NCBI GenBank assembly: GCA_017470345.1
Contig: JAFUEP010000001.1
Location: 1 to 64,000 of the forward strand
Direction: 5' to 3'
DNA from: Prevotella sp.
GTDB taxonomy: Bacteria; Bacteroidota; Bacteroidia; Bacteroidales; Bacteroidaceae
DNA: 64,000 nucleotides
Shown: one piece after another, positions 1-64,000 of the stretch
Position numbering within the stretch: the stretch's first letter is position 1
How the letters are laid out: each line of letters opens with the position of its first letter
Notes under the pieces: model-generated
Told to the model about the DNA's origin: nothing
Database searches by the model: none
Seen by the model: the letters and a program-made list of their open reading frames with translations, nothing else
Made by a program: the position numbers and the translations under genes

Positions 1-138
1 TATATTTTATCGGCTGCCATAGGGAAAGTACTCTTTGAGAGGAAACCCTTAGGCGAGCTATTTGTTAAACCAAAACATCCTCAGAATGACTCCGATAATG
101 GTCAGCTGACCTTATGGAAAAATTTCTTTGGACAGTAG
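1..138 (+). pseudogene. C-terminal end of an unidentified protein, possibly an IS4-type transposase (cut by window edge)
   Basis: An open frame runs from base 1 to a TAG at 136-138 and gives 45 residues. The tail has a KPLGELF segment followed by QLTLW close to the end. This resembles the C-terminal tails of IS4-type transposases in Bacteroidetes, but the match is from memory and weak. The stretch is clearly more AT-rich than the genes to its right, as expected for mobile DNA. It cannot be told whether the upstream part is intact. Confidence 0.35.
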
Positions 139-158
139 TGGAAACATATCTTGAATTT

Positions 159-224
159 AGGGAGGTGGCCTAATTGGTTAAGGTTCTGCATTCGGGATGC
201 AGGGAAGGCGATATGAGTTTCGTC
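159..224 (+). pseudogene. Decayed tRNA-Pro(CGG)-like sequence
   Basis: The 5' half is tRNA-like. T166 sits at position 8. The D stem GCCT/AGGT (168-171, 181-184) encloses AATTGGTTA. The anticodon stem CTGCA/TGCAG (186-190, 198-202) carries the loop TTCGGGA, with anticodon CGG and G37 as in proline tRNAs. The T arm is damaged: GGCGA can pair with TCGTC around an 8-base loop, but no TTCGANN loop is present. No 3' acceptor strand complementary to 159-165 follows. This looks like a truncated or decayed tRNA next to the possible transposase remnant. No gene is evident between 225 and 400. Confidence 0.45.
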
Positions 225-401
225 TTGGTAAAAACGCTATGGAAAACTGTTAGCCGTTCTCAACAAGATTGAGCACACAGAAAGGCATCAATTATGAACA
301 ACTTACGCAACTCAACAGGATAGGAGACTGAAAAAAGAAACTTATGCCTTTGTATAGTTAAAAAAGACAACAGAATAATAATTAAGAATCTTCGAGAATC
401 G

Positions 402-433
402 TTTGTTCATCTCAGCTATTCTTTGTAACTTTG
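402..433 (+). promoter_or_regulatory. Bacteroidetes-type promoter of tex
   Basis: TTTG at 402-405, 20 bp, then TAACTTTG at 426-433. The -7 box ends 5 bases before the ATG at 439, so the transcript should begin at or next to the start codon. Confidence 0.7.
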
Positions 434-438
434 CAGGC

Positions 439-2574
439 ATGGAAACAAAGATATTCGCAAAAATCATATCGCAGAACTTGCAGCTCGACCAGGCCGTTGT
501 CGAAAATACGCTCAACTTGCTTGAGCAGGGGTGCACCATTCCTTTTATCGCCCGCTATCGCAAGGAGCGAACGGGAGGACTCGACGAGGTGAAGATTGCC
601 GCCATCGCCGACCAGAACGACCGGCTGGCTGAGATTGCTAAAAGAAAGGAGACCGTCACGAAGACGATCACAGAACAGGGAAAGATGACGCCCGAACTGC
701 AGAAGCGCATCGACGCCTGTTGGGACACCACGGAACTGGAGGACATCTATCTGCCCTACAAGCCACGCCGCCGCACTCGTGCCCAGATAGCGCGCGAACA
801 GGGACTAGAACCACTGGCACAACTCATCATGCTGCAACGGGAAAATGCCCCTGAACGGACTGCCAAGACATTCGTCGCAGGCGACGTCAAGGATGTTGCT
901 GCCGCCCTGCAGGGTGCACAGGACATCATCGCCGAGACCATCAGCGAGGATGAGCGCTCACGACAGCAGCTTCGTGGCAGCTATCGCCGCACGGCTGTCA
1001 TTTCATCAAAGGTCGTAAAGAGCAAGGCTGACACTGACGAGGCAGCGAAATACAGCGACTACTTCGACTGGAAGGAGCCTCTGAAGCGCTGTTCCAGCCA
1101 CCGCCTGTTGGCCATGCGGCGGGGCGAGGCCGACGGCATCCTCCGCCTGAGCATCGACCCGGTCGACGACGAGGAGTGCATCGAGCGGCTTCAGCGCCAA
1201 TGGGTCAGGAGCAACAACGCTTCCGGCCGACTGGTCAGCGAGGCAGCAGAGGATGCCTATAAGCGTCTGCTGAAGCCATCTATCGAGACGGAGTTTACCA
1301 ACCTCAGCAAGGAGCAGGCCGACGACGAAGCCATCCGCGTCTTTGCCGAAAATCTGCGCCAGCTTCTGCTGGGTGCGCCTTTAGGCCAGAAGCGCGTCAT
1401 GGGCATCGACCCAGGATTCAGGACTGGCTGCAAGGTGGTGTGTCTCGACGCTCAGGGCAACCTGCTTCACCATGAGGCCATCTTCCCCCACCCTCCTGTG
1501 AACAAGCGGATGCAAGCCACCATCCACGTCCAGCAGATGATAGAGCAATACCACATCGAGGCCATTGCCATCGGCAACGGGACAGCCAGCCGCGAGACCA
1601 AGGCCTTCATCGACGACACAGTCAAGGGCGGACAGCTGCAAGTCTTCGTGGTCAGCGAGGATGGTGCTTCTGTCTATTCCGCATCAAAGGTGGCCCGCGA
1701 CGAATTTCCTGACGAGGACGTCACCGTGCGCGGAGCCGTCAGCATCGGCCGACGGCTGATGGACCCCCTGGCCGAGTTGGTGAAGATCGACCCGAAGAGC
1801 ATCGGCGTGGGACAATACCAGCACGACGTCGACCAAACCAAACTGAAGCATCAGCTCGACCAGACGGTGGAGAGCTGCGTCAACCAGGTTGGCGTCAACC
1901 TGAACACGGCCTCAAGCCATCTACTGCAATACGTCAGCGGACTCGGCCCCGCCCTGGCCAAGAACATCGTCGACTACCGTCGTGAGCACGGCCCGTTCAC
2001 CAGTCGCAACCAGTTGAAGAAGGTGCCGCGCCTGGGGCCGGCCGCCTATCAGCAGTGTGCGGGTTTTCTGCGCATTGCCGGGGCGAAGAATCCGCTCGAC
2101 AACAGCGCCGTCCATCCTGAGAGCTACGACATCGTGGAGCGGATGGCCAAGGACCAGGGCTGCACCGTCAGCGACCTGATTCAGCAAAAGGACTTGCGCG
2201 CACGCATAGATATAAAAAGGTATGTGACGGATGCCGTCGGCCTCCCCACCCTGACCGACATCATGAAGGAGCTGGAGAAGCCAGGCCGCGACCCACGAGA
2301 GCAATTAGAGGAGTTTGAATTCGACAGCCGTGTGCAGACGATGGACGACCTGGAGGAGGGCATGATTCTGCCTGGCATCGTGACCAACATCACGAACTTC
2401 GGGGCTTTTGTCGACATCGGCGTGCATCAGGACGGCCTCGTCCACATCTCGCAGATGGCCAACCGCCGCATCGCCCACCCCACCGACGTGGTGAAGCTGC
2501 ACCAGCACATCGAGGTGAAGGTCGTGGAGGTGGACCGCCGACGCCATCGCATCTCGCTCACCATGAGGTTATGA
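439..2574 (+). CDS. tex: Tex, S1 RNA-binding transcription accessory protein
   Basis: A 711-residue cytoplasmic nucleic-acid-binding protein of normal Tex length. The N-terminal region has the family signature IPFIARYRKE. A YqgF/RNase H-like core with GIDPGFRTG lies near residue 321. Helix-hairpin-helix segments (GLGPALAKNIVDYRR) lie near residue 500, and a C-terminal S1 domain runs from about 640. Tex proteins bind RNA and affect transcription; the exact role in Bacteroidetes is not settled. I chose ATG 439 rather than an upstream start at 403, because 403 lies upstream of the -7 box and homologues begin at METK-like sequence. It is a single-gene unit ended by a strong hairpin. Confidence 0.95.
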   Translation: METKIFAKIISQNLQLDQAVVENTLNLLEQGCTIPFIARYRKERTGGLDEVKIAAIADQNDRLAEIAKRKETVTKTITEQGKMTPELQKRIDACWDTTELEDIYLPYKPRRRTRAQIAREQGLEPLAQLIMLQRENAPERTAKTFVAGDVKDVAAALQGAQDIIAETISEDERSRQQLRGSYRRTAVISSKVVKSKADTDEAAKYSDYFDWKEPLKRCSSHRLLAMRRGEADGILRLSIDPVDDEECIERLQRQWVRSNNASGRLVSEAAEDAYKRLLKPSIETEFTNLSKEQADDEAIRVFAENLRQLLLGAPLGQKRVMGIDPGFRTGCKVVCLDAQGNLLHHEAIFPHPPVNKRMQATIHVQQMIEQYHIEAIAIGNGTASRETKAFIDDTVKGGQLQVFVVSEDGASVYSASKVARDEFPDEDVTVRGAVSIGRRLMDPLAELVKIDPKSIGVGQYQHDVDQTKLKHQLDQTVESCVNQVGVNLNTASSHLLQYVSGLGPALAKNIVDYRREHGPFTSRNQLKKVPRLGPAAYQQCAGFLRIAGAKNPLDNSAVHPESYDIVERMAKDQGCTVSDLIQQKDLRARIDIKRYVTDAVGLPTLTDIMKELEKPGRDPREQLEEFEFDSRVQTMDDLEEGMILPGIVTNITNFGAFVDIGVHQDGLVHISQMANRRIAHPTDVVKLHQHIEVKVVEVDRRRHRISLTMRL

Positions 2575-2600
2575 AAAAAACATGAAGTTTTGAAAAAAGA

Positions 2601-2637
2601 AAGAAGGGCACGTCACTTTCCCCGACGTGCCCTTCTT
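2601..2637. terminator. Bidirectional hairpin terminator
   Basis: A perfect 14-bp stem (2601-2614 with 2624-2637) and a 9-base loop lie between convergent genes. The A-run on the left gives a U-tract for the minus-strand transcript. The hairpin serves tex on one side and the 2641 gene on the other. Confidence 0.85.
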
Positions 2638-2640
2638 CAT

Positions 2641-3279
2641 TTATTGTTGGATCAAGGCCTTGAGCAAGGTCTTAAGGCTCTCCTCACTCTGCCAGCTGAA
2701 GTCCGGCATGCCAATGATGCGCTTCATCATCGTGCGCTGCTCCTTGCTGATCTTACGGCCCAGCTCACGTTCGTGCACCTTGACGAACTCGCCGTTCAGC
2801 AGGAAGTAATAATGCCGGAATACGGGCAGCTTATAGTCTTCCTCGTTGTTCATGTCGATAGTTGACATGCTAATCTGGTCGCCGAGGTCAAGACTCGAGA
2901 TGTTGACATTGTTCTTCAGGTTGCGCTCGTAGCTCTCTTTGTCGAAGAGCTCAACACAATAGAGGCCGTTGTTCCCTAACGTGTCAACCACATAGGCCAG
3001 CTGCTCACCGATCTTGATATAGGAACGGTCGTCAAAGTCGACGGCCACGATGTTGGCCATGTTGGCTTCCATGGTGTATTCGCCCTTCAGGTAAAGCAGG
3101 GAGCTGTTCTTTAGGAAGATATTGGTGAACGACTGGCTGAGCTTACGGCCGTCGTTGAGCGTAATGACCGACGGCTTGAAGTTGCGGTAGAGCGTTGCCT
3201 GCGTGGTGCGCCTCTGTGCCGTGATGGGCAATGCCATGATCATGGCTACTGCCAATGCGATGAATGATGTTGTCTTCAT
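2641..3279 (-). CDS. Secreted protein of unknown function
   Basis: A 212-residue protein. From ATG 3279 it begins with a signal peptide (MKTTSF, hydrophobic core, cleavage after PITAQ). An upstream in-frame start at 3330 would put 17 extra residues before this signal, so I rejected it. The mature part is mixed alpha/beta with no motif I recognise. It is probably periplasmic or surface-exposed. The gene follows two tRNA-Asp genes on the same strand and no clear -7 box separates them, so read-through from the tRNA promoter is possible. It ends at the shared bidirectional terminator. Confidence 0.75.
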   Translation of the reverse strand: MKTTSFIALAVAMIMALPITAQRRTTQATLYRNFKPSVITLNDGRKLSQSFTNIFLKNSSLLYLKGEYTMEANMANIVAVDFDDRSYIKIGEQLAYVVDTLGNNGLYCVELFDKESYERNLKNNVNISSLDLGDQISMSTIDMNNEEDYKLPVFRHYYFLLNGEFVKVHERELGRKISKEQRTMMKRIIGMPDFSWQSEESLKTLLKALIQQ

Positions 3280-3336
3280 ACCTATATGATAACTTAAGAG
3301 CCCATCGATTTTATCAATCAATGAGCTCAATGTTTG

Positions 3337-3410
3337 CGGTGCGTACGAGATTCGAACTCGTGACCTCCTGCGTGACAGGCAGGCATTCTAACCTACTGAA
3401 CTAACGCACC
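3337..3410 (-). tRNA. tRNA-Asp(GTC), copy 2
   Basis: On the minus strand the 74-base cloverleaf has a 7-bp acceptor stem (GGTGCGT/ACGCACC), D arm, anticodon stem CCTGC/GCAGG around CTGTCAC (anticodon GTC), T arm with TTCGAAT and discriminator G. CCA is not encoded. It is identical to the copy at 3452-3525. Confidence 0.97.
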
Positions 3411-3451
3411 AGTCCTTTACTGAATGTGCTTCCGGGAACCTTAAAACCTTG

Positions 3452-3525
3452 CGGTGCGTACGAGATTCGAACTCGTGACCTCCTGCGTGACAGGCAGGCA
3501 TTCTAACCTACTGAACTAACGCACC
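3452..3525 (-). tRNA. tRNA-Asp(GTC), copy 1
   Basis: This has the same 74-base sequence and structure as the next copy, with anticodon GTC and no encoded CCA. The two copies are 41 bases apart on the same strand and are probably one transcript. A -7 box lies just upstream at 3553-3560. Confidence 0.97.
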
Positions 3526-3552
3526 TTTAAGGTCGTTCCCTTTTTGCGGATG

Positions 3553-3560
3553 CAAAGGTA
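3553..3560 (-). promoter_or_regulatory. -7 box for the tRNA-Asp pair
   Basis: The minus strand reads TACCTTTG, about 28 bases upstream of the first tRNA. No TTTG is seen at the usual -33 spacing. Confidence 0.5.
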
Positions 3561-3639
3561 CAAACTTTTTACGAAACAGCGCTATTTCTATGCAAAAAAG
3601 TTTTCGTTTCTAACATCCTTTAACAAAACAACCCCCATT

Positions 3640-4212
3640 CTATTTGCCGATAAGGGTCAGGATGGCCTTGGCATCCTCATCTCCGTCGGCTGCCTCCTCC
3701 CGCAGCTCGGCCATGATCTCGTCGCCGCCGTCAGGATTCTTGACCGCTTTGGTGAGCAGCGACTTGGCCTTTTTCTTGTCGGTAGCCACGCCCTTGCCCT
3801 TCAGGTAGCATTTTCCCAGGGCATACTGTGCGTCGGCATTGTCCTGGCTGGCAGCCTTGGTGAACCACTTGACGGCCTGCTTGCGGTCTTTCTTGACCCC
3901 CTCGCCGTCCTTATAGCACTTGCCGACACGATACTGCGACTTGGCATGGTCTTGCTTAGCCGCCTTCATATACCATTCGAAGGCCAGCTTGTCGTTTTCT
4001 CCGACGCCATATCCCTTGTCGTAGCATCGGCCCATCCGATACTGCGCCTTCTTATGGCCTTTCTCTGCAGCGGCCTTCAGTTTGGGAAACGCCTCATTGT
4101 ATTTCTCTGCATCGTAGAGGGCCTTGCCATCCGTGTAGAGTTTCTCGGCACTCTGAGCTCCGGCGGCTATTGCCACCACCAGGGCCACCATGGTTAAGAA
4201 TAGTTTTTTCAT
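3640..4212 (-). CDS. Secreted Sel1-like (SEL1/TPR) repeat protein
   Basis: A 190-residue protein with an N-terminal signal peptide (MKKLFLTMVA to about AGAQ). About three to four Sel1 repeats of 36 residues follow, visible as AQYRMGRCYDKGYGV, SQYRVGKCYKDGEGV and AQYALGKCYLKGKGV between residues 40 and 150. Sel1 repeats form alpha-solenoids used for protein-protein contacts, here probably in the periplasm. The gene follows the VTC/DUF4956 operon on the same strand after a 46-base gap made of GGAGTTTAG words. No promoter was seen in the gap, so it may be the operon's last gene. Confidence 0.85.
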   Translation of the reverse strand: MKKLFLTMVALVVAIAAGAQSAEKLYTDGKALYDAEKYNEAFPKLKAAAEKGHKKAQYRMGRCYDKGYGVGENDKLAFEWYMKAAKQDHAKSQYRVGKCYKDGEGVKKDRKQAVKWFTKAASQDNADAQYALGKCYLKGKGVATDKKKAKSLLTKAVKNPDGGDEIMAELREEAADGDEDAKAILTLIGK

Positions 4213-4229
4213 ACCTTATTATATAATTA

Positions 4230-4262
4230 GGAGTTTAGATGTTTGGGAGTTTAGGAGTTTAG
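4230..4262. repeat. Short GGAGTTTAG tandem words
   Basis: Three copies of GGAGTTTAG start at 4230, 4246 and 4254. The last one overlaps the stop codon (4259-4261) of the beta-helix lipoprotein gene. It is a small AT-rich intergenic word repeat. Confidence 0.55.
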
Positions 4263-5446
4263 TAGACAATGACCACCGACTTCTTTGCGATCTCAGCCTT
4301 TGAGGGTGTTCCCACGACCGTCAGGTGGTCGGCAGGGTCCTCACTCTCCGTGCCGTTGTCGCAGGCCCAGCTCTTGCTCACCTCAGCCTTGAAGGAGCCG
4401 CCGCTGACAATGATGCCCGTGTCGCTCTTCAGGGCTTTAGGCTTGCTGATGTCATTGCTGCCAGTAGTCGTAGCGACGAGTGTACCCCCACTGAACCTAA
4501 TGTCCTCGTCGCAGCGGATGCCCTTGCCGCCGTCGCCTGTGCTGAGCATCGTCAGCGTGCCGCCGCTCATGGTGAAGAGGCTGTCGCTCTTGATGCAGGC
4601 GCACGACGTCGTGTCAGCCACGCCGTCCACCTGTTCAATGAGGCAGTCGCCAGTGGTGGTGATGTCGATGGTGCCGCCAGTGATGTCCACGCGGGCATCG
4701 CTGCGGATGCCGCGAGCGCCGTCGGCTGCCACGCTGACGGTCAGCGTCCCGCCATAGACGAAGACGCCGTCGTTGGCCTTGACACCGTTGGAGGCGCTGG
4801 CCGACGATGTGGTATTGATGGTGAAATCGTTAGCGGCTGAAGCCAGCGTGTCGCCGATGGCAATGAAGTCGTCGCTGGCGATGGCATTCTTGCTGTTGGC
4901 CGTCACGTTGAGCGTGCCGGATCCGCTGAAGTATATCTGTCCCTCGCTGAAGAGCGTGCCCTTCTGGTCGTAGGTCTGTTCGGCATAGGCCGTGCCGTCG
5001 GCCAACGTGTTCTCCGTGCCCTCGCCACAGACGATGAAGAGCGACTTGCTGCACTGGTTGTTGATGGCCGGTCCGTCAGCATTGGTGATGCTGACGCCGT
5101 TGAGCACAATGGTGTATTTCTTTGAGCGCCAGACCAGCAGCGAGCCGTCGCTGGTCGAGCCGCTGAGCACGAGCACCAGCCCGTGCTGCGAGACGGTGTC
5201 GTCGACCACGACGTCGGCCCCGCTTAGGGTCACGTGTCCGTCAGCATCGCCCGTGACGGTGGCACTCTGGCCGTCATACGTTATCACTATAGTATCCGTG
5301 ACGTTGCTGACGTCGTCATCATCGTCGTCGTCCTCAGAGGAACTGACGAGCGTATAGCTGCTGAAGTCGCTGTCGTCGCTCTCGCAGGCAGCAACCAGTG
5401 AGAGCATTAAGTCCGCCAGCAACAGACAGAGGAAAGTCTTTTTCAT
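4259..5446 (-). CDS. Cthe_2159-type carbohydrate-binding beta-helix lipoprotein
   Basis: A 395-residue predicted lipoprotein. The signal peptide starts at MKKTF and ends in a lipobox (LVAAC, Cys21). An acidic linker with seven consecutive Asp follows. From about residue 60 the protein is a run of short Gly/Ser/Thr-rich strands with SGGT-type turns, a right-handed beta-helix as in the Cthe_2159 family, whose founder binds acidic polysaccharide. ATG 5446 gives the standard signal peptide; an ATG two codons earlier is possible. It is the last gene of the VTC-DUF4956-DUF2490 operon, which suggests a cell-surface or periplasmic role linked to that system. The ligand is unknown. Confidence 0.8.
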   Translation of the reverse strand: MKKTFLCLLLADLMLSLVAACESDDSDFSSYTLVSSSEDDDDDDDVSNVTDTIVITYDGQSATVTGDADGHVTLSGADVVVDDTVSQHGLVLVLSGSTSDGSLLVWRSKKYTIVLNGVSITNADGPAINNQCSKSLFIVCGEGTENTLADGTAYAEQTYDQKGTLFSEGQIYFSGSGTLNVTANSKNAIASDDFIAIGDTLASAANDFTINTTSSASASNGVKANDGVFVYGGTLTVSVAADGARGIRSDARVDITGGTIDITTTGDCLIEQVDGVADTTSCACIKSDSLFTMSGGTLTMLSTGDGGKGIRCDEDIRFSGGTLVATTTGSNDISKPKALKSDTGIIVSGGSFKAEVSKSWACDNGTESEDPADHLTVVGTPSKAEIAKKSVVIVY

Positions 5447-5461
5447 CTCCACATTCTCTTT

Positions 5462-6235
5462 TTAGAATTTAAACTTGTAGCTGAGGCCCACGTAGTGCAT
5501 GTCGGGGTCGTAGTCCTCCTCATCCACGTTGTGCATGTCCTGGAATCGATAGTAGACACTCAGCGAATGTTGCTTCGCAAGCCGTATGTCAGTGCCCACG
5601 GTGTAGCGGATCTTCTCGATGGCCCAGCTGTTGTAGAGCTCCATGCTGGCGAAGGGCGTCAGCAGGGCGCGCTTCTTGTCGAGCTCCACCTGCAGGCGCG
5701 AGCGCAGCTGGTTCTTACCCTTGCCGCCTCGCGTGTAGCCCTCGTCGAGGGTCATTGTCTGACGGGCGATGTTCATCTTGTAGCGCTCCGTCTCAGCCTC
5801 AGGGCGATAGGTGTACTGCCATCGCTCGCGCAGCGAGAACTTTAGCCCGTTCTGCAGCTTATAGCTGCCCGTGACGGAGGCGTGCAGTCGATGCTTCACG
5901 CCCCAGTAGCCAGGGCGCCACTTGATCTTGGCGTTGCCCTTCTGCGAGGTGTAATACTCCACTTTCTCGCGCATGTTATAGTCGAGCAGCTGATAGCCGG
6001 CGTCCGCCTTCAGCACCTTCGACAGCTTGTACGACGCACTGAGGCCCAGGCTCCAGCGGTCGAGCGTCTTGAAGTCATTGCGCGAGCGCAGGTCAGCCTC
6101 CAGGCCGACGCTCAGCTTGCGGTCGATCTTCTTCTCGGCCTCGACGCCAAGGATGAGTCCGCCCTCGCTCTGAGCCAGGACAGCTGTGCAGACCATCAGC
6201 AGGGTCAGCAGAGCGCTTAGTCTATTTCTCTCCAT
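5462..6235 (-). CDS. DUF2490 family outer-membrane beta-barrel protein
   Basis: A 257-residue protein with a signal peptide (cleavage near VLAQ) and alternating hydrophobic/polar strands typical of a small beta-barrel, ending in aromatic YKFKF as outer-membrane proteins do. The pattern (LEADLRSR, RLHASVTGSYKL, SVYYRFQDMH) matches DUF2490. Function is not established. Its start overlaps the end of the DUF4956 gene by 19 bp, which indicates tight co-translation in the operon. Confidence 0.8.
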   Translation of the reverse strand: MERNRLSALLTLLMVCTAVLAQSEGGLILGVEAEKKIDRKLSVGLEADLRSRNDFKTLDRWSLGLSASYKLSKVLKADAGYQLLDYNMREKVEYYTSQKGNAKIKWRPGYWGVKHRLHASVTGSYKLQNGLKFSLRERWQYTYRPEAETERYKMNIARQTMTLDEGYTRGGKGKNQLRSRLQVELDKKRALLTPFASMELYNSWAIEKIRYTVGTDIRLAKQHSLSVYYRFQDMHNVDEEDYDPDMHYVGLSYKFKF

Positions 6236-6897
6236 TGCGATTTCCTTACTCTGAATTGTCCGTCAACCTCGTTCACGCCCTTACCGTCGTAGGTCACCCG
6301 CAGCACGACGGCATCTTTCAGGAAGTCGATGCCTCCGACCTCGACGGCGGTGATCTTCAGCCCCGTGCGCTGCTCCAGGTCCTGGATGAGTTCCTCGCGC
6401 CGTTCGGGCCTGATCATGTCAGGGCGGTCATATTGTATGAGCTTGGTGCTCTGCACCTTGAGCTTCCTCTCGCACAGCATGATGGCCACGAGCACGATGA
6501 TGTCGATGACGATGAGCTTGCCGAAGTCCACGACGTGGTTAGGCGCCAGGTCTTCGATGTTGACCATTGCGTGGACAACCGAGAGGCAGACGATGATGAA
6601 CAGATAGGTCATCTCGCGCACAGGCATTGTGTCCGTGCGGTAGCGCATGATGGAGAAGATGCCGAAGAGTCCCAGTCCGACGCCCATCGTCGCCTTGCCG
6701 CGATCCATTCCCATCATGAAGTAGACTAGGAAGAAGATGGCGACGGAGATGAGCATGAAGGTGAAGTAGAAGTCGCGCCTGTGCGACTTCCTGTAGTACA
6801 GACGGTCGATGATGACCCAGTTGACCAGTGCGCAGATGAAGAATCTGAGCAGTGTCACTCCAAATTCGCTTGTAAACAAGCTGATGATGCTATCCAT
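6217..6897 (-). CDS. DUF4956 family membrane protein
   Basis: A 226-residue inner-membrane protein. Four to five hydrophobic segments lie in the first 145 residues, including FGIFSIMRYRTDTMPVREMT, a characteristic DUF4956 stretch. A soluble C-terminal domain follows (from about residue 150: RREELIQDLEQRTGLKI). DUF4956 proteins commonly sit beside VTC-domain polyphosphate polymerase-like proteins, as here, and may form the membrane part of that system. Activity is unknown. Confidence 0.85.
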   Translation of the reverse strand: MDSIISLFTSEFGVTLLRFFICALVNWVIIDRLYYRKSHRRDFYFTFMLISVAIFFLVYFMMGMDRGKATMGVGLGLFGIFSIMRYRTDTMPVREMTYLFIIVCLSVVHAMVNIEDLAPNHVVDFGKLIVIDIIVLVAIMLCERKLKVQSTKLIQYDRPDMIRPERREELIQDLEQRTGLKITAVEVGGIDFLKDAVVLRVTYDGKGVNEVDGQFRVRKSQWREID

Positions 6898-6924
6898 ATT
6901 GTTATTAACGTGTTAGTTACTGAT

Positions 6925-7683
6925 TTATTGCAGGTTTCGAATGATTCTCTCAACGTCGTGCAACTTCGGCTTGAAGCGGTTGACGGCCAAGTGTTCATTG
7001 GTCAGCGCCGCACCCATGCAGTACTTGCTGAAGCCGTGGGGATGGATGCGCAGCTCGCGGAGCATCGCCAGCACGGGCGAGAAGACGAGGCCGTCGCGCT
7101 TCAGCTCGACGATGACCAGGGGTCCCATCGAGCGGTCGCGGCCCGTCACGCAGTTGTGGAACTCGAGGGCCGTGTCGATGGTCAGCCGCTCCGTCATGGC
7201 CTTGTTGACCAGCGTGATGCGACGGAAGTAGTTGTGCATGTGAGGCTGCAGCGTGCTTACGTCATAGCGCAGATGATGGGCCAGGAAGTCGGCCTTCTGC
7301 CCGTCGCTGAGGTCCATGTCGCTCACCTCGATGCGCTTCTTCTTCGTGCGCCCGTGGTTGTTCTTCGTCTTCACCTCCATGAACTGCAGGTGAGAGCTGA
7401 CGTAGGTGCGGAAGCGGATCTTCTGGCGGTTCACGTGGCCGTGCTGATGCTCCATATACATCGCGTAGTCGAGCGTATCGAAGTAGGTCGTGTCGTAGAG
7501 CATGTTGCGCTCGCCGCCGATGTCCTGCACGTAGTAGTCGTCGCGGGCCATCTCGAGCAGCCGCAGCAGACGGGGCATCGTCGTGACGAACTTCGTGTCC
7601 GTACGATTCATCAGCTTCACCGAGCCCATCTCGGCCAGCGTGATAGGGGCCATCTCTCTGAGCATTTCTTCCATGACGCGCAT
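6925..7683 (-). CDS. VTC-domain polyphosphate polymerase-like protein
   Basis: A 252-residue cytoplasmic protein with the VTC tunnel fold signature. Basic and acidic residues match the yeast Vtc4 active-site pattern: RTDTK near 27-31, KIRFRTY near 88-94, EVKTK near 103-107, KKKR near 114-117, VELKRDG in the C-terminal third, and SKY near the end. In yeast this domain makes polyphosphate from ATP; bacterial members are annotated by similarity and their product is not generally proven. It is first in an operon with DUF4956, DUF2490 and a beta-helix lipoprotein. ATG 7683 is used; Met4 is also possible. Confidence 0.85.
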   Translation of the reverse strand: MRVMEEMLREMAPITLAEMGSVKLMNRTDTKFVTTMPRLLRLLEMARDDYYVQDIGGERNMLYDTTYFDTLDYAMYMEHQHGHVNRQKIRFRTYVSSHLQFMEVKTKNNHGRTKKKRIEVSDMDLSDGQKADFLAHHLRYDVSTLQPHMHNYFRRITLVNKAMTERLTIDTALEFHNCVTGRDRSMGPLVIVELKRDGLVFSPVLAMLRELRIHPHGFSKYCMGAALTNEHLAVNRFKPKLHDVERIIRNLQ

Positions 7684-7703
7684 TCTTTTCTTTTATTTAC
7701 GGA

Positions 7704-7736
7704 TGCAAAGATAGTCATTTTTTGCGAAACGCCAAA
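7704..7736 (-). promoter_or_regulatory. Promoter of the VTC-DUF4956 operon
   Basis: On the minus strand, TTTG (7733-7736), 19 bp, TATCTTTG (7706-7713). It lies about 22 bases before the start codon at 7683. Confidence 0.75.
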
Positions 7737-7813
7737 GATTTTTCAACAATCAGCCCTTCTTCATCAACGAAATGTAACAACTTTGACACAAGGAGAAATG
7801 TAACGACGAAAAT

Positions 7814-7894
7814 GAAGTGCCGCTTTGAGGGTCACGAAGCAACGCTTTGAAGGCCTCAAAGTAACGCTTTGAAGGCCTCAAAGTACCGCTTTGG
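7814..7894. repeat. 22-bp palindromic iteron array, family 1, locus 1 (4 units)
   Basis: Four units start at 7814, 7836, 7858 and 7880, exactly 22 bp apart. Each is a 15-bp imperfect palindrome of the form RAAGTACCGCTTTGA followed by a 7-bp spacer. Weaker unit-like sequence (AATGTAACAACTTTGA) lies just upstream near 7770. The array sits between the divergent promoters of the VTC operon and the GH78 gene. The rest of the 7737-8030 gap holds no gene. Confidence 0.9.
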
Positions 7895-7980
7895 AAAATG
7901 GGCATCGGCATGATTGCCGTTTTGCCTAGATTGTTTCATTATTTGGCGAGTATTTTTCCATTATGCCACGCGGATTGACG

Positions 7981-7988
7981 TAACTTTG
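7981..7988 (+). promoter_or_regulatory. -7 box of the GH78 gene
   Basis: TAACTTTG, 42 bases before the ATG at 8031. No good TTTG is present at the expected upstream spacing. Confidence 0.5.
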
Positions 7989-8030
7989 CAGAAAAATAAC
8001 ACGTCATCACAATCTAAAACAATAAAGACT

Positions 8031-11000
8031 ATGAAAAAAAGGCTTTTGCTGAGCATCCTCCTTTCGACTGTGGGCGCCCTCATAGCCGTCGCACTGACTG
8101 TCGACAACCTGCGCGTCGAGTCGCTGCGCAATCCGAGCGGCATCGACCTGACGGAGCCGCAGTTCTCATGGCAGTTGCAGACTGCCGACCGCGGCGTCGT
8201 GCAGACCGCCTACCAGCTGCAGGTCAGCACCGACGCCGAGGGCACCGCCAAGGTGTTCGACTCGGGTGTCGTCAGGAGCAGCGCGTCGGCCCACGTCAAG
8301 GTGGGCCGTCTGCCCCTGCAGCCCGCCACGCGCTACTACTGGCGCGTCGTGGTGACGGACAACAAAGGCCGGCAGGCCACGTCGGACGAGACGGCCTACT
8401 TCGAGACGGGCCTGATGTCGTCAGGCTGGAGCGGCGCCATGTGGATCAAGGCGGCGCGCGACGAGAGCTCGGCGGGAGTGAAGGACTACACCGTCGAGGG
8501 CCTTGTGCGCATCGAGCACACGGCCGCCGGCCTCTGCTTCGCCATGCAGGACGACGCCAACTTCTATTACTGGCAGCTGAACACCGAGGGCGACTACCCG
8601 CGGCTGCGTCCCCATGTCTGGCAGAACGGCAATCCGGCCTGCCAGGCTGATGTCGACCTGCGAGGCAAGGTGGAGCTGAACAACACCGACGAGTTTGCGC
8701 TCCGCATCGAAGTGACGGGCGCCTCGCGTGCACGCACGTATATAAATAATGTGTTGGTCGACGACCGCACTGGCAACTTCCGCTTTGGGCGCGTCGGCAT
8801 GCGCGAAGACCATGGCGAACGCGACGGGCGCGAGGAGATTGGTGTCTACGACGACATACGCGTCAGCACGGCTGACGGCACGGTGATCTTCTTCGAGGAC
8901 TTTGCCAGCGGCAATGGCTTCACTGGCGGCACAGTCACCGACGACGGCAAGCTGCGCATCGTCGGAGCCACGACGAGCCATGTGCTCGTCTGGCAGATGT
9001 CAGCCGAGGGCATGCCCATGTTCCGCAAGACGTTCGACGTCGGCAGCCGCCGCGTCGCCTCAGCCATGCTCTTCACCAGCGGGCTGGGCGTCTACGACGT
9101 ATTCATGAACGGTCGCCGCGTGGGCCATCCGCAGCCCGACGGCTCCATGCTCTACGAGGAGCTGAAGCCCGGCTGGACCGACTTCCGCCATCGTGTCTTC
9201 TACAGCACCCACGACGTCACGGCGCTGCTCAACGAAGGCCGCAACGCGCTCAGCGCCCTCGTCACGACGGGCTGGTGGGCAGGAGCCGTCATGCACGGTG
9301 CCTACGGGGCGCCGGAGCTGGGCTTCCTGGCCAAGCTGCTCATCCGCTACGACGACGGCAGCGAGGAGGTCGTCGTCAGCGACCTCACGTGGCGCTCATC
9401 GCGTCGCGGGGCGCTGATGCTGGGCGACATCTACGACGGCGAGATCTACGACGCCCGCCAGGCCGACGACTGGACCAGCGCCGACTACGACGACAGCCAA
9501 TGGCTGGGGGTCGGACAGAACACTGACTTCCACGGAGTGGTGGAGGTCTTCACGGGGGGCTATGTGCAGACCCTGCCCGACCACGTCCAGCAGGTGCGCA
9601 CCGCTACCATCTATGAAGGGACCAAGGCGACGGGCACCGACTTCGGCGTGGCCAACGTGGTGCGTACGCAGCAGGGCGAGTGGACGGCCCCCATCGCCGT
9701 GAAGCGCGGCCAGAGCCTGCTGCTCGACTTCGGGCAGAACGTCGTCGGGTGGGTCAGCTTCAAGGTGAAGGGTGCACGGGGCTGCCAGCTGAAGATGCGC
9801 TTCGTCGAGATGCTCAACGACGACGGGTCGCGCAGCCGTGGCAACGACGGCCCAGGCGGGACGCCCTACCTGGCCAACCTGCGCTCGGCCAAGGCGTCGC
9901 TCAGCTACACCCTGAGCGGGGCGACGGAGGGCGAGGCCTATCATCCCTCGACGACGTTCTATGGCTTCCGCTATTGCGAGGTGACGCCCTCTGACGACGT
10001 CGAGATGCTCAGCATCGAGGCTGTGCCCGTCAGCTCGTCAACCTGCGAGCTGGGCTCGCTCGAGACGAGCAACGCGCTGGTGAACCGCCTGTTCGAGAAC
10101 ATCACATGGGGCCAGCGCGGCAACCTGCTCAGCGTGCCCACCGACTGTCCGCAGCGCGACGAGCGGCTGGGCTGGGCGGCCGACACGCAGGTCTTCTCGC
10201 GCACCGGCATGTTCAACGCCGACATGGGGTCGTTCTATATGAAATGGATGCAGGACATGCGCGACGGCCAGAACGCCGAGGGTGCCTATCCTGGCGTGGC
10301 CCCCGAGTGTTGGGGCACACCCTTCGGACAGTGCGTCTGGGCCGACGCCGGCATCCTCGTGCCGTACAACATCTACGTCATGACGGGCAACATCGAGGCC
10401 CTGCGCCAGAACTATGCCTCGATGGAGCGCTACATGGACTACCTGTCGCGCCAGGTCTTCGACGGCTACAAATACAACGGCGGCGGACTGACGTGGGGCG
10501 ACTGGCTCTCGTTCGTCGCGACGGACACGCGCTATATCGCCGTGGCCTACTACGCCCTCGACGCACAGCTCATGGCCTATATGTCGCGCCGTCTCAGCGA
10601 GGCCGACGGCGACACCTACGCCCAAAACGCTGAGAAGTACGAACAGCTCTACCAGGCCATCAAGGCCGAGTTCCGCCAGCGCTACATCACGCCCACCATA
10701 CGTCAGAACACGCAGACGGCCTTCCTCATGGCCCTCGACTACAACCTGCTGGAGGGCGACAAGGAACTCGACAACATCAAGAACCGCCTCCGCATGGCCA
10801 TCACCCGCAACAAGTATAAGCTGAACACGGGCTTTGCCGGCACGGCCATCCTCAACACCACGCTGTCGCGGTTCGGCATGACAGACCTGGCCTACGACCT
10901 GCTGTTGCAGCGCGAATGTCCGTCGTGGCTCTACAGCGTCGACCAGGGCGCCACCACCATCTGGGAGCGATGGAACAGCTACACGCGCGAGTCGGGCTTC

Positions 11001-11603
11001 GGCGACCCTGGCATGAACTCGTTCAACCACTATGCCTACGGGGCCGTCGGCGAGTGGATGTATCGCTATATGGTCGGCATCGAGTATGGCCCCGACGAGC
11101 CCGGCTTCCGCCACATCATCCTGCAGCCCCAGCCCGACCGCCGCACCACGCTGCCCGACGGCCAAAGCCTCATCACCAGCGCCAGCGGCCACCACCACAG
11201 CTACTACGGCGACATCCGCTCAGCATGGCAGGCCGACGGCCAAGACGCGCTGACCTACGACTGCACCGTCCCGGCCAACACGACGGCCACGCTCCTGCTG
11301 CCCGCTGCTGACGAGCAGACGCAGGTCTACGAGAGCGGCCTTCCGGCAGCAGAGGCCGAGGGCGTCGAGTATGTGGGCTATGCTGACGGCTGCCATGTCT
11401 TCCGCCTCGGATCGGGCACGTATCACTTCACATCGAACCTGCAGACAGCCGTCCGCCACCCCTCGCAGTCCGCACAAGGGGCTGCTGACGACGGACCGGC
11501 CTACGACCTGCTGGGGCGGCCGCTGACCGCCAGCCTGGCCGACCTGCCGTCTCGTCCGACGAAAAACATCTACATCGCCAGCGGCAGAAAGATTGTCAAA
11601 TAA
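8031..11603 (+). CDS. Secreted GH78 alpha-L-rhamnosidase with T9SS-like tail
   Basis: A 1190-residue enzyme expected to release L-rhamnose from pectic or other rhamnosides outside the cell. From ATG 8031 it has a signal peptide, then an Fn3-like N-terminal domain (NPSGIDLTEPQFSWQL), a LamG-like insert near residues 150-300, beta-sandwich domains, and the (alpha/alpha)6 catalytic barrel with TDCPQRDERLGW near residue 705 and TIWERW near 975; these hold the acidic catalytic residues in GH78. The C-terminus (YDLLGRP, then IYIASGRKIVK) resembles T9SS sorting tails of Prevotella. An earlier in-frame start at 7914 lies upstream of the -7 box and is rejected. It is followed after 33 bp by a GH43 gene. 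Confidence 0.93.
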   Translation: MKKRLLLSILLSTVGALIAVALTVDNLRVESLRNPSGIDLTEPQFSWQLQTADRGVVQTAYQLQVSTDAEGTAKVFDSGVVRSSASAHVKVGRLPLQPATRYYWRVVVTDNKGRQATSDETAYFETGLMSSGWSGAMWIKAARDESSAGVKDYTVEGLVRIEHTAAGLCFAMQDDANFYYWQLNTEGDYPRLRPHVWQNGNPACQADVDLRGKVELNNTDEFALRIEVTGASRARTYINNVLVDDRTGNFRFGRVGMREDHGERDGREEIGVYDDIRVSTADGTVIFFEDFASGNGFTGGTVTDDGKLRIVGATTSHVLVWQMSAEGMPMFRKTFDVGSRRVASAMLFTSGLGVYDVFMNGRRVGHPQPDGSMLYEELKPGWTDFRHRVFYSTHDVTALLNEGRNALSALVTTGWWAGAVMHGAYGAPELGFLAKLLIRYDDGSEEVVVSDLTWRSSRRGALMLGDIYDGEIYDARQADDWTSADYDDSQWLGVGQNTDFHGVVEVFTGGYVQTLPDHVQQVRTATIYEGTKATGTDFGVANVVRTQQGEWTAPIAVKRGQSLLLDFGQNVVGWVSFKVKGARGCQLKMRFVEMLNDDGSRSRGNDGPGGTPYLANLRSAKASLSYTLSGATEGEAYHPSTTFYGFRYCEVTPSDDVEMLSIEAVPVSSSTCELGSLETSNALVNRLFENITWGQRGNLLSVPTDCPQRDERLGWAADTQVFSRTGMFNADMGSFYMKWMQDMRDGQNAEGAYPGVAPECWGTPFGQCVWADAGILVPYNIYVMTGNIEALRQNYASMERYMDYLSRQVFDGYKYNGGGLTWGDWLSFVATDTRYIAVAYYALDAQLMAYMSRRLSEADGDTYAQNAEKYEQLYQAIKAEFRQRYITPTIRQNTQTAFLMALDYNLLEGDKELDNIKNRLRMAITRNKYKLNTGFAGTAILNTTLSRFGMTDLAYDLLLQRECPSWLYSVDQGATTIWERWNSYTRESGFGDPGMNSFNHYAYGAVGEWMYRYMVGIEYGPDEPGFRHIILQPQPDRRTTLPDGQSLITSASGHHHSYYGDIRSAWQADGQDALTYDCTVPANTTATLLLPAADEQTQVYESGLPAAEAEGVEYVGYADGCHVFRLGSGTYHFTSNLQTAVRHPSQSAQGAADDGPAYDLLGRPLTASLADLPSRPTKNIYIASGRKIVK

Positions 11604-11636
11604 GAATCTCCCCCACCCCACACCCCTCTTACGATT

Positions 11637-14195
11637 ATGAAGCAGACACATCAGACGGCGATAAGCAGGGCCATACGCCTGGCCACAATCCTGCTGACAC
11701 TATGGATGACCGGCGCCATCCGCGTGGCGGCATGGACCAACCCGATGGTGCTGCCCGGACTGGAGAACCGCAGCCTGGGCGACCCCTACATCATGAAGTA
11801 TCGAGGCTACTACTACCTCTACGTCAGCGCCGGCGACCGCAACATCTACTGCTGGCGGTCGAAGGACCTCACGGAATGGTCGACCGCCTACGTCTGCTGC
11901 ACCGACGAGACCACCGCCGTGGCCTATGCGCCTGAGGTGATCTACTGGAACGGCCGCTTCTACATGTGTACATCGCCGCGAGGCGGGGGCCACTACCTGC
12001 TCACGAGCGACAGTCCCCTCGGCCCCTTCGTCCATCAAACTGGCAACCTCGGCCGCGACATCGACGGCTCCATGTTTGTCGACGACGACGGCAGCTGGTA
12101 CTTCTATCATGCCAACAACGGCGGCATCCGCGGATGCGCCATGCCCACCCACCTCAGCCTAGCCGACGATGTCGACCTGGGCTGCTGCATGAGCGGGCAG
12201 TGGACCGAGGGGCCCTGCGTCTTCAAGCGCAACAATCTCTACTACCTCCTCTACACCGGCAACCACGTCTGGACCGACGCCTATCGCATCGACTATGCCA
12301 TCTCGGGCAGCGGACCCCTCGCCGGATTCCGCCCGCAGGCCAGTCAGAACCCCATCCTCATCGACGCCGAGACACCCACGCACAAGGCCCTGGGCCACGG
12401 CACGGCCTTCGTCGGCCCCGACCTCGACACCTATTTCTTCTGCTATCATAACCTGCAGGACAACAAGGCCCGCCGACTGCTCAACTTCGAGCGCATCGGA
12501 TGGTGTGGCGACAAGCTCATCATGACCGGCCCCACCGACTGGGAGCAGGACCGGCCGCTGACGGGCACCAGCGACTACTTCGAGCGCGAGGCGCTCGGCT
12601 CTGACTGGACGACCGACGACGACGGCCTCTGGCAGATAGCCAACGCCGACCATCTGCGCATGTCGGCCGACGAGGGGCGCCACGTCGCAATCTTCGACAA
12701 GGCTGCTCACGAAGACTATACGGCCGAGTTCACCCTCCGTTCCGCCGACGGCCTGACGGGCAGCTTCGGTGCCGTCTTCTCCTATCGCGATGCCGACAAC
12801 TATGCCGAGGCGCACATCCATACAGCCGACAGGCGGCTCGAAGTCGCTGTCTATGCCGACGGCGCAGCCAAGTCGCGCCGCTCCTTCTCGCTGCCCGCCG
12901 ACTTCGACCCTGCCGCCTGGCATGCCATCCGCATCGAGAAGAACGGCCGCATCACCCGCATCTTCGTCGACGGCATGCGCAAATACCTGCTTACCGGGCA
13001 GACGGGCGGAGGCAAGATCGGCTACGTCGCCCAGTCGGCTCCCGCCTGCTTCTCCTACATCGCCCTCAGCCCCTACGTCGACGGCAGCGCCATCCTCGGC
13101 GTCAGCCTGCCCCTCCCCGGCACGATCGCCGCCTCGATGTGCACCGACAAGTCGGCCGACGTGCGCCCCACGGCCTACTCCCTCACGCCCGGCACGGCCT
13201 ACTACATGCAGTGCAGTGACGGCAGCACCCTGACCTATCAGGTCAACATCCGGCACGAGGGCCCCTTCAACCTCGGCCTGCGCTATCGCTCATCGGCCGT
13301 CGCCCACGTGCGGCTGCTCATCGACGGCCAGCCCCTTACCGCCATCGTCGAGCTGCCCTCCACGCGCTCATCCGTCGTCACGCAGCCCCTCTCCGGCATC
13401 ACCCTGCCCGCAGGCCGCCACCAGCTGACCATCGAAGTCGTCGACGGCCATCCCCTCATCTATGAATACAGCTTCAAGCCCGGCGTGGCCCATCCGCGCA
13501 CCATGGCCGACAACTTCGACGACGGCTTCAGCCCCGACTGGGGCTATCGCGAAGGCAACTGGACCATCGCCGACGGGCAGCTCGAGTCGACCGGTGGCTA
13601 CGGCAAGATGCTGATGGGCGCCTACGGCGACATCCACATGACTGACTACACCGTCGAATGCGACGTCAGCTATCCCTATGGCGAGATGAACGGCGGACTG
13701 CTCGTGCGCACCACCAACGCCTCGACCGGCGGGGCCGACGACAACCCCGTGCTGGGCACCGACTTCCTCCAGGGCTACGTCCTCCTGGCCTCCGCCACAT
13801 CGGTGACGCTGGGCAAGCACAACTTCGGCTGGCAGGCACTCGCCACGGTCAGCCATACCGTCAATCCCGTCGTGCCGCACCACATGAAGGTGGAGGTCAA
13901 GGGCGCCACCATCAGCTGCTACATCGACGACATGCAGCAGCCCGTGCTCGTCTACACCGACACGCAGCCCTTCCTCACTGGCCGCGCCGGGTTCCGTGCG
14001 CACAACTCGCGCATCCGGTTCGACAACTTCGTCGTCACCCCGACTGAGGAATCCCCCTCTGCTGTCACCGCTCCTCATGCCGCCCCATTGCCCGACGGCC
14101 ATGCCCACTACAATCTGCAGGGACAGATGATTAACCTTCAGGCGCCACTCGGCCACGGCGTCTACATCATCGAGGGCCGCAAGGTGGTCTTATAG
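11637..14195 (+). CDS. Secreted multidomain GH43 glycosidase with T9SS-like tail
   Basis: An 852-residue protein, signal peptide first. The five-bladed GH43 catalytic domain covers about residues 40-320: GDPYIM carries the expected catalytic base Asp, DIDGSMFVDDDG the pKa-tuning Asp, and TEGPCVF the acid Glu. Two LamG/DUF1080-like domains (about 330-480 and 630-800) flank a CBM6-like sandwich, suggesting polysaccharide binding. The tail (YNLQGQ then VYIIEGRKVVL) looks like a T9SS sorting signal. GH43 members act on arabinosides, xylosides or galactosides; the substrate here is not deducible. Pairing with GH78 suggests pectin or arabinogalactan side chains. Confidence 0.88.
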   Translation: MKQTHQTAISRAIRLATILLTLWMTGAIRVAAWTNPMVLPGLENRSLGDPYIMKYRGYYYLYVSAGDRNIYCWRSKDLTEWSTAYVCCTDETTAVAYAPEVIYWNGRFYMCTSPRGGGHYLLTSDSPLGPFVHQTGNLGRDIDGSMFVDDDGSWYFYHANNGGIRGCAMPTHLSLADDVDLGCCMSGQWTEGPCVFKRNNLYYLLYTGNHVWTDAYRIDYAISGSGPLAGFRPQASQNPILIDAETPTHKALGHGTAFVGPDLDTYFFCYHNLQDNKARRLLNFERIGWCGDKLIMTGPTDWEQDRPLTGTSDYFEREALGSDWTTDDDGLWQIANADHLRMSADEGRHVAIFDKAAHEDYTAEFTLRSADGLTGSFGAVFSYRDADNYAEAHIHTADRRLEVAVYADGAAKSRRSFSLPADFDPAAWHAIRIEKNGRITRIFVDGMRKYLLTGQTGGGKIGYVAQSAPACFSYIALSPYVDGSAILGVSLPLPGTIAASMCTDKSADVRPTAYSLTPGTAYYMQCSDGSTLTYQVNIRHEGPFNLGLRYRSSAVAHVRLLIDGQPLTAIVELPSTRSSVVTQPLSGITLPAGRHQLTIEVVDGHPLIYEYSFKPGVAHPRTMADNFDDGFSPDWGYREGNWTIADGQLESTGGYGKMLMGAYGDIHMTDYTVECDVSYPYGEMNGGLLVRTTNASTGGADDNPVLGTDFLQGYVLLASATSVTLGKHNFGWQALATVSHTVNPVVPHHMKVEVKGATISCYIDDMQQPVLVYTDTQPFLTGRAGFRAHNSRIRFDNFVVTPTEESPSAVTAPHAAPLPDGHAHYNLQGQMINLQAPLGHGVYIIEGRKVVL

Positions 14196-14213
14196 GCACA
14201 ACTAAGAATTAAA

Positions 14214-14289
14214 TCACCGCCGCCGGACAATATTTCACCGCCGCTGAAATAATGTTCAGCGGCGGTGAAATAGTATTCGGCGGCGATGA
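14214..14289. repeat. 21-bp palindromic iteron array, family 3 (4 units)
   Basis: Units start at 14214, 14235, 14256 and 14277, exactly 21 bp apart. Cores are TCACCGCCGCTGA and its reverse complement TCAGCGGCGGTGA with small variations; spacers are AT-rich. The array begins 19 bp after the GH43 stop codon and precedes the radical SAM gene's tandem promoters. Confidence 0.9.
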
Positions 14290-14305
14290 AAAAACTCAAA
14301 AACAT

Positions 14306-14336
14306 TTTGCATTCCGCTCGTTTTTTCGTAAATTTG
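14306..14336 (+). promoter_or_regulatory. Upstream copy of duplicated promoter (radical SAM gene)
   Basis: TTTG (14306-14309), 19 bp, TAAATTTG (14329-14336). The surrounding 30 or more bases nearly duplicate the promoter at 14389-14419, including the CGCTCGTTTTTTCGTAA-like core. Confidence 0.6.
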
Positions 14337-14388
14337 GCTTTGCCGAAGTTACTAGCACTCGGAAATGAAAAGAAAAGCAAGCTTTCCT

Positions 14389-14419
14389 TTTGCATTTCGC
14401 TCGTTTTTTCGTAACTTTG
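14389..14419 (+). promoter_or_regulatory. Downstream promoter of the radical SAM gene
   Basis: TTTG (14389-14392), 19 bp, TAACTTTG (14412-14419), only 9 bases before the ATG at 14429. It fits the consensus better than the upstream copy. Confidence 0.7.
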
Positions 14420-14428
14420 CGCTCTGTT

Positions 14429-15193
14429 ATGAGTACTGTCATCTATCCTTCGCCCATCTTCGGGCCCGTCCATAGCCGCCGCCTCGGCACCTCGCTTGGC
14501 ATCAACCTGATGCCGGCCGACGGCAAGGTGTGTACCTTCGACTGTATCTATTGCGAGTGCGGATTCAACGCCCAGCGCCGCCCCACCCTGCCCCTGCCTA
14601 CGCGCCGCCAGGTCAGCGAGGCGCTCGAGGCCCGTCTGCAGGACATGCAGCAGCATGGGCCGCGGCCCGACGTGCTGACCTTCGCGGGCAACGGCGAGCC
14701 GACGGCCCATCCCGACTTTGCCGGCATCATCGACGACACGCTGCGTCTGCGCGACGAGTATTTTGCAGAGGCAAAGGTGTCGGTGCTGTCGAACTCGACC
14801 ATGATCCATCGGCCTGCCGTCTTCGACGCCCTCATGCGCGTGGACAACAACATCCTGAAGCTCGACACGGTCGACACCGCCTTTATCAGCCGCGTCGACC
14901 GCCCCACGGGCCACTACGACGTCACAGCCGTCATCGAGCGAATGAAGGCGTTCGGCGGCCACGTCATCATCCAGACCATCTTCCTCCATGGACCTCAGAT
15001 TGACAACACCACCGAGGCCTACGTCGGCCCATGGCTCCGGGCCGTCAGCGAGATTGGCCCCGAGGAGGTCATGGTCTACACCATCGACCGCGAGACGCCC
15101 GACCCCACCCTCAGCAAGGCCACCCACGCAGAACTCGACGCCATCGCCGACCGCGTCCGCGCCATGGGCATTCCCTGCCAGGCCAGTTATTGA
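14429..15193 (+). CDS. Radical SAM protein (MoaA/NifB-like superfamily)
   Basis: A 254-residue protein. CTFDCIYC (Cys35, Cys39, Cys42) is the CxxxCxxC site for the 4Fe-4S cluster that cleaves S-adenosylmethionine. FAGNGEPTAHPDF corresponds to the GGE-type SAM-binding motif. There is no SPASM extension, so it is a short single-domain enzyme of a widespread but poorly assigned family; the substrate is unknown. ATG 14429 is chosen because it lies just after a strong -7 box; an upstream start at 14390 is inside the promoter. Confidence 0.85.
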   Translation: MSTVIYPSPIFGPVHSRRLGTSLGINLMPADGKVCTFDCIYCECGFNAQRRPTLPLPTRRQVSEALEARLQDMQQHGPRPDVLTFAGNGEPTAHPDFAGIIDDTLRLRDEYFAEAKVSVLSNSTMIHRPAVFDALMRVDNNILKLDTVDTAFISRVDRPTGHYDVTAVIERMKAFGGHVIIQTIFLHGPQIDNTTEAYVGPWLRAVSEIGPEEVMVYTIDRETPDPTLSKATHAELDAIADRVRAMGIPCQASY

Positions 15194-15208
15194 AGAAGTT
15201 TCGCATGT

Positions 15209-15343
15209 TAGGAATGAAAAGGAGTAAAAGAGAAGTGAAAGGGTAGTGAAGGGGACGTTAGTCTCAGCCTTGATGTCTGTGATAGAACTGACGTCACCTT
15301 CACTCCCCCACCTCACTCCCCTGTTAATCCCCTTCACTCCCAG
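15209..15343. repeat. Purine-rich words and their inverted copies (GTGAAGGGG type)
   Basis: Just after the radical SAM stop codon, words such as GGAATGAAAA, GGAGTAAAAG and GTAGTGAAGGGG recur at 10-11 bp. At 15297-15342 the inverse appears three times (CCTTCACTCCC, CCTCACTCCC, CCTTCACTCCC). The two halves could pair in RNA. No gene is evident in this stretch. Confidence 0.45.
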
Positions 15344-15391
15344 CAAGCAAAGCCCAGCGAAAGTTGAATTAAGAGACGTTCGAAAATAATA

Positions 15392-15473
15392 AAATCACAG
15401 TGTGACGTATTAAAATCTCAGTGTGATTTTAATAAATCTCAGTGTGACGAAATAAAATCACACTGAGATTTTA
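15392..15473. repeat. 21-bp palindromic iteron array, family 4 (4 units)
   Basis: Cores start at 15396, 15417, 15438 and 15459, exactly 21 bp apart: TCACAGTGTGA, TCTCAGTGTGA (twice) and TCACACTGAGA, the last inverted. Cores are flanked by AAAA/TTTT. The array lies between the convergent radical SAM and AlkD-like genes, where no conventional terminator is obvious. Confidence 0.9.
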
Positions 15474-15541
15474 ATTATTGACGGGACTTTCTGACGGTCC
15501 GCAGACGGTTCGTGCGCGTTTTCCGGGGACGCGCCCTCTTG

Positions 15542-16348
15542 TCATGAGTGGGCGGGGGTGAGCGTCATCCAGTGGCGACGCTCGGCGGCGGACATCTTCT
15601 CGATGGCATAGCGCAGCGTGGTGCGCGGCATGTCGTAGGCGTGCTGACGAAGGAAGTCGCGCAGAAGATCCATCGAGACGCGCTTGCCCATCTCGCGGAG
15701 CATCCACCCGACGGCCTTGTGCATCAGGTCGTGAGGATGACGGAGGTGGACCTCGGCATAGCGCAGGCACCACGAGGCATCGCCCTGCTGCGACGTCTTC
15801 CACGTGCAGACGATGCTCATGCGCTGACGCCACAGGCAGTCGCTGGCAGCCAGGCCGTCGAGAACCTTCCGCTTATAGGCCAAGCGGAGCAGGTCGTCGC
15901 CGGCGGAAAGAACATCGCCGAGGCCCGTGGGCAGTAGCAACCAGTGGCCCAGGATCTTCGGAGCCGTGAGGTCGACGAGGTCCCAGTTGTTCGCCCGCTC
16001 AGCATAGCGCAAGTAGGTCGTCAGGATGGCGTCGCGCTGCCGGATGGCCGAAGGGTCGGCGGCCAGACGTCTGGTGGCCTGCCGCTCAAAAGCGTCGACG
16101 AGGATGAGCAGTCCGCAGAGCCGCACCTCGTGCCAGGGCGACAGGAGCAGCCGGGGTACCTCGGCGAGCGGCAGGCTGCGCCCCACAGACTTGACCACCT
16201 CGCGCGTCTGCGGCACCTTGAGCCCCAGAAACTCGTCGCCCTCGCCATACTGGCCGGGGCCTGTCTTGAAGAACCGCATTAAGATGCGCCGCTGCGACTC
16301 GTTGCGCAGCGACTCCATGTAGCTGATAATCTCGTTTGCACTGGTCAT
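15542..16348 (-). CDS. AlkD-like DNA alkylation repair protein
   Basis: A 268-residue all-alpha HEAT-repeat protein of the AlkC/AlkD family, which removes bulky or positively charged alkylated bases. Family features are GDEFLGLKVPQTREVVK near residue 40, RNNWDLVDL-type sequence (ERANNWDLVD) near 118, and the C-terminal HPHDLMHKAVGWMLREMGK. Trp and Asp residues in the NNWDLVD segment match the DNA-binding/catalytic region of AlkD. It is a single gene on the minus strand behind the terminator of the LpxA-like gene. Confidence 0.9.
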   Translation of the reverse strand: MTSANEIISYMESLRNESQRRILMRFFKTGPGQYGEGDEFLGLKVPQTREVVKSVGRSLPLAEVPRLLLSPWHEVRLCGLLILVDAFERQATRRLAADPSAIRQRDAILTTYLRYAERANNWDLVDLTAPKILGHWLLLPTGLGDVLSAGDDLLRLAYKRKVLDGLAASDCLWRQRMSIVCTWKTSQQGDASWCLRYAEVHLRHPHDLMHKAVGWMLREMGKRVSMDLLRDFLRQHAYDMPRTTLRYAIEKMSAAERRHWMTLTPAHS

Positions 16349-16355
16349 AAGCTCT

Positions 16356-16412
16356 AAAAAAAGAAAAAAAGCCGGATGTGCGTGCTAACCTGAGGCGGGA
16401 CGCACGTCCGGC
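16356..16412 (-). terminator. Rho-independent terminator of the LpxA-like gene
   Basis: On the minus strand, GCCGGAC plus GTGCG pair across a loop with the complementary arm (right arm 16401-16412, left arm from 16371), followed by a long T-tract (16356-16370). Confidence 0.85.
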
Positions 16413-16449
16413 ATGAAACGACGAACAGGGCCGCGAGAGCACTGCCGCG

Positions 16450-17232
16450 TCAGATCTTCGAAATGATGCCCATCTCGGAATTGCGCAGGAACTGAATGAT
16501 GGTGCGTATCTCCGGACCGTCGGGCACCTGCTGCTCAATCTGGTTGGTAGCGTCGAAGACGGAGGTCTGGCCGTGGAAGACGAGGCGGTAGGCGTTGGCG
16601 ATGTGCTTCAGCGTCTTCTCGTCGACGCCATAGGAGCGGCCCATGGTGTAGTTGACGCCGCCGTACTCCGACCGTTTGGTGCAGATGATGTAGGGAGGCA
16701 CGTCCTTCGAAAAGGTGGTGCCGGCCTGGATCATGGCGCCTACGCCGACGTGGGTCTTGGCGTTCTCAATGACGGACGAGGAGAAGATGACGCCGTCGTC
16801 AATCTGGCAGTCGCCGGCTATCTTCGTGCCGTAGCCGAAGACGCAGGCGTTGCCCACCTTCGTATCGTGGGAGATGTGGGCACCCTCCATCAGCACGTTG
16901 TCGTTGCCGATGACGGTCTGGCCGCCGCGATGGGTGGCGCGGTTGATGACGACGTTCTCGCGGATGATGTTGTTGTCGCCGATGATGCACTCCGACTTCT
17001 CGCCGCGGAAGTTGAAGTCCTGCGGCAGGGCGCCGATGACCGCCCCCTGATGCACCTTGTTGTGTGACCCCATGCGGGTGCCGTCGAGGATGCTGACGAA
17101 GGGGAAGATGATGCAGTTGTCGCCGATGACGACGTCGTCCTCGATGTAGACGAAGGGGAATATCTTGCAGTTGTCGCCGATCTTCGCCTTTGGTGAAATC
17201 TCGGCTCTTGGACTTATTTCGCTGTTTGACAT
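16450..17232 (-). CDS. LpxA-like UDP-GlcNAc acyltransferase paralogue
   Basis: A 260-residue left-handed beta-helix protein with hexapeptide repeats (IGDNCKI, IGDNNII, VGNACVF) and an LpxA-type C-terminal helical domain (ANAYRLVF). The catalytic His of LpxA is kept in AHISHD. The usual HQF motif is replaced by IEN, so the His equivalent to E. coli His144 is missing. LpxA starts lipid A synthesis by acylating UDP-GlcNAc. In Bacteroidales the housekeeping lpxA usually sits with lpxD and lpxC/fabZ; this copy stands alone, so it is more likely a diverged paralogue, perhaps with another acyl acceptor. Confidence 0.75.
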   Translation of the reverse strand: MSNSEISPRAEISPKAKIGDNCKIFPFVYIEDDVVIGDNCIIFPFVSILDGTRMGSHNKVHQGAVIGALPQDFNFRGEKSECIIGDNNIIRENVVINRATHRGGQTVIGNDNVLMEGAHISHDTKVGNACVFGYGTKIAGDCQIDDGVIFSSSVIENAKTHVGVGAMIQAGTTFSKDVPPYIICTKRSEYGGVNYTMGRSYGVDEKTLKHIANAYRLVFHGQTSVFDATNQIEQQVPDGPEIRTIIQFLRNSEMGIISKI

Positions 17233-17248
17233 ATTACCAATGTTTTTT

Positions 17249-17427
17249 AAGACACAATAATTTTCTTTTTTAAGACACAGTAATGTTCTTTTTTAAGACA
17301 CAGTAATGTTCTTTTTTTAAGACACAGTAACAGAATAACAGATATAACATATTTATTGTCATGATACTACAGTGTCTTTTTTGTTATTATGTTACTGTGT
17401 CTTTTTATTATTAACCTACTGTGTCTT
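17249..17427. repeat. AAGACACAGTAA array, four direct and three inverted copies (family 5)
   Basis: AAGACACARTAA starts at 17249, 17272, 17295 and 17319 (spacing 23, 23, 24). After a 40-base centre its inverse (TTACTGTGTCTT type) appears at 17367-17378, 17392-17403 and 17416-17427 (spacing 25, 24). Spacers are T-rich. The last inverted copy overlaps the stop codon (17426-17428) of the efflux outer-membrane gene. The array fills the 193-bp gap before the LpxA-like gene. Confidence 0.9.
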
Positions 17428-18847
17428 ACTTCGAACCGCCGCCGAGTGCCTGATAGAGGTTGACGACGGCCTGCATCTTCGAGAAGTCGTCCTGCACCTT
17501 GGAGATGCGGGCATTGAGCAGCGACGACTGGGCCTGAATGACCTCGAGATAGCTGGAGCCCTTCGAGGTGTAGAGCTGGCGGGTGTCCTCAACGTTCTGC
17601 GTGAGCACCTCAACCTGCTTCTGCTCCAGCTTCGACTTCTCGTCGGCCGAGTTGTAGGCCAAGAGAGCATTCGACACTTCGTTGCCGGCCTTGAGGATGG
17701 TGTTCTGCCAGGTGTTGAAGGCCTGCTCCTGCTGAGCCTTGGCCACCTTGAGCCCGGCCACGATCTGCCCGTGCTGGAAGATAGGCTGCGTCAGCGAGCC
17801 GAGAGCCGAGAGAAGCCATTTACCGGGATTGACAATCTGACCGAGGTTATTGGTGAAAGCGGCCGTACCGGTGACGGTGATATTTGGATAGAAACGCGAG
17901 CGGGCCGTCTCAACGTCATAGAAGCATTGTGCCAGCTTCATCTCGGCAGCATGGACGTCGGCGCGGTTGGTGAGCAGCTGGATGCCCACGCCGGCCGAGA
18001 ACTTCTGCGGCAGCGACTGGTCGTAGAGCTTGCCACGGGCGATCTGATGGCCGGCCTCATTGAGCAGGAGCGACATGGAGTTCTCCATCTCGCGGATCTG
18101 ACGGCGGAGGTCGACGGCCTGAGCCTGCACCTGATAGTAGCTCGACTCGGCTGACTGCACGCTGGTGCTGCGGGCACGGCCCAGCTGCATCTGGAGCTTC
18201 ATCATGTCCCAGGTCTCCTTGGTCAGGTTCTCCATATCAGTGAGAATGGCCAGCTGCTCGTCGAGCATCATGAGCGTATAGTAGAGGTTGGCCACGCCGC
18301 AGATGATATTGGTCTGCACTGCCACCTGATAATCCTTCGTGGCCAGCAGCTGCGTCTGTGCGGAGCGCTTCTGCGAGAGGATGTTGCCAAACAGGTCGAC
18401 ATTCCACGAGGCGGCGATGGGCAGCTGATAGGTCTTCGACGTCGAGGCGCCATCGGTCATCACCCGGCTGATGGTGCCCTGCGGAGCAAAGGCCACGCTG
18501 GGCAGGAAGGCGAGCTTGGCCACCTTGAGCATGTCCTCCATCATCTTGACATTGAGGGCGGCGTTGCGCAGGTCAGTATTATTCTCAAGCGCCGTCTCGA
18601 TGAGGTTCTGCAACTGCGGGTCGGTGAAGACCTCGCGCCAGGGCAGCTGGCCGAAGTTGGTGTCGGTGTTGATGGGCAGCGTGTCGCTTTCGACGACCAC
18701 ATCGCGGATCAGGCCCGAAGTATTGACGTTGTCGGGCCGCTCATACTTGTTGTAGAGGCCGCAGCTCGACATGAGCAGGAGGCCCACCCCAACCCCTCCC
18801 CAAGGGAGGGGCTTCAATATAGTTCTGATGATCTGTCTTATATTCAT
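17426..18847 (-). CDS. RND efflux outer-membrane lipoprotein (OprM/NodT family)
   Basis: A 473-residue TolC-like channel of an RND tripartite pump. The lipobox LLMSSC places the lipidated Cys at residue 29. Two OEP domains follow, with alpha-helical coiled-coil segments and the typical ending MQAVVNLYQALGGG. The stretch just before the lipobox (LPWGGVGVGL) is encoded by a GC-rich repeat like one found between genes nearby (18782-18812). No alternative start gives a signal peptide without it. The gene lies 73 bp downstream of the permease gene and is third in the efflux operon. Confidence 0.93.
   Translation of the reverse strand: MNIRQIIRTILKPLPWGGVGVGLLLMSSCGLYNKYERPDNVNTSGLIRDVVVESDTLPINTDTNFGQLPWREVFTDPQLQNLIETALENNTDLRNAALNVKMMEDMLKVAKLAFLPSVAFAPQGTISRVMTDGASTSKTYQLPIAASWNVDLFGNILSQKRSAQTQLLATKDYQVAVQTNIICGVANLYYTLMMLDEQLAILTDMENLTKETWDMMKLQMQLGRARSTSVQSAESSYYQVQAQAVDLRRQIREMENSMSLLLNEAGHQIARGKLYDQSLPQKFSAGVGIQLLTNRADVHAAEMKLAQCFYDVETARSRFYPNITVTGTAAFTNNLGQIVNPGKWLLSALGSLTQPIFQHGQIVAGLKVAKAQQEQAFNTWQNTILKAGNEVSNALLAYNSADEKSKLEQKQVEVLTQNVEDTRQLYTSKGSSYLEVIQAQSSLLNARISKVQDDFSKMQAVVNLYQALGGGSK
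18782..18812. repeat. GC-rich REP-like repeat inside the outer-membrane lipoprotein signal sequence
   Basis: ACCCCAACCCCTCCCC followed by AAGGGAGGGG forms a strong hairpin. It is translated on the minus strand as PLPWGGVGVG within the signal peptide of the OprM-like protein. A related repeat lies at 18885-18920 between the same gene and the permease gene. Confidence 0.65.
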
Positions 18848-18884
18848 ATTCTTATAGTATCTATTTGTCTTTTATCCGACCGAC

Positions 18885-18920
18885 CTCCCCTCCATTGGGG
18901 TGGTCAGTCGGGGGGTGGGC
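18885..18920. repeat. GC-rich REP-like repeat between efflux genes
   Basis: CCCCTCCATTGGGG and the following GGGGGGTGGGC share words with the repeat at 18782-18812. It ends exactly next to the permease stop codon (18921). The CCCC/GGGG hairpin may influence relative expression of the operon's last gene. Confidence 0.6.
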
Positions 18921-21900
18921 TTATTTCTCAAGTTCATATTCCTTTGGCCGATGTGCATACTGAGCCAGCTCGGTGGCCACATCGGGGTTCTCCTCGTCGC
19001 CCTCGAACTTCATCGGCGAGATGCGCTCCTGAAGCGACTGGAAAATGACGAACAGCGTGGGCACAACGAATATCTGGCAGAGCGTACCGATGAGCATACC
19101 GCCCACAGCAGCTGCGCCGAGCGTCTGGTTACCATTCTTGCCCACACCCGATGCGAACATCATAGGCAGCAGACCGATGACCATGGCCAGCGACGTCATC
19201 AGGATAGGACGCAGACGAGCTGCAGCACCCAGGACGGCCGACCAGGAGATGGCCATACCCGTCTGACGGCGCTCCAAAGCGAACTGCACGATCAGAATGG
19301 CGTTCTTAGCCAGCAGACCAATCAGCATGATGAGCGAGATCTGCATGTAGATATCATTCGAATGACCGAAAATCATCGTAAAGAGGAAACATCCAGCCAG
19401 GCCGAAGGGCACGGAGAGCACAACGGCGAGCGGCAGGATATAGCTCTCGTACTGAGCCGAGAGGATCAGATAGATGAACATGAAGCAGAGAAGGAAGATG
19501 AGTGCCGTGGAGTTGCTCGACTTGGCCTCCTCACGCGTCAGACCCGAGTAGTCGAAGGTGTAGCCCGTGGGCAGGAAGTCAGCACCCACCTCCTGGCAGG
19601 CCTTGATGGCCTCACCCGTCGAGTAGCCGTCGGCGACGGTGGCCGTCACGGTGATTGAGGTGAAGAGGTTGAAGCGGCTGATGTTCATCGGGCCGTAGAC
19701 GCGCTCCAGCTGACAGAATTCCTGGACAGGAGCCATGCCGGCAGGCGTGCGCAGATAGATGCTGTTGAGCGACTCAGGCGTCATGCGGGTGGTGTAGTCG
19801 CCCTGCACCATGACGCGGTAGAGCTTACCATAGGCATTGAAGTTCGAGGCGTAGAGTCCGCCATAGTAGCCCTGCAGGGTGGTCAACACGGTGCTGGGCG
19901 AGATGCCAGCCTGTTTACACTTAGCTACGTCGACATGAATCATGTACTGCGGGTAGTTCGGGTTGTAGGACGTCATGGCCATCTGAATCTCAGGACGCTT
20001 GTTGAGCTCGGCCAGATAGTCCTTGACGATGCCGAAGAACTTGGTCAGGTCGCCGCCCGTGCGGTCCTGCATGACGAGCGACACACCCGAGTTGGCCGAG
20101 AAGCCCGGCACCATAGGCGGTGCGAAGGCCAGTATCTGGGCATCCTTGATGTGGGCCGTCTTGATGTAGATCTGAGCCAGCACGCCCTGAGCCTCATAGG
20201 GATTGAGGAAGAAGCGGTAGATGCCGTCGCCCTGCCACAGTCCGGAGAGCTTCCACCAGAAGCCTTTCTGACGCTCGCTGAAGGGTTTGAGCTTGATGAT
20301 AAACGTGGCCTGGTCAGAGCCGGCACCGGCAATGAAGTTGTAGCCCTGAATCTGCTCACGGCTCATGATGGCGGGATCGGCTGCAAGGATAGAGTCGACC
20401 TCATTGATAATCTGACGCGTGCGGGCCACCGACGTAGCAGGCGGCATGGAGACGGTGCAGAAGATGGTACCCGTGTCCTCGTCGGGCACGAGGCCCGTCT
20501 TCGTGGTCGACATGGTCAGCACCAGCGCTGCAATACCGACGATCACGGCTACGCCAATGAGGACAGGCTTGCGCACCAGCTTCTCCACGCGAGACTTATA
20601 CTTGCCGAGAATCTTGTCGTAGGCTGTATTGAACGACGTGTGGAAGCGGTCGATCATCGACATCTTCACCTCTTTGCCATGCTTGTCGTGAGGCTTCAGG
20701 AAGATGGCACAGAGGGCAGGCGACAGAGTCAGGGCGTTCAGGGCCGAGATAAAGATGGCCACGGCCATCGTCACGCCGAACTCACGATAGAACGTACCTG
20801 TCGTGCCGCCGATGAACGACACAGGGATGAACACCGACGCCATCACGAGCGTGATAGATATGATGGCACCCGAGATCTCGTTCATGGCGTCGATAGAGGC
20901 CGTCAGTGCCGACTTGTAGCCTTGGTCGAGCTTGGCATGCACAGCCTCGACGACCACGATGGCGTCGTCGACCACGATGGCGATGGCCAGCAGAAGGGCC
21001 GACAGCGTCAGCAGGTTAATGGAGAAGCCGAAGACACTGAGGAAGAAGAACGTACCGATAAGCGACACAGGCACAGCGATGAGCGGGATGAGCGTCGAGC
21101 GCCAGTCCTGAAGGAAGACGTAGATGACGATGAACACCAGGATGAGGGTGAAGATCAGCGTGAACACCACCTCCTCGATAGAGGCATAGAGGAACTCGGT
21201 GACGTCGTAGTTGATCTTATAGTACATGCCCGGCGGGAACAGCTTGGCCTGCTCCTCAAGCTCGGCCTTCACCTCCTTGGCAATCTGGTTGGCGTTGGAG
21301 CCTGCAATCTGCTGCACCATGCCCATCACCGAGGGGATGTTGTTGTTCTTCATCGAGACTGAATACTGCAGTCCGCCAAGCTCTATCGTGGCCACATCCT
21401 TCAACTTCAGCGTCTGGCCGTTGGCATCGCTCGAGATAATGATGTTGCCAAACTCCTCTTCCGTCTTCAGACGGCCGGTGTAGCGCATGGCGTACTCATA
21501 GGCCACGTCAGCACGCTCGCCGAAGGTACCAGGGGCAGCCTCGATGTTCTGCTCAGCCAGCACACCGGTGATGTCGGTAGGCATGAGCCCATACTGCTTC
21601 ATGATGTCGGGCTTCAGCCAGATACGCATTGAGTAGGTCTTCACACCAGGCGACTGCACATCGCCCACACCCTGGATACGCTTGATAGCGGGTACAATAT
21701 TAATATTATTATAGTTCGTGAGGAACTCGTCGTCATATCGGCCGTCGGAGGTCAATGTGAACATCAGCACCTGCGAGGTCTGACGCTTCATCACCGTCAC
21801 ACCAATCTGCGTAACCTCAGCCGGCAAGAGCGACTGCGCCTGCGAGACGCGGTTTTGGACATTGACCGCACACATGTCGGGGTTCATGCCCTGGCGGAAG

Positions 21901-22178
21901 AGGATGCTCAGCGAGGCCGTTCCGGATGATGCCGACGACGAGATGTAGTCCATGCCCTCCACACCGTTGATGCTTTCCTCGAGCGGCACGAGCACAGAGT
22001 TCTTCACCGTCTCGGCATCGGCACCAGGATAGCTGGTGAAGACGACGACCGTAGGCGGTGCAATGTCTGGATACTGCTCAATGGGCAGGGTAGCCAGACC
22101 GATAAAGCCCAGGATGACGATGAGTATAGATATCACCGTCGACAATACCGGGCGCTTTATGAATGTTGTGAATGTCAT
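18921..22178 (-). CDS. RND multidrug efflux permease (HAE1/AcrB family)
   Basis: A 1085-residue inner-membrane proton-driven pump, normal length for the family. It begins MTFTTFIKRPVLSTVISILI, the standard TM1 start. The paired aspartates of the proton relay are present in AIVVDDAIVVVEAV near residue 405. Two six-helix bundles alternate with periplasmic porter/docking domains, and GLLAKNAILIVQFA marks the second half. It lies 6 bp downstream of the adaptor gene and forms a tripartite pump with the adaptor and the outer-membrane lipoprotein. The export substrate cannot be read from sequence. Confidence 0.96.
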   Translation of the reverse strand: MTFTTFIKRPVLSTVISILIVILGFIGLATLPIEQYPDIAPPTVVVFTSYPGADAETVKNSVLVPLEESINGVEGMDYISSSASSGTASLSILFRQGMNPDMCAVNVQNRVSQAQSLLPAEVTQIGVTVMKRQTSQVLMFTLTSDGRYDDEFLTNYNNINIVPAIKRIQGVGDVQSPGVKTYSMRIWLKPDIMKQYGLMPTDITGVLAEQNIEAAPGTFGERADVAYEYAMRYTGRLKTEEEFGNIIISSDANGQTLKLKDVATIELGGLQYSVSMKNNNIPSVMGMVQQIAGSNANQIAKEVKAELEEQAKLFPPGMYYKINYDVTEFLYASIEEVVFTLIFTLILVFIVIYVFLQDWRSTLIPLIAVPVSLIGTFFFLSVFGFSINLLTLSALLLAIAIVVDDAIVVVEAVHAKLDQGYKSALTASIDAMNEISGAIISITLVMASVFIPVSFIGGTTGTFYREFGVTMAVAIFISALNALTLSPALCAIFLKPHDKHGKEVKMSMIDRFHTSFNTAYDKILGKYKSRVEKLVRKPVLIGVAVIVGIAALVLTMSTTKTGLVPDEDTGTIFCTVSMPPATSVARTRQIINEVDSILAADPAIMSREQIQGYNFIAGAGSDQATFIIKLKPFSERQKGFWWKLSGLWQGDGIYRFFLNPYEAQGVLAQIYIKTAHIKDAQILAFAPPMVPGFSANSGVSLVMQDRTGGDLTKFFGIVKDYLAELNKRPEIQMAMTSYNPNYPQYMIHVDVAKCKQAGISPSTVLTTLQGYYGGLYASNFNAYGKLYRVMVQGDYTTRMTPESLNSIYLRTPAGMAPVQEFCQLERVYGPMNISRFNLFTSITVTATVADGYSTGEAIKACQEVGADFLPTGYTFDYSGLTREEAKSSNSTALIFLLCFMFIYLILSAQYESYILPLAVVLSVPFGLAGCFLFTMIFGHSNDIYMQISLIMLIGLLAKNAILIVQFALERRQTGMAISWSAVLGAAARLRPILMTSLAMVIGLLPMMFASGVGKNGNQTLGAAAVGGMLIGTLCQIFVVPTLFVIFQSLQERISPMKFEGDEENPDVATELAQYAHRPKEYELEK

Positions 22179-22184
22179 TGCTTC

Positions 22185-23366
22185 TTATTTTTTCATTGCG
22201 CCGACAATGTCGCCGGCGGTCATGGCTTTAGCTTGTTCCTGAATCTTCTGCTGATAGCGCTCGGGCGTGATGGGCACGATTTCCATCTGGTCCGAGAGCT
22301 TGGTGATGCCGTTGGTCACGTACTTGTCGCCGACCTTCAGGCCTTCGGTGACGACGTAGTTGTTGCCGTCGTTCTGCGGAGCCACCTTGATCTCTGTGTA
22401 GACGACCTTGTTGTCGGAGCTCACAGTGTAGACGAACTTCTTGTTCTGCACCTCCATGACGCAGGCCTGAGGAATGACGATGGCCTCCTCATTACTCTCG
22501 GGAATGACGATGGTGCCCGAACCACCACTCTTGAGCAGACGCTCAGGGTTCTGGAAGAGGGCAATCATCTGCACGGTGCCTGTGGTTTGGTCGATGACGC
22601 CGCTCATCTTCGTCACAGTGCCCTCATAGGGATATTCGGTGCCATCGGCCAGCTGCAGCTTCACTTTAGGCAGTTCGCTCAGGGCCTCGCCATGACTGCC
22701 GTGAGCCCGCTGCATGGCGAGCACAGCTTTCTCCGTCATTGAGAAGTAGACCTCCATCTGCGAGTTGTTCGACACAGTGGTCAGCACATTCTGGGCACCC
22801 ACCAGGGCTCCTACCTTGAAAGGCAGCGTGCCGACGATGCCAGCGGAAGGGCTCTTCACGTAGCAGAAGCTCAGTGCATCCTTGGCCGAAGCCAGCGCGG
22901 CCTGAGCCTGGGCCAACTGGGCTTTGGCGCTGTTCATCGTGTTCTCTGCCGTCTGCAACTCGTAGTCGCCGATGACATTGTTGTCATGCAGCTGCTTGGA
23001 GTTCTGATAGGTCAGCTCGGCCGTGCTCACCTGACTCTGAGCCGTGTTGACGGCTGCCTGGGCCTGGCGCACCTGAGCCTGATAGGTCTGATTGTCAATG
23101 ACGAAGAGAGTCTGGCCGGCACTCACCATCTGGCCTTCCTTCACGTTGATCTGTGTGATGAATCCGCCCACCTTGGGACTGATCTGCACGTCCTGCACAC
23201 CCTTAATGGAGGCCGGATAGTTAGTCTGCGACGAGGCACTCTGCGTACCCACCGTCACGACGGGATACTCGTTGTCGCCAAAACTAGGACGACCACCGCC
23301 ACCGCCTCCACACGAAGACAGCACGGCAGCAACCGTCGCAATCATCAGAATCTTGTTCTTTTTCAT
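22185..23366 (-). CDS. RND efflux periplasmic adaptor (AcrA/MexE family), lipoprotein
   Basis: A 393-residue membrane-fusion protein. From ATG 23366 the signal peptide ends in VLSSC (Cys19) followed by a Gly run. A barrel-sandwich hybrid (lipoyl-like, INVKEGQMVSAGQTLFVID), an alpha-helical hairpin rich in Gln/Ala (about residues 95-160) and beta-barrel domains follow. The longer frame starting at 23450 begins inside the -7 box and cannot be translated from that promoter. It is first in the efflux operon. No regulator gene is adjacent. Confidence 0.94.
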   Translation of the reverse strand: MKKNKILMIATVAAVLSSCGGGGGGRPSFGDNEYPVVTVGTQSASSQTNYPASIKGVQDVQISPKVGGFITQINVKEGQMVSAGQTLFVIDNQTYQAQVRQAQAAVNTAQSQVSTAELTYQNSKQLHDNNVIGDYELQTAENTMNSAKAQLAQAQAALASAKDALSFCYVKSPSAGIVGTLPFKVGALVGAQNVLTTVSNNSQMEVYFSMTEKAVLAMQRAHGSHGEALSELPKVKLQLADGTEYPYEGTVTKMSGVIDQTTGTVQMIALFQNPERLLKSGGSGTIVIPESNEEAIVIPQACVMEVQNKKFVYTVSSDNKVVYTEIKVAPQNDGNNYVVTEGLKVGDKYVTNGITKLSDQMEIVPITPERYQQKIQEQAKAMTAGDIVGAMKK

Positions 23367-23447
23367 ACGTTTAATATATTTAAATAATTTAGTTCTAAAA
23401 TCGTCCTTGCAAGAAAACCCAATGTTACCCTTCCGGTTTTCGGGCTG

Positions 23448-23455
23448 CAAAGTTA
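23448..23455 (-). promoter_or_regulatory. -7 box of the RND efflux operon
   Basis: TAACTTTG on the minus strand, about 81 bases before the adaptor ATG. No clear -33 TTTG. Confidence 0.55.
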
Positions 23456-23626
23456 CAAAAAAGTAGTGTAAACAGCAAGACTTGTCGTCCTTTTTTACGC
23501 TTTATTAGCACAGACATAAGGAAAAAAATCGATGAATCTAAATTTTTCCGATTGAAAACAACGTTTGTTTGCAGACTTTTTTGTAATTTTGCCCACGAAG
23601 ACAAACCTCATATCAAAACGATGACA

Positions 23627-24196
23627 ATGAAGAAAGTTTATGTATTCTTAGCTGACGGCTTCGAGGACATCGAGGCTCTCATACCTGTTGACGTACTGCG
23701 CCGAGGCGGCGTGGAAGTGGTGACGGTGAGCACCGTCGAAGACTCACAGATAGCCACGTCGGCTCATGGCGTACAGGTCGTGGCTGACGCCATGATTGAC
23801 GAATGCACTTTCGACGACGCCGACCTGCTCCTTCTGCCTGGCGGCATGCCAGGTGCCAGCAACCTCTATGAGTGCGATGCCGTGCGCCAGGCCCTGCTCA
23901 ACCAGCACCGCCAGCAGAAGCGCATCGCAGCCATCTGCGCCGCCCCAGCCGTCGTACTGGCCCAAACGGGTGTGCTCGACGGGCGACGCGCCACGTGCTA
24001 TCCCGGCTTTGAGCAGTTGCTGACGAAGGCTGAATATACAGCCGACCTCGTCACTGTCGACGGGCATGTCACCACTGCCGAAGGGCCTGCAGCCGCCCTG
24101 CCATTCGCCTACGAGTTGCTCAGCCAGTTGGTCGACGCCGAGACGTCACGCCAAGTGGCCGAAGGCATGCGCTATGTCCACCTGATGGAGAGATAA
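23627..24196 (+). CDS. DJ-1/PfpI family protein (YajL/ThiJ-like)
   Basis: A 189-residue DJ-1 family protein. The reactive nucleophile is Cys104 in AAICAAPAVV and the supporting Glu13 lies in GFEDIE, as in human DJ-1 and E. coli YajL. Family members are linked to protein/nucleotide deglycation or redox chaperone functions, which remain debated. The start is ATG 23627 (MKKVYVF); ATG 23621 two codons earlier is equally possible. A frame opening at 23552 is upstream of the TAATTTTG box at 23584-23591. IspD follows after 15 bp. Confidence 0.9.
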   Translation: MKKVYVFLADGFEDIEALIPVDVLRRGGVEVVTVSTVEDSQIATSAHGVQVVADAMIDECTFDDADLLLLPGGMPGASNLYECDAVRQALLNQHRQQKRIAAICAAPAVVLAQTGVLDGRRATCYPGFEQLLTKAEYTADLVTVDGHVTTAEGPAAALPFAYELLSQLVDAETSRQVAEGMRYVHLMER

Positions 24197-24211
24197 GGGG
24201 GCGGATCAATT

Positions 24212-24883
24212 ATGGACTATATCATTATCGTAGCCGGAGGGCGTGGGCTTCGCATGGGAGGCGACATCCCGAAACAGTTCATGCCAATAGGTGGCGTGCC
24301 CGTTCTGATGCGCACGCTACAGCGCTTCCGCGAGTATTCGCCCGACCTGCAGATCATTCTCGTGTTGCCACGCGACCACCAGCCCTACTGGCGTGAGCTA
24401 TGCGACAAACACCACTTCGCTGTCGACTATCAGCTGGCCGACGGAGGCGCCACGCGTTTCCACAGCGTAAAGAACGGCCTGCGCCTCATCCCCGACGGTA
24501 CTAAAGGCGTCGTAGGCGTCCATGACGGTGTGCGTCCCTTTGTCTCGACCGACGTCATTCGTGACTGCTTCCAGACAGCCCATGCGCTTGATGCCGTCGT
24601 CCCCATCGTCCCCGTAGTAGAGTCGATGATCAACATTAAGTCGGGGCCCGTACGACGTGAGGACTATCGCATCGTTCAAACGCCTCAGGTGTTCAACATC
24701 CAGGTGCTGAAGAAAGCCTACCAGCTGGACTACAGCCCGCTGTTCACCGACGATGCCTCGGTGGTGGTGGCCAGCGGTACTGACGTAGCCGTGGTCGACG
24801 GCAACCGCGAGAACATCAAGCTCACCACACCTTTCGACCTCCAGTTAGCGGAATTCTTAGTCTCAATGAACAATGTACGATGA
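24212..24883 (+). CDS. ispD: 2-C-methyl-D-erythritol 4-phosphate cytidylyltransferase
   Basis: A 223-residue cytoplasmic enzyme of the MEP isoprenoid pathway, joining CTP and MEP to CDP-ME. The N-terminal nucleotide loop VAGGRGLRMGGDIPKQF holds the conserved Arg and Lys. VHDGVRPFVS and VQTPQVF are family signatures, and the C-terminus (DGNRENIKLTTPFDL) matches IspD. It lies between the DJ-1 gene and recG with short gaps, which suggests a three-gene unit. Confidence 0.95.
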   Translation: MDYIIIVAGGRGLRMGGDIPKQFMPIGGVPVLMRTLQRFREYSPDLQIILVLPRDHQPYWRELCDKHHFAVDYQLADGGATRFHSVKNGLRLIPDGTKGVVGVHDGVRPFVSTDVIRDCFQTAHALDAVVPIVPVVESMINIKSGPVRREDYRIVQTPQVFNIQVLKKAYQLDYSPLFTDDASVVVASGTDVAVVDGNRENIKLTTPFDLQLAEFLVSMNNVR

Positions 24884-24905
24884 ACAATGTACAGAACCTT
24901 GAACT

Positions 24906-27029
24906 ATGAACTTTGACCTGCTGTCACAGGACATCATGTACTTGCCAGGCGTAGGTCCCCAGCGCAAGAAAATGCTCGCCCAGGAACTCAACATCGAGAC
25001 CTTCGGCGACCTGCTGGAGTATTATCCCTACAAGTACGTCGACCGCTCGCGCATCTATCATGTCAGCGAGCTCACAGGCGACATGCCCTTCGTACAGGTC
25101 GTAGGCCATATTCTCAGTTTCGAGACCTTCGACATGGGGCCGCGCAAAGAGCGCGTCGTGGCCCACTTCACTGACGGCACCGCCATCATGGACCTCGTCT
25201 GGTTCAATGGTGGCAAGTATGCCAAACAGACCTACAAGGTAGGCACCGACTATCTCGTCTTCGGCCGCCCCTCCATCTTCAACAACCGCATTCAGATACA
25301 GCATCCCGAGCTCGACGACGCCTCAAAGGTAGACACCACCCAGCTCGGCATGCGCCCCTACTACAACACAACGGACAAGATGAAGAAGTCGGGTATGACC
25401 TCGCGCACCATCGAGCGACTTACCCGCACACTGCTCGAACGCCTTCACGAGCCGCTGGCCGAGACCCTCACACCCGACATCATCGCAACCCGCCACCTCA
25501 TGTCGCGCGACGAGGCCCTCCGTGCCCTCCACTATCCCAGCGATGCACGTCAGCTGGAGCGGGCACGGGTGCGGATGAAGTTCGAGGAACTCTTCTTCGT
25601 CCAACTGAGCATCCTGCGCTATGCCTCCGACCAACGCCGCAAGTACGCAGGATTTGTCTTCCAGCGTATCGGAGCCACTTTCAATGCCTTTTTTTTCCGT
25701 AACCTGCCCTTTCCCCTGACAGGCGCCCAAAAGCGCGTCATGCATGAGATACGAGACGATCTCTCCAGCGGCCGCCAGATGAACCGCCTGCTGCAGGGCG
25801 ACGTAGGCTCAGGCAAGACCCTCGTGGCACTGATGACCATGCTCATTGCCATCGACAACGGCTATCAGGCCTGCATCATGGCTCCTACAGAAATCCTGGC
25901 CGAGCAGCATCTGCAGACTATCCGGGAATTTCTGCACGACTTGCCGCTGCGCGTGGAACTACTCACTGGCATCGTCAAGGGCAAAAAGCGCCGTGAGGTG
26001 CTCGAAGGACTTGCCACAGGCGACGTCAATATCCTTGTCGGCACCCATGCCGTCATCGAGGATGCGGTCCAGTTCCGTCGGCTCGGCCTCGTCGTCATCG
26101 ACGAGCAGCACCGTTTCGGTGTGGCTCAACGCGCCAGGCTTTGGCAGAAGGCTCCATCGGACTCCGCAGGAGTGATCAGGCTTCCTCACGTCCTCGTCAT
26201 GACGGCCACGCCCATCCCGCGCACCCTGGCCATGACGCTCTACGGCGACCTCGACGTCAGCGTCATCGACGAGTTGCCACCTGGCCGAAAGCCCATCCGA
26301 ACCACACACGTCTTCGACACCCACGCAACCACCCTCTACGAAGGCATCCGCCGGCAGATCCGACAGGGCCGACAGGTCTACTGCGTCTTCCCGCTCATCG
26401 AGGAGAGTGAAAAGATCGACCTGAAGAATCTCGAGGACGGCTTCGAGACGCTTCGTCAAGCCTTCCCCGAGTTCCGCATGAGCAAGGTCCATGGGCGTAT
26501 GAAGCCGCAGGAGAAGGAACTCGAGATGCAGCGCTTTGTCAGCGGCGAGACGCAGATGCTCGTAGCCACCACCGTCATCGAGGTGGGCGTCAACGTTCCC
26601 AACGCCTCGGTCATGGTCATCTTCGACGCCCAGCGCTTCGGCCTCAGTCAGCTCCACCAGCTTCGCGGCCGAGTAGGCCGGGGGGCCGACCAGTCGTTCT
26701 GCATCCTCGTCACGCCCTATAAGCTCAGCGACGACACTCGCCGACGTATTGACATTATGTGCGAGACCAACGACGGCTTCCGTATTGCCGAAGCCGACCT
26801 CAAGTTGCGCGGTCCTGGCGACCTCGAGGGCACCCAGCAGAGCGGCATGGCCTTCTCACTCCACATCGCCAACATTGCCACCGACGGCCAGCTTGTCCAA
26901 ATGGCACGCGACGAGGCCCAGCGCATCGTCGACGACGATCCCGCTTGCCAGTCGCCCCGCTACGCCGTACTTTGGCATCACCTCCAAAATATCCGCAAGT
27001 CCAATGTCAACTGGGGAGCCATATCCTGA
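24906..27029 (+). CDS. recG: ATP-dependent DNA helicase RecG
   Basis: A 707-residue helicase that remodels stalled forks and Holliday junctions. An N-terminal wedge/OB domain covers about residues 50-260. The Walker A motif GDVGSGKTL is near residue 297, the Walker B variant DEQHRFG near 398, and MTATPIPRTLAMTLYGDLDVS follows. Helicase C motifs include LHQLRGRVGRG, and the TRG-like C-terminal part contains LKLRGPGDLEGTQQSG. Length is normal. It lies 22 bp after ispD and converges with the ApbE-like gene. Confidence 0.97.
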   Translation: MNFDLLSQDIMYLPGVGPQRKKMLAQELNIETFGDLLEYYPYKYVDRSRIYHVSELTGDMPFVQVVGHILSFETFDMGPRKERVVAHFTDGTAIMDLVWFNGGKYAKQTYKVGTDYLVFGRPSIFNNRIQIQHPELDDASKVDTTQLGMRPYYNTTDKMKKSGMTSRTIERLTRTLLERLHEPLAETLTPDIIATRHLMSRDEALRALHYPSDARQLERARVRMKFEELFFVQLSILRYASDQRRKYAGFVFQRIGATFNAFFFRNLPFPLTGAQKRVMHEIRDDLSSGRQMNRLLQGDVGSGKTLVALMTMLIAIDNGYQACIMAPTEILAEQHLQTIREFLHDLPLRVELLTGIVKGKKRREVLEGLATGDVNILVGTHAVIEDAVQFRRLGLVVIDEQHRFGVAQRARLWQKAPSDSAGVIRLPHVLVMTATPIPRTLAMTLYGDLDVSVIDELPPGRKPIRTTHVFDTHATTLYEGIRRQIRQGRQVYCVFPLIEESEKIDLKNLEDGFETLRQAFPEFRMSKVHGRMKPQEKELEMQRFVSGETQMLVATTVIEVGVNVPNASVMVIFDAQRFGLSQLHQLRGRVGRGADQSFCILVTPYKLSDDTRRRIDIMCETNDGFRIAEADLKLRGPGDLEGTQQSGMAFSLHIANIATDGQLVQMARDEAQRIVDDDPACQSPRYAVLWHHLQNIRKSNVNWGAIS

Positions 27030-27075
27030 GGAGTGGGAGGTTCGTTCTTTCGCTTGCGCAGAATGTTTTTTGAAT

Positions 27076-27909
27076 CTATTGAGGAAGGCATGTAAATGAG
27101 CGTACATGGAATCGCTCGTTCAACCGTTGCCGTTGGTCGGCATCGGCAATAAAAAAAGAGGTGGAAAGCACTTCACCTTCTATGCCATCGGCCGTAACAA
27201 CGGAGACGGCACGACGTCCTTCTACGAATGCTCCTGTCTGTGGATTTATGATGTGCCGATGGTTCGGATTAGAGTTTCCTGAAGTCGAGAGACATTCATC
27301 GTGAAGGGTCAAGCAGCCAGAGCCCACATTCACGGTCCATCCGTTGCCTTCATTCGTTCGATTGCCCAAAGCCATGATACTGCTATTTCCGAGACTGACG
27401 AGCGCATCGGCAATGTGATGCTGGCTCAATAGCCGTCGAATCGTCTCAAGGGCATAGCCTTTAAGAAATCCAGAGAGGTCAAGCAGAATACCATCACGGC
27501 GAAAACTGACATCACAGGAATCGCCCAGCAAGAGGTCGTCGATGGCTGGCTGATGAGGAACGTAAGTGCTGAGAATGGTGATGTCGAAGAGCCTTTCGGT
27601 CAAACGATTATATTCCTTACAGAGTCTGAGCATCCTCATAAGTTCCTCGTTGACGATGACAGGATGGCGGGCTGCTTCGCGGTTGACCTCAGAGAGTTGG
27701 CTCTGCGGATTAAAGCGATTAGCCAGCAGTTCTAATCTTGAAAGGGCATTCCGCACCTCGGCAACCACCGCGATGAGTGATGCTTCGTCGAGTGCCGAAA
27801 GCGACATCATGTCAACACGCGTGTGGAGTGAAGAAAACCATGCGTAAAACCGATTGCGGCTGTCGGAGCCACGCTGGAATACATGGGCAGTCTGCATGCT
27901 GGCAGCCAT
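27076..27909 (-). CDS. Short ApbE-family FAD:protein FMN transferase-like protein
   Basis: About 277 residues, shorter than typical ApbE and with no signal peptide or lipobox. Family motifs are LLANRFNPQSQLSEVNREA, FDITILSTY, LDLSGFLKGYALE, VSLGNSSIMALG and STSGNSNPNHRHIINPQTGA. The metal-binding Asp in the EADAWDT-type motif is replaced by Ser (EGEVLSTS), so transfer activity is uncertain. ApbE proteins attach FMN to Thr in partners such as Nqr/Rnf subunits; none is encoded here. A GTG at 27936 overlapping the mnmA stop is an alternative start, as is ATG 27897. Confidence 0.75.
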   Translation of the reverse strand: MAASMQTAHVFQRGSDSRNRFYAWFSSLHTRVDMMSLSALDEASLIAVVAEVRNALSRLELLANRFNPQSQLSEVNREAARHPVIVNEELMRMLRLCKEYNRLTERLFDITILSTYVPHQPAIDDLLLGDSCDVSFRRDGILLDLSGFLKGYALETIRRLLSQHHIADALVSLGNSSIMALGNRTNEGNGWTVNVGSGCLTLHDECLSTSGNSNPNHRHIINPQTGAFVEGRRAVSVVTADGIEGEVLSTSFFIADADQRQRLNERFHVRSFTCLPQ

Positions 27910-27928
27910 ATGCGCTTCACACGTAAAA

Positions 27929-29026
27929 TCACACACTTATCTCAGCAGAGCCGTAGCAGCGGTGATGTTCTGCATCATACACGACGCAGAACTGACCTGG
28001 TGCCACGCCATGAATGGGGTCGGCGGAATGGACGACGTAAGCCCCATCGCCAACTGGCTTCAGCACGGCTTTATGGAACTCCGGAGTATGACGGATCTTG
28101 AATGTTATCTGTCCGCCAGGCATCTGCCCGTTGATGCTATGGAAGTGGTGGATGGGGAATTCTTGCTTATAGGCCGTAGCGGGATCGTAGCCATGGGAGA
28201 CATAGAGACGATTCCCTAAGACGTCCTTCTTAACGATAAACCATGGTCCGCCACCGAAGCCCAGTCCCTTGCGCTGGCCGATGGTGTAGAACCAGTGCCC
28301 CCGATGTTGCCCGATGACACGGCCTGTCTCAAGTTCCACCACATCTCCTGCCATTTCGCCAAGGTAGCGTCTCACATACTCCGTGTAGTCTATTTTACCA
28401 AGGAAGCAGATGCCCTGTGAGTCCTTCCGCCGGGCATTGACCAAATGCTCGCGCTCAGCTATCTGTCGCACCTCGTCCTTCATATAATGGCCGATGGGGA
28501 AAACAGCCTTGGCCAGCTGCCAGTCGAATATCTGAGCGAGAAAGTCGGTCTGATCCTTCACGGGGTCAGGGCTCGTCGTGAGCCACTTGGTGCCGTCGGA
28601 ATCTATCTCGGTCTGCGCATAGTGGCCTGTGGCAATGAGGTCGTAGTCGTGGCCACGCTTTTCATGGAAGGCGCCAAACTTGATGAGGCGATTGCACATG
28701 ACATCGGGATTGGGCGTCTCTCCGTTACGCACCTTGTCCATCGTGTAGCGTGTCACCTGGTCCCAGTATTCACGATGGCAATCGACCACCTCGAGCCGAC
28801 AGCCATATTTGCGGGCGACGGCCGTTGCCATCTCCATGTCCTCCTCCATCGAGCAGTCCCACTCATCCTTGTCGTCAGCTCCGATCTTGATATAGAAACA
28901 GTCAGGCGTCAGGCCGTGGCGGACCAATTCATGGACCACCACGGCACTGTCGACGCCTCCTGAGAGAAGCACGGCGATGCGCTTATCCTTCAAATCTGCG
29001 TAGTTCATCTGAGAGAAAATGCTCAC
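27929..29026 (-). CDS. mnmA: tRNA 2-thiouridine(34) synthase MnmA
   Basis: A 365-residue enzyme that thiolates U34 of Lys, Glu and Gln tRNAs. The PP-loop SGGVDS (residues 22-27) binds ATP. Catalytic Cys111 lies in NPDVMCNRLIKF and the persulfide Cys207 in SQGICFLG. The C-terminal beta-barrel is present (GHWFYTIGQRKGLG). The start overlaps the SPFH gene stop by 4 bp (ATGA), indicating translational coupling. Bacteroidales often carry two MnmA-like proteins, so a second copy may exist elsewhere. Confidence 0.93.
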   Translation of the reverse strand: MSIFSQMNYADLKDKRIAVLLSGGVDSAVVVHELVRHGLTPDCFYIKIGADDKDEWDCSMEEDMEMATAVARKYGCRLEVVDCHREYWDQVTRYTMDKVRNGETPNPDVMCNRLIKFGAFHEKRGHDYDLIATGHYAQTEIDSDGTKWLTTSPDPVKDQTDFLAQIFDWQLAKAVFPIGHYMKDEVRQIAEREHLVNARRKDSQGICFLGKIDYTEYVRRYLGEMAGDVVELETGRVIGQHRGHWFYTIGQRKGLGFGGGPWFIVKKDVLGNRLYVSHGYDPATAYKQEFPIHHFHSINGQMPGGQITFKIRHTPEFHKAVLKPVGDGAYVVHSADPIHGVAPGQFCVVYDAEHHRCYGSAEISV

Positions 29027-29976
29027 TCACCCTTAAACAGCTCCTTGATGCCACCGATAGAACCCATCAGATTCGTGGCTTCATAGGGCAGGTAGACCGT
29101 CTTCGTCTTGTCGCCCTGGGCCAACTCTTCCAGCATCTGGATATACTTCTGGGCCAACAGGTAGTTGGCAGGATTGGTTGACTTGCCGACGGCTTCAGTG
29201 ATGAGTTCAATGGCCTTGGCCTCAGCTTCGGCTTTACGGATGCGGGCCTGTGCCTCACCCTCTGCCATGAGGATAGCCTGCTGCTTGTTGGCCTCGGCAC
29301 GGTTGATCATGGCAGTCTTCTCACCCTCGGAGGCAAGAATCTCAGCGGCCTTCTCACCCTCGGAGGTCAGGATCTGGGCTCGCTTGTTACGCTCGGCCTG
29401 CATCTGCTTCTCCATTGCGTTGAGCACGGTGGCAGGCGGTGTGATGTCCTGCAGTTCGACGCGGTTCACCTTGACACCCCACTTGTCGGTGGCATCGTCA
29501 AGAACAGCGCGCAGTTTGGTGTTGATGGTGTCGCGCGAGGTCAGTGTCTCGTCGAGCTCGAGCTCACCGATGATGTTACGCAACGTCGTCTGCGTGAGCT
29601 TCTCGATGGCATTGGGCAGGTTGTTGATCTCATAGGTAGCCTTGAAGGGGTCCATGATCTGGAAGTAGAGCAGGGCGTTGATCTCCGTCTGCACGTTGTC
29701 CTTCGTGATCACGTTCTGCTTGGGGAAGTCGTAGACCTGTTCGCGCAGGTCAATCGAGTTGGAGTAAACGTAGCGTCCATGCTTCAGCACGACAATGTTC
29801 TTGGCCTTGTCGATGAAGGGGATGATGATGTTGATGCCAGGTTTCAGCGTGGCATGATAACGTCCCAGCCGTTCGATGATCTTTGTCTCTGACTGAGGGA
29901 TGATGACCAGCGCCATCTTAGCGAAGATGACGACGAGTAGCACGATGGCTAACAAAAAATACATGGTGATGTCCAT
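29023..29976 (-). CDS. SPFH/band 7 (stomatin-like, QmcA-type) membrane protein
   Basis: A 317-residue protein with one N-terminal membrane helix (residues 4-22). It is followed by the band 7 domain (ETKIIERLGRYHATLKPGINIIIPF) and an Ala/Glu-rich coiled-coil C-terminal half (AEANKQQAILMAEGEAQ). Such proteins form large membrane-bound rings or lipid-domain scaffolds. The NfeD gene lies immediately upstream on the same strand (35 bp), the classic stomatin-operon pairing. MnmA is coupled downstream by a 4-bp overlap. Confidence 0.93.
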   Translation of the reverse strand: MDITMYFLLAIVLLVVIFAKMALVIIPQSETKIIERLGRYHATLKPGINIIIPFIDKAKNIVVLKHGRYVYSNSIDLREQVYDFPKQNVITKDNVQTEINALLYFQIMDPFKATYEINNLPNAIEKLTQTTLRNIIGELELDETLTSRDTINTKLRAVLDDATDKWGVKVNRVELQDITPPATVLNAMEKQMQAERNKRAQILTSEGEKAAEILASEGEKTAMINRAEANKQQAILMAEGEAQARIRKAEAEAKAIELITEAVGKSTNPANYLLAQKYIQMLEELAQGDKTKTVYLPYEATNLMGSIGGIKELFKGE

Positions 29977-30011
29977 AATGAATAATGTTAGTTATGATGT
30001 TTGAAGTTTTC

Positions 30012-30467
30012 TTATCGCTTGTCAATGGTTTCGACGGTGATGATGATACTCTCGCGGTCGACGACACGCACGTGGGTGCCCACGGGGAGGTCGTTCGGTT
30101 CGCGGGTGACGGCTTTCCAGTCGTCGCCGCCGATGGCCACGCGACCGAAGCCGTCGGCACGGACGGTCTCGCTGACGAATCCCGTCTGCCCGATCAGCGC
30201 GTCGGCGTTGCTGACGCGGTCCTCGTCGGCCCGGTGCAAATAGCGCAGAGCGAAGGGGCGCACCTGGAAGATGCTGAAGGCGGTGACGGCCGCGAAGACA
30301 GCCAGCTGGACATAGATGCCCGCAAAGGGCGACACGATGGCTGAGGCGCAGGCTCCGATGGAAAAGCAGATGATAAAGAAGTCGCCCGAGCTAAGCTCGA
30401 GAATCAGGCCCAGTATGGCCACTACGGCCCATACCTGCCACATGTTGGCTGCTAAATACTCTATCAT
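30012..30467 (-). CDS. NfeD-like membrane protein
   Basis: A 151-residue short NfeD: three to four hydrophobic helices in the first 75 residues, then a small OB-fold domain (LIGQTGFVSETVRADGFGRVAIGGDDW). It lacks the ClpP-like protease part of long NfeD. It is partner of the adjacent SPFH protein, with which it probably forms a membrane complex. Confidence 0.9.
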   Translation of the reverse strand: MIEYLAANMWQVWAVVAILGLILELSSGDFFIICFSIGACASAIVSPFAGIYVQLAVFAAVTAFSIFQVRPFALRYLHRADEDRVSNADALIGQTGFVSETVRADGFGRVAIGGDDWKAVTREPNDLPVGTHVRVVDRESIIITVETIDKR

Positions 30468-30501
30468 AGTCGTAATTGTTTTTAAAATATCTATTTGGTC
30501 T

Positions 30502-31185
30502 TTACATCTGTATTATAAACTCGTCCCATTCACGCGTAGACCCTTTACGTCCGAACACCTTATGGTAGAGCCGGCTCCGAGTCGAGGCGACACTCTCCTT
30601 TGAGTGAGCCGTCAGCGTGGCGATATCCTTCGGCTGCACGCGGACCTTTATTAAGAGACAGACGCGCAAGTCCTGCTCGCTCATGGGATAAAGCTCATAT
30701 AGCTTCGAGGTGAACCCCGTGTAGAGTTGGTTGACAAGTTCCGTCAGCCGCTGCCAGTCCTCCTCACCCAGGGGGCGACCTTCGGCTATCTGCCGTTTCA
30801 CTTTCAGGAGCACGTCGCTACCCATCAATGTCGTGTCGGCCTGCTGGCGCTTCTCGCGCTCAATGAGTGCCATCTTGTTGGCATAGTCGAGCCGCGCCTT
30901 GCGCTCCTCCAGTTCCAGCCGCAACACTGAGTTCTCATCACCCAGCTTCCTGAGCAGGCTCTCCAACTCGGCTATCTTGCGACGGTTCTGCTCAATGTGC
31001 TGCTGGCTCTGCTGCTCCTGTTGCTCCTGCATCGCGCGAACCTTGTCTAAACGCTGACGGAGCAACAGGATCTTTCGACGGCTGTTCTGAATCGTCACCC
31101 AGAAGAGCACTGCATAGGTGATGACAGAGAAGGCCAGCAGAAAAGCCTCACGTTGAGTCAATATGGTGAGCAACTGTTCGTTCAT
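30502..31185 (-). CDS. Membrane-anchored coiled-coil protein with C-terminal LuxR-like HTH
   Basis: A 227-residue protein: a single membrane helix near residues 12-32, a long Gln/Glu/Arg-rich coiled coil (about 38-120), then a helix-turn-helix domain (SEQDLRVCLLIKVRVQPKDIATLTAHSKESVASTRSRL) of the type at the end of many Prevotella regulators, usually behind TPR domains. Here no sensor or TPR domain is left. ATG 31185 is chosen because it sits 4 bases after a consensus -7 box; the longer frame starts within the promoter. The target genes are unknown. Confidence 0.8.
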   Translation of the reverse strand: MNEQLLTILTQREAFLLAFSVITYAVLFWVTIQNSRRKILLLRQRLDKVRAMQEQQEQQSQQHIEQNRRKIAELESLLRKLGDENSVLRLELEERKARLDYANKMALIEREKRQQADTTLMGSDVLLKVKRQIAEGRPLGEEDWQRLTELVNQLYTGFTSKLYELYPMSEQDLRVCLLIKVRVQPKDIATLTAHSKESVASTRSRLYHKVFGRKGSTREWDEFIIQM

Positions 31186-31189
31186 GTTG

Positions 31190-31221
31190 CAAAGATAGTA
31201 CAAAAAAACGAACCATGCAAA
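31190..31221 (-). promoter_or_regulatory. Promoter of the membrane-anchored HTH gene
   Basis: TTTG (31218-31221), 20 bp, TATCTTTG (31190-31197) on the minus strand. The -7 box ends 4 bases before ATG, so the message should be leaderless. Confidence 0.75.
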
Positions 31222-31283
31222 CTTTTCGCTTCGCAATAGTTCGCTTTTAGAGTTTTAGTTCGCAAAAGTTTGCAAACGAGCGT

Positions 31284-32201
31284 CTATCGGCTACCGATGT
31301 AGAGGAAAAACATGCCGAGCAGGACGAGGGCCAAGTCGAAGGCCTTTGCCTTGAGGTTCTTCTCGTGGAAGAACAGAGCCCCGCAGAGGAACGAGACGAC
31401 GACGCTGCCACGGCGCACCATCGAGACGATGCTGATCATGGCCGACGGAAGCGACAGGGCGTAGAAGTAGAGGAAGTCGGCCGCAGAGAGAAAGATGCTC
31501 ACTCCAATGATGGCCCACGACCAGTGGAAGGGCTGATGGCGGCGGATGGGCCACCATAGCAGCAGGAGCATGACGAGCATCATCGCACACTGGTAGACGT
31601 TGTACCACGACTGGACCATCATGCGGTCGAGCCCTACCCCACCCTCGCTCACTGGAGCCATGAGGTATTTGTCGTAGAGACCGCTAATGGCCCCAAGCAG
31701 GGCTGCGCCGACAATCATGTATATCCAATAGTCGTGACGGAAGTCAATACCCTCCTTGCGACCGCTACGGCTGAGCAGGAGAAACGAGGCGACGGCCAGC
31801 AGGACGCCCACCCATTGCCACACGTTGAGCCGTTCGCCGAAGAACAGCAGGGCGCCGACAAGCACCATGACGGGCCGCGTCGCATTGATAGGCCCCACAA
31901 TAGTCAGCGGCAGGTGCTTCATGCCAAAATAGCCGAGCACCCACGAGGCCAGCACGATGACGGCTTTGAGCACGATGTAGCGATGCATATCCCATCCTCC
32001 CTGTCCGACCTTGAAGATGCTGCCGTCGAGCAGGCTGGTCTGCGCCGAGAGCACGATGCAGGGCAGGAAGATCAGCGAGCAAATGAGCGTATTGAGGAAG
32101 AGGACGGGAATGACTGCGTTGGCCTTGAGAGCCTGCTTCTTCAGCGCATCGTAAAGGCCGAGAAAGGCGGCCGAAAGAAAAGCTAATAGTAACCAGACCA
32201 T
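31284..32201 (-). CDS. EamA/DMT-family transporter
   Basis: A 305-residue inner-membrane protein with about ten hydrophobic helices in two EamA halves. LTIVGPINATRPVMVLVGALLFFGERL in the first half and SAMISIVSMVRRGSVVVSFLCGALFFHEKNL in the second are the typical end-of-repeat segments. The family exports or imports small metabolites such as amino acids or nucleotide sugars; the substrate is not deducible. It starts 5 bp after the truA stop, so it is co-transcribed with truA. Confidence 0.88.
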   Translation of the reverse strand: MVWLLLAFLSAAFLGLYDALKKQALKANAVIPVLFLNTLICSLIFLPCIVLSAQTSLLDGSIFKVGQGGWDMHRYIVLKAVIVLASWVLGYFGMKHLPLTIVGPINATRPVMVLVGALLFFGERLNVWQWVGVLLAVASFLLLSRSGRKEGIDFRHDYWIYMIVGAALLGAISGLYDKYLMAPVSEGGVGLDRMMVQSWYNVYQCAMMLVMLLLLWWPIRRHQPFHWSWAIIGVSIFLSAADFLYFYALSLPSAMISIVSMVRRGSVVVSFLCGALFFHEKNLKAKAFDLALVLLGMFFLYIGSR

Positions 32202-32206
32202 AGATT

Positions 32207-32935
32207 CTAATAACGGATATCAACCAGGAACAAAGCGTTGGCGGGCATCGATTCGCCAGCCTCCGTACGACGTTTGCCTTCTATCACTTTCCGGAAATCA
32301 TCAACCGTCATGCGGCCGCGTCCCACCTCGATGAGGGTGCCCACGACGGCGCGCACCATGTTGCGAAGGAATCGGTTGGCTGTGATTTCGAAGCGCCACT
32401 GGCCCGACGACATCTCTGTCCACTCAGCCTTCGTCACGTGGCAGAGCGTCGTCTTCACGTCGGCATGACTCTTGCAGAAAGCGCCGAAGTCTTCATATGT
32501 CAGGAGCAGGGAAGCAGCCTCGTTCATCAGGGCGAAGTCGAGCGTATAGTGGAGCTCGCATGAGTAATGGCGCAGGAAGGGATCCTTGTGCGTATGGACA
32601 AAATAATGATAAGTGCGACGCGTGGCCGAGAAACGGGCGTGCAGGTCGTCACGGACGGGCTCCACCTTGCTGACGGCGATGTCGTGAGGCAGCAGCCTGT
32701 TGAGCTTGTAGGCCAGTTGCCGACAATCCACCTCGCGATCCGTGTCGAAGTGAGCCACCATCATGCTGGCATGCACGCCAGCATCCGTCCGTCCGGCGCC
32801 CGTCACCTGCAAGTCGTCCCTGAACAGCAGCGACAACCCGCGTTGCAGCTCCCCCTGCACCGAGATGCCGTTCGGCTGCACCTGCCACCCATGGTAGCGC
32901 GTGCCGTCGTAGCTCAAAGTGATGAAATATCTCAT
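32207..32935 (-). CDS. truA: tRNA pseudouridine(38-40) synthase TruA
   Basis: A 242-residue enzyme isomerising uridines 38-40 in the tRNA anticodon arm. The catalytic Asp51 lies in GAGRTDAGVHA. FLRNMVRAVVGTLIEVGRG is the C-terminal signature. ATG 32935 (MRYFITLSYDG) is the natural start; the in-frame TTG at 32953 is rejected. The gene follows the DUF1460 gene at 14 bp. Confidence 0.95.
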   Translation of the reverse strand: MRYFITLSYDGTRYHGWQVQPNGISVQGELQRGLSLLFRDDLQVTGAGRTDAGVHASMMVAHFDTDREVDCRQLAYKLNRLLPHDIAVSKVEPVRDDLHARFSATRRTYHYFVHTHKDPFLRHYSCELHYTLDFALMNEAASLLLTYEDFGAFCKSHADVKTTLCHVTKAEWTEMSSGQWRFEITANRFLRNMVRAVVGTLIEVGRGRMTVDDFRKVIEGKRRTEAGESMPANALFLVDIRY

Positions 32936-32949
32936 ATCGTCAATTTCTT

Positions 32950-33798
32950 TCAAAGGTTTAACCTCACGACGCGGATGCCCGTAAACGATGGATGCTTCGC
33001 AAGATACTGCCCCAGCGTCATCGGCTCCTCAACGACCTTCTTGTGCAGTTGCGAGGCATTGAGCAGATGCAAGCCGTCCTGCCGCCAGACGGCAAAGCCG
33101 AGGTGGGCGATGTCGAGGCCCTGCTTCGTCGTGGTGATCGACAGGATGTCACCGTCCTTGACTGCCTCACGAAGCGCCTTCGTGTCCTTCACCGACGCCT
33201 TGGGAATATAGCGATAGCGGCGCCCCGTCAGCTGTTGTTCCTGACGGGCGATGACCTTCACCAGCTCGGGTTTGGCTTTCAGGGCCTTGTAGGCTTCGGG
33301 ATGGCGGCTCATAAAGCTGACGCTGACAGTCTGTACGGCGGTGAAGGGTTTCCCCTCCGAACTAACCTCCCTGACAAGCCCCATGCGGGTATTATCATCT
33401 ATCCAATCAGTGAAGTAGTGGAGGCGGCTCGGATAGCCGTCAATCCGTCCGTCACGATATCGTAACACCCTTAGCACCTGACAGAAAGAACAGAAGTCAC
33501 GTTTCTTTTCTTTAACACATATTGCGAGGGCGGCGACAGTCTCGACAAGCGTCGTGCAATCCAACTGACGCGTGTTGACGACGAGCTGTTCGTGATCATT
33601 CACCTCGAGCGTATGAGCCACGTAGGGGCGGCCCAACAACTGGCGAGCCAGCCAGAGCGGGTCAGCACCAGGCGCCTCGCTGAGCAACCTGACGACGGTG
33701 AGGCTGTCCTCTCGCGTATAAGTTGTTTTGGCGCTCATGCCACTGGCAAGGGCAAGGAGCAGCAAGAGTGCACTAATAAGTCGTTTCATGACGTTCAC
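32950..33798 (-). CDS. DUF1460 secreted N-acetylmuramoyl-L-alanine amidase-like protein
   Basis: A 282-residue protein with a signal peptide (Met4 may be the true start, MKRLISALLLLLALASG). It has an NlpC/P60-like cysteine-peptidase core: Cys81 in QLDCTTLVE and a His in LDIAHLGFAVW near residue 235. Characterised DUF1460 members cleave the amide bond between muramic acid and the stem peptide. It is expected to act on peptidoglycan in the periplasm. The start overlaps the DUF4421 gene stop by 26 bp. Confidence 0.88.
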   Translation of the reverse strand: MNVMKRLISALLLLLALASGMSAKTTYTREDSLTVVRLLSEAPGADPLWLARQLLGRPYVAHTLEVNDHEQLVVNTRQLDCTTLVETVAALAICVKEKKRDFCSFCQVLRVLRYRDGRIDGYPSRLHYFTDWIDDNTRMGLVREVSSEGKPFTAVQTVSVSFMSRHPEAYKALKAKPELVKVIARQEQQLTGRRYRYIPKASVKDTKALREAVKDGDILSITTTKQGLDIAHLGFAVWRQDGLHLLNASQLHKKVVEEPMTLGQYLAKHPSFTGIRVVRLNL

Positions 33799-34906
33799 GA
33801 TATTTCTTTTTCAATCCGAAGTTATAGCCGATGTAGGCATTCATCGATCCAAACGTGTTGTTGGTCGAGAAGCGTGGCTTGTGGTAGTTGTAGCTATGCA
33901 GGATGACACTGGCGCCGGCATACCATCGCATGCAGTTGTAGACGAGTCCGAAGCGCCCGATCATGTCGAGGTTGAAGTTATTAAAGCTGAAGTCCTCACG
34001 AGGATTCTCCGCTACGTCGCCGACCGACCGCTTGTAGGCGACAGCCACCTGCCCACTGGCGGCAAAGAGCCAGTTCTTGTGGAGCACCCAGTTGTAGGCA
34101 TAGCCACCAGAAATGCTGAAGTCGTCATACTTCACTGAGCGGAACATCAGTCCTGAGTCAAGTGCAACCGTATGTGCACCCATGCGCTCGTCGATCAGCT
34201 CCTGCAACCGCTGATGGTCGAGCGAGAGCGACTGACGCGTGTAGCCGATGCCGGCCAATGGCGACCCGCAGCTGACCTTTTGGATGGTGCTCTGTGCGAA
34301 GGCAGCCGGATAAGAGAAACGGCCGTGGTTGAAGATGTAGTAGACGTTCAGGCCCGTAATGCCGGCCTTCAGTCCGCTGAACGAGGCACCGTCGAGGGCC
34401 GCGTCCCATCGGCGCATAGTCAGGTGAGCATTGCGAATCTTATAGTTGTTGCCCGTCCGGCGATAGAACAGGTCGACACCGATCTGCGAGCTGTAGACGC
34501 TCAGGTCTACCTCCTGCTTGACGTCAGCCAGGTTGATGTTGCCCAGTTTGAACGTGTAGCCTGCAAAGAACCACTTCCAGCCTACATAAGGCCCCACCCT
34601 CAGGTTCATGTCGGGTGCAAAGGTCATCGTCTGGGCACCGCTGCCCGCTCCGCTGAGCGTGTAGCGGTCGTATGTGTGGGTCGTCTGCAGCATGACAGTG
34701 TAGATGTAATGCTGTGGCTCAATGTAACGCTTGTCCAGCCTGTCGAATCCGCGGATGATGCGTCGCAACAGGCTCAGCTTCCGCTGGGGCTGGCTGACAG
34801 CTGTCGTGTCCACCACGGGAGTCGCCGTGGAATCGGTCCGAGACATGGCGAGACCGGTTGCCACACCAATCCACAACATCATGATTGTCAGACCTATACG
34901 CATCAT
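33773..34906 (-). CDS. DUF4421 family outer-membrane beta-barrel protein
   Basis: A 377-residue protein with a signal peptide (to about GLAMS), the family segment RRIIRGFDRLDKRYIEPQ near residue 50, and repeated amphipathic strands (LRVGPYVGWKWFFAGYTF, FSISGGYAYNWVLHKNW). It is probably an outer-membrane barrel specific to Bacteroidetes; function unknown. It starts 4 bp downstream of the Gfo/Idh oxidoreductase stop and overlaps the DUF1460 gene, so oxidoreductase, DUF4421, DUF1460, truA and the DMT transporter read as one operon. Confidence 0.82.
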   Translation of the reverse strand: MMRIGLTIMMLWIGVATGLAMSRTDSTATPVVDTTAVSQPQRKLSLLRRIIRGFDRLDKRYIEPQHYIYTVMLQTTHTYDRYTLSGAGSGAQTMTFAPDMNLRVGPYVGWKWFFAGYTFKLGNINLADVKQEVDLSVYSSQIGVDLFYRRTGNNYKIRNAHLTMRRWDAALDGASFSGLKAGITGLNVYYIFNHGRFSYPAAFAQSTIQKVSCGSPLAGIGYTRQSLSLDHQRLQELIDERMGAHTVALDSGLMFRSVKYDDFSISGGYAYNWVLHKNWLFAASGQVAVAYKRSVGDVAENPREDFSFNNFNLDMIGRFGLVYNCMRWYAGASVILHSYNYHKPRFSTNNTFGSMNAYIGYNFGLKKKYRERHETTY

Positions 34907-34910
34907 CGCC

Positions 34911-35894
34911 TCAATATTTACCTAAGATGCGGTCGAGCACCCAGTTGGTGGGGGTGGCTTCGACACTGGTACACTCGCAGACGTCCAGTCCCTGCAGGTG
35001 CTCGCAGACACACTTGACGATGGGATACTGTACATAGTCAGGATTCTCGACCTCGATGCGCTCCTCGCCCTCGCTGGTGTGGACAACGATAGGCGAATAG
35101 TTGAACACCGAGAAACTCAGCGATCCCCGCTCGCCGATAACGAGGATGCGGTCGGCCTGTGCCGACTCATGGCCGACGAAGCACCACGACCCGGAACCGG
35201 GCACACCGTTCTCGAAGCGGAAGACAGCGCTGACCGAGTCTTCAGCCGTATAGAGATGGCCACGGTTGGCACAGATTCCCTGAGCCTCAAGGATAACGCC
35301 GAACATCCATTGGAGCAGGTCGATCTGATGAGGGGCCAAGTCGTAGAAGTAGCCTCCACCGCTGATCTCTGGCCTCAGCCGCCAGGGCAGGTTCTCCGGA
35401 TGGGCATAGTCGAGCGACCGTGGCGGCATGGCAAAGCGCAGCTGCACGCCGACAACCTGGCCGACAGCTCCGCCCTCGATGATCTGCTTGACACGACGGA
35501 AATAGGGCAGATAGCGCCTGTAGTAAGCCACGAAGCAGGGCACGCCTGTCTGTTCCGAGACATAGTTGATGCGGGCGCAATCGTCGTAGCTGGCCGCCAG
35601 CGGCTTTTCCACGTAGACAGGCTTGCCGGCCCGCATGGCCATGATGGCGAACGTGGCGTGGCTCGAAGGCGGCGTAGCCACATAGACAGCATTGACGTCG
35701 GCATCGTCGATGAGCTTCTGCGCATCGGTGTACCATCTGCTGATGCCATGGCGTTCGGCATAGCTGCGTGCCTTCGCTTCCGTGCGGCTCATGACGGCAG
35801 CCACCGTCGACCCTTCCACCATCTGGAAGGCAGGGCCGCTCTTATGCTCTACGACGTCGCCGCAACCTATGAATCCCCATTTCAGTATCTTCAT
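34911..35894 (-). CDS. Gfo/Idh/MocA family NAD(P)-dependent oxidoreductase
   Basis: A 327-residue enzyme. The N-terminal Rossmann motif is WGFIGCGDVVEHKSGPAF, and VYVEKPLAASYDDC carries the conserved EKP Lys. The C-terminal alpha/beta domain has a GGGYFYDLAPHQIDLLQWM segment containing the active-site Asp and His region. The family oxidises or reduces sugars and inositols; the substrate is unknown. ATG 35894 is chosen because a TAATTTTG -7 box lies at 35930-35937; the longer frame to 36062 runs through the promoter and into the divergent gene. Confidence 0.9.
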   Translation of the reverse strand: MKILKWGFIGCGDVVEHKSGPAFQMVEGSTVAAVMSRTEAKARSYAERHGISRWYTDAQKLIDDADVNAVYVATPPSSHATFAIMAMRAGKPVYVEKPLAASYDDCARINYVSEQTGVPCFVAYYRRYLPYFRRVKQIIEGGAVGQVVGVQLRFAMPPRSLDYAHPENLPWRLRPEISGGGYFYDLAPHQIDLLQWMFGVILEAQGICANRGHLYTAEDSVSAVFRFENGVPGSGSWCFVGHESAQADRILVIGERGSLSFSVFNYSPIVVHTSEGEERIEVENPDYVQYPIVKCVCEHLQGLDVCECTSVEATPTNWVLDRILGKY

Positions 35895-35929
35895 GACGAT
35901 ATGATGCTGTTTTTTTCGCTTACAATGTG

Positions 35930-35937
35930 CAAAATTA
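35930..35937 (-). promoter_or_regulatory. -7 box of the oxidoreductase operon
   Basis: TAATTTTG on the minus strand, 35 bases before ATG 35894; a CAAG at 35954 is a poor -33 candidate. It is divergent from the -7 box at 35982. Confidence 0.5.
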
Positions 35938-35981
35938 CAAAAAAAATATGAACCAAGAGCAATGAACCATGAACTTTTTTG

Positions 35982-35989
35982 TATCTTTG
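35982..35989 (+). promoter_or_regulatory. -7 box of the 36022 membrane protein gene
   Basis: TATCTTTG, 32 bases before ATG 36022; no clear -33 element. Confidence 0.5.
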
Positions 35990-36021
35990 CACGACAAAAA
36001 GAATCACAAAAGACAAGAAAT

Positions 36022-36960
36022 ATGCAAGCAAGCAAACAACTATCACCTCTGCATCCCCGCACCAGCGGCGGATGTATTGCCAGCGGCTATAGGCTCTACA
36101 CATCCGTCTTCCGCCGCATCTTCAGAGCCTCGTGGCCCTTGGCCGTCGTCTATGCCATAGCCATGGCAGCCATGTCGAGCTATTACATCAGTGACGTCAT
36201 ACCCCTCATGGGCCTGCAGACGATCGTCGACCCGGAGACGATGCGGCAGCTCACGACGCAGACGACGGTCGTCGCCGTCCTGCTGGGGCTCGCCTTCGTC
36301 GTCGCCGCCACGTTTCTGGCCTCATGCGGCTTCAGCGCCATGCGCCAACACCTGGCAACAGGCGAGGTCAGCCGTCCGCCACATTGGTGGGGACGTCTCG
36401 ACATGCCGTCGCTGGGGCGGACGGTGGTCAGCATTGCCTGGGTGCTCGTCGTCCTCATGCTCTACGGCATGCTGACGGCCGGGCTCGTCATGCTTTCCCA
36501 ACGTTCAGGACTGACATCGCTCCTCATCGGAAGCCTCGTCTTCGCCCTCGCCGTTATGTTTCTCCTGCTGCCGATGGCCTACACCGTCAATCGCTCCATC
36601 CTTGCCGAGCGGTTCAGCCCTGCCCCACCCTTGCGCGGCTGGCTCAGCGGCCTCGGCCATTGGGGACTGCTGTTCGTCGTCATACTCATCACTGGCCTGA
36701 CGACGCTGTTGCTCACTCTCATCACCCAACTGCCGGCCCTCATCCTCTATGCCGCCAACATCCGGTCTCAGTTGGGCGCCCTTAACGGCGACGACCCGGG
36801 CATGCCTCAAGGACTCTGGTGGCTCAGCTTTGCTGTCTTCTTCATTGGCGGCTTCATCCAAGCCTACGTCCACCTTTCTACGCTCTTCCCGCTCTACTAT
36901 GCCTACGGCACGATAAGAGCCAACGAAGAAGGACGCAGCGAAAGTCTCACCACGGCGTGA
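36022..36960 (+). CDS. Multi-pass membrane protein of unknown function
   Basis: A 312-residue inner-membrane protein with about six hydrophobic helices (for example ASWPLAVVYAIAMAAM, VVAVLLGLAFVVAATFL, TVVSIAWVLVVLMLYGML, SLVFALAVMFLLLPMAY, WGLLFVVILITGLTTLL, LSFAVFFIGGFIQAYVH). I recognise no family motif. ATG 36022 follows the -7 box; the frame from 35962 begins before it. The final codons and stop lie inside the first unit of a 21-bp repeat array. It is a single gene, divergent from the oxidoreductase operon. Confidence 0.75.
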   Translation: MQASKQLSPLHPRTSGGCIASGYRLYTSVFRRIFRASWPLAVVYAIAMAAMSSYYISDVIPLMGLQTIVDPETMRQLTTQTTVVAVLLGLAFVVAATFLASCGFSAMRQHLATGEVSRPPHWWGRLDMPSLGRTVVSIAWVLVVLMLYGMLTAGLVMLSQRSGLTSLLIGSLVFALAVMFLLLPMAYTVNRSILAERFSPAPPLRGWLSGLGHWGLLFVVILITGLTTLLLTLITQLPALILYAANIRSQLGALNGDDPGMPQGLWWLSFAVFFIGGFIQAYVHLSTLFPLYYAYGTIRANEEGRSESLTTA

Positions 36961-37034
36961 CGGCATGGCGCCACGACGTGACGGCATGAAATCACGACGT
37001 GACGGCATGGCGTCACGTCGTGTCACAAGTTTTT
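36951..37034. repeat. 21-bp palindromic iteron array, family 2, locus 1 (4 units)
   Basis: Units start at 36951, 36972, 36993 and 37014, exactly 21 bp apart. The core CACGACGTG alternates with a second near-palindrome centred on CATG (ACGGCATGGCGT). The first unit overlaps the last codons and TGA stop of the membrane protein gene. The last unit ends in CACAAGTTTTT, as at the second locus (54726-54809). Confidence 0.92.
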
Positions 37035-37065
37035 GATGACGTCTCTATGTGATGATAAACTGACA

Positions 37066-37101
37066 ACGAGGTATTTCTTTCGTTTGGAAGAAATACCTCG
37101 T
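37066..37101. terminator. Hairpin between convergent genes
   Basis: A perfect 14-bp stem (37066-37079 with 37088-37101) and an 8-base loop lie between the membrane protein gene and rfbD. There is no long T-tract on either side. Confidence 0.7.
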
Positions 37102-37144
37102 CTGCGTATATGCGCGTACCTTATTAATTTACCTTTGAGTCGTC

Positions 37145-38005
37145 CTACGCTTTTTCAAGCAGTTTCCCGATACATTCCCTAAGGGAATCCTCCCAGTGGG
37201 GAATCTCCAGGCTATAGGTCTGACGTATCTTGGACTTGTCGAGCACGGAATAGTGCGGGCGCGCGGCTGGCGTGGGATATTCGGCGGTATGGATGGGGGT
37301 GACGTGACAGTCGTTGATGCCAGCCACCCGATGGATGGCCTTGGTGAAGTCATACCAAGACGTGACGCCCTCGTTGGAGTAGTGGTAGATGCCAGGCCGT
37401 ATGCCCTGGGTGATGGCGGCAAAGATGGCGGCAGCCAGGTCGCGTGCATAGGTGGGCGTGCCAATCTGGTCGAAGACGACGCCCAGTGCAGGCCGTTCCT
37501 TGCCCAGGCGGATCATCGTCTTGACGAAGTTGTTGCCGAAGGTGCTATAGAGCCATGCGGTGCGGATGATCATCGTGTGCGAGCAGAGCCGGCGTGCCTC
37601 CTGCTCGCCGCCCAGCTTGGTGCGGCCGTAGGTGCTGGCGGGGCTGACGGGGTCGGTCTCGACGTAGGGCACATGGTTGGTCCCGTCGAAGACGTAGTCG
37701 GTGGATATCTGGACGAGCCAGCCGCCCCGCCGTTCGATGGCCTCAGCCAGGTAGGCAGGTGCTGCCGTGTTGAGCAGCGCACAGAACTGCTGGTTGTCCT
37801 CAGCCTTGTCAACGGCCGTATAGGCGGCACAGTTGACGATGCCGTCGATGGCATTGTCAGCGACAAAGCGCCCGACGGCAGCCTTGTCCGTGATGTCGAG
37901 CTCGTCGACGTCCGTATTGAAATAGTTGTATTCAGGATGCTGCTCTTCCATCAGCATCAGCTCGTTGCCCAGCTGTCCGCGACAGCCTGTGACAAGAATG
38001 TTCAT
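37145..38005 (-). CDS. rfbD: dTDP-4-dehydrorhamnose reductase
   Basis: A 286-residue short-chain dehydrogenase making dTDP-L-rhamnose for surface polysaccharide. The NAD(P) motif is VTGCRGQLGNE at the N-terminus and the catalytic Tyr126/Lys130 lie in STYGRTKLGGE. ATG 38005 is preferred to an in-frame TTG at 38020 that overlaps the upstream stop. The other dTDP-rhamnose genes (rfbA, rfbB, rfbC) are not in this window. It is third in a LysE-DUF4924-rfbD unit. Confidence 0.93.
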   Translation of the reverse strand: MNILVTGCRGQLGNELMLMEEQHPEYNYFNTDVDELDITDKAAVGRFVADNAIDGIVNCAAYTAVDKAEDNQQFCALLNTAAPAYLAEAIERRGGWLVQISTDYVFDGTNHVPYVETDPVSPASTYGRTKLGGEQEARRLCSHTMIIRTAWLYSTFGNNFVKTMIRLGKERPALGVVFDQIGTPTYARDLAAAIFAAITQGIRPGIYHYSNEGVTSWYDFTKAIHRVAGINDCHVTPIHTAEYPTPAARPHYSVLDKSKIRQTYSLEIPHWEDSLRECIGKLLEKA

Positions 38006-38012
38006 TCGCTTG

Positions 38013-38558
38013 TCATTCAAACTTCAGTCCCTCCTCTTTATCCTTTAAATAATAATCGCTGAGCATGCCGATGAACGTGGAAATCTCGCGCACGGCATGC
38101 TCCGTGTTGGGCGTCACCTCGCGCTTTTGCAGGCGGAGCATCATCACGCCATAGAGCGCGTTGAGACAGGTCTCGATCTCGCCCTCGTCCTTGCGCGCGC
38201 CGCGGTTGCGGAGCTCCACGATGAAGGGCAGCACCTTGTAGTAGGCCGTGTTGTAGAACGGAAACTTAGGTGATGCAAGCAACTGCAGGTGCAGTTCGGT
38301 GAGCAGTTGCAGCGTGGTGCGGTTGATCTGCAGGTGTCCCTGCTGTCGGCAGCCCTCCTGGTTCATCATGCGGATGAGGTTGCCATACCAGTCGGCCAGT
38401 TCTTCTTTCTGTTCGTCCGTATAGTCAAAGCGGTCGATGTATTCACGGCGGATGCGGGCCAACGAGCAGTCGAAGGCGCGTATGGTGTCCTCCACCTGCC
38501 ACATATAGAGCAGGTATTCGGCAATGTTGCGTTTGCGTAGTTCCTGTGAGACAAACAT
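38013..38558 (-). CDS. DUF4924 family protein
   Basis: A 181-residue cytoplasmic, mostly alpha-helical protein. It starts MFVSQELRKRNIAEYLLYMWQVED, typical of DUF4924, a family restricted to Bacteroidetes with no assigned function. It is placed between the LysE transporter (15 bp) and rfbD (7 bp), so it is co-transcribed with both. Confidence 0.88.
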   Translation of the reverse strand: MFVSQELRKRNIAEYLLYMWQVEDTIRAFDCSLARIRREYIDRFDYTDEQKEELADWYGNLIRMMNQEGCRQQGHLQINRTTLQLLTELHLQLLASPKFPFYNTAYYKVLPFIVELRNRGARKDEGEIETCLNALYGVMMLRLQKREVTPNTEHAVREISTFIGMLSDYYLKDKEEGLKFE

Positions 38559-38573
38559 CTTATATAGTTTTCT

Positions 38574-39233
38574 TTATATGCGGTAAAGGTTAGTGAGCGT
38601 GCCCAGCAGCATGACGACGCTGCAGACAATGACCACCATGCCGATGACCTGATTGATGATGCGGATGCCGTTTTGGTCGAACTTCGTGCGAATTTGGTCG
38701 ACCAGCCAGGTCAGGCCCCACCACCACAGCAGGGCCCCTCCGACAATGCTCAGGAATCCGACCACCATCTCAAAGGGATGGTTAGGCCAGACGAAGGCGA
38801 ACTGGGCGTAGAGAGCCATGAAGAGGAAGACAATCAGGGGGTTGCTCAGTGTGACGAAGAAGGCCGTGACGGCATTGTGGGTGAGCGTGCCTTTCTGATG
38901 GCCCGACTGGTGCATGTTGCGCGTCGGGTCTGTGCGATAGGTGTAGTATCCGAAGGCGAGCAACAGCAGGCTTCCGACAATCTGCAGATAGAATCGGGTC
39001 TGGTCGTTGTCGATGAAGCGCATGACGAAGCTCATGCCGAAGGCGGTGAAGGCGGCATAGATGATGTCGCTGACGGCCGCGCCGCAGCCGGTGACGAATC
39101 CATACCACCGGCCCTTGTTGAGCGTGCGCTGGACGCAGAGCACTCCCACGGGTCCCATGGGCGCGGATGCTATCATGCCAATGAGCATGCCTTTGAAGAC
39201 GAAATCGAGTATGTCAGGTACAATAAACGGCAT
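38574..39233 (-). CDS. LysE-family transporter
   Basis: A 219-residue inner-membrane protein with about six helices. MIASAPMGPVGVLCVQRTL is the N-terminal LysE signature, and LSNPLIVFLFMALYAQF the second conserved block. The family exports amino acids or related solutes; the substrate here is unknown. First in a unit with DUF4924 and rfbD. Confidence 0.9.
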   Translation of the reverse strand: MPFIVPDILDFVFKGMLIGMIASAPMGPVGVLCVQRTLNKGRWYGFVTGCGAAVSDIIYAAFTAFGMSFVMRFIDNDQTRFYLQIVGSLLLLAFGYYTYRTDPTRNMHQSGHQKGTLTHNAVTAFFVTLSNPLIVFLFMALYAQFAFVWPNHPFEMVVGFLSIVGGALLWWWGLTWLVDQIRTKFDQNGIRIINQVIGMVVIVCSVVMLLGTLTNLYRI

Positions 39234-39241
39234 AACGGATG

Positions 39242-39249
39242 CAAAGTTA
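39242..39249 (-). promoter_or_regulatory. -7 box of the LysE-DUF4924-rfbD unit
   Basis: TAACTTTG on the minus strand, 8 bases before the ATG at 39233. Confidence 0.55.
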
Positions 39250-39365
39250 CGAATAAAAACCGAATAATGGCGCAGGTGGGAAGAAGAATTTTTTCGTGTT
39301 GGATAAAAAATGTTAAGCCACGACTTTTCCTCACGTCTTTCTTCTTCATTATTGATTTAAAGTGC

Positions 39366-39373
39366 TAATTTTG
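39366..39373 (+). promoter_or_regulatory. -7 box of the ROK kinase gene
   Basis: TAATTTTG, 41 bases upstream of the ATG at 39415; no clear -33 TTTG. Confidence 0.5.
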
Positions 39374-39414
39374 CAGGGTAGATAAGTAAACAAACCCCTA
39401 AAACCACTATAATT

Positions 39415-40395
39415 ATGAACGAACAAGCAGGAATAAAGCCATACGTCATTGGCTTAGACTTAGGAGGCACCAACTCAGTGTTTGGCATCGTCGACGCACG
39501 CGGCGAGATCAAGGCCACCACTGCCATCAAGACTGGCGGCTACGCCACGGTCGACGAATACGTCGACGCATCAGTCGAGGCGCTCCAGCCCGTCATCGAG
39601 CAAGTGGGCGGCATCGAGAAGATCAAGGCCATGGGCATCGGCGCTCCTAACGGTAACTACTATAACGGCACGATTGAGTTTGCCCCGAACCTGCCTTGGG
39701 CCCACGACGGCGTGGTGCCCCTGGCCAAGCTGTTCAGCGACAAGCTGGGCATGCCCGTGGCCCTGACCAACGACGCCAATGCGGCAGCCATCGGCGAGAT
39801 GGTCTACGGCGTGGCCCGCGGCATGAAGAACTTCATCGTCATCACGCTCGGAACGGGCGTCGGCTCAGGCATCGTCGTCAACGGACAGCTGCTCTACGGC
39901 AGCGACGGATTTGCAGGGGAACTGGGACACACCACACAGGTGCGCGGCCCCGAAGGACGCTCCTGCGGCTGCGGCCGTACGGGCTGTCTGGAGGCTTACT
40001 GCTCAGCTACGGGCGTGGCCCGCACGGCCCGCGAGCTGCTGGCCAAGACAGAGCGCCCCTCGCTGCTCCGCGAGCTTGACCCAGAGAAGATCACGTCGCT
40101 CGACGTCTCCATCGCAGCCGGCAAGGGCGACGAGCTGGCCAAGGAAATCTATGAATTCACGGGCCACATGCTGGGAGAGGCCTGCGCTGACTTCGCAGCC
40201 TTCTCGAGCCCCGAGGCCTTCATCTTCTTCGGCGGTATGACCAAGGCCGGCGAGCTGATCATGAAGCCCATCCGCGAGGCCTACGACAAGCACGTGCTGA
40301 AGATATTCAAGGGCAAGGCCCAATTCCTCGTCAGCGGGCTCGACGGCGCCTCAGCTGCCGTGCTCGGCGCCTCGGCTGTAGGCTGGGAAATCTGA
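39415..40395 (+). CDS. ROK-family glucokinase
   Basis: A 326-residue sugar kinase. The phosphate loop is LDLGGTNSVFG (from residue 14), the catalytic Asp lies in LTNDANAAAIGE, LGTGVGSGI is the second phosphate motif, and GHTTQ followed by CGCGRTGCLEA forms the ROK zinc site. It most likely phosphorylates glucose at the start of glycolysis; other hexoses are possible. It is a single gene. The 236 bp after it contain no gene that I can see. Confidence 0.92.
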   Translation: MNEQAGIKPYVIGLDLGGTNSVFGIVDARGEIKATTAIKTGGYATVDEYVDASVEALQPVIEQVGGIEKIKAMGIGAPNGNYYNGTIEFAPNLPWAHDGVVPLAKLFSDKLGMPVALTNDANAAAIGEMVYGVARGMKNFIVITLGTGVGSGIVVNGQLLYGSDGFAGELGHTTQVRGPEGRSCGCGRTGCLEAYCSATGVARTARELLAKTERPSLLRELDPEKITSLDVSIAAGKGDELAKEIYEFTGHMLGEACADFAAFSSPEAFIFFGGMTKAGELIMKPIREAYDKHVLKIFKGKAQFLVSGLDGASAAVLGASAVGWEI

Positions 40396-40564
40396 CGCCC
40401 CTGCAAACAGATCCCATCATTCCCAATCAGAAATGACGGCATCCCATGACGCGGTTCTCAGCAGACAATGCTGGTGGCCGCGTCGCTCTTTTCCGCGTTT
40501 CCGCCTCCATAATCTGCATTAGCGCCTAAGTTGGGATGAGTTTAACAAAGATAAACAAGTAAAG

Positions 40565-40596
40565 TTTGGAAGATTGAGAAAAAATATGTAATTTTG
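40565..40596 (+). promoter_or_regulatory. Promoter of the methylmalonyl-CoA operon
   Basis: TTTG (40565-40568), 20 bp, TAATTTTG (40589-40596). The ATG of the epimerase follows at 40632. Confidence 0.75.
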
Positions 40597-40631
40597 CGGC
40601 AAAATTCTTAAACCGTTAAACTTTAAACAAT

Positions 40632-41042
40632 ATGAAGATTTCACACATTGAGCACCTGGGCATTGCAGTCCAGAGCATTGAGGAAAGCCTTCCGTTCTTT
40701 GAGAACGTCTTAGGGCTGAAGTGTTACGCAGTTGAAACAGTTGAAGACCAGAAGGTGAAGACCGCCTTCCTGAAGTGCGGCGAGGTGAAGCTCGAACTGC
40801 TTGAGCCCACATCACCTGAGAGCACCATCCAGAAGTGGATCGACAAGGGCAACAAGGGTGTCCACCACGTGGCATTCTGCATCGAGGACGGCGTAGCCAA
40901 CGCACTGGCCGAGGTCAGCGAAAAGGGTGTCCGTCTCATCGACCAGGCCCCGCGTAAGGGTGCCGAGGGCCTGAACATCGCCTTCCTGCATCCGAAGTCG
41001 ACAGCCGGCGTGCTGACCGAGCTCTGCGAACATCCCGAGTGA
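40632..41042 (+). CDS. mce: Methylmalonyl-CoA epimerase
   Basis: A 136-residue glyoxalase/VOC-fold metalloenzyme converting (R)- to (S)-methylmalonyl-CoA, or the reverse, in the succinate-propionate route. The N-terminus KISHIEHLGIAV and HHVAFCIED carry metal-ligand histidines, and ELLEPTSPES is a family segment. First in the operon with the decarboxylase genes; 50 bp to mmdA. Confidence 0.95.
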   Translation: MKISHIEHLGIAVQSIEESLPFFENVLGLKCYAVETVEDQKVKTAFLKCGEVKLELLEPTSPESTIQKWIDKGNKGVHHVAFCIEDGVANALAEVSEKGVRLIDQAPRKGAEGLNIAFLHPKSTAGVLTELCEHPE

Positions 41043-41092
41043 TTCCAAGCAAGAAGACCATCAATTAACAAATAAATCAGGACAAACAAAAA

Positions 41093-42658
41093 ATGACTAA
41101 GCAGTTAGATAAGATTAAAAAGCTCATCGAGAATCGCGAGAAAGCACGCCTCGGTGGTGGTGAGAAAGCCATTCAGAAACAGCACGAGCGCGGCAAGTAC
41201 ACCGCCCGTGAGCGCATTGACATGCTTCTCGACGAGGGTTCGTTCGAGGAATACGACATGTTCAAGGAGCACCGTTGCCACAACTTCGGCATGGAGAAGA
41301 AGCAGTTCCCTGGCGACGGCGTGGTGGCAGGCAGCGGCACCATCGACGGACGCCTCGTGTTCGTCTTTGCACAGGACTTCACCGTTCATGCCGGCTCGCT
41401 CTCCGAGACCATGAGCCAAAAGATTTGCAAGGTGATGGACATGGCCATGAAGATGGGAGCCCCCGTCATCGGCATCAACGACTCGGGCGGCGCCCGCATC
41501 CAGGAAGGCATCAACGCCCTGGCCGGCTATGCCGAGATCTTCGAGCGCAACATCCTCGCATCGGGCGTCATCCCGCAGATTTCGGGCATCTTCGGCCCCT
41601 GCGCAGGCGGTGCCGTCTATAGCCCTGCACTGACTGACTTCACGCTCATGATGGAGAACACGTCGTACATGTTCCTCACCGGCCCGAAGGTGGTGAAGAC
41701 CGTCACTGGCGAGGACATCGACCAGGAGCACCTCGGAGGTGCCTCCGTGCATGCCACGAAGAGCGGTGTGACCCACTTCACGGCCAAGACCGAGGAGGAA
41801 GGTCTCGAGATGATCAAGACGCTGCTGAGCTATATTCCCTCGAACAACATGGAGCTCGCTCCGCGCAAGAAGTGCGACGATCCCATCAACCGCATGGAGG
41901 ACAGCCTGAACGAGATCATCCCCGAGAACCCCAACGAAGCCTACGACATGTACAAGGTCATCGGAGCCGTCGTCGACAACGGCGAGTTCTTCGAGGTCCA
42001 GCCTAAGTTCGCCAAGAACATCATCGTCGGCTTCGCACGCTTCAACGGACAGAGCGTCGGCATCGTGGCCAACCAGCCGATGAGCTATGCCGGTGTGCTC
42101 GATGTCAACGCATCGCGCAAGGGAGCCCGCTTCGTGCGCTTCTGCGATGCCTTCAACATCCCCATCGTCAGCCTCGTCGACGTCCCCGGATTCCTGCCTG
42201 GCACGGGTCAGGAGTACAACGCCGTCATCCTGCACGGCGCACAGTTGCTCTATGCCTACGGCGAAGCCACCGTTCCCAAGATCACCGTCACGCTGCGCAA
42301 GTCGTACGGCGGCAGCCACATCGTCATGGGCTGCAAGCAGCTGCGCACTGACCTCAACTACGCATGGCCTTCGGCAGAGATTGCCGTGATGGGCGCCTCG
42401 GGTGCCGCCGCCGTGCTCTATGCCAAGGAAGCCAAGGCCAAGAAGGAGGCCGGCGAGGACGTCAAGGCATTCATCGCCGAGAAGGAGGATGAGTACAACG
42501 AGCTCTTTGCCAACCCCTACCAGGCTGCCAAGTACGGCTACATCGACGACGTCATCGAGCCGCGCAACACCCGCTTCCGCATCTGCCGTGGTCTGGCTCA
42601 GCTTGCCACCAAGCGCGACGCCCTGCCCGCCAAGAAGCACGGTAATATCCCCATGTAA
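41093..42658 (+). CDS. mmdA: Methylmalonyl-CoA decarboxylase alpha / acyl-CoA carboxyltransferase subunit
   Basis: A 521-residue carboxyltransferase with two crotonase-like halves. [12 protein letters not shown] and [16 protein letters not shown] are the oxyanion and acyl-CoA sites of the first half; [18 protein letters not shown] and [12 protein letters not shown] those of the second. It moves the carboxyl group between methylmalonyl-CoA and biotin on the MmdC protein encoded downstream. Given the operon, methylmalonyl-CoA decarboxylation to propionyl-CoA is most likely, but sequence alone does not exclude a propionyl-CoA carboxylase role. Confidence 0.93.
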
Positions 42659-42669
42659 ATTCACAGCTT

Positions 42670-42822
42670 ATGAAAACAAACGAAGTCTATGCTGCCATTG
42701 CCCTGGCTCTGCACGAGCATCTCGGCAACAACGTACACGACGTGGAGCCTGGGTTCATCACCATCCATGAGCATCCCACTCAGTGGAACGGCTATGCCCT
42801 CACAATGACAGCACATCCTTAA
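42670..42822 (+). CDS. Small OadG-like (delta) protein fragment, 50 aa
   Basis: A 50-residue ORF between mmdA (11 bp) and mmdC (18 bp), same strand. The start MKTNEVYAAIALALHEHLG resembles the C-terminal soluble part of OadG/delta subunits of Bacteroidetes decarboxylases, which have an AAIA-L--Y/H pattern. The membrane helix that normally anchors delta subunits is absent. In full-length systems the delta subunit tethers alpha to the membrane beta pump; this form could only be a soluble assembly piece. The reading frame is intact and its position in the operon is tight, so I consider it real. Confidence 0.65.
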   Translation: MKTNEVYAAIALALHEHLGNNVHDVEPGFITIHEHPTQWNGYALTMTAHP

Positions 42823-42840
42823 ATCTATAGCAAAAAAGAA

Positions 42841-43272
42841 ATGAAAGAGTACAAGTATACCATCAACGGAACGAAGTACGAAGTTGCCGTTGGCGACATC
42901 GAGGAAAACATCGTGACCGTTTGCGTCAATGGCGAAGAATACAAGGTAGAAATGGAGAAGGAGCCCGAGCCTGAGAAGAAGAAGCCCGTGCTCGGCAAGC
43001 CCGCCGAGGCAGCTGCCGACAGCGACGCTCCTGCTACCGACAAGGGTGCCGTCGACAAGAATAATGCCGTGAAGGCTCCGCTGCCTGGCGTCATCACCGA
43101 GATCAAGGTGGCCGTCGGCGACGAGGTGCAGGCTGGCGACACCGTCATCGTGCTCGAAGCCATGAAGATGGCCAACGCCTTGGAGGCTGAGAAGTCCGGC
43201 AAGGTGACCGCCATCTGCGTGAAAGTCGGTGAGAGCGTCATGGAAGACGACGCCCTCGTCGTCATCGAATAA
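42841..43272 (+). CDS. mmdC: Biotin carboxyl carrier subunit of methylmalonyl-CoA decarboxylase
   Basis: A 143-residue protein: an N-terminal segment with charged residues, a Pro/Ala/Lys-rich flexible linker (about 40-75) and a C-terminal biotinyl domain with the modification motif EAMKM (Lys109) between two hairpin strands (APLPGVITEIKVAVGDEV). It carries carboxybiotin between the carboxyltransferase and, in complete systems, the sodium pump. A strong terminator follows 26 bp later, so no beta subunit is in this operon. Confidence 0.92.
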   Translation: MKEYKYTINGTKYEVAVGDIEENIVTVCVNGEEYKVEMEKEPEPEKKKPVLGKPAEAAADSDAPATDKGAVDKNNAVKAPLPGVITEIKVAVGDEVQAGDTVIVLEAMKMANALEAEKSGKVTAICVKVGESVMEDDALVVIE

Positions 43273-43298
43273 ACTATGGAATCGACTCACTACAGACG

Positions 43299-43338
43299 AA
43301 GAATCGCCGCTGAGCCAAGCGCTCCAGCGGCGATTCTT
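43299..43338 (+). terminator. Terminator of the methylmalonyl-CoA operon
   Basis: A perfect 14-bp stem AAGAATCGCCGCTG (43299-43312) with 43325-43338 and a 12-base loop, flanked by A and T. It is likely to work in both directions between convergent mmdC and purN. Confidence 0.85.
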
Positions 43339-43428
43339 TGATTATGTTTAATCTTGTCTTTTCGTCTTTACAAAAGATATAATGCCAACTTGTCAACTTT
43401 TTGCTCAGATAAACAGAATGTTTGGTTT

Positions 43429-44013
43429 TTAGAATGTTGACAGGATCACCTGCTCAACCACCTGCGGGAAGTATGTCATCTCCAGTCTATGTTCTTTTTC
43501 TGCGATGTCGTCGACAGTATCTTCAGGAGCGAGTGGCGTGGTGAACTGGGCAATGATATCACCTGCATCACAGACAGGAGTGACGTAATGGACGGTCATG
43601 CCCGTCTCTGGTTCACCTGCAGCCTTGACTGCTTCATGGACATGACGGCCCCACATACCCTTGCCACTGAATTTTGGAAGCAGCGAGGGATGCAGATTGA
43701 TGATACGGCGAGGAAAGTCGTCTATCAAGTAATCAGGCACAAGCGGGAGGAATCCTGCCAAGACAATAAACTCTACGCCATAGCGACTGAGCAAGGGTCG
43801 CACGATGTCGGGACATGCCAACTCCGCCCTGGTCACAACTGCTGTAGGCACTTGAAGCCTCTCAGCACGGACCAGCGCATAGGCATCGGCCTTGTTGCTG
43901 ACCACCAGGGCGGGTCGCGCCACAGGGCTGTCTTTAAAGTAGCTGATCAGGTTCTCGCAGTTCGTACCACTGCCAGAGACGAAAATGGCAAAGTTTATCC
44001 GTGATGTAGTCAT
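43429..44013 (-). CDS. purN: Phosphoribosylglycinamide formyltransferase
   Basis: A 194-residue enzyme of purine synthesis using 10-formyl-THF. INFAIFVSGSGTNCENLI is the N-terminal phosphate loop, NLHPSLLPKFSGKGMWG carries the catalytic Asn-His pair region, and VCDAGDIIAQ carries the catalytic Asp. It is single-gene, with a leader of about 120 bases that can form a strong hairpin. Confidence 0.95.
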   Translation of the reverse strand: MTTSRINFAIFVSGSGTNCENLISYFKDSPVARPALVVSNKADAYALVRAERLQVPTAVVTRAELACPDIVRPLLSRYGVEFIVLAGFLPLVPDYLIDDFPRRIINLHPSLLPKFSGKGMWGRHVHEAVKAAGEPETGMTVHYVTPVCDAGDIIAQFTTPLAPEDTVDDIAEKEHRLEMTYFPQVVEQVILSTF

Positions 44014-44039
44014 TGTTGTCTTTACGTTTGGGGGCTGAA

Positions 44040-44078
44040 AAGGGGAGACACGTTCTCACGCATGAGTGTGCCCCCCTT
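44040..44078 (-). promoter_or_regulatory. Structured leader hairpin of purN
   Basis: AAGGGG pairs with CCCCTT, ACAC with GTGT and CTCA with TGAG around CGCA, giving one long interrupted hairpin in the purN 5' leader about 27 bases before the start codon. It could control translation or termination. It does not match a purine riboswitch core that I can recognise. Confidence 0.4.
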
Positions 44079-44134
44079 AGAGTTATCCCAGTATTCAAAT
44101 TTAAGGTAAATGCAGGTTGGATCTATTCTGCCTG

Positions 44135-44142
44135 CAAAGATA
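44135..44142 (-). promoter_or_regulatory. -7 box of purN
   Basis: TATCTTTG on the minus strand, about 120 bases before the start codon; it defines the structured leader. Confidence 0.5.
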
Positions 44143-44232
44143 GCACTATTTTTCGACATTGGAAAATTTTTGCATAATTATTTTTGCCTTAAATCGTTGG
44201 AAATGCTGGGTTTTAATGATTCTTAACTACAT

Positions 44233-45672
44233 TTACTTGTCGTAGGTGTCGAGATAGGTCACGTGGGTGACAAGATATTCTTCGACACCATGCTTGCCGT
44301 CGGCACCTCCGATGCCAGACTTCTTCACGCCTGCATGGAAGCCCTGAATGGCCTCGAAGTGCTCACGATTGATGTAGGTCTCGCCAAACTCCAGTTCGCG
44401 GCAAGCCTTTGTAGCAATGTTGAGGTCGTTGGTGAAGATGCTCGATGCCAAGCCGTACTCACAGTCGTTAGCCATGCTGATGGCTTCGTCGATGGTGGAG
44501 AACTCGACCAAGGGAATCACGGGACCAAAGGTTTCCTCGTGGATGATGTCCATATCCTGACGGCAGTTGTCAAGCACGGTGGCAGCGTAGAAGTAGCCTT
44601 TCTCGCCGACCCTATGACCACCGCAGAGCAGCTTGGCCCCCTGCTTGATGGCACGCTCCACCTTTTCAGTGACGCTCTCCAGCGCACGCTTCTCTACCAG
44701 CGGGCCCATATCGACCGTCGAGTCCTGGCAGGGATCGCCCACCTTGACGGCAGCCATCTTCTCAACGAGAATTTTCGTAAAGGCATCCTTCACCTCTTTC
44801 TGCACATAGACACGCTCGGCATTGTTGCAGATCTGGCCGTTGTTGCCGATGCGCGAGTCGACAATCCACTGTGCGGCCTTCTCCAAGTCAGCATCCTTCA
44901 TGACGATGGCAGGAGCCTTGCCACCCAGTTCGAGGCTCACCTTAGTGATATTGCTGGCAGCGGCCTTCATGATGCTCTCACCAGCGCTGACAGAGCCTGT
45001 CACGCTGACAATGTCAATCTTTGGCGAGCCTGCCATTTCGTTGCCGATGACAGAGCCCTTGCCCGTGACGATGTTGATGACACCTGCGGGCAGACCTGTC
45101 TCGTCGACGACCTTCGCAAACTCCGTGCAGTTCTCTGGCGTCAGCTGCGAGGGCTTGATGACGATGGTGCATCCTGCGATGAGCGCTGCGCCAGCCTTGC
45201 GGGCAATGAGGAAGAAGGGGAAATTCCAAGGCAGGATGCCTGCCACGACGCCGATGGGCTTCTTCGTCAGGAGGATGGTTTCATTGGGACGGTCGCTGGG
45301 AATGATCTCTCCCTCGATGTGACGGGCGAACGAGGCCATATACTCAAAATAGCTGATGGTAGCCCCGACTTCGATGGAAGCCCAGTTGCGGGTCTTGCCC
45401 TGCTCACGCATGATGATCTCAGTAAACTCATCCTGACGGCGACGTATGCCGTCAGCCATCTTGAGCAGATACTGGGCACGCTCGATGGCGGGCGTCTTGG
45501 CCCACTGCTTCTGGGCAGCACGGGCAGCGTCGAGGGCTTCGTTGACGTCCTCGACGGTTCCTTCCGGCTGCCGTGAGATCACTTCCTCTGTCGATGGATT
45601 CAACACATCGATCCATTTACCACTACGGCTCTCGCAGAAACGGCCGTTGATGTACATTTTCAAGTCTTTCAT
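44233..45672 (-). CDS. aldA: Lactaldehyde/aldehyde dehydrogenase AldA
   Basis: A 479-residue NAD-dependent aldehyde dehydrogenase very close to E. coli AldA along its whole length (SDRPNETILLTKKPIGV, ILPWNFPFFLIARK, FGETYINREHFEAIQGFHAG). Catalytic Cys282 lies in NNGQICNNAERV and Glu248 in LELGGKAPAIV. AldA oxidises L-lactaldehyde made from rhamnose or fucose to lactate, and also glycolaldehyde. This fits an organism that secretes a rhamnosidase, though the rhamnose operon itself is not here. Single gene. Confidence 0.93.
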   Translation of the reverse strand: MKDLKMYINGRFCESRSGKWIDVLNPSTEEVISRQPEGTVEDVNEALDAARAAQKQWAKTPAIERAQYLLKMADGIRRRQDEFTEIIMREQGKTRNWASIEVGATISYFEYMASFARHIEGEIIPSDRPNETILLTKKPIGVVAGILPWNFPFFLIARKAGAALIAGCTIVIKPSQLTPENCTEFAKVVDETGLPAGVINIVTGKGSVIGNEMAGSPKIDIVSVTGSVSAGESIMKAAASNITKVSLELGGKAPAIVMKDADLEKAAQWIVDSRIGNNGQICNNAERVYVQKEVKDAFTKILVEKMAAVKVGDPCQDSTVDMGPLVEKRALESVTEKVERAIKQGAKLLCGGHRVGEKGYFYAATVLDNCRQDMDIIHEETFGPVIPLVEFSTIDEAISMANDCEYGLASSIFTNDLNIATKACRELEFGETYINREHFEAIQGFHAGVKKSGIGGADGKHGVEEYLVTHVTYLDTYDK

Positions 45673-45720
45673 ACGCGTATTGTTTTTAAGATGTTTGTTG
45701 ATTGTTTGTTAAATCATTTG

Positions 45721-45751
45721 CAAAGATATAAAAAAGAAACGAAACGCCAAG
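45721..45751 (-). promoter_or_regulatory. Promoter of aldA
   Basis: CTTG (45748-45751), 19 bp, TATCTTTG (45721-45728) on the minus strand; 48 bases before the start codon. Confidence 0.6.
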
Positions 45752-45822
45752 AATTTATGACTCTTTTAATTTTTTTTAGCCATTCTGCTTCATAATTCGA
45801 ATTACATTTATAAAAAAAAGAG

Positions 45823-45830
45823 TAACTTTG
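45823..45830 (+). promoter_or_regulatory. -7 box of the RluA-family gene
   Basis: TAACTTTG, 24 bases upstream of ATG 45855. Confidence 0.55.
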
Positions 45831-45854
45831 CACTCCTAAATCAATTAATCTGGC

Positions 45855-46544
45855 ATGCAAGTTATCTACGAGGACAACCACGTGATCATCGTCAGCAAGC
45901 GGAGCGGCGAGATTGTGCAGGGCGACAAGACGGGCGACCGCACGCTGGCCGACGACGTGAAGCAGTATATTAAGGAGAAGTATGCAAAGCCTGGCGAGGT
46001 GTTTCTCGGCGTGGCTCACCGTCTGGACCGTCCCGTCAGCGGACTGGTCGTCTTTGCCCGCACGTCGAAGGCGCTGACCCGCCTGAACAAGATGTTTGCC
46101 GAGGGGCAGGTGCACAAGACCTATTGGGCCATCGTTGAGAAGGCGAAGGGAGACGATTCGCCACTGCTCAGTCCACACCTGCTGACACACTGGCTGACGC
46201 GCAATGAACAACAGAACAAGGCCTATGCCCACGCCCATGAGGTGAGCGGATCCAAAAAAGCTCAGCTGCGTTATAGTCTGTTGGCAAAGGGCGACCATTA
46301 TGATCTGCTCGAAGTACAGCTGATGACGGGTCGCCACCACCAGATACGCTGTCAACTCAGTGCCGTGGGCATGCCCATTCGTGGCGACCTGAAGTATGGC
46401 GCCCGTCGCTCGCTGCCCGATGGCAGCATCTCGCTTCTGGCCCGTCGCATAGAATTCGAGCATCCTGTCAGCCACCAGCAGATCATCGTCGACGCTCCCC
46501 TGCCCGACGACCCCCTGTGGTGCAAGCTATCCGCCCAAATTTAA
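45855..46544 (+). CDS. RluA-family pseudouridine synthase
   Basis: A 229-residue enzyme without an S4 domain. The catalytic Asp58 lies in AHRLDRPVSG, and HKTYWAIVE and LMTGRHHQIRCQLSAVG are the other family blocks. It modifies uridine in rRNA or tRNA; the exact target cannot be read from sequence. Followed by a 22-bp repeat array. Confidence 0.92.
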   Translation: MQVIYEDNHVIIVSKRSGEIVQGDKTGDRTLADDVKQYIKEKYAKPGEVFLGVAHRLDRPVSGLVVFARTSKALTRLNKMFAEGQVHKTYWAIVEKAKGDDSPLLSPHLLTHWLTRNEQQNKAYAHAHEVSGSKKAQLRYSLLAKGDHYDLLEVQLMTGRHHQIRCQLSAVGMPIRGDLKYGARRSLPDGSISLLARRIEFEHPVSHQQIIVDAPLPDDPLWCKLSAQI

Positions 46545-46566
46545 CGGTAATATTTAGGAGAAAAAC

Positions 46567-46669
46567 GAAGCGGTCCTTTGAGGGCAGAGAAGCGGTCCTT
46601 TGAGGGCAGAGAAGCGGTCCTTTGAGGGCAAAGAAGCGGTCCTTTGACGAGGGAGAAGCGGTCCTTTGA
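46567..46669. repeat. 22-bp palindromic iteron array, family 1, locus 2 (5 units)
   Basis: Units start at 46567, 46589, 46611, 46633 and 46655, exactly 22 bp apart. All share GAAGCGGTCCTTTGA without a mismatch; the 7-bp spacers are GGGCAGA, GGGCAGA, GGGCAAA and CGAGGGA. The array lies 23 bp after the RluA-family stop codon and 90 bp before the DUF2807 gene. Confidence 0.95.
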
Positions 46670-46758
46670 AAAATGAGATGCACCACCCTGCAACTTTTCA
46701 GCTCGTTTTGACGTCTAACCCTTAGAAAACATTTAAAACAAAGAAGGAGAACTGAATT

Positions 46759-47514
46759 ATGAAAACGAACCGAATCCTGCTCACGGCCACACTCTGTCTG
46801 ACAGTCCTGATGGCCACCTCATGCGTTAATTCCACCATCCGTCTTGGTCAAGGAGGCAAGAAAATCAAACCCAGCAAAAACATCGTTGAGAAAGTCTATG
46901 AACAGCCAGCCTTCGATGAACTCGATGCTACGCTCGTAGCCAACGTCAAGATTATCCAAAGCGCCAAGGATGGCCATCGTGTCGTTTTGCGTTGCCCAGA
47001 CAACTATCTCGAGCTGTTCAGCATCAAGGTCGAGGAAGGCGAGTTGAAGCTCGACTTTGCTGAAAAGAACGCCATTATCGAGGCCTCCGACGTCAAGATA
47101 CTCGTCTACACGCCATCTTTGCGCAAGATCGAGAGCGGGGGAGTGGCCATGATCAAGGCCGACTCGCTACGGACTGACCGTCTGGAGGTTGAGAACAACG
47201 GCGTAGGCTCCATCAAACTCAGTGGACTCAGCGTCGACCACATCGACTGCGAGCTCAACGGTGTAGGCAACATCGAGCTGCAGGGCCAGGCTCGCGAGGC
47301 CGAGCTCGAGAACAGCGGTGTGGGCAGCATCGAGGCCGAGGCCCTGAAGGCCATTGCCGTCAAGGCCGAAGTGAGCGGCGTGGGCAGCATCAAGTGCTGG
47401 GCCTCAGACAGGTTGAAGGCTGACGTCAGCGGTGTGGGCTCACTGAAATACGGCGGCGACCCGAAGGAGAAGCTGCTCCACCGTACTGGCGTAGGCAAGA
47501 TTTCCACCTTGTAA
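46759..47514 (+). CDS. DUF2807 (putative auto-transporter adhesin head GIN) lipoprotein
   Basis: A 251-residue lipoprotein. The signal peptide ends in LMATSC (Cys22). The rest is a single-stranded beta-helix typical of DUF2807, with recurring GVGSI/GVGNI turns spaced about 20 residues apart (NNGVGSIKLSG, NGVGNIELQG, SGVGSIEAE, SGVGSIKCW, SGVGSLKYG). Bacteroidetes have many such proteins at the envelope; function is unknown. TamB follows after 62 bp, but TamB has its own possible promoter. Confidence 0.88.
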   Translation: MKTNRILLTATLCLTVLMATSCVNSTIRLGQGGKKIKPSKNIVEKVYEQPAFDELDATLVANVKIIQSAKDGHRVVLRCPDNYLELFSIKVEEGELKLDFAEKNAIIEASDVKILVYTPSLRKIESGGVAMIKADSLRTDRLEVENNGVGSIKLSGLSVDHIDCELNGVGNIELQGQAREAELENSGVGSIEAEALKAIAVKAEVSGVGSIKCWASDRLKADVSGVGSLKYGGDPKEKLLHRTGVGKISTL

Positions 47515-47560
47515 TGGAGAAATAATCAAGGAAAAATTCGTCAGTATCGGATTTTTTTTG

Positions 47561-47568
47561 TTACTTTG
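47561..47568 (+). promoter_or_regulatory. Possible -7 box of tamB
   Basis: TTACTTTG, one mismatch to TAnnTTTG, 8 bases before ATG 47577. Confidence 0.4.
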
Positions 47569-47576
47569 CACTTTCG

Positions 47577-50500
47577 ATGAAGAAAGCGCTCAAGTGGACA
47601 GGCCTCATCCTGCTGACCCCAATTGTGCTGCTGCTCGTCGCGGCAGCACTGCTTTATGTGCCCCCCATCCAGCAATGGGCGGCAGATAAGGTGGCAGCCA
47701 TCGCCAGCGAGAAGACAGGATTCGACATCTCCGTGGGCCACGTCAGCCTGAAGTTCCCGCTCGACCTGGCAGCCGACGACGTGCTCGTCGTCAGGCCAGA
47801 GAGCGACACCATCGCCCAGGTGGGACGCGCTGTCGTCGATGTGCAGCTGTGGCCCCTGCTACGCAAACAGGTGGTCGTCGACGAACTGAGCATCGAGCGG
47901 GCCCACTTCAATACCTACGACCTGATATCAGATGTTCAGGTGAGCGGCCAGGCTGACCACCTGAGCCTGCGGTCCGACGGCATCGACCTTGCAGCAGGCA
48001 TCGTCAACTTGAACGATGCGAAGCTCAGCGATGCCGATGTCACAATAGCCCTGAGCGACACGGCAGCCGTCGACACGACCACATCCGAGCCCCTCGCATG
48101 GCTCATCAATCTCGACAAACTGAATATTGAACGAACGCGCGTAAGTCTCAGCATGCCAGGCGACTCCATGCGCGTCAGCGCCTATATGGGCAGGGCATCG
48201 GCTACTGACGCCCGCATCGACCTGGCCGACAGCCACTACGCTCTGAAGGAGCTGAGCTGGCAGGACGGCCAAATGAAATACGACCAGCCATACGAACCTG
48301 TCAAAGCCAGCGGACTGGACTATAGCCATCTCGACCTGCGCGACATCGGCCTCGAACTCGACTCTATAGACTACAGCGGCGACCGGCTGGCGCTCAACCT
48401 CACCAAGGCATCGCTCCGCGAGGCTAACAGCGGCCTGCAAATCAGCGACTTGCACGGCCCCGTCCTTCTCGACGGCCAGCGGCTCAGCCTGCAAGGACTC
48501 AGCCTGACCACCCCCCACTCCACTATTTATGCACTTGCCGACGTCGACCTCAACGTGATGGACGACGTAGCACCAGGCACTATGGACGTCGACCTCGACG
48601 CCCAGATCGGCCGTCAGGATCTGCTGGTCTTCATGGACGACGTGCCAGCACCGATGCGCACTCGCTGGCCCGACTGGCCATTGAGCGTCAAGGGACGCAT
48701 CAAGGGCAACATGCAGCAAGCGCGCGTCGAGCAGCTCAGCATGGAGTTGCCGACCGTCTTCCGTGCTGAAGCCTCAGGAACAATCAACGACCTGACCAAC
48801 CTCGATTCTATGCTTGGCGGACTCGACGTGAAGCTACAGACCTACGACCTCTCCATGCTGCGTCAGACCATGGGACTGCCCCCATCGGTCCACATACCCA
48901 GCGGAATTCAACTGGAAGGCAAGATCGACGCCAACGGCTCACGCTACACAGCCGACCTCACGGCCCGCGAAGGCCGGGGCAACATCAGGCTGAAGGGCTA
49001 CTACGACCAGAAGGCGGCTGTCTACAGCGCCGATGCCAAGATCAACAACCTGAACCTCCACCACTTCCTGCCCCAGGATTCGCTCTACGAACTCACGGCC
49101 GATGTGCAGTTGCGAGGACAAGGCACTGACTTCTTCGACACCCGCAGCCGTCTCGACGCACAGGCCCAAGTCAGTCATCTGCGCTACGGACGGCTCAATC
49201 TCGACAACCTGCACGCCGATGCCACCCTCAACAACGGCCATGTGCTGGCTTCGCTCACCAGCGACAATCCGCTGATGCGTGGCACCATCGACGCCGATGC
49301 GCTACTCAGCCATCGCTCCGACATCAAGGCCACCCTGGGCACCGACGTCCGCCACGCCGACCTGCATGCCCTCGGCATTTCCAGTAATCCGCTCGTCGTA
49401 GGCATGTGCGGCCACATCGACCTGGCCACCGACTTGGACGAGTATTATCAGGCGGAAGGCCACTTTGCCGACCTCTATATCCGCGATTCCGCAGCAACCT
49501 ATCGTCCACAGGACGTCACGCTTAACCTGTTGGCTAATCGCGACACGACAACCGCACGACTGCAAAGTGGCAACCTCGCCCTCAAGATGGACGCCAGCGG
49601 CGGCTATCAGCGACTCATCGACCAACTGACGGTGCTGTCCGACACCATCGGCTCGCAGTTCGACCAGCGCATCATCGACCAACCACGCATCAAATCGATG
49701 CTGCCCACCATGCGACTCTATGCTTCCAGCGGCAACGACAACCCTATTGCCGACATGCTCAGAGCCTCGGCAGGCATCGACTTCCGCGACCTCCTCGTCG
49801 ACCTGACGGCGTCGCCAGAGAAGGGGCTCAACGGCACGGCCCACGTCTATGCCCTGAAGTATGACTCCATACGTATCGACACCATACACGTCAACTTGCG
49901 CGACAGCGAGCACGGACTGACCTATCAGGGCGTCGTGGCCAACAATCGGCGCAATCCGCAGTTCGTCTTCCGCGCCCTCGTCGACGGCAACGTCTACGAC
50001 CGCGGTGCCCGCCTCGGAGTGCGCTTCTACGACGACAAGGGCGACCTCGGCGTCCGCCTGGGGGCTCAGGCCGCCATGGAGTCCGACGGTCTGCGCTTCC
50101 AGCTGCTGCCCAAGCGCCCCACCCTCGGCTACACTGAGTTCAACCTCAACGACGACAACTATCTCTTCCTCGGCCGCGACACTAAGCTGCAAGCAAAGGT
50201 CGACCTCTTGGCCGACGACGGCACGGGCATAAAGATCTACTCCGAGAATCAGGACACTACACTCCTACAGGACCTCACCATCAGCCTTCATCGCTTCGAC
50301 CTCGACCGCCTGACGGCGGTGCTGCCCTACGTGCCACGCATTGCCGGCATGCTCGACGGCGACTTCCACCTCATGATGAACAGCGACAAGCAGATCTCCG
50401 TGGCCAGCGACATGCAGGTCCGCAGCATGGCCTACGAAGGCAGCCAGATGGGCGACGTCTCGACGGAGTTCGTCTATCTGCAGCGCGAAGACAACACCCA

Positions 50501-52223
50501 TGCTGTCGAGGGCATCCTCATGCTCAGCGACAAGGAGGTGGGGGCCCTGCGAGGTGAGTATCGCAACGAGGGCGACGGCTATCTCGACGCCACACTCCAG
50601 CTGACCCACACGCCGCTGTCGCTCATCAACGGCTTCATTCCCGACCAGCTGATCGGATTCGAGGGCTATGCCGAAGGCGAGGTCAGCGTCAAGGGTTCAC
50701 TCTCACGACCCGATGCACAGGGCGAGCTCTATCTCGACTCGGCCTATCTGGTCAGCCAGCCCTACGGCGTTCGCCTACGCTTCGACAACGACCCCGTGCG
50801 CATCATCGACTCAAAGCTGTTGCTCGAAAACTTCACGATGTATGCCTACAACGACAATCCACTCAACATCATGGGCAACATCGACTTCCACGACATGGAC
50901 CGCATGACGATGGATCTCCGCATGCGCGCCCAGAACTTCCAGCTCATCAACTCGAAACAGACAGCCCGCTCCATTGCCTTCGGCAAGGGTTTCGTCAACT
51001 TCTTTGCCACCATGCGAGGCCCCATGGAACGGCTCGCCATGCGCGGCAAGCTCGATGTGCTCGGCACCACCGACCTGACCTACCTCCTGCTCGACTCGCC
51101 ACTCTCAACTGACAACCAACTCGACGAGCTCGTTAAGTTCACCGACTTCAATGACTCCATCCACGTCAGCATCGACCGTCCAACGCCTGACGGACTGACC
51201 GTCGACCTCCAGATAGGCATCGACCAAGGAGCCCACGTCGTCTGCGGCCTCAACGCCGACCAGACCAACTACGTCGACCTCTTCGGAGGCGGCGACCTGC
51301 GCATGCGCTATTCGGCCAGCGAGCTCACACTCAACGGACGCTACACCCTCAACAGCGGCGAGATGAAGTACTCGCTGCCCATCATCCCCCTCAAGACCTT
51401 CACCATCCAGGACGGCAGCTACGTCGAGTTCACGGGCGATCCGATGAATCCCCGACTCAACCTGACCGCTACGGAGCGCAGCAAGGCCAGCGTCGGACAG
51501 GACGGCGGACAGAGCCGCTCCGTGGCCTTCGACTGCGGCGTCGTCATCACCAAGACCCTCAGCGACATGGGTCTGGAGTTCATCATCGAGGCCCCTGAAG
51601 ACATGAGCATCTCCAGCGAGCTCAACTCCATGTCGACCGAACAGCGGGGCAAGCTGGCCGTGACCATGCTCACCACAGGCATGTATCTGGCCGACGGCAA
51701 CACCAGCGGATTCTCCATGAACTCTGCCCTCAGCTCGTTCCTGCAAAGCGAGATCAACAACATCACAGGCAATGCCCTCAAGACCCTCGACCTCAGCATC
51801 GGCCTCGACAACACGACCGACGCCAGCGGAGCCATGCACACCGACTATTCGTTCAAGTTTGCCAAGCGATTCTGGAACAACCGTCTCCGCGTGCAGATCG
51901 GCGGAAAGGTCTCAACAGGTCAGGAGGCCGCCATCGGCCAGAACCAGTCGTTCTTCGACAACGTCACGATGGAATACCGACTCTCGCCAACTGCCAACCA
52001 GTACGTCAAGCTGTTCTACAACCAGAATGCCTACGACTGGCTCGAAGGCTACACAGGCGAATACGGTGCCGGCTTCATCTGGAAGCGCAAGATGGACTCC
52101 TTCTGGGACATCTTCCACTTCTGGAAGAAAGAGCAGCCCATGATGATGCCCCAGCGTCAGATCAAGCGCGAGCAAGCCGACTCCCTAAAGGCTGACACAA
52201 CAAGAACAAACAAGGAGCAATGA
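47577..52223 (+). CDS. tamB: TamB-family translocation and assembly module protein
   Basis: A 1548-residue AsmA-like envelope protein. One N-terminal inner-membrane anchor (residues about 5-27) is followed by a very long periplasmic run of beta-strands. The DUF490/TamB C-terminal domain covers about the last 400 residues (GDLRMRYSASELTLNGRYTL, FTIQDGSYVEFTGDPMNPRLNLTA). TamB-like proteins form a hydrophobic groove spanning the periplasm and move lipids or help outer-membrane protein assembly. The stop overlaps the start of the TamL gene by 4 bp, tying the pair together. Confidence 0.93.
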   Translation: MKKALKWTGLILLTPIVLLLVAAALLYVPPIQQWAADKVAAIASEKTGFDISVGHVSLKFPLDLAADDVLVVRPESDTIAQVGRAVVDVQLWPLLRKQVVVDELSIERAHFNTYDLISDVQVSGQADHLSLRSDGIDLAAGIVNLNDAKLSDADVTIALSDTAAVDTTTSEPLAWLINLDKLNIERTRVSLSMPGDSMRVSAYMGRASATDARIDLADSHYALKELSWQDGQMKYDQPYEPVKASGLDYSHLDLRDIGLELDSIDYSGDRLALNLTKASLREANSGLQISDLHGPVLLDGQRLSLQGLSLTTPHSTIYALADVDLNVMDDVAPGTMDVDLDAQIGRQDLLVFMDDVPAPMRTRWPDWPLSVKGRIKGNMQQARVEQLSMELPTVFRAEASGTINDLTNLDSMLGGLDVKLQTYDLSMLRQTMGLPPSVHIPSGIQLEGKIDANGSRYTADLTAREGRGNIRLKGYYDQKAAVYSADAKINNLNLHHFLPQDSLYELTADVQLRGQGTDFFDTRSRLDAQAQVSHLRYGRLNLDNLHADATLNNGHVLASLTSDNPLMRGTIDADALLSHRSDIKATLGTDVRHADLHALGISSNPLVVGMCGHIDLATDLDEYYQAEGHFADLYIRDSAATYRPQDVTLNLLANRDTTTARLQSGNLALKMDASGGYQRLIDQLTVLSDTIGSQFDQRIIDQPRIKSMLPTMRLYASSGNDNPIADMLRASAGIDFRDLLVDLTASPEKGLNGTAHVYALKYDSIRIDTIHVNLRDSEHGLTYQGVVANNRRNPQFVFRALVDGNVYDRGARLGVRFYDDKGDLGVRLGAQAAMESDGLRFQLLPKRPTLGYTEFNLNDDNYLFLGRDTKLQAKVDLLADDGTGIKIYSENQDTTLLQDLTISLHRFDLDRLTAVLPYVPRIAGMLDGDFHLMMNSDKQISVASDMQVRSMAYEGSQMGDVSTEFVYLQREDNTHAVEGILMLSDKEVGALRGEYRNEGDGYLDATLQLTHTPLSLINGFIPDQLIGFEGYAEGEVSVKGSLSRPDAQGELYLDSAYLVSQPYGVRLRFDNDPVRIIDSKLLLENFTMYAYNDNPLNIMGNIDFHDMDRMTMDLRMRAQNFQLINSKQTARSIAFGKGFVNFFATMRGPMERLAMRGKLDVLGTTDLTYLLLDSPLSTDNQLDELVKFTDFNDSIHVSIDRPTPDGLTVDLQIGIDQGAHVVCGLNADQTNYVDLFGGGDLRMRYSASELTLNGRYTLNSGEMKYSLPIIPLKTFTIQDGSYVEFTGDPMNPRLNLTATERSKASVGQDGGQSRSVAFDCGVVITKTLSDMGLEFIIEAPEDMSISSELNSMSTEQRGKLAVTMLTTGMYLADGNTSGFSMNSALSSFLQSEINNITGNALKTLDLSIGLDNTTDASGAMHTDYSFKFAKRFWNNRLRVQIGGKVSTGQEAAIGQNQSFFDNVTMEYRLSPTANQYVKLFYNQNAYDWLEGYTGEYGAGFIWKRKMDSFWDIFHFWKKEQPMMMPQRQIKREQADSLKADTTRTNKEQ

Positions 52224-54694
52224 TGAACAGACAGACATATAGCATAAGAGGAATAAAACGAAGGAAGAGCCCCGTCTCATTCCTCATTCTTAATCTATCG
52301 TTCAGCTTGGCACTCGTGCTGAGTGCAACGTCATGCTCCACCACTCAGAACATCCCTGACGATGACCAGCTATTCATCGGACTGACCAAGATTGACTATC
52401 AGAGCTACGAGCCTGGCGACCACTTCAACACCACGCGCGAGGAAATCGAAGCCGCACTGGCCACCGCCCCTAACGGTGCCCTCTTCGGCTCAAGCTATTA
52501 CCGCACGCCTTTCCCCTACGGCCTATGGATATGGAACTGGGCCGACGGCTCCAGCGGCGTGTTCAAGAAGTGGATGAAGAAGGCCTTCGGCAAGGCCCCA
52601 GTGCTGATGAGCCAGGTCAATCCTGCCCTGCGTGCCTCCGTGGCACGCTCTGTGCTCCGCAAGAACGGCTACCTGCACGGCACGGTCAGCTACGAAGAGG
52701 TGCCGCAGCACAATCCGAAGAAGATGAAGATCGGCTACACCGTCAGGCTCGACACGCTCTTCCGCGTCGACACCATTGCCTATGTAGGTTTTCCTGCACC
52801 CATGCAGCACCTCATCGACTCCACCCTTGACGAAGCCTGCATCAAGCCCGGCTCACCCTTCGACGTAGCCTCCCTCGACGCCGAGCGCACACGCCTCAGC
52901 CGTCTCTTCCGCAACAACGGATATTATTACTACCAGACAGGCTATGCCTCCTATCTGGCCGACACGTTCGACATCGCCGGCCATGCCCAGTTGCGCCTCC
53001 AGCTGGCCGACTCGCTGCCACCCGAGGCCCTCCGCCCCTGGCATATCGGACGGACCAGAGTCGAACTGCGCCGCTCCATGCGCGAGCAGCTCAGTGACTC
53101 CATCGACCGACGCTTCCTCAAGGTCTTCTACAACGGCAAGCACTCCCCCATTCGTCCACGTGTCATTCTGCGCGACCTCAAGCTGCGCCCTCGCCGTCTG
53201 TTCAGTAACGCCGACTATCAGGAATCCATTCAGAAGATCAATGCCAACGGCATCTTCTCCTCCGTCGACCTACAACTCACTCCCCGCCTCTCCCAACTCT
53301 CAGCTCTCAGCTCTCACGCCTCTCAGGACACCCTCGACATGACCCTCAGCTGCACCTTCGACAAGCCCTACGACTTCTACGTCGAGACCAACTTCGTCAA
53401 CCGCACCATCGGTCGACTAGGCCCAGAGCTCAAACTCGGATTCACCAAGCGCAACGCCTTCCGAGGTGCCGAAAAGCTCGACATTAACCTGCATGGTGCC
53501 TACGAATGGCAGGTCAATGGGGGCGGTTCAGACATGAACTCTTATGAATATGGTGCTGACGCATCCATCGAGTTCCCACGCATCATTGCCCCCTTCGTCA
53601 ACCGCACACGCCGCACAGGGCCCAACGGACGCCGACGCCCTCGTCGATTCTATGCCACACCTTGGACCATCGCCAAAGTTTCAAGCGACATCGTCCGCCG
53701 CCCCTCCTACTACAAGATGCACATCGTCTCAGGCGAGTGGACCTACCGCTGGCAGCCCTCAGCCATCAGCCGCCACGAGCTGTCGCCCCTCATCCTGAAG
53801 TATCAGTACATGAACAGCCACACCGAACAGTTCGACCAGCTCCTCGCACAGAACCCCTATCTTCAGGCCACCATGGACGACTACTTCATCCCTAAGATGC
53901 GCTATACCTACACCTATGCCTCGCCCTCCAACCTGCGCAACCCCATCCGATGGGAGACCAGCATCGAGCAGGCCGGCAACCTCACAGCCCTCTACGACGT
54001 CCTCATTCAGGGCCACGAATGGAACCAACGCGGCAAGACCCTCTTCAAGAACCCCTACTCACAGTTCATACGCATCGAGACCGACCTCGTCAAGACATGG
54101 ACCCTCGACCCCAAGACCCAGCTCGTCGGACACCTCAACTGGGGACTCCTCTGGAGCTACGGCAACGCCGACGAAGCACCCTTCAGCGAGCTCTTCTACG
54201 TCGGCGGAGCCAACAGCATCCGAGCCTTCACCGTCCGTTCCATCGGCCCTGGCTCCTTCCAGGGCATACCAGGCAACAGCCAGTTCAGCTATCTCATGCA
54301 GAACGGCGATTCTAAGTTCGTTGCTAACCTCGAGCTGCGCCGCAGACTATTCGGCAGCCTTTATGGCGCCGTCTTCCTCGACGCAGGTAACGTCTGGAAC
54401 TCGCGCGACTGGACGCTCCTGCATGACGACGAAGACGACCAGACCACCCACGACTTCATCGACACATGGAACGACCTCTTTGCCCACACGGGCTTCCATG
54501 CGAACAAGTTCTTCCGTGAACTCGCCACAGGCACAGGCATAGGTCTACGCTATGACCTCGACTTCCTCGTCCTGCGCGTCGACTGGGGCTTCGGTCTCCA
54601 TCTGCCCTACGACACAGGCAAGTCTGGCTACCTGAACATCCCCCGCTTCAGCGACATGCACTCCCTCCACATCGCCATTGGATATCCTTTCTGA
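52220..54694 (+). CDS. tamL: TamL-type BamA/TamA-family outer-membrane lipoprotein
   Basis: An 824-residue protein. The signal peptide ends in LSATSC (Cys39), so it is a lipidated Omp85 protein, the Bacteroidetes TamL form. POTRA-like domains fill about residues 60-350. A C-terminal 16-strand barrel carries a GGANSIRAF motif (VGGANSIRAFTVRSIGPG) and ends in aromatic IAIGYPF. A low-complexity insert (LSQLSALSSHASQ) near residue 360 is encoded by CTCTCAG repeats. Translationally coupled to TamB. A repeat array follows 32 bp after the stop. Confidence 0.92.
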   Translation: MMNRQTYSIRGIKRRKSPVSFLILNLSFSLALVLSATSCSTTQNIPDDDQLFIGLTKIDYQSYEPGDHFNTTREEIEAALATAPNGALFGSSYYRTPFPYGLWIWNWADGSSGVFKKWMKKAFGKAPVLMSQVNPALRASVARSVLRKNGYLHGTVSYEEVPQHNPKKMKIGYTVRLDTLFRVDTIAYVGFPAPMQHLIDSTLDEACIKPGSPFDVASLDAERTRLSRLFRNNGYYYYQTGYASYLADTFDIAGHAQLRLQLADSLPPEALRPWHIGRTRVELRRSMREQLSDSIDRRFLKVFYNGKHSPIRPRVILRDLKLRPRRLFSNADYQESIQKINANGIFSSVDLQLTPRLSQLSALSSHASQDTLDMTLSCTFDKPYDFYVETNFVNRTIGRLGPELKLGFTKRNAFRGAEKLDINLHGAYEWQVNGGGSDMNSYEYGADASIEFPRIIAPFVNRTRRTGPNGRRRPRRFYATPWTIAKVSSDIVRRPSYYKMHIVSGEWTYRWQPSAISRHELSPLILKYQYMNSHTEQFDQLLAQNPYLQATMDDYFIPKMRYTYTYASPSNLRNPIRWETSIEQAGNLTALYDVLIQGHEWNQRGKTLFKNPYSQFIRIETDLVKTWTLDPKTQLVGHLNWGLLWSYGNADEAPFSELFYVGGANSIRAFTVRSIGPGSFQGIPGNSQFSYLMQNGDSKFVANLELRRRLFGSLYGAVFLDAGNVWNSRDWTLLHDDEDDQTTHDFIDTWNDLFAHTGFHANKFFRELATGTGIGLRYDLDFLVLRVDWGFGLHLPYDTGKSGYLNIPRFSDMHSLHIAIGYPF
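53287..53326. repeat. CTCTCAG tandem words inside tamL
   Basis: CAACTCTCAGCTCTCAGCTC and related words repeat about five times in frame and encode a Ser/Leu-rich insert between the POTRA region and the barrel. Confidence 0.6.
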
Positions 54695-54725
54695 ACGTTG
54701 GCATGGCCGGATAATAAAGTAATGA

Positions 54726-54809
54726 CACGTCGTGACGGCATGCCGTCACGACGTGATTTCATGGCGCCACGACGTGACGGCATGGCGTCACGCCGTGCCA
54801 CAAGTTTCC
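54726..54809. repeat. 21-bp palindromic iteron array, family 2, locus 2 (4 units)
   Basis: Units start at 54726, 54747, 54768 and 54789, exactly 21 bp apart. The cores are CACGTCGTG, CACGACGTG (twice) and CACGCCGTG, with CATG-centred near-palindromes between them. As at 36951-37034 the array ends in CACAAGTTT. It lies between tamL and the rpsA promoter. Confidence 0.92.
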
Positions 54810-54902
54810 TATACCAGTAAAAGACCACTGTCGTATTAGCTAAAAAAACTTAAATCTTTCTTTCAGAAAGAGTATAATTGCTTAATTCTCAAAGATTTTT
54901 AG

Positions 54903-55048
54903 TAATTTTGCGGCCACTTTTGAGCCCACATCGGGACAAGGAGCCAGGACAGGCGCTGACTCCTTATATTATTAACCATTAAAACAAGGTCTGATTCTCG
55001 CGTCTGTTCAGGCCAATCGCCCTTTGTAAGGGCAAACATTTTAACAAC
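54903..55048 (+). promoter_or_regulatory. rpsA -7 box and leader
   Basis: TAATTTTG at 54903-54910 starts a leader of about 130 bases. Just before the ATG it has a perfect 6-bp hairpin GCCCTT/AAGGGC (55019-55033), 15 bases from the start codon. S1 often controls its own translation, so this hairpin is a candidate site. No other gene is seen in 54810-55048. Confidence 0.5.
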
Positions 55049-56836
55049 ATGTCAGAATTAACAAAGAACGTCAAGCCGCTCGAGGACTTCAACTGGGACG
55101 AATTCGAAAACGGCACCGTGGCCAACGTGAGCAAGGAAGAACTTGACAAGGCCTACGACGAAACCCTGAACAAGGTAGCCGACCATCAAGTTGTTGATGG
55201 TAAGGTCATCTCTGTGGACAAGAAAGAAGTCGTGGTCAACATCGGCTACAAGAGCGATGGTATCATCCCCGCCGGCGAGTTCCGCTACAACCCCGACCTG
55301 AAAGAAGGCGACACCGTGGAAGTCTATGTCGAGAGCGTCGAGGACCGCAGCGGTAAGCTCATCCTCTCGCACAAGAAGGCCCGCCTCTCTAAGGCTTGGG
55401 ACCGCGTCAACGCAGCCCTCGAGGAGCAGCAGGTCATCCAGGGCTTCATCAAGTGCCGCACGAAGGGCGGTATGATTGTCGACGTCTTCGGCATCGAGGC
55501 CTTCCTGCCCGGCTCGCAGATCGACGTTCATCCCATACGCGACTACGACCAGTTCGTGGGTAAGACGATGGAGTTCAAGGTGGTGAAGATCAACCAGGAG
55601 TTCCGCAACGTCGTTGTCTCCCACAAGGCCCTCATCGAGCAGGAGCTCGAGGCCCAGAAGCAGGAGATCATCTCGAAGCTCGAGAAGGGTCAGATCCTGG
55701 AGGGTACGGTCAAGAACATCACAAGCTACGGCGTCTTCGTCGACCTCGGCGGCGTGGACGGACTCATCCACATCACCGACCTGTCATGGGGCCGCGTCGA
55801 CGATCCGAAGAAGGTTGTCGAGCTCGACCAGAAGATCAACGTTGTCATCCTCGACTTCGACGAGGAGAAGAAGCGCATCGCCCTCGGTCTGAAGCAGCTG
55901 ACCCCGCACCCCTGGGATGCTCTGGATCCCGAGCTCAAGGTGGGCGACCACATCAAGGGCAAGGTTGTCGTTATCGCCGACTACGGTGCATTCGTCGAGG
56001 TGCAGCCTGGCGTCGAGGGTCTGATTCACGTCAGCGAGATGTCGTGGAGCCAGCACCTGCGTTCAGCACAGGAGTTCCTGAAGGTTGGCGACGAGGTTGA
56101 GGCTGTCATCCTGACCCTCGACCGCGACGAGCGCAAGATGAGCCTCGGCATCAAGCAGCTCAAGGAAGATCCTTGGGAGGCTATCGAGGTGAAGTATCCC
56201 GTCGGTTCGAAGCACACTGCCAAGGTGCGTAACTTCACCAACTTCGGCGTCTTCGTCGAGCTGGAAGAGGGTGTCGACGGACTGATCCACATCAGCGACC
56301 TTTCGTGGACGAAGAAGGTGAAGCACCCCTCAGAGTTCACCAAGGTGGGCGAGCCTATCGACGTCATCGTGCTCGACATCGACAAGGAGAACCGTCGTCT
56401 CTCGCTCGGCCACAAGCAGCTTGAGGACAATCCTTGGGACGTCTTCGAGGGCCAGTACACCGTCGGCTCTGTCCACACGGGCAAGATCACCGAGATGCTC
56501 GAGAAGGGCGCCGTCGTTCAGCTCGAGGAGAACGTCGAGGGCTTTGCCACTCCGAAGCACCTTGTCAAGGAGGACGGCTCGCAGGCTCAGCTCGGCGAGG
56601 AACTGCCCTTCAAGGTGATTGAGTTCAACAAGGACTCGAAGCGCATCATCCTCTCGCACAGCCGCACCTTCGAGGATGCCCAGCGTGAGGAGAAGCGTGC
56701 TGCCCGCAAGGCTGCCGCTCCCCGTGCTGCCAAGAAGGACGACACGCCGAAGATTGAGAACGTGGCTGCCAGCACCACGCTTGGCGACATCGACGTCCTC
56801 GCTCAGCTGAAGGCTCAGATGGAGAAGGGAGAATAA
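55049..56836 (+). CDS. rpsA: 30S ribosomal protein S1
   Basis: A 595-residue RNA-binding protein that brings mRNA to the ribosome. Six S1 (OB-fold) repeats are visible, with recurring signatures such as GVFVDLGGVDGLIHITDLSW, GAFVEVQPGVEGLIHVSEMSW and GVFVELEEGVDGLIHISDLSW between residues about 45 and 540. A basic Ala/Lys-rich tail follows (KRAARKAAAPRAAKK). S1 matters especially in Bacteroidetes, where Shine-Dalgarno sequences are rarely used. Single gene with its own leader and terminator. Confidence 0.97.
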   Translation: MSELTKNVKPLEDFNWDEFENGTVANVSKEELDKAYDETLNKVADHQVVDGKVISVDKKEVVVNIGYKSDGIIPAGEFRYNPDLKEGDTVEVYVESVEDRSGKLILSHKKARLSKAWDRVNAALEEQQVIQGFIKCRTKGGMIVDVFGIEAFLPGSQIDVHPIRDYDQFVGKTMEFKVVKINQEFRNVVVSHKALIEQELEAQKQEIISKLEKGQILEGTVKNITSYGVFVDLGGVDGLIHITDLSWGRVDDPKKVVELDQKINVVILDFDEEKKRIALGLKQLTPHPWDALDPELKVGDHIKGKVVVIADYGAFVEVQPGVEGLIHVSEMSWSQHLRSAQEFLKVGDEVEAVILTLDRDERKMSLGIKQLKEDPWEAIEVKYPVGSKHTAKVRNFTNFGVFVELEEGVDGLIHISDLSWTKKVKHPSEFTKVGEPIDVIVLDIDKENRRLSLGHKQLEDNPWDVFEGQYTVGSVHTGKITEMLEKGAVVQLEENVEGFATPKHLVKEDGSQAQLGEELPFKVIEFNKDSKRIILSHSRTFEDAQREEKRAARKAAAPRAAKKDDTPKIENVAASTTLGDIDVLAQLKAQMEKGE

Positions 56837-56866
56837 GAGCTCAAGAGACTTTTAGCCCTATATGAC

Positions 56867-56897
56867 AAGGCCGCGCCTCATGAAGAGACGCGGCCTT
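56867..56897 (+). terminator. Terminator of rpsA
   Basis: AAGGCCGCG (56867-56875) pairs with CGCGGCCTT (56889-56897), with further CTC/GAG pairing in the loop, followed by a T-rich stretch. Confidence 0.85.
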
Positions 56898-56939
56898 TAT
56901 TTGTTGCCTACTATTTCAAAGTACAAAAAAAACGAATCG

Positions 56940-57743
56940 TCAAAGCAAATCGAAGACGCCAGTCGGCATGGCACGCTTGAGCACCTCGAGCTGGAGGTCC
57001 TTGCCGACGACGATGCCATAAGAGCGGAGCACGGCCTCGACCGTCTTGCGCGCCAGCTCAGGGTGGTTGTTCTCTTCAGAGAGATGGCAGAGCCATACAT
57101 AGCGCAAGTCCTGGCTCATGTTCTGCGCTATGGCTTCGCCACAGAGATTGTTGTTCAGATGGCCCGTACCACAGGTGATACGGCGCTTCAGATGCTCTGG
57201 GTAAGGCCCATGGAGGAGCATCTCACGATCGTGGTTGGCCTCGATGACCAAATAGTTGGCCCGCGTGATATAAGCCGTCATCTCGTCTGTGACGCAACCA
57301 CAATCCGTCATGATACAGAAACGCACACCTTCGGCCTCAATCATGTAGCCTACATTGTCGCTGCTGTCGTGAGGGACACTGAATGGCGTCACAAGGAAAT
57401 CACCGATGGTGATGGTTTGCGCCGGTTCCAGATAACGACGATAGGCAGCTTCCACCTTTCGCGCGACGCAATAGTTGCGATCGATCCCCTTGTGGACGGC
57501 TTCAGTGGCATAGACAGGCAAATGCTGATCATGGCTAAGGCTGCCGACACACTTGATGTGGTCAGCATGATCGTGAGTGATCAGCACATGGTGCACCTGT
57601 GCGAGGCTTAGGCCATAGTTGCGGAAATGCTTTTTCAGCGTACGGATTCCGACGCCCGCATCGATAATCAGTCCATCGTTGCCGGTGTAAAGGAAATAGC
57701 AGTTACCACTACTACCGCTGCCAAAAGATATGAATCTCAGCAT
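56940..57743 (-). CDS. MBL-fold metallohydrolase (YycJ/WalJ-like)
   Basis: A 267-residue metallo-beta-lactamase-fold protein. THDHADH (residues 56-62) is the HxHxDH metal site, and further ligands follow at CIMTDCG and CGTGHLNNN. The start FISFGSGSSGNCYFL is the signature of the YycJ/WalJ group, proposed to be exonucleases or cell-wall-linked hydrolases; biochemical role is uncertain. ATG 57743 is chosen because the frame to 57788 runs through the TATCTTTG box at 57764-57771. Confidence 0.88.
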   Translation of the reverse strand: MLRFISFGSGSSGNCYFLYTGNDGLIIDAGVGIRTLKKHFRNYGLSLAQVHHVLITHDHADHIKCVGSLSHDQHLPVYATEAVHKGIDRNYCVARKVEAAYRRYLEPAQTITIGDFLVTPFSVPHDSSDNVGYMIEAEGVRFCIMTDCGCVTDEMTAYITRANYLVIEANHDREMLLHGPYPEHLKRRITCGTGHLNNNLCGEAIAQNMSQDLRYVWLCHLSEENNHPELARKTVEAVLRSYGIVVGKDLQLEVLKRAMPTGVFDLL

Positions 57744-57763
57744 GTCGTTTCTGAATTTAAATG

Positions 57764-57771
57764 CAAAGATA
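57764..57771 (-). promoter_or_regulatory. -7 box of the MBL hydrolase gene
   Basis: TATCTTTG on the minus strand, 20 bases before ATG 57743. Confidence 0.5.
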
Positions 57772-57827
57772 CAAAAAAGAATCGACAAAAGGCCAAAGTC
57801 AGGAAATTATTTTACCTTATTTAAACA

Positions 57828-60050
57828 TCAGAAAGGCAGTCCGACGGCAAAATGGAAGGCATAGTCGCGGCTGAAGCGTGGGTGGAGGATGGGATAATGC
57901 TCGTCGTCGTCCTCCTCATAGGCGGGGTTGATGGCCTTCATGCCGAGGTCGAAGCGCAGGATGAAGTAGTCGAAGTTGAAGCGCAGGCCCAGACCATAGC
58001 TGACGGCCAGCTGACTTGGAAAGTCGCTGAATCGGAACTGTCCGCCAGGCTGAATGTCATAGTCGCGTAGTGTCCAGATATTGCCGGCATCGACGAAGGC
58101 AGCGCCACCAAGCTTCCAGAACAGGTGGGTGCGATACTCAAGGTTGAGGTCGAGCTTCATGTCGCCAGTCTGGTTGATGAAGTTGATACGTCCGTCGCGT
58201 TCCTTATATTTACCTGGTCCGAGCGAGCGCACACTCCATCCGCGCACACTGTTGGCACCGCCAGAGAAGTAGCGTTTCTCGAAAGGCAGCACGGTCGAGT
58301 TGCCATAGGGATAGGCAATGCCGAAGCCGAGATGGAAGACGAGCTGGTTGTGGGCATCGATGGTGAAGGAGCGGGTCAGGTCGACATCAGCCTTGGCATA
58401 CTGGGCGAAGGCGATGTTGAAGAGGCGATATTGCCCCTTGTCATCTTTTTCCGTACCAAACAAGCGTGCCCCGCCAGCCAGGAGGTTGCCTGACGTCTCG
58501 ACATTGGTCTTCAGAGCGACATTGCCCTTGGCGTATGAGTAGCCGAAGCCCACCTTGGTAATGAACAGATCCTCGTAGTTATAACGCAGGATGGCATTGC
58601 GGTTCGACTCGTTGTCGAGATATTGGGAGCGGAAGGTGGGCGACAGCCAGGGCATGAACACGTAGTTGAGATCGAACAGGTCAAGCTGATAGCGGTCATG
58701 ACGGTGAGGGAAGCTCCACCGATAGCGCCAGGCAGCCGAGAGCACCCGCCGATGGAACTCCGGACGGTCCTGCAGGTCATAGAGCAGCGACAGCTCGCTG
58801 GTGGCATTGACACGCTGGCGGAATCGCTGGTTGACAAAAGGCATGATGAAGCGTGGGAGCTGCAGTCGGGTCTCAAGGCTGTATTCAATAAAGTCCTGAT
58901 TGGCATAGCCCTCAAGCCCACGGATGGCCTCGTAGGCGCCACGCAATTCGACACTGAGCACCTCGCTCCCGCGGAAGAGATTACGATTCTGATAAGTGAG
59001 CGATGCAGCCGCTCCGAGATCGCCTGCCGTATTGGTTCCTTCGGGCTGGAAGGAGATGGTTGAGGGTTTGTTCGTCTGTAGCTGGATGTCGCAATCGAGC
59101 ATTGCCGAGTCAGCAACAGGGCGGAACATGATGTTAGTATAGCGCACGGCCTGAAGACGTCCGAGGTGATTGTAGGTATTCTGCAGCCCAGAAGCCGTAT
59201 AATACTGTCCTTCAGCCAAATGCGTGCACTCCTCAAGGACATGGCGACGCAAGTGGATGCGCGAATCAGCAGGGTCGCCGCTGGCATAGGCGATGCGGCG
59301 TAGCAGATAGCGCGTATGCAGAGTGTCCGGACTGTCGGACGACTGGCGATAGAGTCCCAGCCGCAGTGTGATATCAATCAGGCGCGTGCCGCGAGTGGTG
59401 TCAGCCCGATAAGTGATAAATTCCTTATGGAAGCGGAAGTAGCCACTGTCAGTCAGCAATGACGTGAGGCGTTTGCGCTCAGCGTCGAGCAGACTGACGT
59501 CGAACTTCATGCCCGGATGAATCAGTCGGCGGAGGCTGTCGCCTGCCAGAAGCTGGCGGATGCTGTCGTCGCGTATGTCATAGCTGATGTTATGAATGAA
59601 ATAAGGCTCGCCAGGACGGAGCCAGTAGGTGACGTCGACCTTGCGACCATGCCGTCGCTCCTCGACGTCGACGTCCGCCTGAAGGAATCCCTCGTTGCGC
59701 AGCTCCTGACGCAGGTCGGCAATGGTCTGCAGGGTGCGCAGTGAATCGTAGACGACAGGAGCCTCGCCAATGGACTTCAGGGTGCGGTTGATCCATCGCG
59801 ACGAGTCGCGTCCGGAGAGCGAATAGGTGGCCAGCGGGAGCTTCACCAGCGAGAACCAGCGGGCATTAGGCTGCTGGCGCACATAGCTGCGGAGTGCCGA
59901 TGTGTTGACGTCGCGATAGTCGCCCTCAGTCTTGACCTTGACACTGCTTAGCAACAGTCCGCCGTCAGGCACATAGCGAGTCGTAGAGCACGACGCCACG
60001 AGCATCGCGAGGGCCGAAAGCAAGAAGGCTATGATAAGGCTTTTTCGCAT
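57828..60050 (-). CDS. Second TamL-like BamA/TamA-family outer-membrane lipoprotein
   Basis: A 740-residue Omp85 lipoprotein. The signal peptide ends in LVASC (Cys21), followed by STTRYVPDGGLLL, a common TamL start. POTRA-like domains lie in the N-terminal half; the barrel has SGGANSVRGWSVRSLGPG and ends in FAVGLPF. It has no TamB gene next to it, unlike the paralogue at 52220-54694 only 3 kb away. ATG 60050 follows a TAACTTTG box at 60060-60067; the frame to 60089 runs through that box. Confidence 0.9.
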   Translation of the reverse strand: MRKSLIIAFLLSALAMLVASCSTTRYVPDGGLLLSSVKVKTEGDYRDVNTSALRSYVRQQPNARWFSLVKLPLATYSLSGRDSSRWINRTLKSIGEAPVVYDSLRTLQTIADLRQELRNEGFLQADVDVEERRHGRKVDVTYWLRPGEPYFIHNISYDIRDDSIRQLLAGDSLRRLIHPGMKFDVSLLDAERKRLTSLLTDSGYFRFHKEFITYRADTTRGTRLIDITLRLGLYRQSSDSPDTLHTRYLLRRIAYASGDPADSRIHLRRHVLEECTHLAEGQYYTASGLQNTYNHLGRLQAVRYTNIMFRPVADSAMLDCDIQLQTNKPSTISFQPEGTNTAGDLGAAASLTYQNRNLFRGSEVLSVELRGAYEAIRGLEGYANQDFIEYSLETRLQLPRFIMPFVNQRFRQRVNATSELSLLYDLQDRPEFHRRVLSAAWRYRWSFPHRHDRYQLDLFDLNYVFMPWLSPTFRSQYLDNESNRNAILRYNYEDLFITKVGFGYSYAKGNVALKTNVETSGNLLAGGARLFGTEKDDKGQYRLFNIAFAQYAKADVDLTRSFTIDAHNQLVFHLGFGIAYPYGNSTVLPFEKRYFSGGANSVRGWSVRSLGPGKYKERDGRINFINQTGDMKLDLNLEYRTHLFWKLGGAAFVDAGNIWTLRDYDIQPGGQFRFSDFPSQLAVSYGLGLRFNFDYFILRFDLGMKAINPAYEEDDDEHYPILHPRFSRDYAFHFAVGLPF

Positions 60051-60059
60051 AATCGACGG

Positions 60060-60067
60060 CAAAGTTA
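60060..60067 (-). promoter_or_regulatory. -7 box of the second tamL-like gene
   Basis: TAACTTTG on the minus strand, 9 bases before ATG 60050. Divergent from the rlmD -7 box. Confidence 0.5.
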
Positions 60068-60110
60068 CGAAAAAAATGCCATTCTGCATTCATAATTGCG
60101 AATAATTTTC

Positions 60111-60118
60111 TACCTTTG
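60111..60118 (+). promoter_or_regulatory. -7 box of rlmD
   Basis: TACCTTTG, 21 bases before ATG 60140. Confidence 0.5.
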
Positions 60119-60139
60119 CATCCAAAATCAAAAAACGAC

Positions 60140-61558
60140 ATGGGAAGAAGCAAAAAACCACTGCCGCTCCTTGAGGGCGTCACTATTGAAGCTGTCGCTG
60201 CCGAGGGCAAATGCCTTTTCCACTGGCAGGACATGGTCGTGTTTGTGCCCTGGTGCGTGCCTGGTGACATCTGCGACGTCCAGCTACACCGCAAGAAGCA
60301 CTCTTATGCTGAAGGCGAGGTCGTCAGATTCATCAAGCTGAGCGAGGTGCGCGCCGTGCCCTTCTGCAGTCATTTTGGCGTCTGCGGCGGGTGCAAATGG
60401 CAAAACCTGCCCTACGCCGAGCAACTTCGCTTCAAGCAGCAGCAAGTGACAGACCAGCTGAGGCGCATCGGCAAAGTGGAACTGCCAGAGATCCGCCCCA
60501 TTCTGGGCTCCGTGCTGACGCGTGAGTATCGCAACAAACTCGACTTCGGCTGTGCCAACCGTCGCTATCTGACGCGCGAGCAGCTCGCTGACGAATCGCT
60601 CCGCAAGGACATCCCCGCCATCGGATTCCACATCACGGGCGCCTTCGACAAGATACTGCCTATCGAGACGTGCCACCTGATGCACCCACTGCACAACGAC
60701 ATCCGCAACGCCATTCGCGACTATGCTCTCGAGAAGCAGCTCTCGTTCTTCGACCTGAAAGCTCAGAAAGGATTGCTGCGCGACGTCATCATTCGCAACT
60801 CGAACAGCGGCGAATGGATGGTCATCCTGCAGTTTCACTACGATGAGACGGGTGGTCAGAAAGAGGCTTTCGGACTGCTTCAATACTTGAAGGACAACTT
60901 CCCGCAGATCAGCTCGTTAATGTATGTCGACAACCAGAAGTGCAACGACACCATCGGCGACCTTGACATCCTGACCTTCAGCGGCTCCGACCATATCTTT
61001 GAACTCATGGAGGACCTGCGATTCAAGGTCGGCCCGAAGTCGTTCTACCAGACCAATACGGAGCAGGCCCTGCACCTTTACCAGGTGGCACGCGACTTCG
61101 CCCAGCTCACAGGCCATGAGCTCGTCTACGACCTCTACACAGGAACAGGCACGATTGCCAACTTCGTGGCCCGCCGGGCCCGCCAGGTGGTCGGCATCGA
61201 ATACGTGCCGGAGGCCATCGAAGACGCCAAGGTGAACGCCTCGATAAACGGGCTTGAAAACACGCTCTTCTATGCCGGCGACATGAAGGACATCCTCACT
61301 GACGACTTCATCGCTGAGCACGGACGGCCTGACGTCATCATCACCGACCCGCCACGCGCGGGCATGCACCCTGACGTGGTGAGCACCATCCTGCGGGCGG
61401 CGCCCCAACGCATCGTCTACGTCTCATGCAACCCGGCCACGCAGGCCCGCGACCTGCAGCTGCTCGACGCCGACTATCGGGTGAAGGACGTACAGCCCGT
61501 CGACATGTTCCCACATACGCCCCACGTGGAGAATGTCGTGCTGCTCGAGCGACGCTAA
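60140..61558 (+). CDS. rlmD: 23S rRNA (uracil(1939)-C(5))-methyltransferase RlmD
   Basis: A 472-residue SAM-dependent RNA methyltransferase with an N-terminal TRAM domain. Iron-sulfur cysteines Cys76, Cys82 and Cys85 (CSHFGVCGGCKWQ) lie near the start and a fourth lies near residue 187. The SAM site is VYDLYTGTGTIANF, and the catalytic Cys lies in YVSCNPATQARDL. RumA/RlmD and RlmC/TrmA-type enzymes are hard to separate by eye; U1939 is the usual assignment. ATG 60140 is after the -7 box. Confidence 0.9.
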   Translation: MGRSKKPLPLLEGVTIEAVAAEGKCLFHWQDMVVFVPWCVPGDICDVQLHRKKHSYAEGEVVRFIKLSEVRAVPFCSHFGVCGGCKWQNLPYAEQLRFKQQQVTDQLRRIGKVELPEIRPILGSVLTREYRNKLDFGCANRRYLTREQLADESLRKDIPAIGFHITGAFDKILPIETCHLMHPLHNDIRNAIRDYALEKQLSFFDLKAQKGLLRDVIIRNSNSGEWMVILQFHYDETGGQKEAFGLLQYLKDNFPQISSLMYVDNQKCNDTIGDLDILTFSGSDHIFELMEDLRFKVGPKSFYQTNTEQALHLYQVARDFAQLTGHELVYDLYTGTGTIANFVARRARQVVGIEYVPEAIEDAKVNASINGLENTLFYAGDMKDILTDDFIAEHGRPDVIITDPPRAGMHPDVVSTILRAAPQRIVYVSCNPATQARDLQLLDADYRVKDVQPVDMFPHTPHVENVVLLERR

Positions 61559-61572
61559 TGATGCCCAAAAAC

Positions 61573-61675
61573 GAAGTACCGCTTTGACCTCATCAAAGCG
61601 GTACTTTGACATCAGAGAAGCGGTCCTTTGACGACATCAAAGCGGTCCTTTGACGACAGAGAAGCGGCACTTTTC
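61573..61675. repeat. 22-bp palindromic iteron array, family 1, locus 3 (5 units)
   Basis: Units start at 61573, 61595, 61617, 61639 and 61661, exactly 22 bp apart. The first reads GAAGTACCGCTTTGA, the reverse orientation; the others AAAGCGGTACTTTGA, GAAGCGGTCCTTTGA, AAAGCGGTCCTTTGA and a degenerate last unit. Both orientations thus occur in one array. It begins 14 bp after the rlmD stop. Confidence 0.95.
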
Positions 61676-61703
61676 CGAAAAACAGCAATCGGCGGGCCTA
61701 AAA

Positions 61704-61735
61704 TTTGGCAGTATCATGTTTTTTGATTATCTTTG
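61704..61735 (+). promoter_or_regulatory. Promoter of the porin gene
   Basis: TTTG (61704-61707), 20 bp, TATCTTTG (61728-61735); 30 bases before ATG 61766. Confidence 0.75.
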
Positions 61736-61765
61736 TGCTCTGAAAATCAAATCTATCCCGAAACT

Positions 61766-62896
61766 ATGACAAAGAAACTCATCACAATGACAATGCTCTC
61801 GCTGCTCACTATCGGCGGCAACGCTCAGGAGAAAAAATGGTACGACACCATGAAGCTGAGCGGATATGGAATGGTGCAATATCAGGCCAACGACAAGAAG
61901 GGCGACGAGCAGAACTCCATCAATCTCCGACTGCTCCGACTGGTTCTCGACGGCCAGGTCGGCGACTTCGACTGGCGCGTTCAGGCTCAAGGCTCATCGA
62001 ATGCCGGGCCCTCGTCTGCTACCTTCAACCTGGTCGACCTCTATGCCGAGTGGCGCAGATTCGACTTCCTGAAAGTGAGAGTCGGACAGTTCAAGCGGGC
62101 CTTCACATTCGAGAACCCCACCCACCCCGTCACTCAAGGATGGTATTCCTACGCTATGTCGATCAACAAGCTGGCAGGCTTTGGCGACCGTACGGGCGAG
62201 AAGTCATCTGGCGGTCGCGACATCGGCGTGCAGCTGCAGGGCGACCTGTTCCGCGTGGCAGGCCATCCGTTGCTCCATTATCAGGTAGGCGTCTACAACG
62301 GCGAAGGCATCAATGCCAAGGACAAGGACAATCGCAAGGACATCATCGGCGGCATGTGGGTCATCCCCGTCAAGGGGCTCCGCATCGGCGGATTCGGATG
62401 GACAGGCTCGCGAGGCGGCTACAGCATCGACGGCAAGACCAACCAAAGCGTCTCGAAGAACCGCTATGCCATCTCGGCCGAATGGGACAAGGACGACTGG
62501 ACCTTCCGCACGGAATATATCCACAGCCAGGGCTACGGCACGGCAGCAGCCGGCGACGGCACAAACACGATTGAACGCCGCAAAGGGACGAAGGCCGACG
62601 GCTTCTACTTCTTCGGCATCGTGCCGATCATCAAGAACAAGCTGCACGTCAAAGCCCGCTACGACGTCTATCGCGACGAGATTAACTATGGCAAGAAGAT
62701 TTGGTATGACATAGGTGCCAACGGCGACGTGCGCACCATACACTATGAAGGCGGCATCGACTACATGTTCAACAAGAACATCATGCTCAACCTCATGTAC
62801 TCACGCGTCGACGACCATACGCGCGATTACAACACGATGTACATTAATAAATATAAGTACAACATGGTGAACCTGGAGTTCGACTTCCGCTTCTGA
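61766..62896 (+). CDS. OprO/OprP-type (phosphate-selective) porin family protein
   Basis: A 376-residue outer-membrane beta-barrel. Signal peptide to about GGNAQ, then regular amphipathic strands; LRLLRLVLDGQVGDFDWRVQ, LYAEWRRFDFLKVRVGQFK and VNLEFDFRF at the C-terminus fit the porin O/P family. The name comes from Pseudomonas phosphate/polyphosphate porins; selectivity here is not shown. ATG 61766 follows a consensus promoter. The asparaginase gene starts 13 bp downstream. Confidence 0.88.
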   Translation: MTKKLITMTMLSLLTIGGNAQEKKWYDTMKLSGYGMVQYQANDKKGDEQNSINLRLLRLVLDGQVGDFDWRVQAQGSSNAGPSSATFNLVDLYAEWRRFDFLKVRVGQFKRAFTFENPTHPVTQGWYSYAMSINKLAGFGDRTGEKSSGGRDIGVQLQGDLFRVAGHPLLHYQVGVYNGEGINAKDKDNRKDIIGGMWVIPVKGLRIGGFGWTGSRGGYSIDGKTNQSVSKNRYAISAEWDKDDWTFRTEYIHSQGYGTAAAGDGTNTIERRKGTKADGFYFFGIVPIIKNKLHVKARYDVYRDEINYGKKIWYDIGANGDVRTIHYEGGIDYMFNKNIMLNLMYSRVDDHTRDYNTMYINKYKYNMVNLEFDFRF

Positions 62897-62909
62897 CCTG
62901 CGAAGGACT

Positions 62910-63938
62910 ATGCAAACCAGAATACTATTGATCTACACGGGCGGAACGATCGGCATGAACCGTAATCCGCTGACAGGGGCCCTGGAGCCCTTCGACTTTG
63001 AACATCTGCTGAGCCGGGTGCCTGAACTGGCGCAATTCAAGACTGAGATAGCGACCTACCAGTTCTCGCCGCCCATCGACTCGAGCGACATGTCGCCTGA
63101 CTTCTGGGTCCAACTGGCCGGACTGATCAACGAGCGCTATGACGACTACGACGGCTTCGTGATCCTGCACGGCACGGACACGATGTCATACACGGCTTCT
63201 GCACTGTCCTTCATGCTTCAGAATCTCGGCAAGCCTGTCATCCTGACGGGTAGTCAGCTGCCTATCGGACAGCTACGCACTGACGGCAAGGAGAACCTCA
63301 TCACGTCGATAGAGATTGCCGCGGCACGCCACCAGGACGGCACACCTATGGTGCCTGAGGTGTCAGTCTACTTCAACGGCCACCTGATGCGGGGCAACCG
63401 CACGACGAAGCAGAGTGCCGACGAGTTCAATGCCTTCGAGTCGTTCAACTATCCCCACCTGGCTGACGCAGGTGTGAATATCACCTATCACGAGGAGTTC
63501 ATCCATCAGCCCGACTATCGCCGTAGGATGATTCCTCAGTTGAAGTTGGACGCCAGCGTGTTCATCTTCTCGCTCTTCCCAGGAGTCCGCGAAGAGATGA
63601 TTCGCTACCTGGTGACCATGCCCACACTGCGGGCCATCGTCATGCGCACCTATGGCAGCGGCAATGCCCCACAGGCACCATGGCTCATCAGCGCCCTGAA
63701 GGAGGCATCGCGCCACGGCAAGGTGGTGGTCAACATCAGTCAATGCCTGCAAGGCCGCGTCGAGATGGGTCGCTACGACACGGGCTACCAGCTGCAGGAA
63801 GCCGGCGTTGTCAGCGGTTACGACGGCACGGTGGAAAGTGCCGTGACGAAGCTGATGTATCTGCAAGGCCGCTATGACGATTCGGAGATCGTACGCAAGT
63901 TTATGAAGCAGAGCATCTGCGGTGAGATAACAGTTTAA
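62910..63938 (+). CDS. ansA: Type I (cytoplasmic) L-asparaginase
   Basis: A 342-residue enzyme hydrolysing asparagine to aspartate and ammonia. YTGGTIGM near the N-terminus carries nucleophile Thr13, and LHGTDTMSYTASAL near residue 85 carries the second Thr-Asp pair. No signal peptide, so cytoplasmic. Co-directional and 13 bp after the porin gene. Confidence 0.94.
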   Translation: MQTRILLIYTGGTIGMNRNPLTGALEPFDFEHLLSRVPELAQFKTEIATYQFSPPIDSSDMSPDFWVQLAGLINERYDDYDGFVILHGTDTMSYTASALSFMLQNLGKPVILTGSQLPIGQLRTDGKENLITSIEIAAARHQDGTPMVPEVSVYFNGHLMRGNRTTKQSADEFNAFESFNYPHLADAGVNITYHEEFIHQPDYRRRMIPQLKLDASVFIFSLFPGVREEMIRYLVTMPTLRAIVMRTYGSGNAPQAPWLISALKEASRHGKVVVNISQCLQGRVEMGRYDTGYQLQEAGVVSGYDGTVESAVTKLMYLQGRYDDSEIVRKFMKQSICGEITV

Positions 63939-63957
63939 CATCATAAAAAGAACAATC

Positions 63958-64000
63958 ATGAAAGAACTAAAAGGAACAAAGACAGAGAAGAACCTGCAGG
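63958..64000 (+). CDS. Start of a probable rubrerythrin (cut by window edge)
   Basis: Only 14 codons are visible: MKELKGTKTEKNLQ. This N-terminus is typical of rubrerythrins, which reduce hydrogen peroxide in anaerobes, but it is too short to be certain. It begins 19 bp after ansA. Confidence 0.55.
   Translation, partial: MKELKGTKTEKNLQ

Follow-up and report, generated by a model that had tools for sequence, protein, structure and literature searches.

Palindromic intergenic arrays with a 21/22-bp period in Prevotella: possible rows of DNA-level binding sites

Arrays at the locus

The window, by which we mean the whole stretch of 64,000 nucleotides analysed (positions 1 to 64,000 of contig JAFUEP010000001.1, Prevotella sp., assembly GCA_017470345.1, hereafter G000), contains seven arrays (7814, 14214, 15392, 36951, 46567, 54726 and 61573), each composed of four or five short palindromic cores and drawn from four different sequence words. 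An earlier note on this DNA had described 4-5 copies, palindromic cores and exact 21- or 22-bp steps, with four words sharing a common period, and core centres measured by pattern bear out this description: steps are exactly 21 bp in arrays 14214, 15392, 36951 and 54726, and exactly 22 bp in arrays 7814, 46567 and 61573. All seven were also recovered by TRF.

Word 1 makes up array 7814 (7813..7893), which has four cores of CAAAGCGGTNCTTTG type read on the minus strand, centred at 7820, 7842, 7864 and 7886 (three steps of 22 bp), within the divergent spacer between genes 6925-7683 (-) and 8070-11603 (+). The same word recurs in array 46567 (46566..46669, plus strand; five cores centred at 46573, 46595, 46617, 46639 and 46661, four steps of 22 bp), with a pseudouridine synthase gene and a DUF2807 gene on either side, and in array 61573 (61572..61674; five cores centred at 61579, 61601, 61623, 61645 and 61667, four steps of 22 bp), where the first core is inverted (-++++) and the flanking genes encode an RNA methyltransferase and a porin. 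Array 14214 (14213..14291) contains four cores of word 2, TTCACCGCCGCTGAA, in the orientation ++-- and centred at 14220, 14241, 14262 and 14283 (three steps of 21 bp), while array 15392 (15387..15475) lies in a convergent spacer and has four cores of word 3, TCWCAGTGTGA, in the orientation +++- and centred at 15400, 15421, 15442 and 15463 (three steps of 21 bp). Word 4, TCACGNCGTGA, a sequence that includes the letters CGTC, forms array 36951 (36949..37024; four cores centred at 36955, 36976, 36997 and 37018, three steps of 21 bp) in a convergent spacer, its start overlapping the last codons of ORF 35962-36960, and array 54726 (54724..54799; four cores centred at 54730, 54751, 54772 and 54793, three steps of 21 bp) between an Omp85-type and an S1-domain gene; in both word 4 arrays the pattern also matched the word's second dyad, between the main centres.

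An eighth, looser array, missing from the earlier list, lies at 17243..17427, where four forward copies of word 5, AAGACACAGTA, precede three inverted copies, with steps of 23, 23, 24, 49, 25 and 24 bp. When the window was scanned at lags 8-80 with a threshold of at least 35/44 matches, the only lags returned were 21, 22, 23, 42, 44, 46 and 66, together with one coding lag of 54; at this threshold five of the seven arrays are caught, with 54726 missed, as is 14214, because its halves are inverted.

Period and palindromy

The earlier note proposed that 21/22-bp periods be checked for over-representation, and the period is indeed peaked. In 464 kb of G000 there are 33 noncoding arrays, 21 of them with a period of 20-23 bp, and five dinucleotide-shuffled runs of the same sequence gave no arrays, placing the census beyond chance. 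The same period accounts for 19 of 39 arrays in seven genus-mates, 30 of 64 arrays in the sample of 80 named loci and one of four in 20 genomes outside the genus; these counts are not fully independent because the samples hold a few sister-orthologous array pairs. Thus 20-23 nt is the leading noncoding tandem-repeat class in the G000 sample and is weaker in the sister genome G200, where it describes only 14 of 44 arrays in 405 kb and the others fall at 8, 16 and 42. Further words besides those in the window occur at other G000 loci, and many of the arrays detected outside the window's seven span less than four periods. Words also group by lineage, in that they change between lineages and the geometry stays.

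Palindromy goes with the 20-23-bp period, a link that we add to what is described of such satellites. With arrays trimmed and local arms scored, the unit consensus is palindromic at p<=0.05 in 32 of the 70 arrays that have this period (the other 38 fail this threshold), in 3/12 of 42-46 bp and in 2/54 of other periods; a stricter whole-unit measure, applied to rough consensuses, gives 20/70, 5/12 and 2/54 for the same classes. Arm columns are less variable than linker columns in 31 of the 32 palindromic 20-23-bp arrays.

Spacing, inversion and sequence turnover

The 22-bp lattice of word 1 persists despite inversion of a core or differing 7-bp linkers. When word 1 cores of G000 and the relative G187 are paired over distances below 150 bp, the separation is an exact multiple of 22 bp in 83 of 85 pairs, including 29 of the 30 in opposite orientation (all 85 G000 sites and the first 65 of 295 G187 sites were counted, leaving aside three pairs at zero distance). 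Counting again in the G000 sample, with up to 3 mismatches allowed, finds the lattice in 78 of 79 pairs on the same strand and in 31 of 33 on opposite strands. The core is common to 22 G000 clusters, six of which are single cores, although the collection of clusters by their match to the core (2 mismatches at most) is in itself biased towards conserved cores. From one cluster to another the 7-bp linkers look almost random, and they are often unlike within a single cluster. That spacing is kept despite flipped sites and changed intervening DNA points to a protein reading the row.

Comparison of eight orthologous arrays with the sister genome, which has both words 1 and 4, shows changes at 33/435 core, 35/192 linker and 125/1138 flank sites. 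Cores change less than linkers (p = 1.5e-4, counting sites and not independent events, with array 54726 supplying 12 of the 35 linker changes) and slightly less than flanks (p = 0.049); in the array at 7821 the core changed at 11/60 sites. Array 46567 differs between the sisters by exactly one unit (22 bp), and some arrays have been gained or lost, array 17243 being absent from the sister with other sequence in its place.

Position relative to genes, promoters and terminators

The placement of arrays at transcription-unit boundaries, as the earlier note had it, holds in so far as they are intergenic, but not beyond this: there is no preference for gene orientation, array 36951 enters the end of an ORF, and array 7814 is at no 3' end because its flanking genes diverge. 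Tandem, convergent and divergent spacers carry 41, 11 and 16 arrays against expectations of 39.9, 9.7 and 18.5, the class following spacer length, so that divergent spacers, without any 3' end, bear arrays about as often as expected. Arrays do avoid the start-proximal promoter box. Only 1% of 73 array edges lie within 60 bp of a called start, compared with 18% at random, and relative to the start-nearest TAnnTTTG box 63 arrays are upstream, none overlapping and two downstream, where random placement gives 49.6, 10.6 and 4.8. E. coli-type promoter-like matches between 5000 and 18000 overlap arrays 14214, 15392 and 17243 in six of nine cases (shuffles give 3.2); of the 14 such matches between 43000 and 62900, none overlaps an array.

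Seven arrays (7814, 14214, 15392, 17243, 46567, 54726 and 61573) were scanned for terminator-like matches. Only 54726 and 61573 contain one, in each case on the strand that neither flanking gene uses, and another lies at 7906-7919, 13 bp behind array 7814; a sense-direction hairpin with a T run, as at an intrinsic terminator, is found inside none of the seven. An Rfam search of the window returned only two tRNAs, and all relaxed Rfam hits in six G187 loci were below gathering scores. RNA-level selection was suggested by a first count of sense-strand mismatches (G-T 22 vs A-C 5); the signal vanishes in a larger, laxer set (G-T 24 vs A-C 19, in 12 arrays vs 10) and is therefore not used as evidence. 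The genes adjoining arrays in the window have no common function. In G058 the ortholog of the RNA methyltransferase gene is likewise followed by an array, with a different word, and in G187 so is the ortholog of the pseudouridine synthase gene; the genes further downstream are not the same ones or sit on other contigs, and the numbers are too small for a test.

Discussion

Constant-size tandem repeats of 20-23 nt in bacteria are reportedly the subject of a 2020 study by Subirana and Messeguer in the Journal of Bacteriology. The available parts of their 2021 paper (PMC8161180) describe, in many bacteria, short noncoding arrays of at least four such repeats, with several families per genome at one repeat length and species-specific words, and they remark on the two-turn length and suggest a protein polymer on DNA. 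A leading 20-23-nt class, several words at one length, species-specific words and 4-5 copies are likewise seen here; orientation-free in-register cores and free linkers of fixed length are features of the present arrays that those parts do not describe, nor do they give placement relative to promoters or name any Bacteroidota. BrickBuilt of Porphyromonas gingivalis (Klein et al. 2015, PMC4596501), as far as the portion available describes it, is a MITE with a leader and tail bearing inverted ends, within which a single 23-nt minisatellite repeat reaches up to 22.8 copies, and it is reported to have bidirectional promoter activity. It shares with the present arrays a Bacteroidales host, intergenic dispersal, about two turns per unit and conserved and variable unit parts, but these arrays have periods of 21 and 22 bp, many words and mostly 3-7 copies. 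REP, REPIN and CGTC-tagged repeats are short intergenic palindromes in many copies, often dimers, for which the accessible text (PMC3733652) does not describe the fixed 21/22-bp spacing seen here.

The class itself is therefore not new, constant spacing with changing sequence being known from other bacteria, and the earlier note's statement that no named element of this kind was known is overtaken by the constant-size repeats and BrickBuilt; the match to a described kind of repeat, which that note had named as refuting its idea, holds for the class and not for these words. What we add is the link between palindromy and period, a lattice that tolerates flipped cores, slowly changing cores, placement relative to genes and promoters, the rarity of the words and a dispersed element in G187. 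Rows of short sites about 20-22 bp apart, for proteins that bind side by side, also occur in plasmid iterons and partition centromeres; these occupy one locus per replicon beside a rep or par gene, whereas the present arrays occupy dozens of loci in one genome. In CRISPR arrays, which accompany cas genes, the unique spacers are about 30 nt long, far from the 7-bp linkers of word 1.

In our preferred explanation, to which we give a probability of about 45%, the arrays are the Prevotellaceae form of constant-size 20-23-nt satellites and would act as DNA, as operator rows for a symmetric, dimeric putative protein or for a few related proteins of this type. Each row consists of short palindromic core sites with centres two helical turns (21 or 22 bp) apart, joined by linkers of fixed length that for word 1 are free in sequence, and dimers would bind side by side along one helix face. 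The rows are found before promoters or after stop codons, where they could shape the nucleoid locally, shield adjacent units from one another or adjust promoter strength; their copy number shifts by whole units, and words are replaced as lineages diverge. A lattice that withstands the flipping of individual cores and the replacement of linkers fits the selection on DNA-face geometry raised in the earlier note, while the protein, and the cooperative dimers offered there as an example, are conjectural. Since two turns of 10.5 bp fall short of 22 bp, one helix face would be kept only with slight protein-induced twist of the DNA. The lack of a common function among neighbouring genes in the window and the looseness of word 5 (23-25) count against operator rows, as do the 38 arrays below the palindromy threshold, the absence of array 17243 from the sister and the smaller share of 20-23-bp periods there. 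HU-type proteins (PF18291) were considered as the binder; matches occur in 35 of the 41 genomes searched within the phylum but also in 9 of 14 control genomes, so no candidate is singled out.

A serious rival, though on balance unlikely, is that each array belongs to a small, non-autonomous mobile element similar to BrickBuilt or REPINs. Dispersal would bring an array to new spacers and unequal exchange would alter the number of units, while the period would be inherited from the founding element with its hairpin structure; such modules may carry promoters. The recurrence of the same words at many unlinked loci of one genome, the overlap of promoter-like matches with arrays 14214, 15392 and 17243, and the BrickBuilt precedent argue for it, as does G187, in which 20 copies (selected among the retrieved loci, the small ones chosen from the word 1 sites) share a longer conserved sequence surrounding the word 1 array, which as in BrickBuilt sits inside a longer dispersed element, and in which direct repeats GAATTTTCYTTACAT recur about 150 bp apart. 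However, these direct repeats have no hits in 464 kb of G000, where word 1 linkers vary between and within arrays (flanks compared over 7 bp each side of the cores), and several unrelated words have one period in one genome. Nor is there a clear link to mobilisation by a RAYT: the Y1-type transposase domain PF01797 is present in five of eight genomes (G016, G040, G050, G058 and G000, the last with one partial match inside a 1202-aa open frame) and was not found in G024, G039 or the array-rich G187; several of the eight assemblies are incomplete, that of G187 being 81% complete.

The remaining explanations fit less well. Functionless replication slippage, or hairpin-templated copying at palindromes, might make and keep the arrays, which we consider improbable. 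Quasi-palindromes are mutation hot spots, and both the one-unit difference at array 46567 and the gain or loss of arrays between sisters are consistent with such a process; furthermore, the lattice itself is mirror-symmetric, so errors in hairpin-templated copying could also flip a core in register. But slippage expects identical neighbours, while word 1 linkers differ from unit to unit at exact spacing, palindromy is rare in arrays of other periods, and cores change less than linkers and slightly less than flanks. The earlier note's other suggestion, that repeats are made on a template of fixed length, may hold; template copying alone predicts no in-register inverted cores with differing linkers. 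Most improbable in our estimate is that rows of hairpins terminate transcription or make the 3' ends of mRNAs more stable, for although the palindromic units could form hairpins, and terminator-like matches do occur in or behind arrays 54726, 61573 and 7814, the two internal ones oppose both flanking genes, divergent spacers are not avoided, the wobble excess is lost and no Rfam family other than tRNA is matched in the window.

Words 1 and 4, for which the genus was searched, are both rare in it and species-specific: among 200 genus genomes, G000 included, the two-core pattern of word 1 occurs in two (a 30-base pattern, which looser forms could escape) and word 4 in one. We may ask whether the operator rows belong to an unnamed chromosomal site system of orientation-free operators on a strict two-turn lattice, bound by dimeric proteins and with the recognition word replaced in each lineage, a proposition we regard as doubtful. 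If it were true, the lineage-replaced words would resemble a binding code that evolves fast and serves to organise the nucleoid or insulate promoters. Bacterial repeats that keep their size while varying in sequence have puzzled observers ever since they were first reported. Here core and linker are separable, tests of the lattice can be kept distinct from the effects of simple duplication, and constraint is measured directly against a sister genome, so that the question of what fixes repeat length becomes a defined experiment, namely the search for a protein with affinity for word 1 or word 4.

Geometry and period of the arrays

The earlier note had described seven arrays, each of four or five palindromic cores spaced at 21 or 22 bp, and core patterns placed on the window bear this out for all seven; the centre-to-centre step is exactly 21 bp in the arrays starting at 14214 (word 2), 15392 (word 3), 36951 and 54726 (both word 4), and exactly 22 bp in those at 7814, 46567 and 61573 (word 1), the words being unrelated core sequences. 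TRF reported all seven, and a lag scan of the whole window (lags 8-80), which caught five of the seven at the threshold used, returned just 21-23, multiples of these and one coding lag of 54. An eighth array, built on a fifth word, occupies 17243-17427, with four forward and three inverted copies of AAGACACAGTA at looser steps of 23-25 bp.

Periods of 20-23 bp made up 21/33 noncoding arrays in the sample from this genome (G000; a further 400 kb in 20 stretches, several picked for word 1 sites, so that densities are not unbiased), 19/39 in 786 kb from seven genus-mates (G016, G024, G039, G040, G050, G058 and G187) and 30/64 in 80 named loci (1,237 kb; Prevotellaceae with some Bacteroides, Phocaeicola and others), while dinucleotide shuffles of these three samples gave zero arrays in five runs each. 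The share was lower in the sister genome G200 (14/44 in 405 kb, with other arrays at 8, 16 and 42 bp), where the stretches had been picked in part because they matched repeats of the window, and the scan ran over each in full, not by spacer. Outside the genus, 396 kb from 20 genomes of the phylum held four arrays, one with lag 22 that, by eye only, appeared non-palindromic.

Palindromy, defined as local mirror-symmetric arms in the unit consensus at p<=0.05 against shuffled units, was found in 32 of the 70 arrays with periods of 20-23 bp, 3 of 12 at 42-46 bp and 2 of 54 at other periods. Arm columns were less variable than linker columns in 31 of the 32 palindromic 20-23 bp arrays, the arms having been picked on the same consensus. 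The minor modes at 8 and 14 bp consist mainly of low-complexity 7- and 8-mers, and palindromes are rare among these arrays, which often touch gene ends; their spacers are tandem in 27 cases, convergent in 4 and divergent in 0 of 31. Such arrays, a second intergenic class of low complexity with periods of 8-15, are seen at window 15211-15330 and in two fetched loci (L149:3194-3267 and L150:1822-1909).

A lattice of invertible cores

A search of the G000 sample for the word 1 core (CAAAGCGGTNCTTTG, <=2 mismatches, clusters split at gaps >48 bp), made without imposing a period, gave 22 clusters, six of them single cores, and same-strand neighbours within clusters lay 22 bp apart in 23 of 24 cases and 44 bp apart in one. 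From cluster to cluster the 7-bp linkers in this sample are close to random, and inside one cluster they are often unlike. Whole-genome counts were 85 sites in G000 and 295 in G187, a relative rich in such sites, with 5 and 5 for a backward control pattern. Centres were separated by exact multiples of 22 bp in 41/42 same-strand and 12/13 opposite-strand cases in G000, and in 13/13 and 17/17 in G187 among the 65 of 295 matches listed; in 20 G187 loci picked from the matches listed, the fit was 59/63 and 75/82 pairs, all 11 misfits coming from unrelated palindromes in locus L281 (seven) and one stray site in L283 (four). Cores are also flipped in register within the window, at 14214 (++--), 15392 (+++-) and 61573 (-++++). 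Simple tandem duplication does not produce cores that are inverted yet in register, nor linkers that are equal in length but unrelated in sequence.

Change between sister genomes

G200 (MAG RUG12472, uncultured Prevotellaceae), reached through its locus L159, is 88-98% identical to G000 at the DNA level, mostly 92-96%, in aligned blocks of at least 500 bp. Across eight orthologous arrays in stretches fetched from both genomes, changes per aligned site were 33/435 in cores, 35/192 in linkers and 125/1138 in flanks (p = 1.5e-4 for core against linker, 0.049 for core against flank and 0.008 for linker against flank). Array 46567 differs between the sisters by exactly one 22-bp unit, and the only other gap inside the eight is of 1 bp. 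Outside this count stand 17243, 14214 (contig break), a period-25 array in L032 (anchor absent on one side) and L043 (anchors 3 kb apart); the G200 spacer orthologous to 17243 holds unrelated sequence of nearly equal length.

Some 99 bp adjoining array 14214 (14322-14420) recur in many copies across G200 as another dispersed noncoding repeat, and a short repeat-rich stretch at 24850-24911 (TRF unit ATGAACAATGTACG) has further matches elsewhere in that genome. A G/C-rich palindromic insertion of CCCCTCGGGGAGG type lies in apparent coding sequence at L031:15139-15220 (G000 C48:79139-79220) and is absent from G200; a stretch resembling it occurs at window 18783-18900, where G200 is shorter too.

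Placement relative to genes and promoters

Genes were called with our own codon-usage script, so starts are approximate. Spacer classes track spacer length in the 68 arrays that have a called gene on either side and a spacer of <=1,500 bp (tandem 41, convergent 11 and divergent 16, against 39.9, 9.7 and 18.5; chi-square p = 0.76). Only 1% of array edges facing a called start (n=73) lay within 60 bp of it, against 18% under random placement; for edges facing a 3' end (n=63) the figures were 40% and 33%. Relative to the TAnnTTTG box nearest the start, which we take to be the Bacteroidota promoter motif, arrays lay upstream in 63, overlapping in 0 and downstream in 2 of the 65 array-start pairs with such a box in the spacer (sister copies included), where random placement gave 49.6, 10.6 and 4.8. 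The genes flanking the window arrays have unrelated functions, and no common one was found. Two tandem tRNA genes lie on the minus strand at 3337-3410 and 3452-3525.

Of nine E. coli-type promoter-like matches within window 5000-18000, six overlap an array (14214, 15392 or 17243; shuffles, 3.2), at 14224-14253, 15386-15458, 17234-17261 and 17361-17414; within 43000-62900, 0 of 14 fall on arrays (shuffles, 7.6). Such overlaps are of interest because promoter activity is reported for BrickBuilt (PMC4596501).

Words by lineage and the G187 element

Of 200 genus genomes, two carry the two-core word 1 pattern and one carries word 4, G000 being counted in both; G200 carries both words, and relatives build arrays of the same period from other words. 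In G187, conserved sequence surrounds the word 1 arrays (20 copies aligned), forming a noncoding element whose word 1 cores lie on a 22-bp lattice and which is dispersed over L141:10246-10410, L142:6055-6219, L144:10804-10968 and 18811-18975, L145:10822-10987, L275-L288 and L293. Direct repeats of GAATTTTCYTTACAT stand 150 bp apart (once 151) in the longer loci; this sequence was hit 11 times in 135 kb of G187, once in 405 kb of G200, once in the other 79 named loci and not at all in 464 kb of G000. Six G187 loci scanned against Rfam gave zero families above the gathering score.

Discussion

The earlier note knew of no named element of this kind, but the class is already in print: Subirana and Messeguer (PMC8161180) describe 20-23-nt repeats that keep a constant size and are found in single species across many bacterial groups, each species having sequences of its own; they also remark on the two helical turns and suggest a protein polymer. 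The class is therefore known, and the arrays described here are a variant of it; among the literature matches listed, no paper on such arrays in Prevotella was found by title or abstract start.

Recognition at the level of DNA best fits the evidence, because the cores are symmetric, free in orientation, set on a two-turn lattice and the least changing part of the arrays, and because the promoter box is spared. Dimers of a putative protein would bind the cores side by side. That the arrays belong instead to a mobile element is a real alternative, given the dispersal of array-bearing sequence in G187 and the precedent of BrickBuilt (PMC4596501). As RNA terminators the arrays fit poorly. DNA-level recognition and mobility may also hold together, the arrays then being mobile modules that bear rows of operators.
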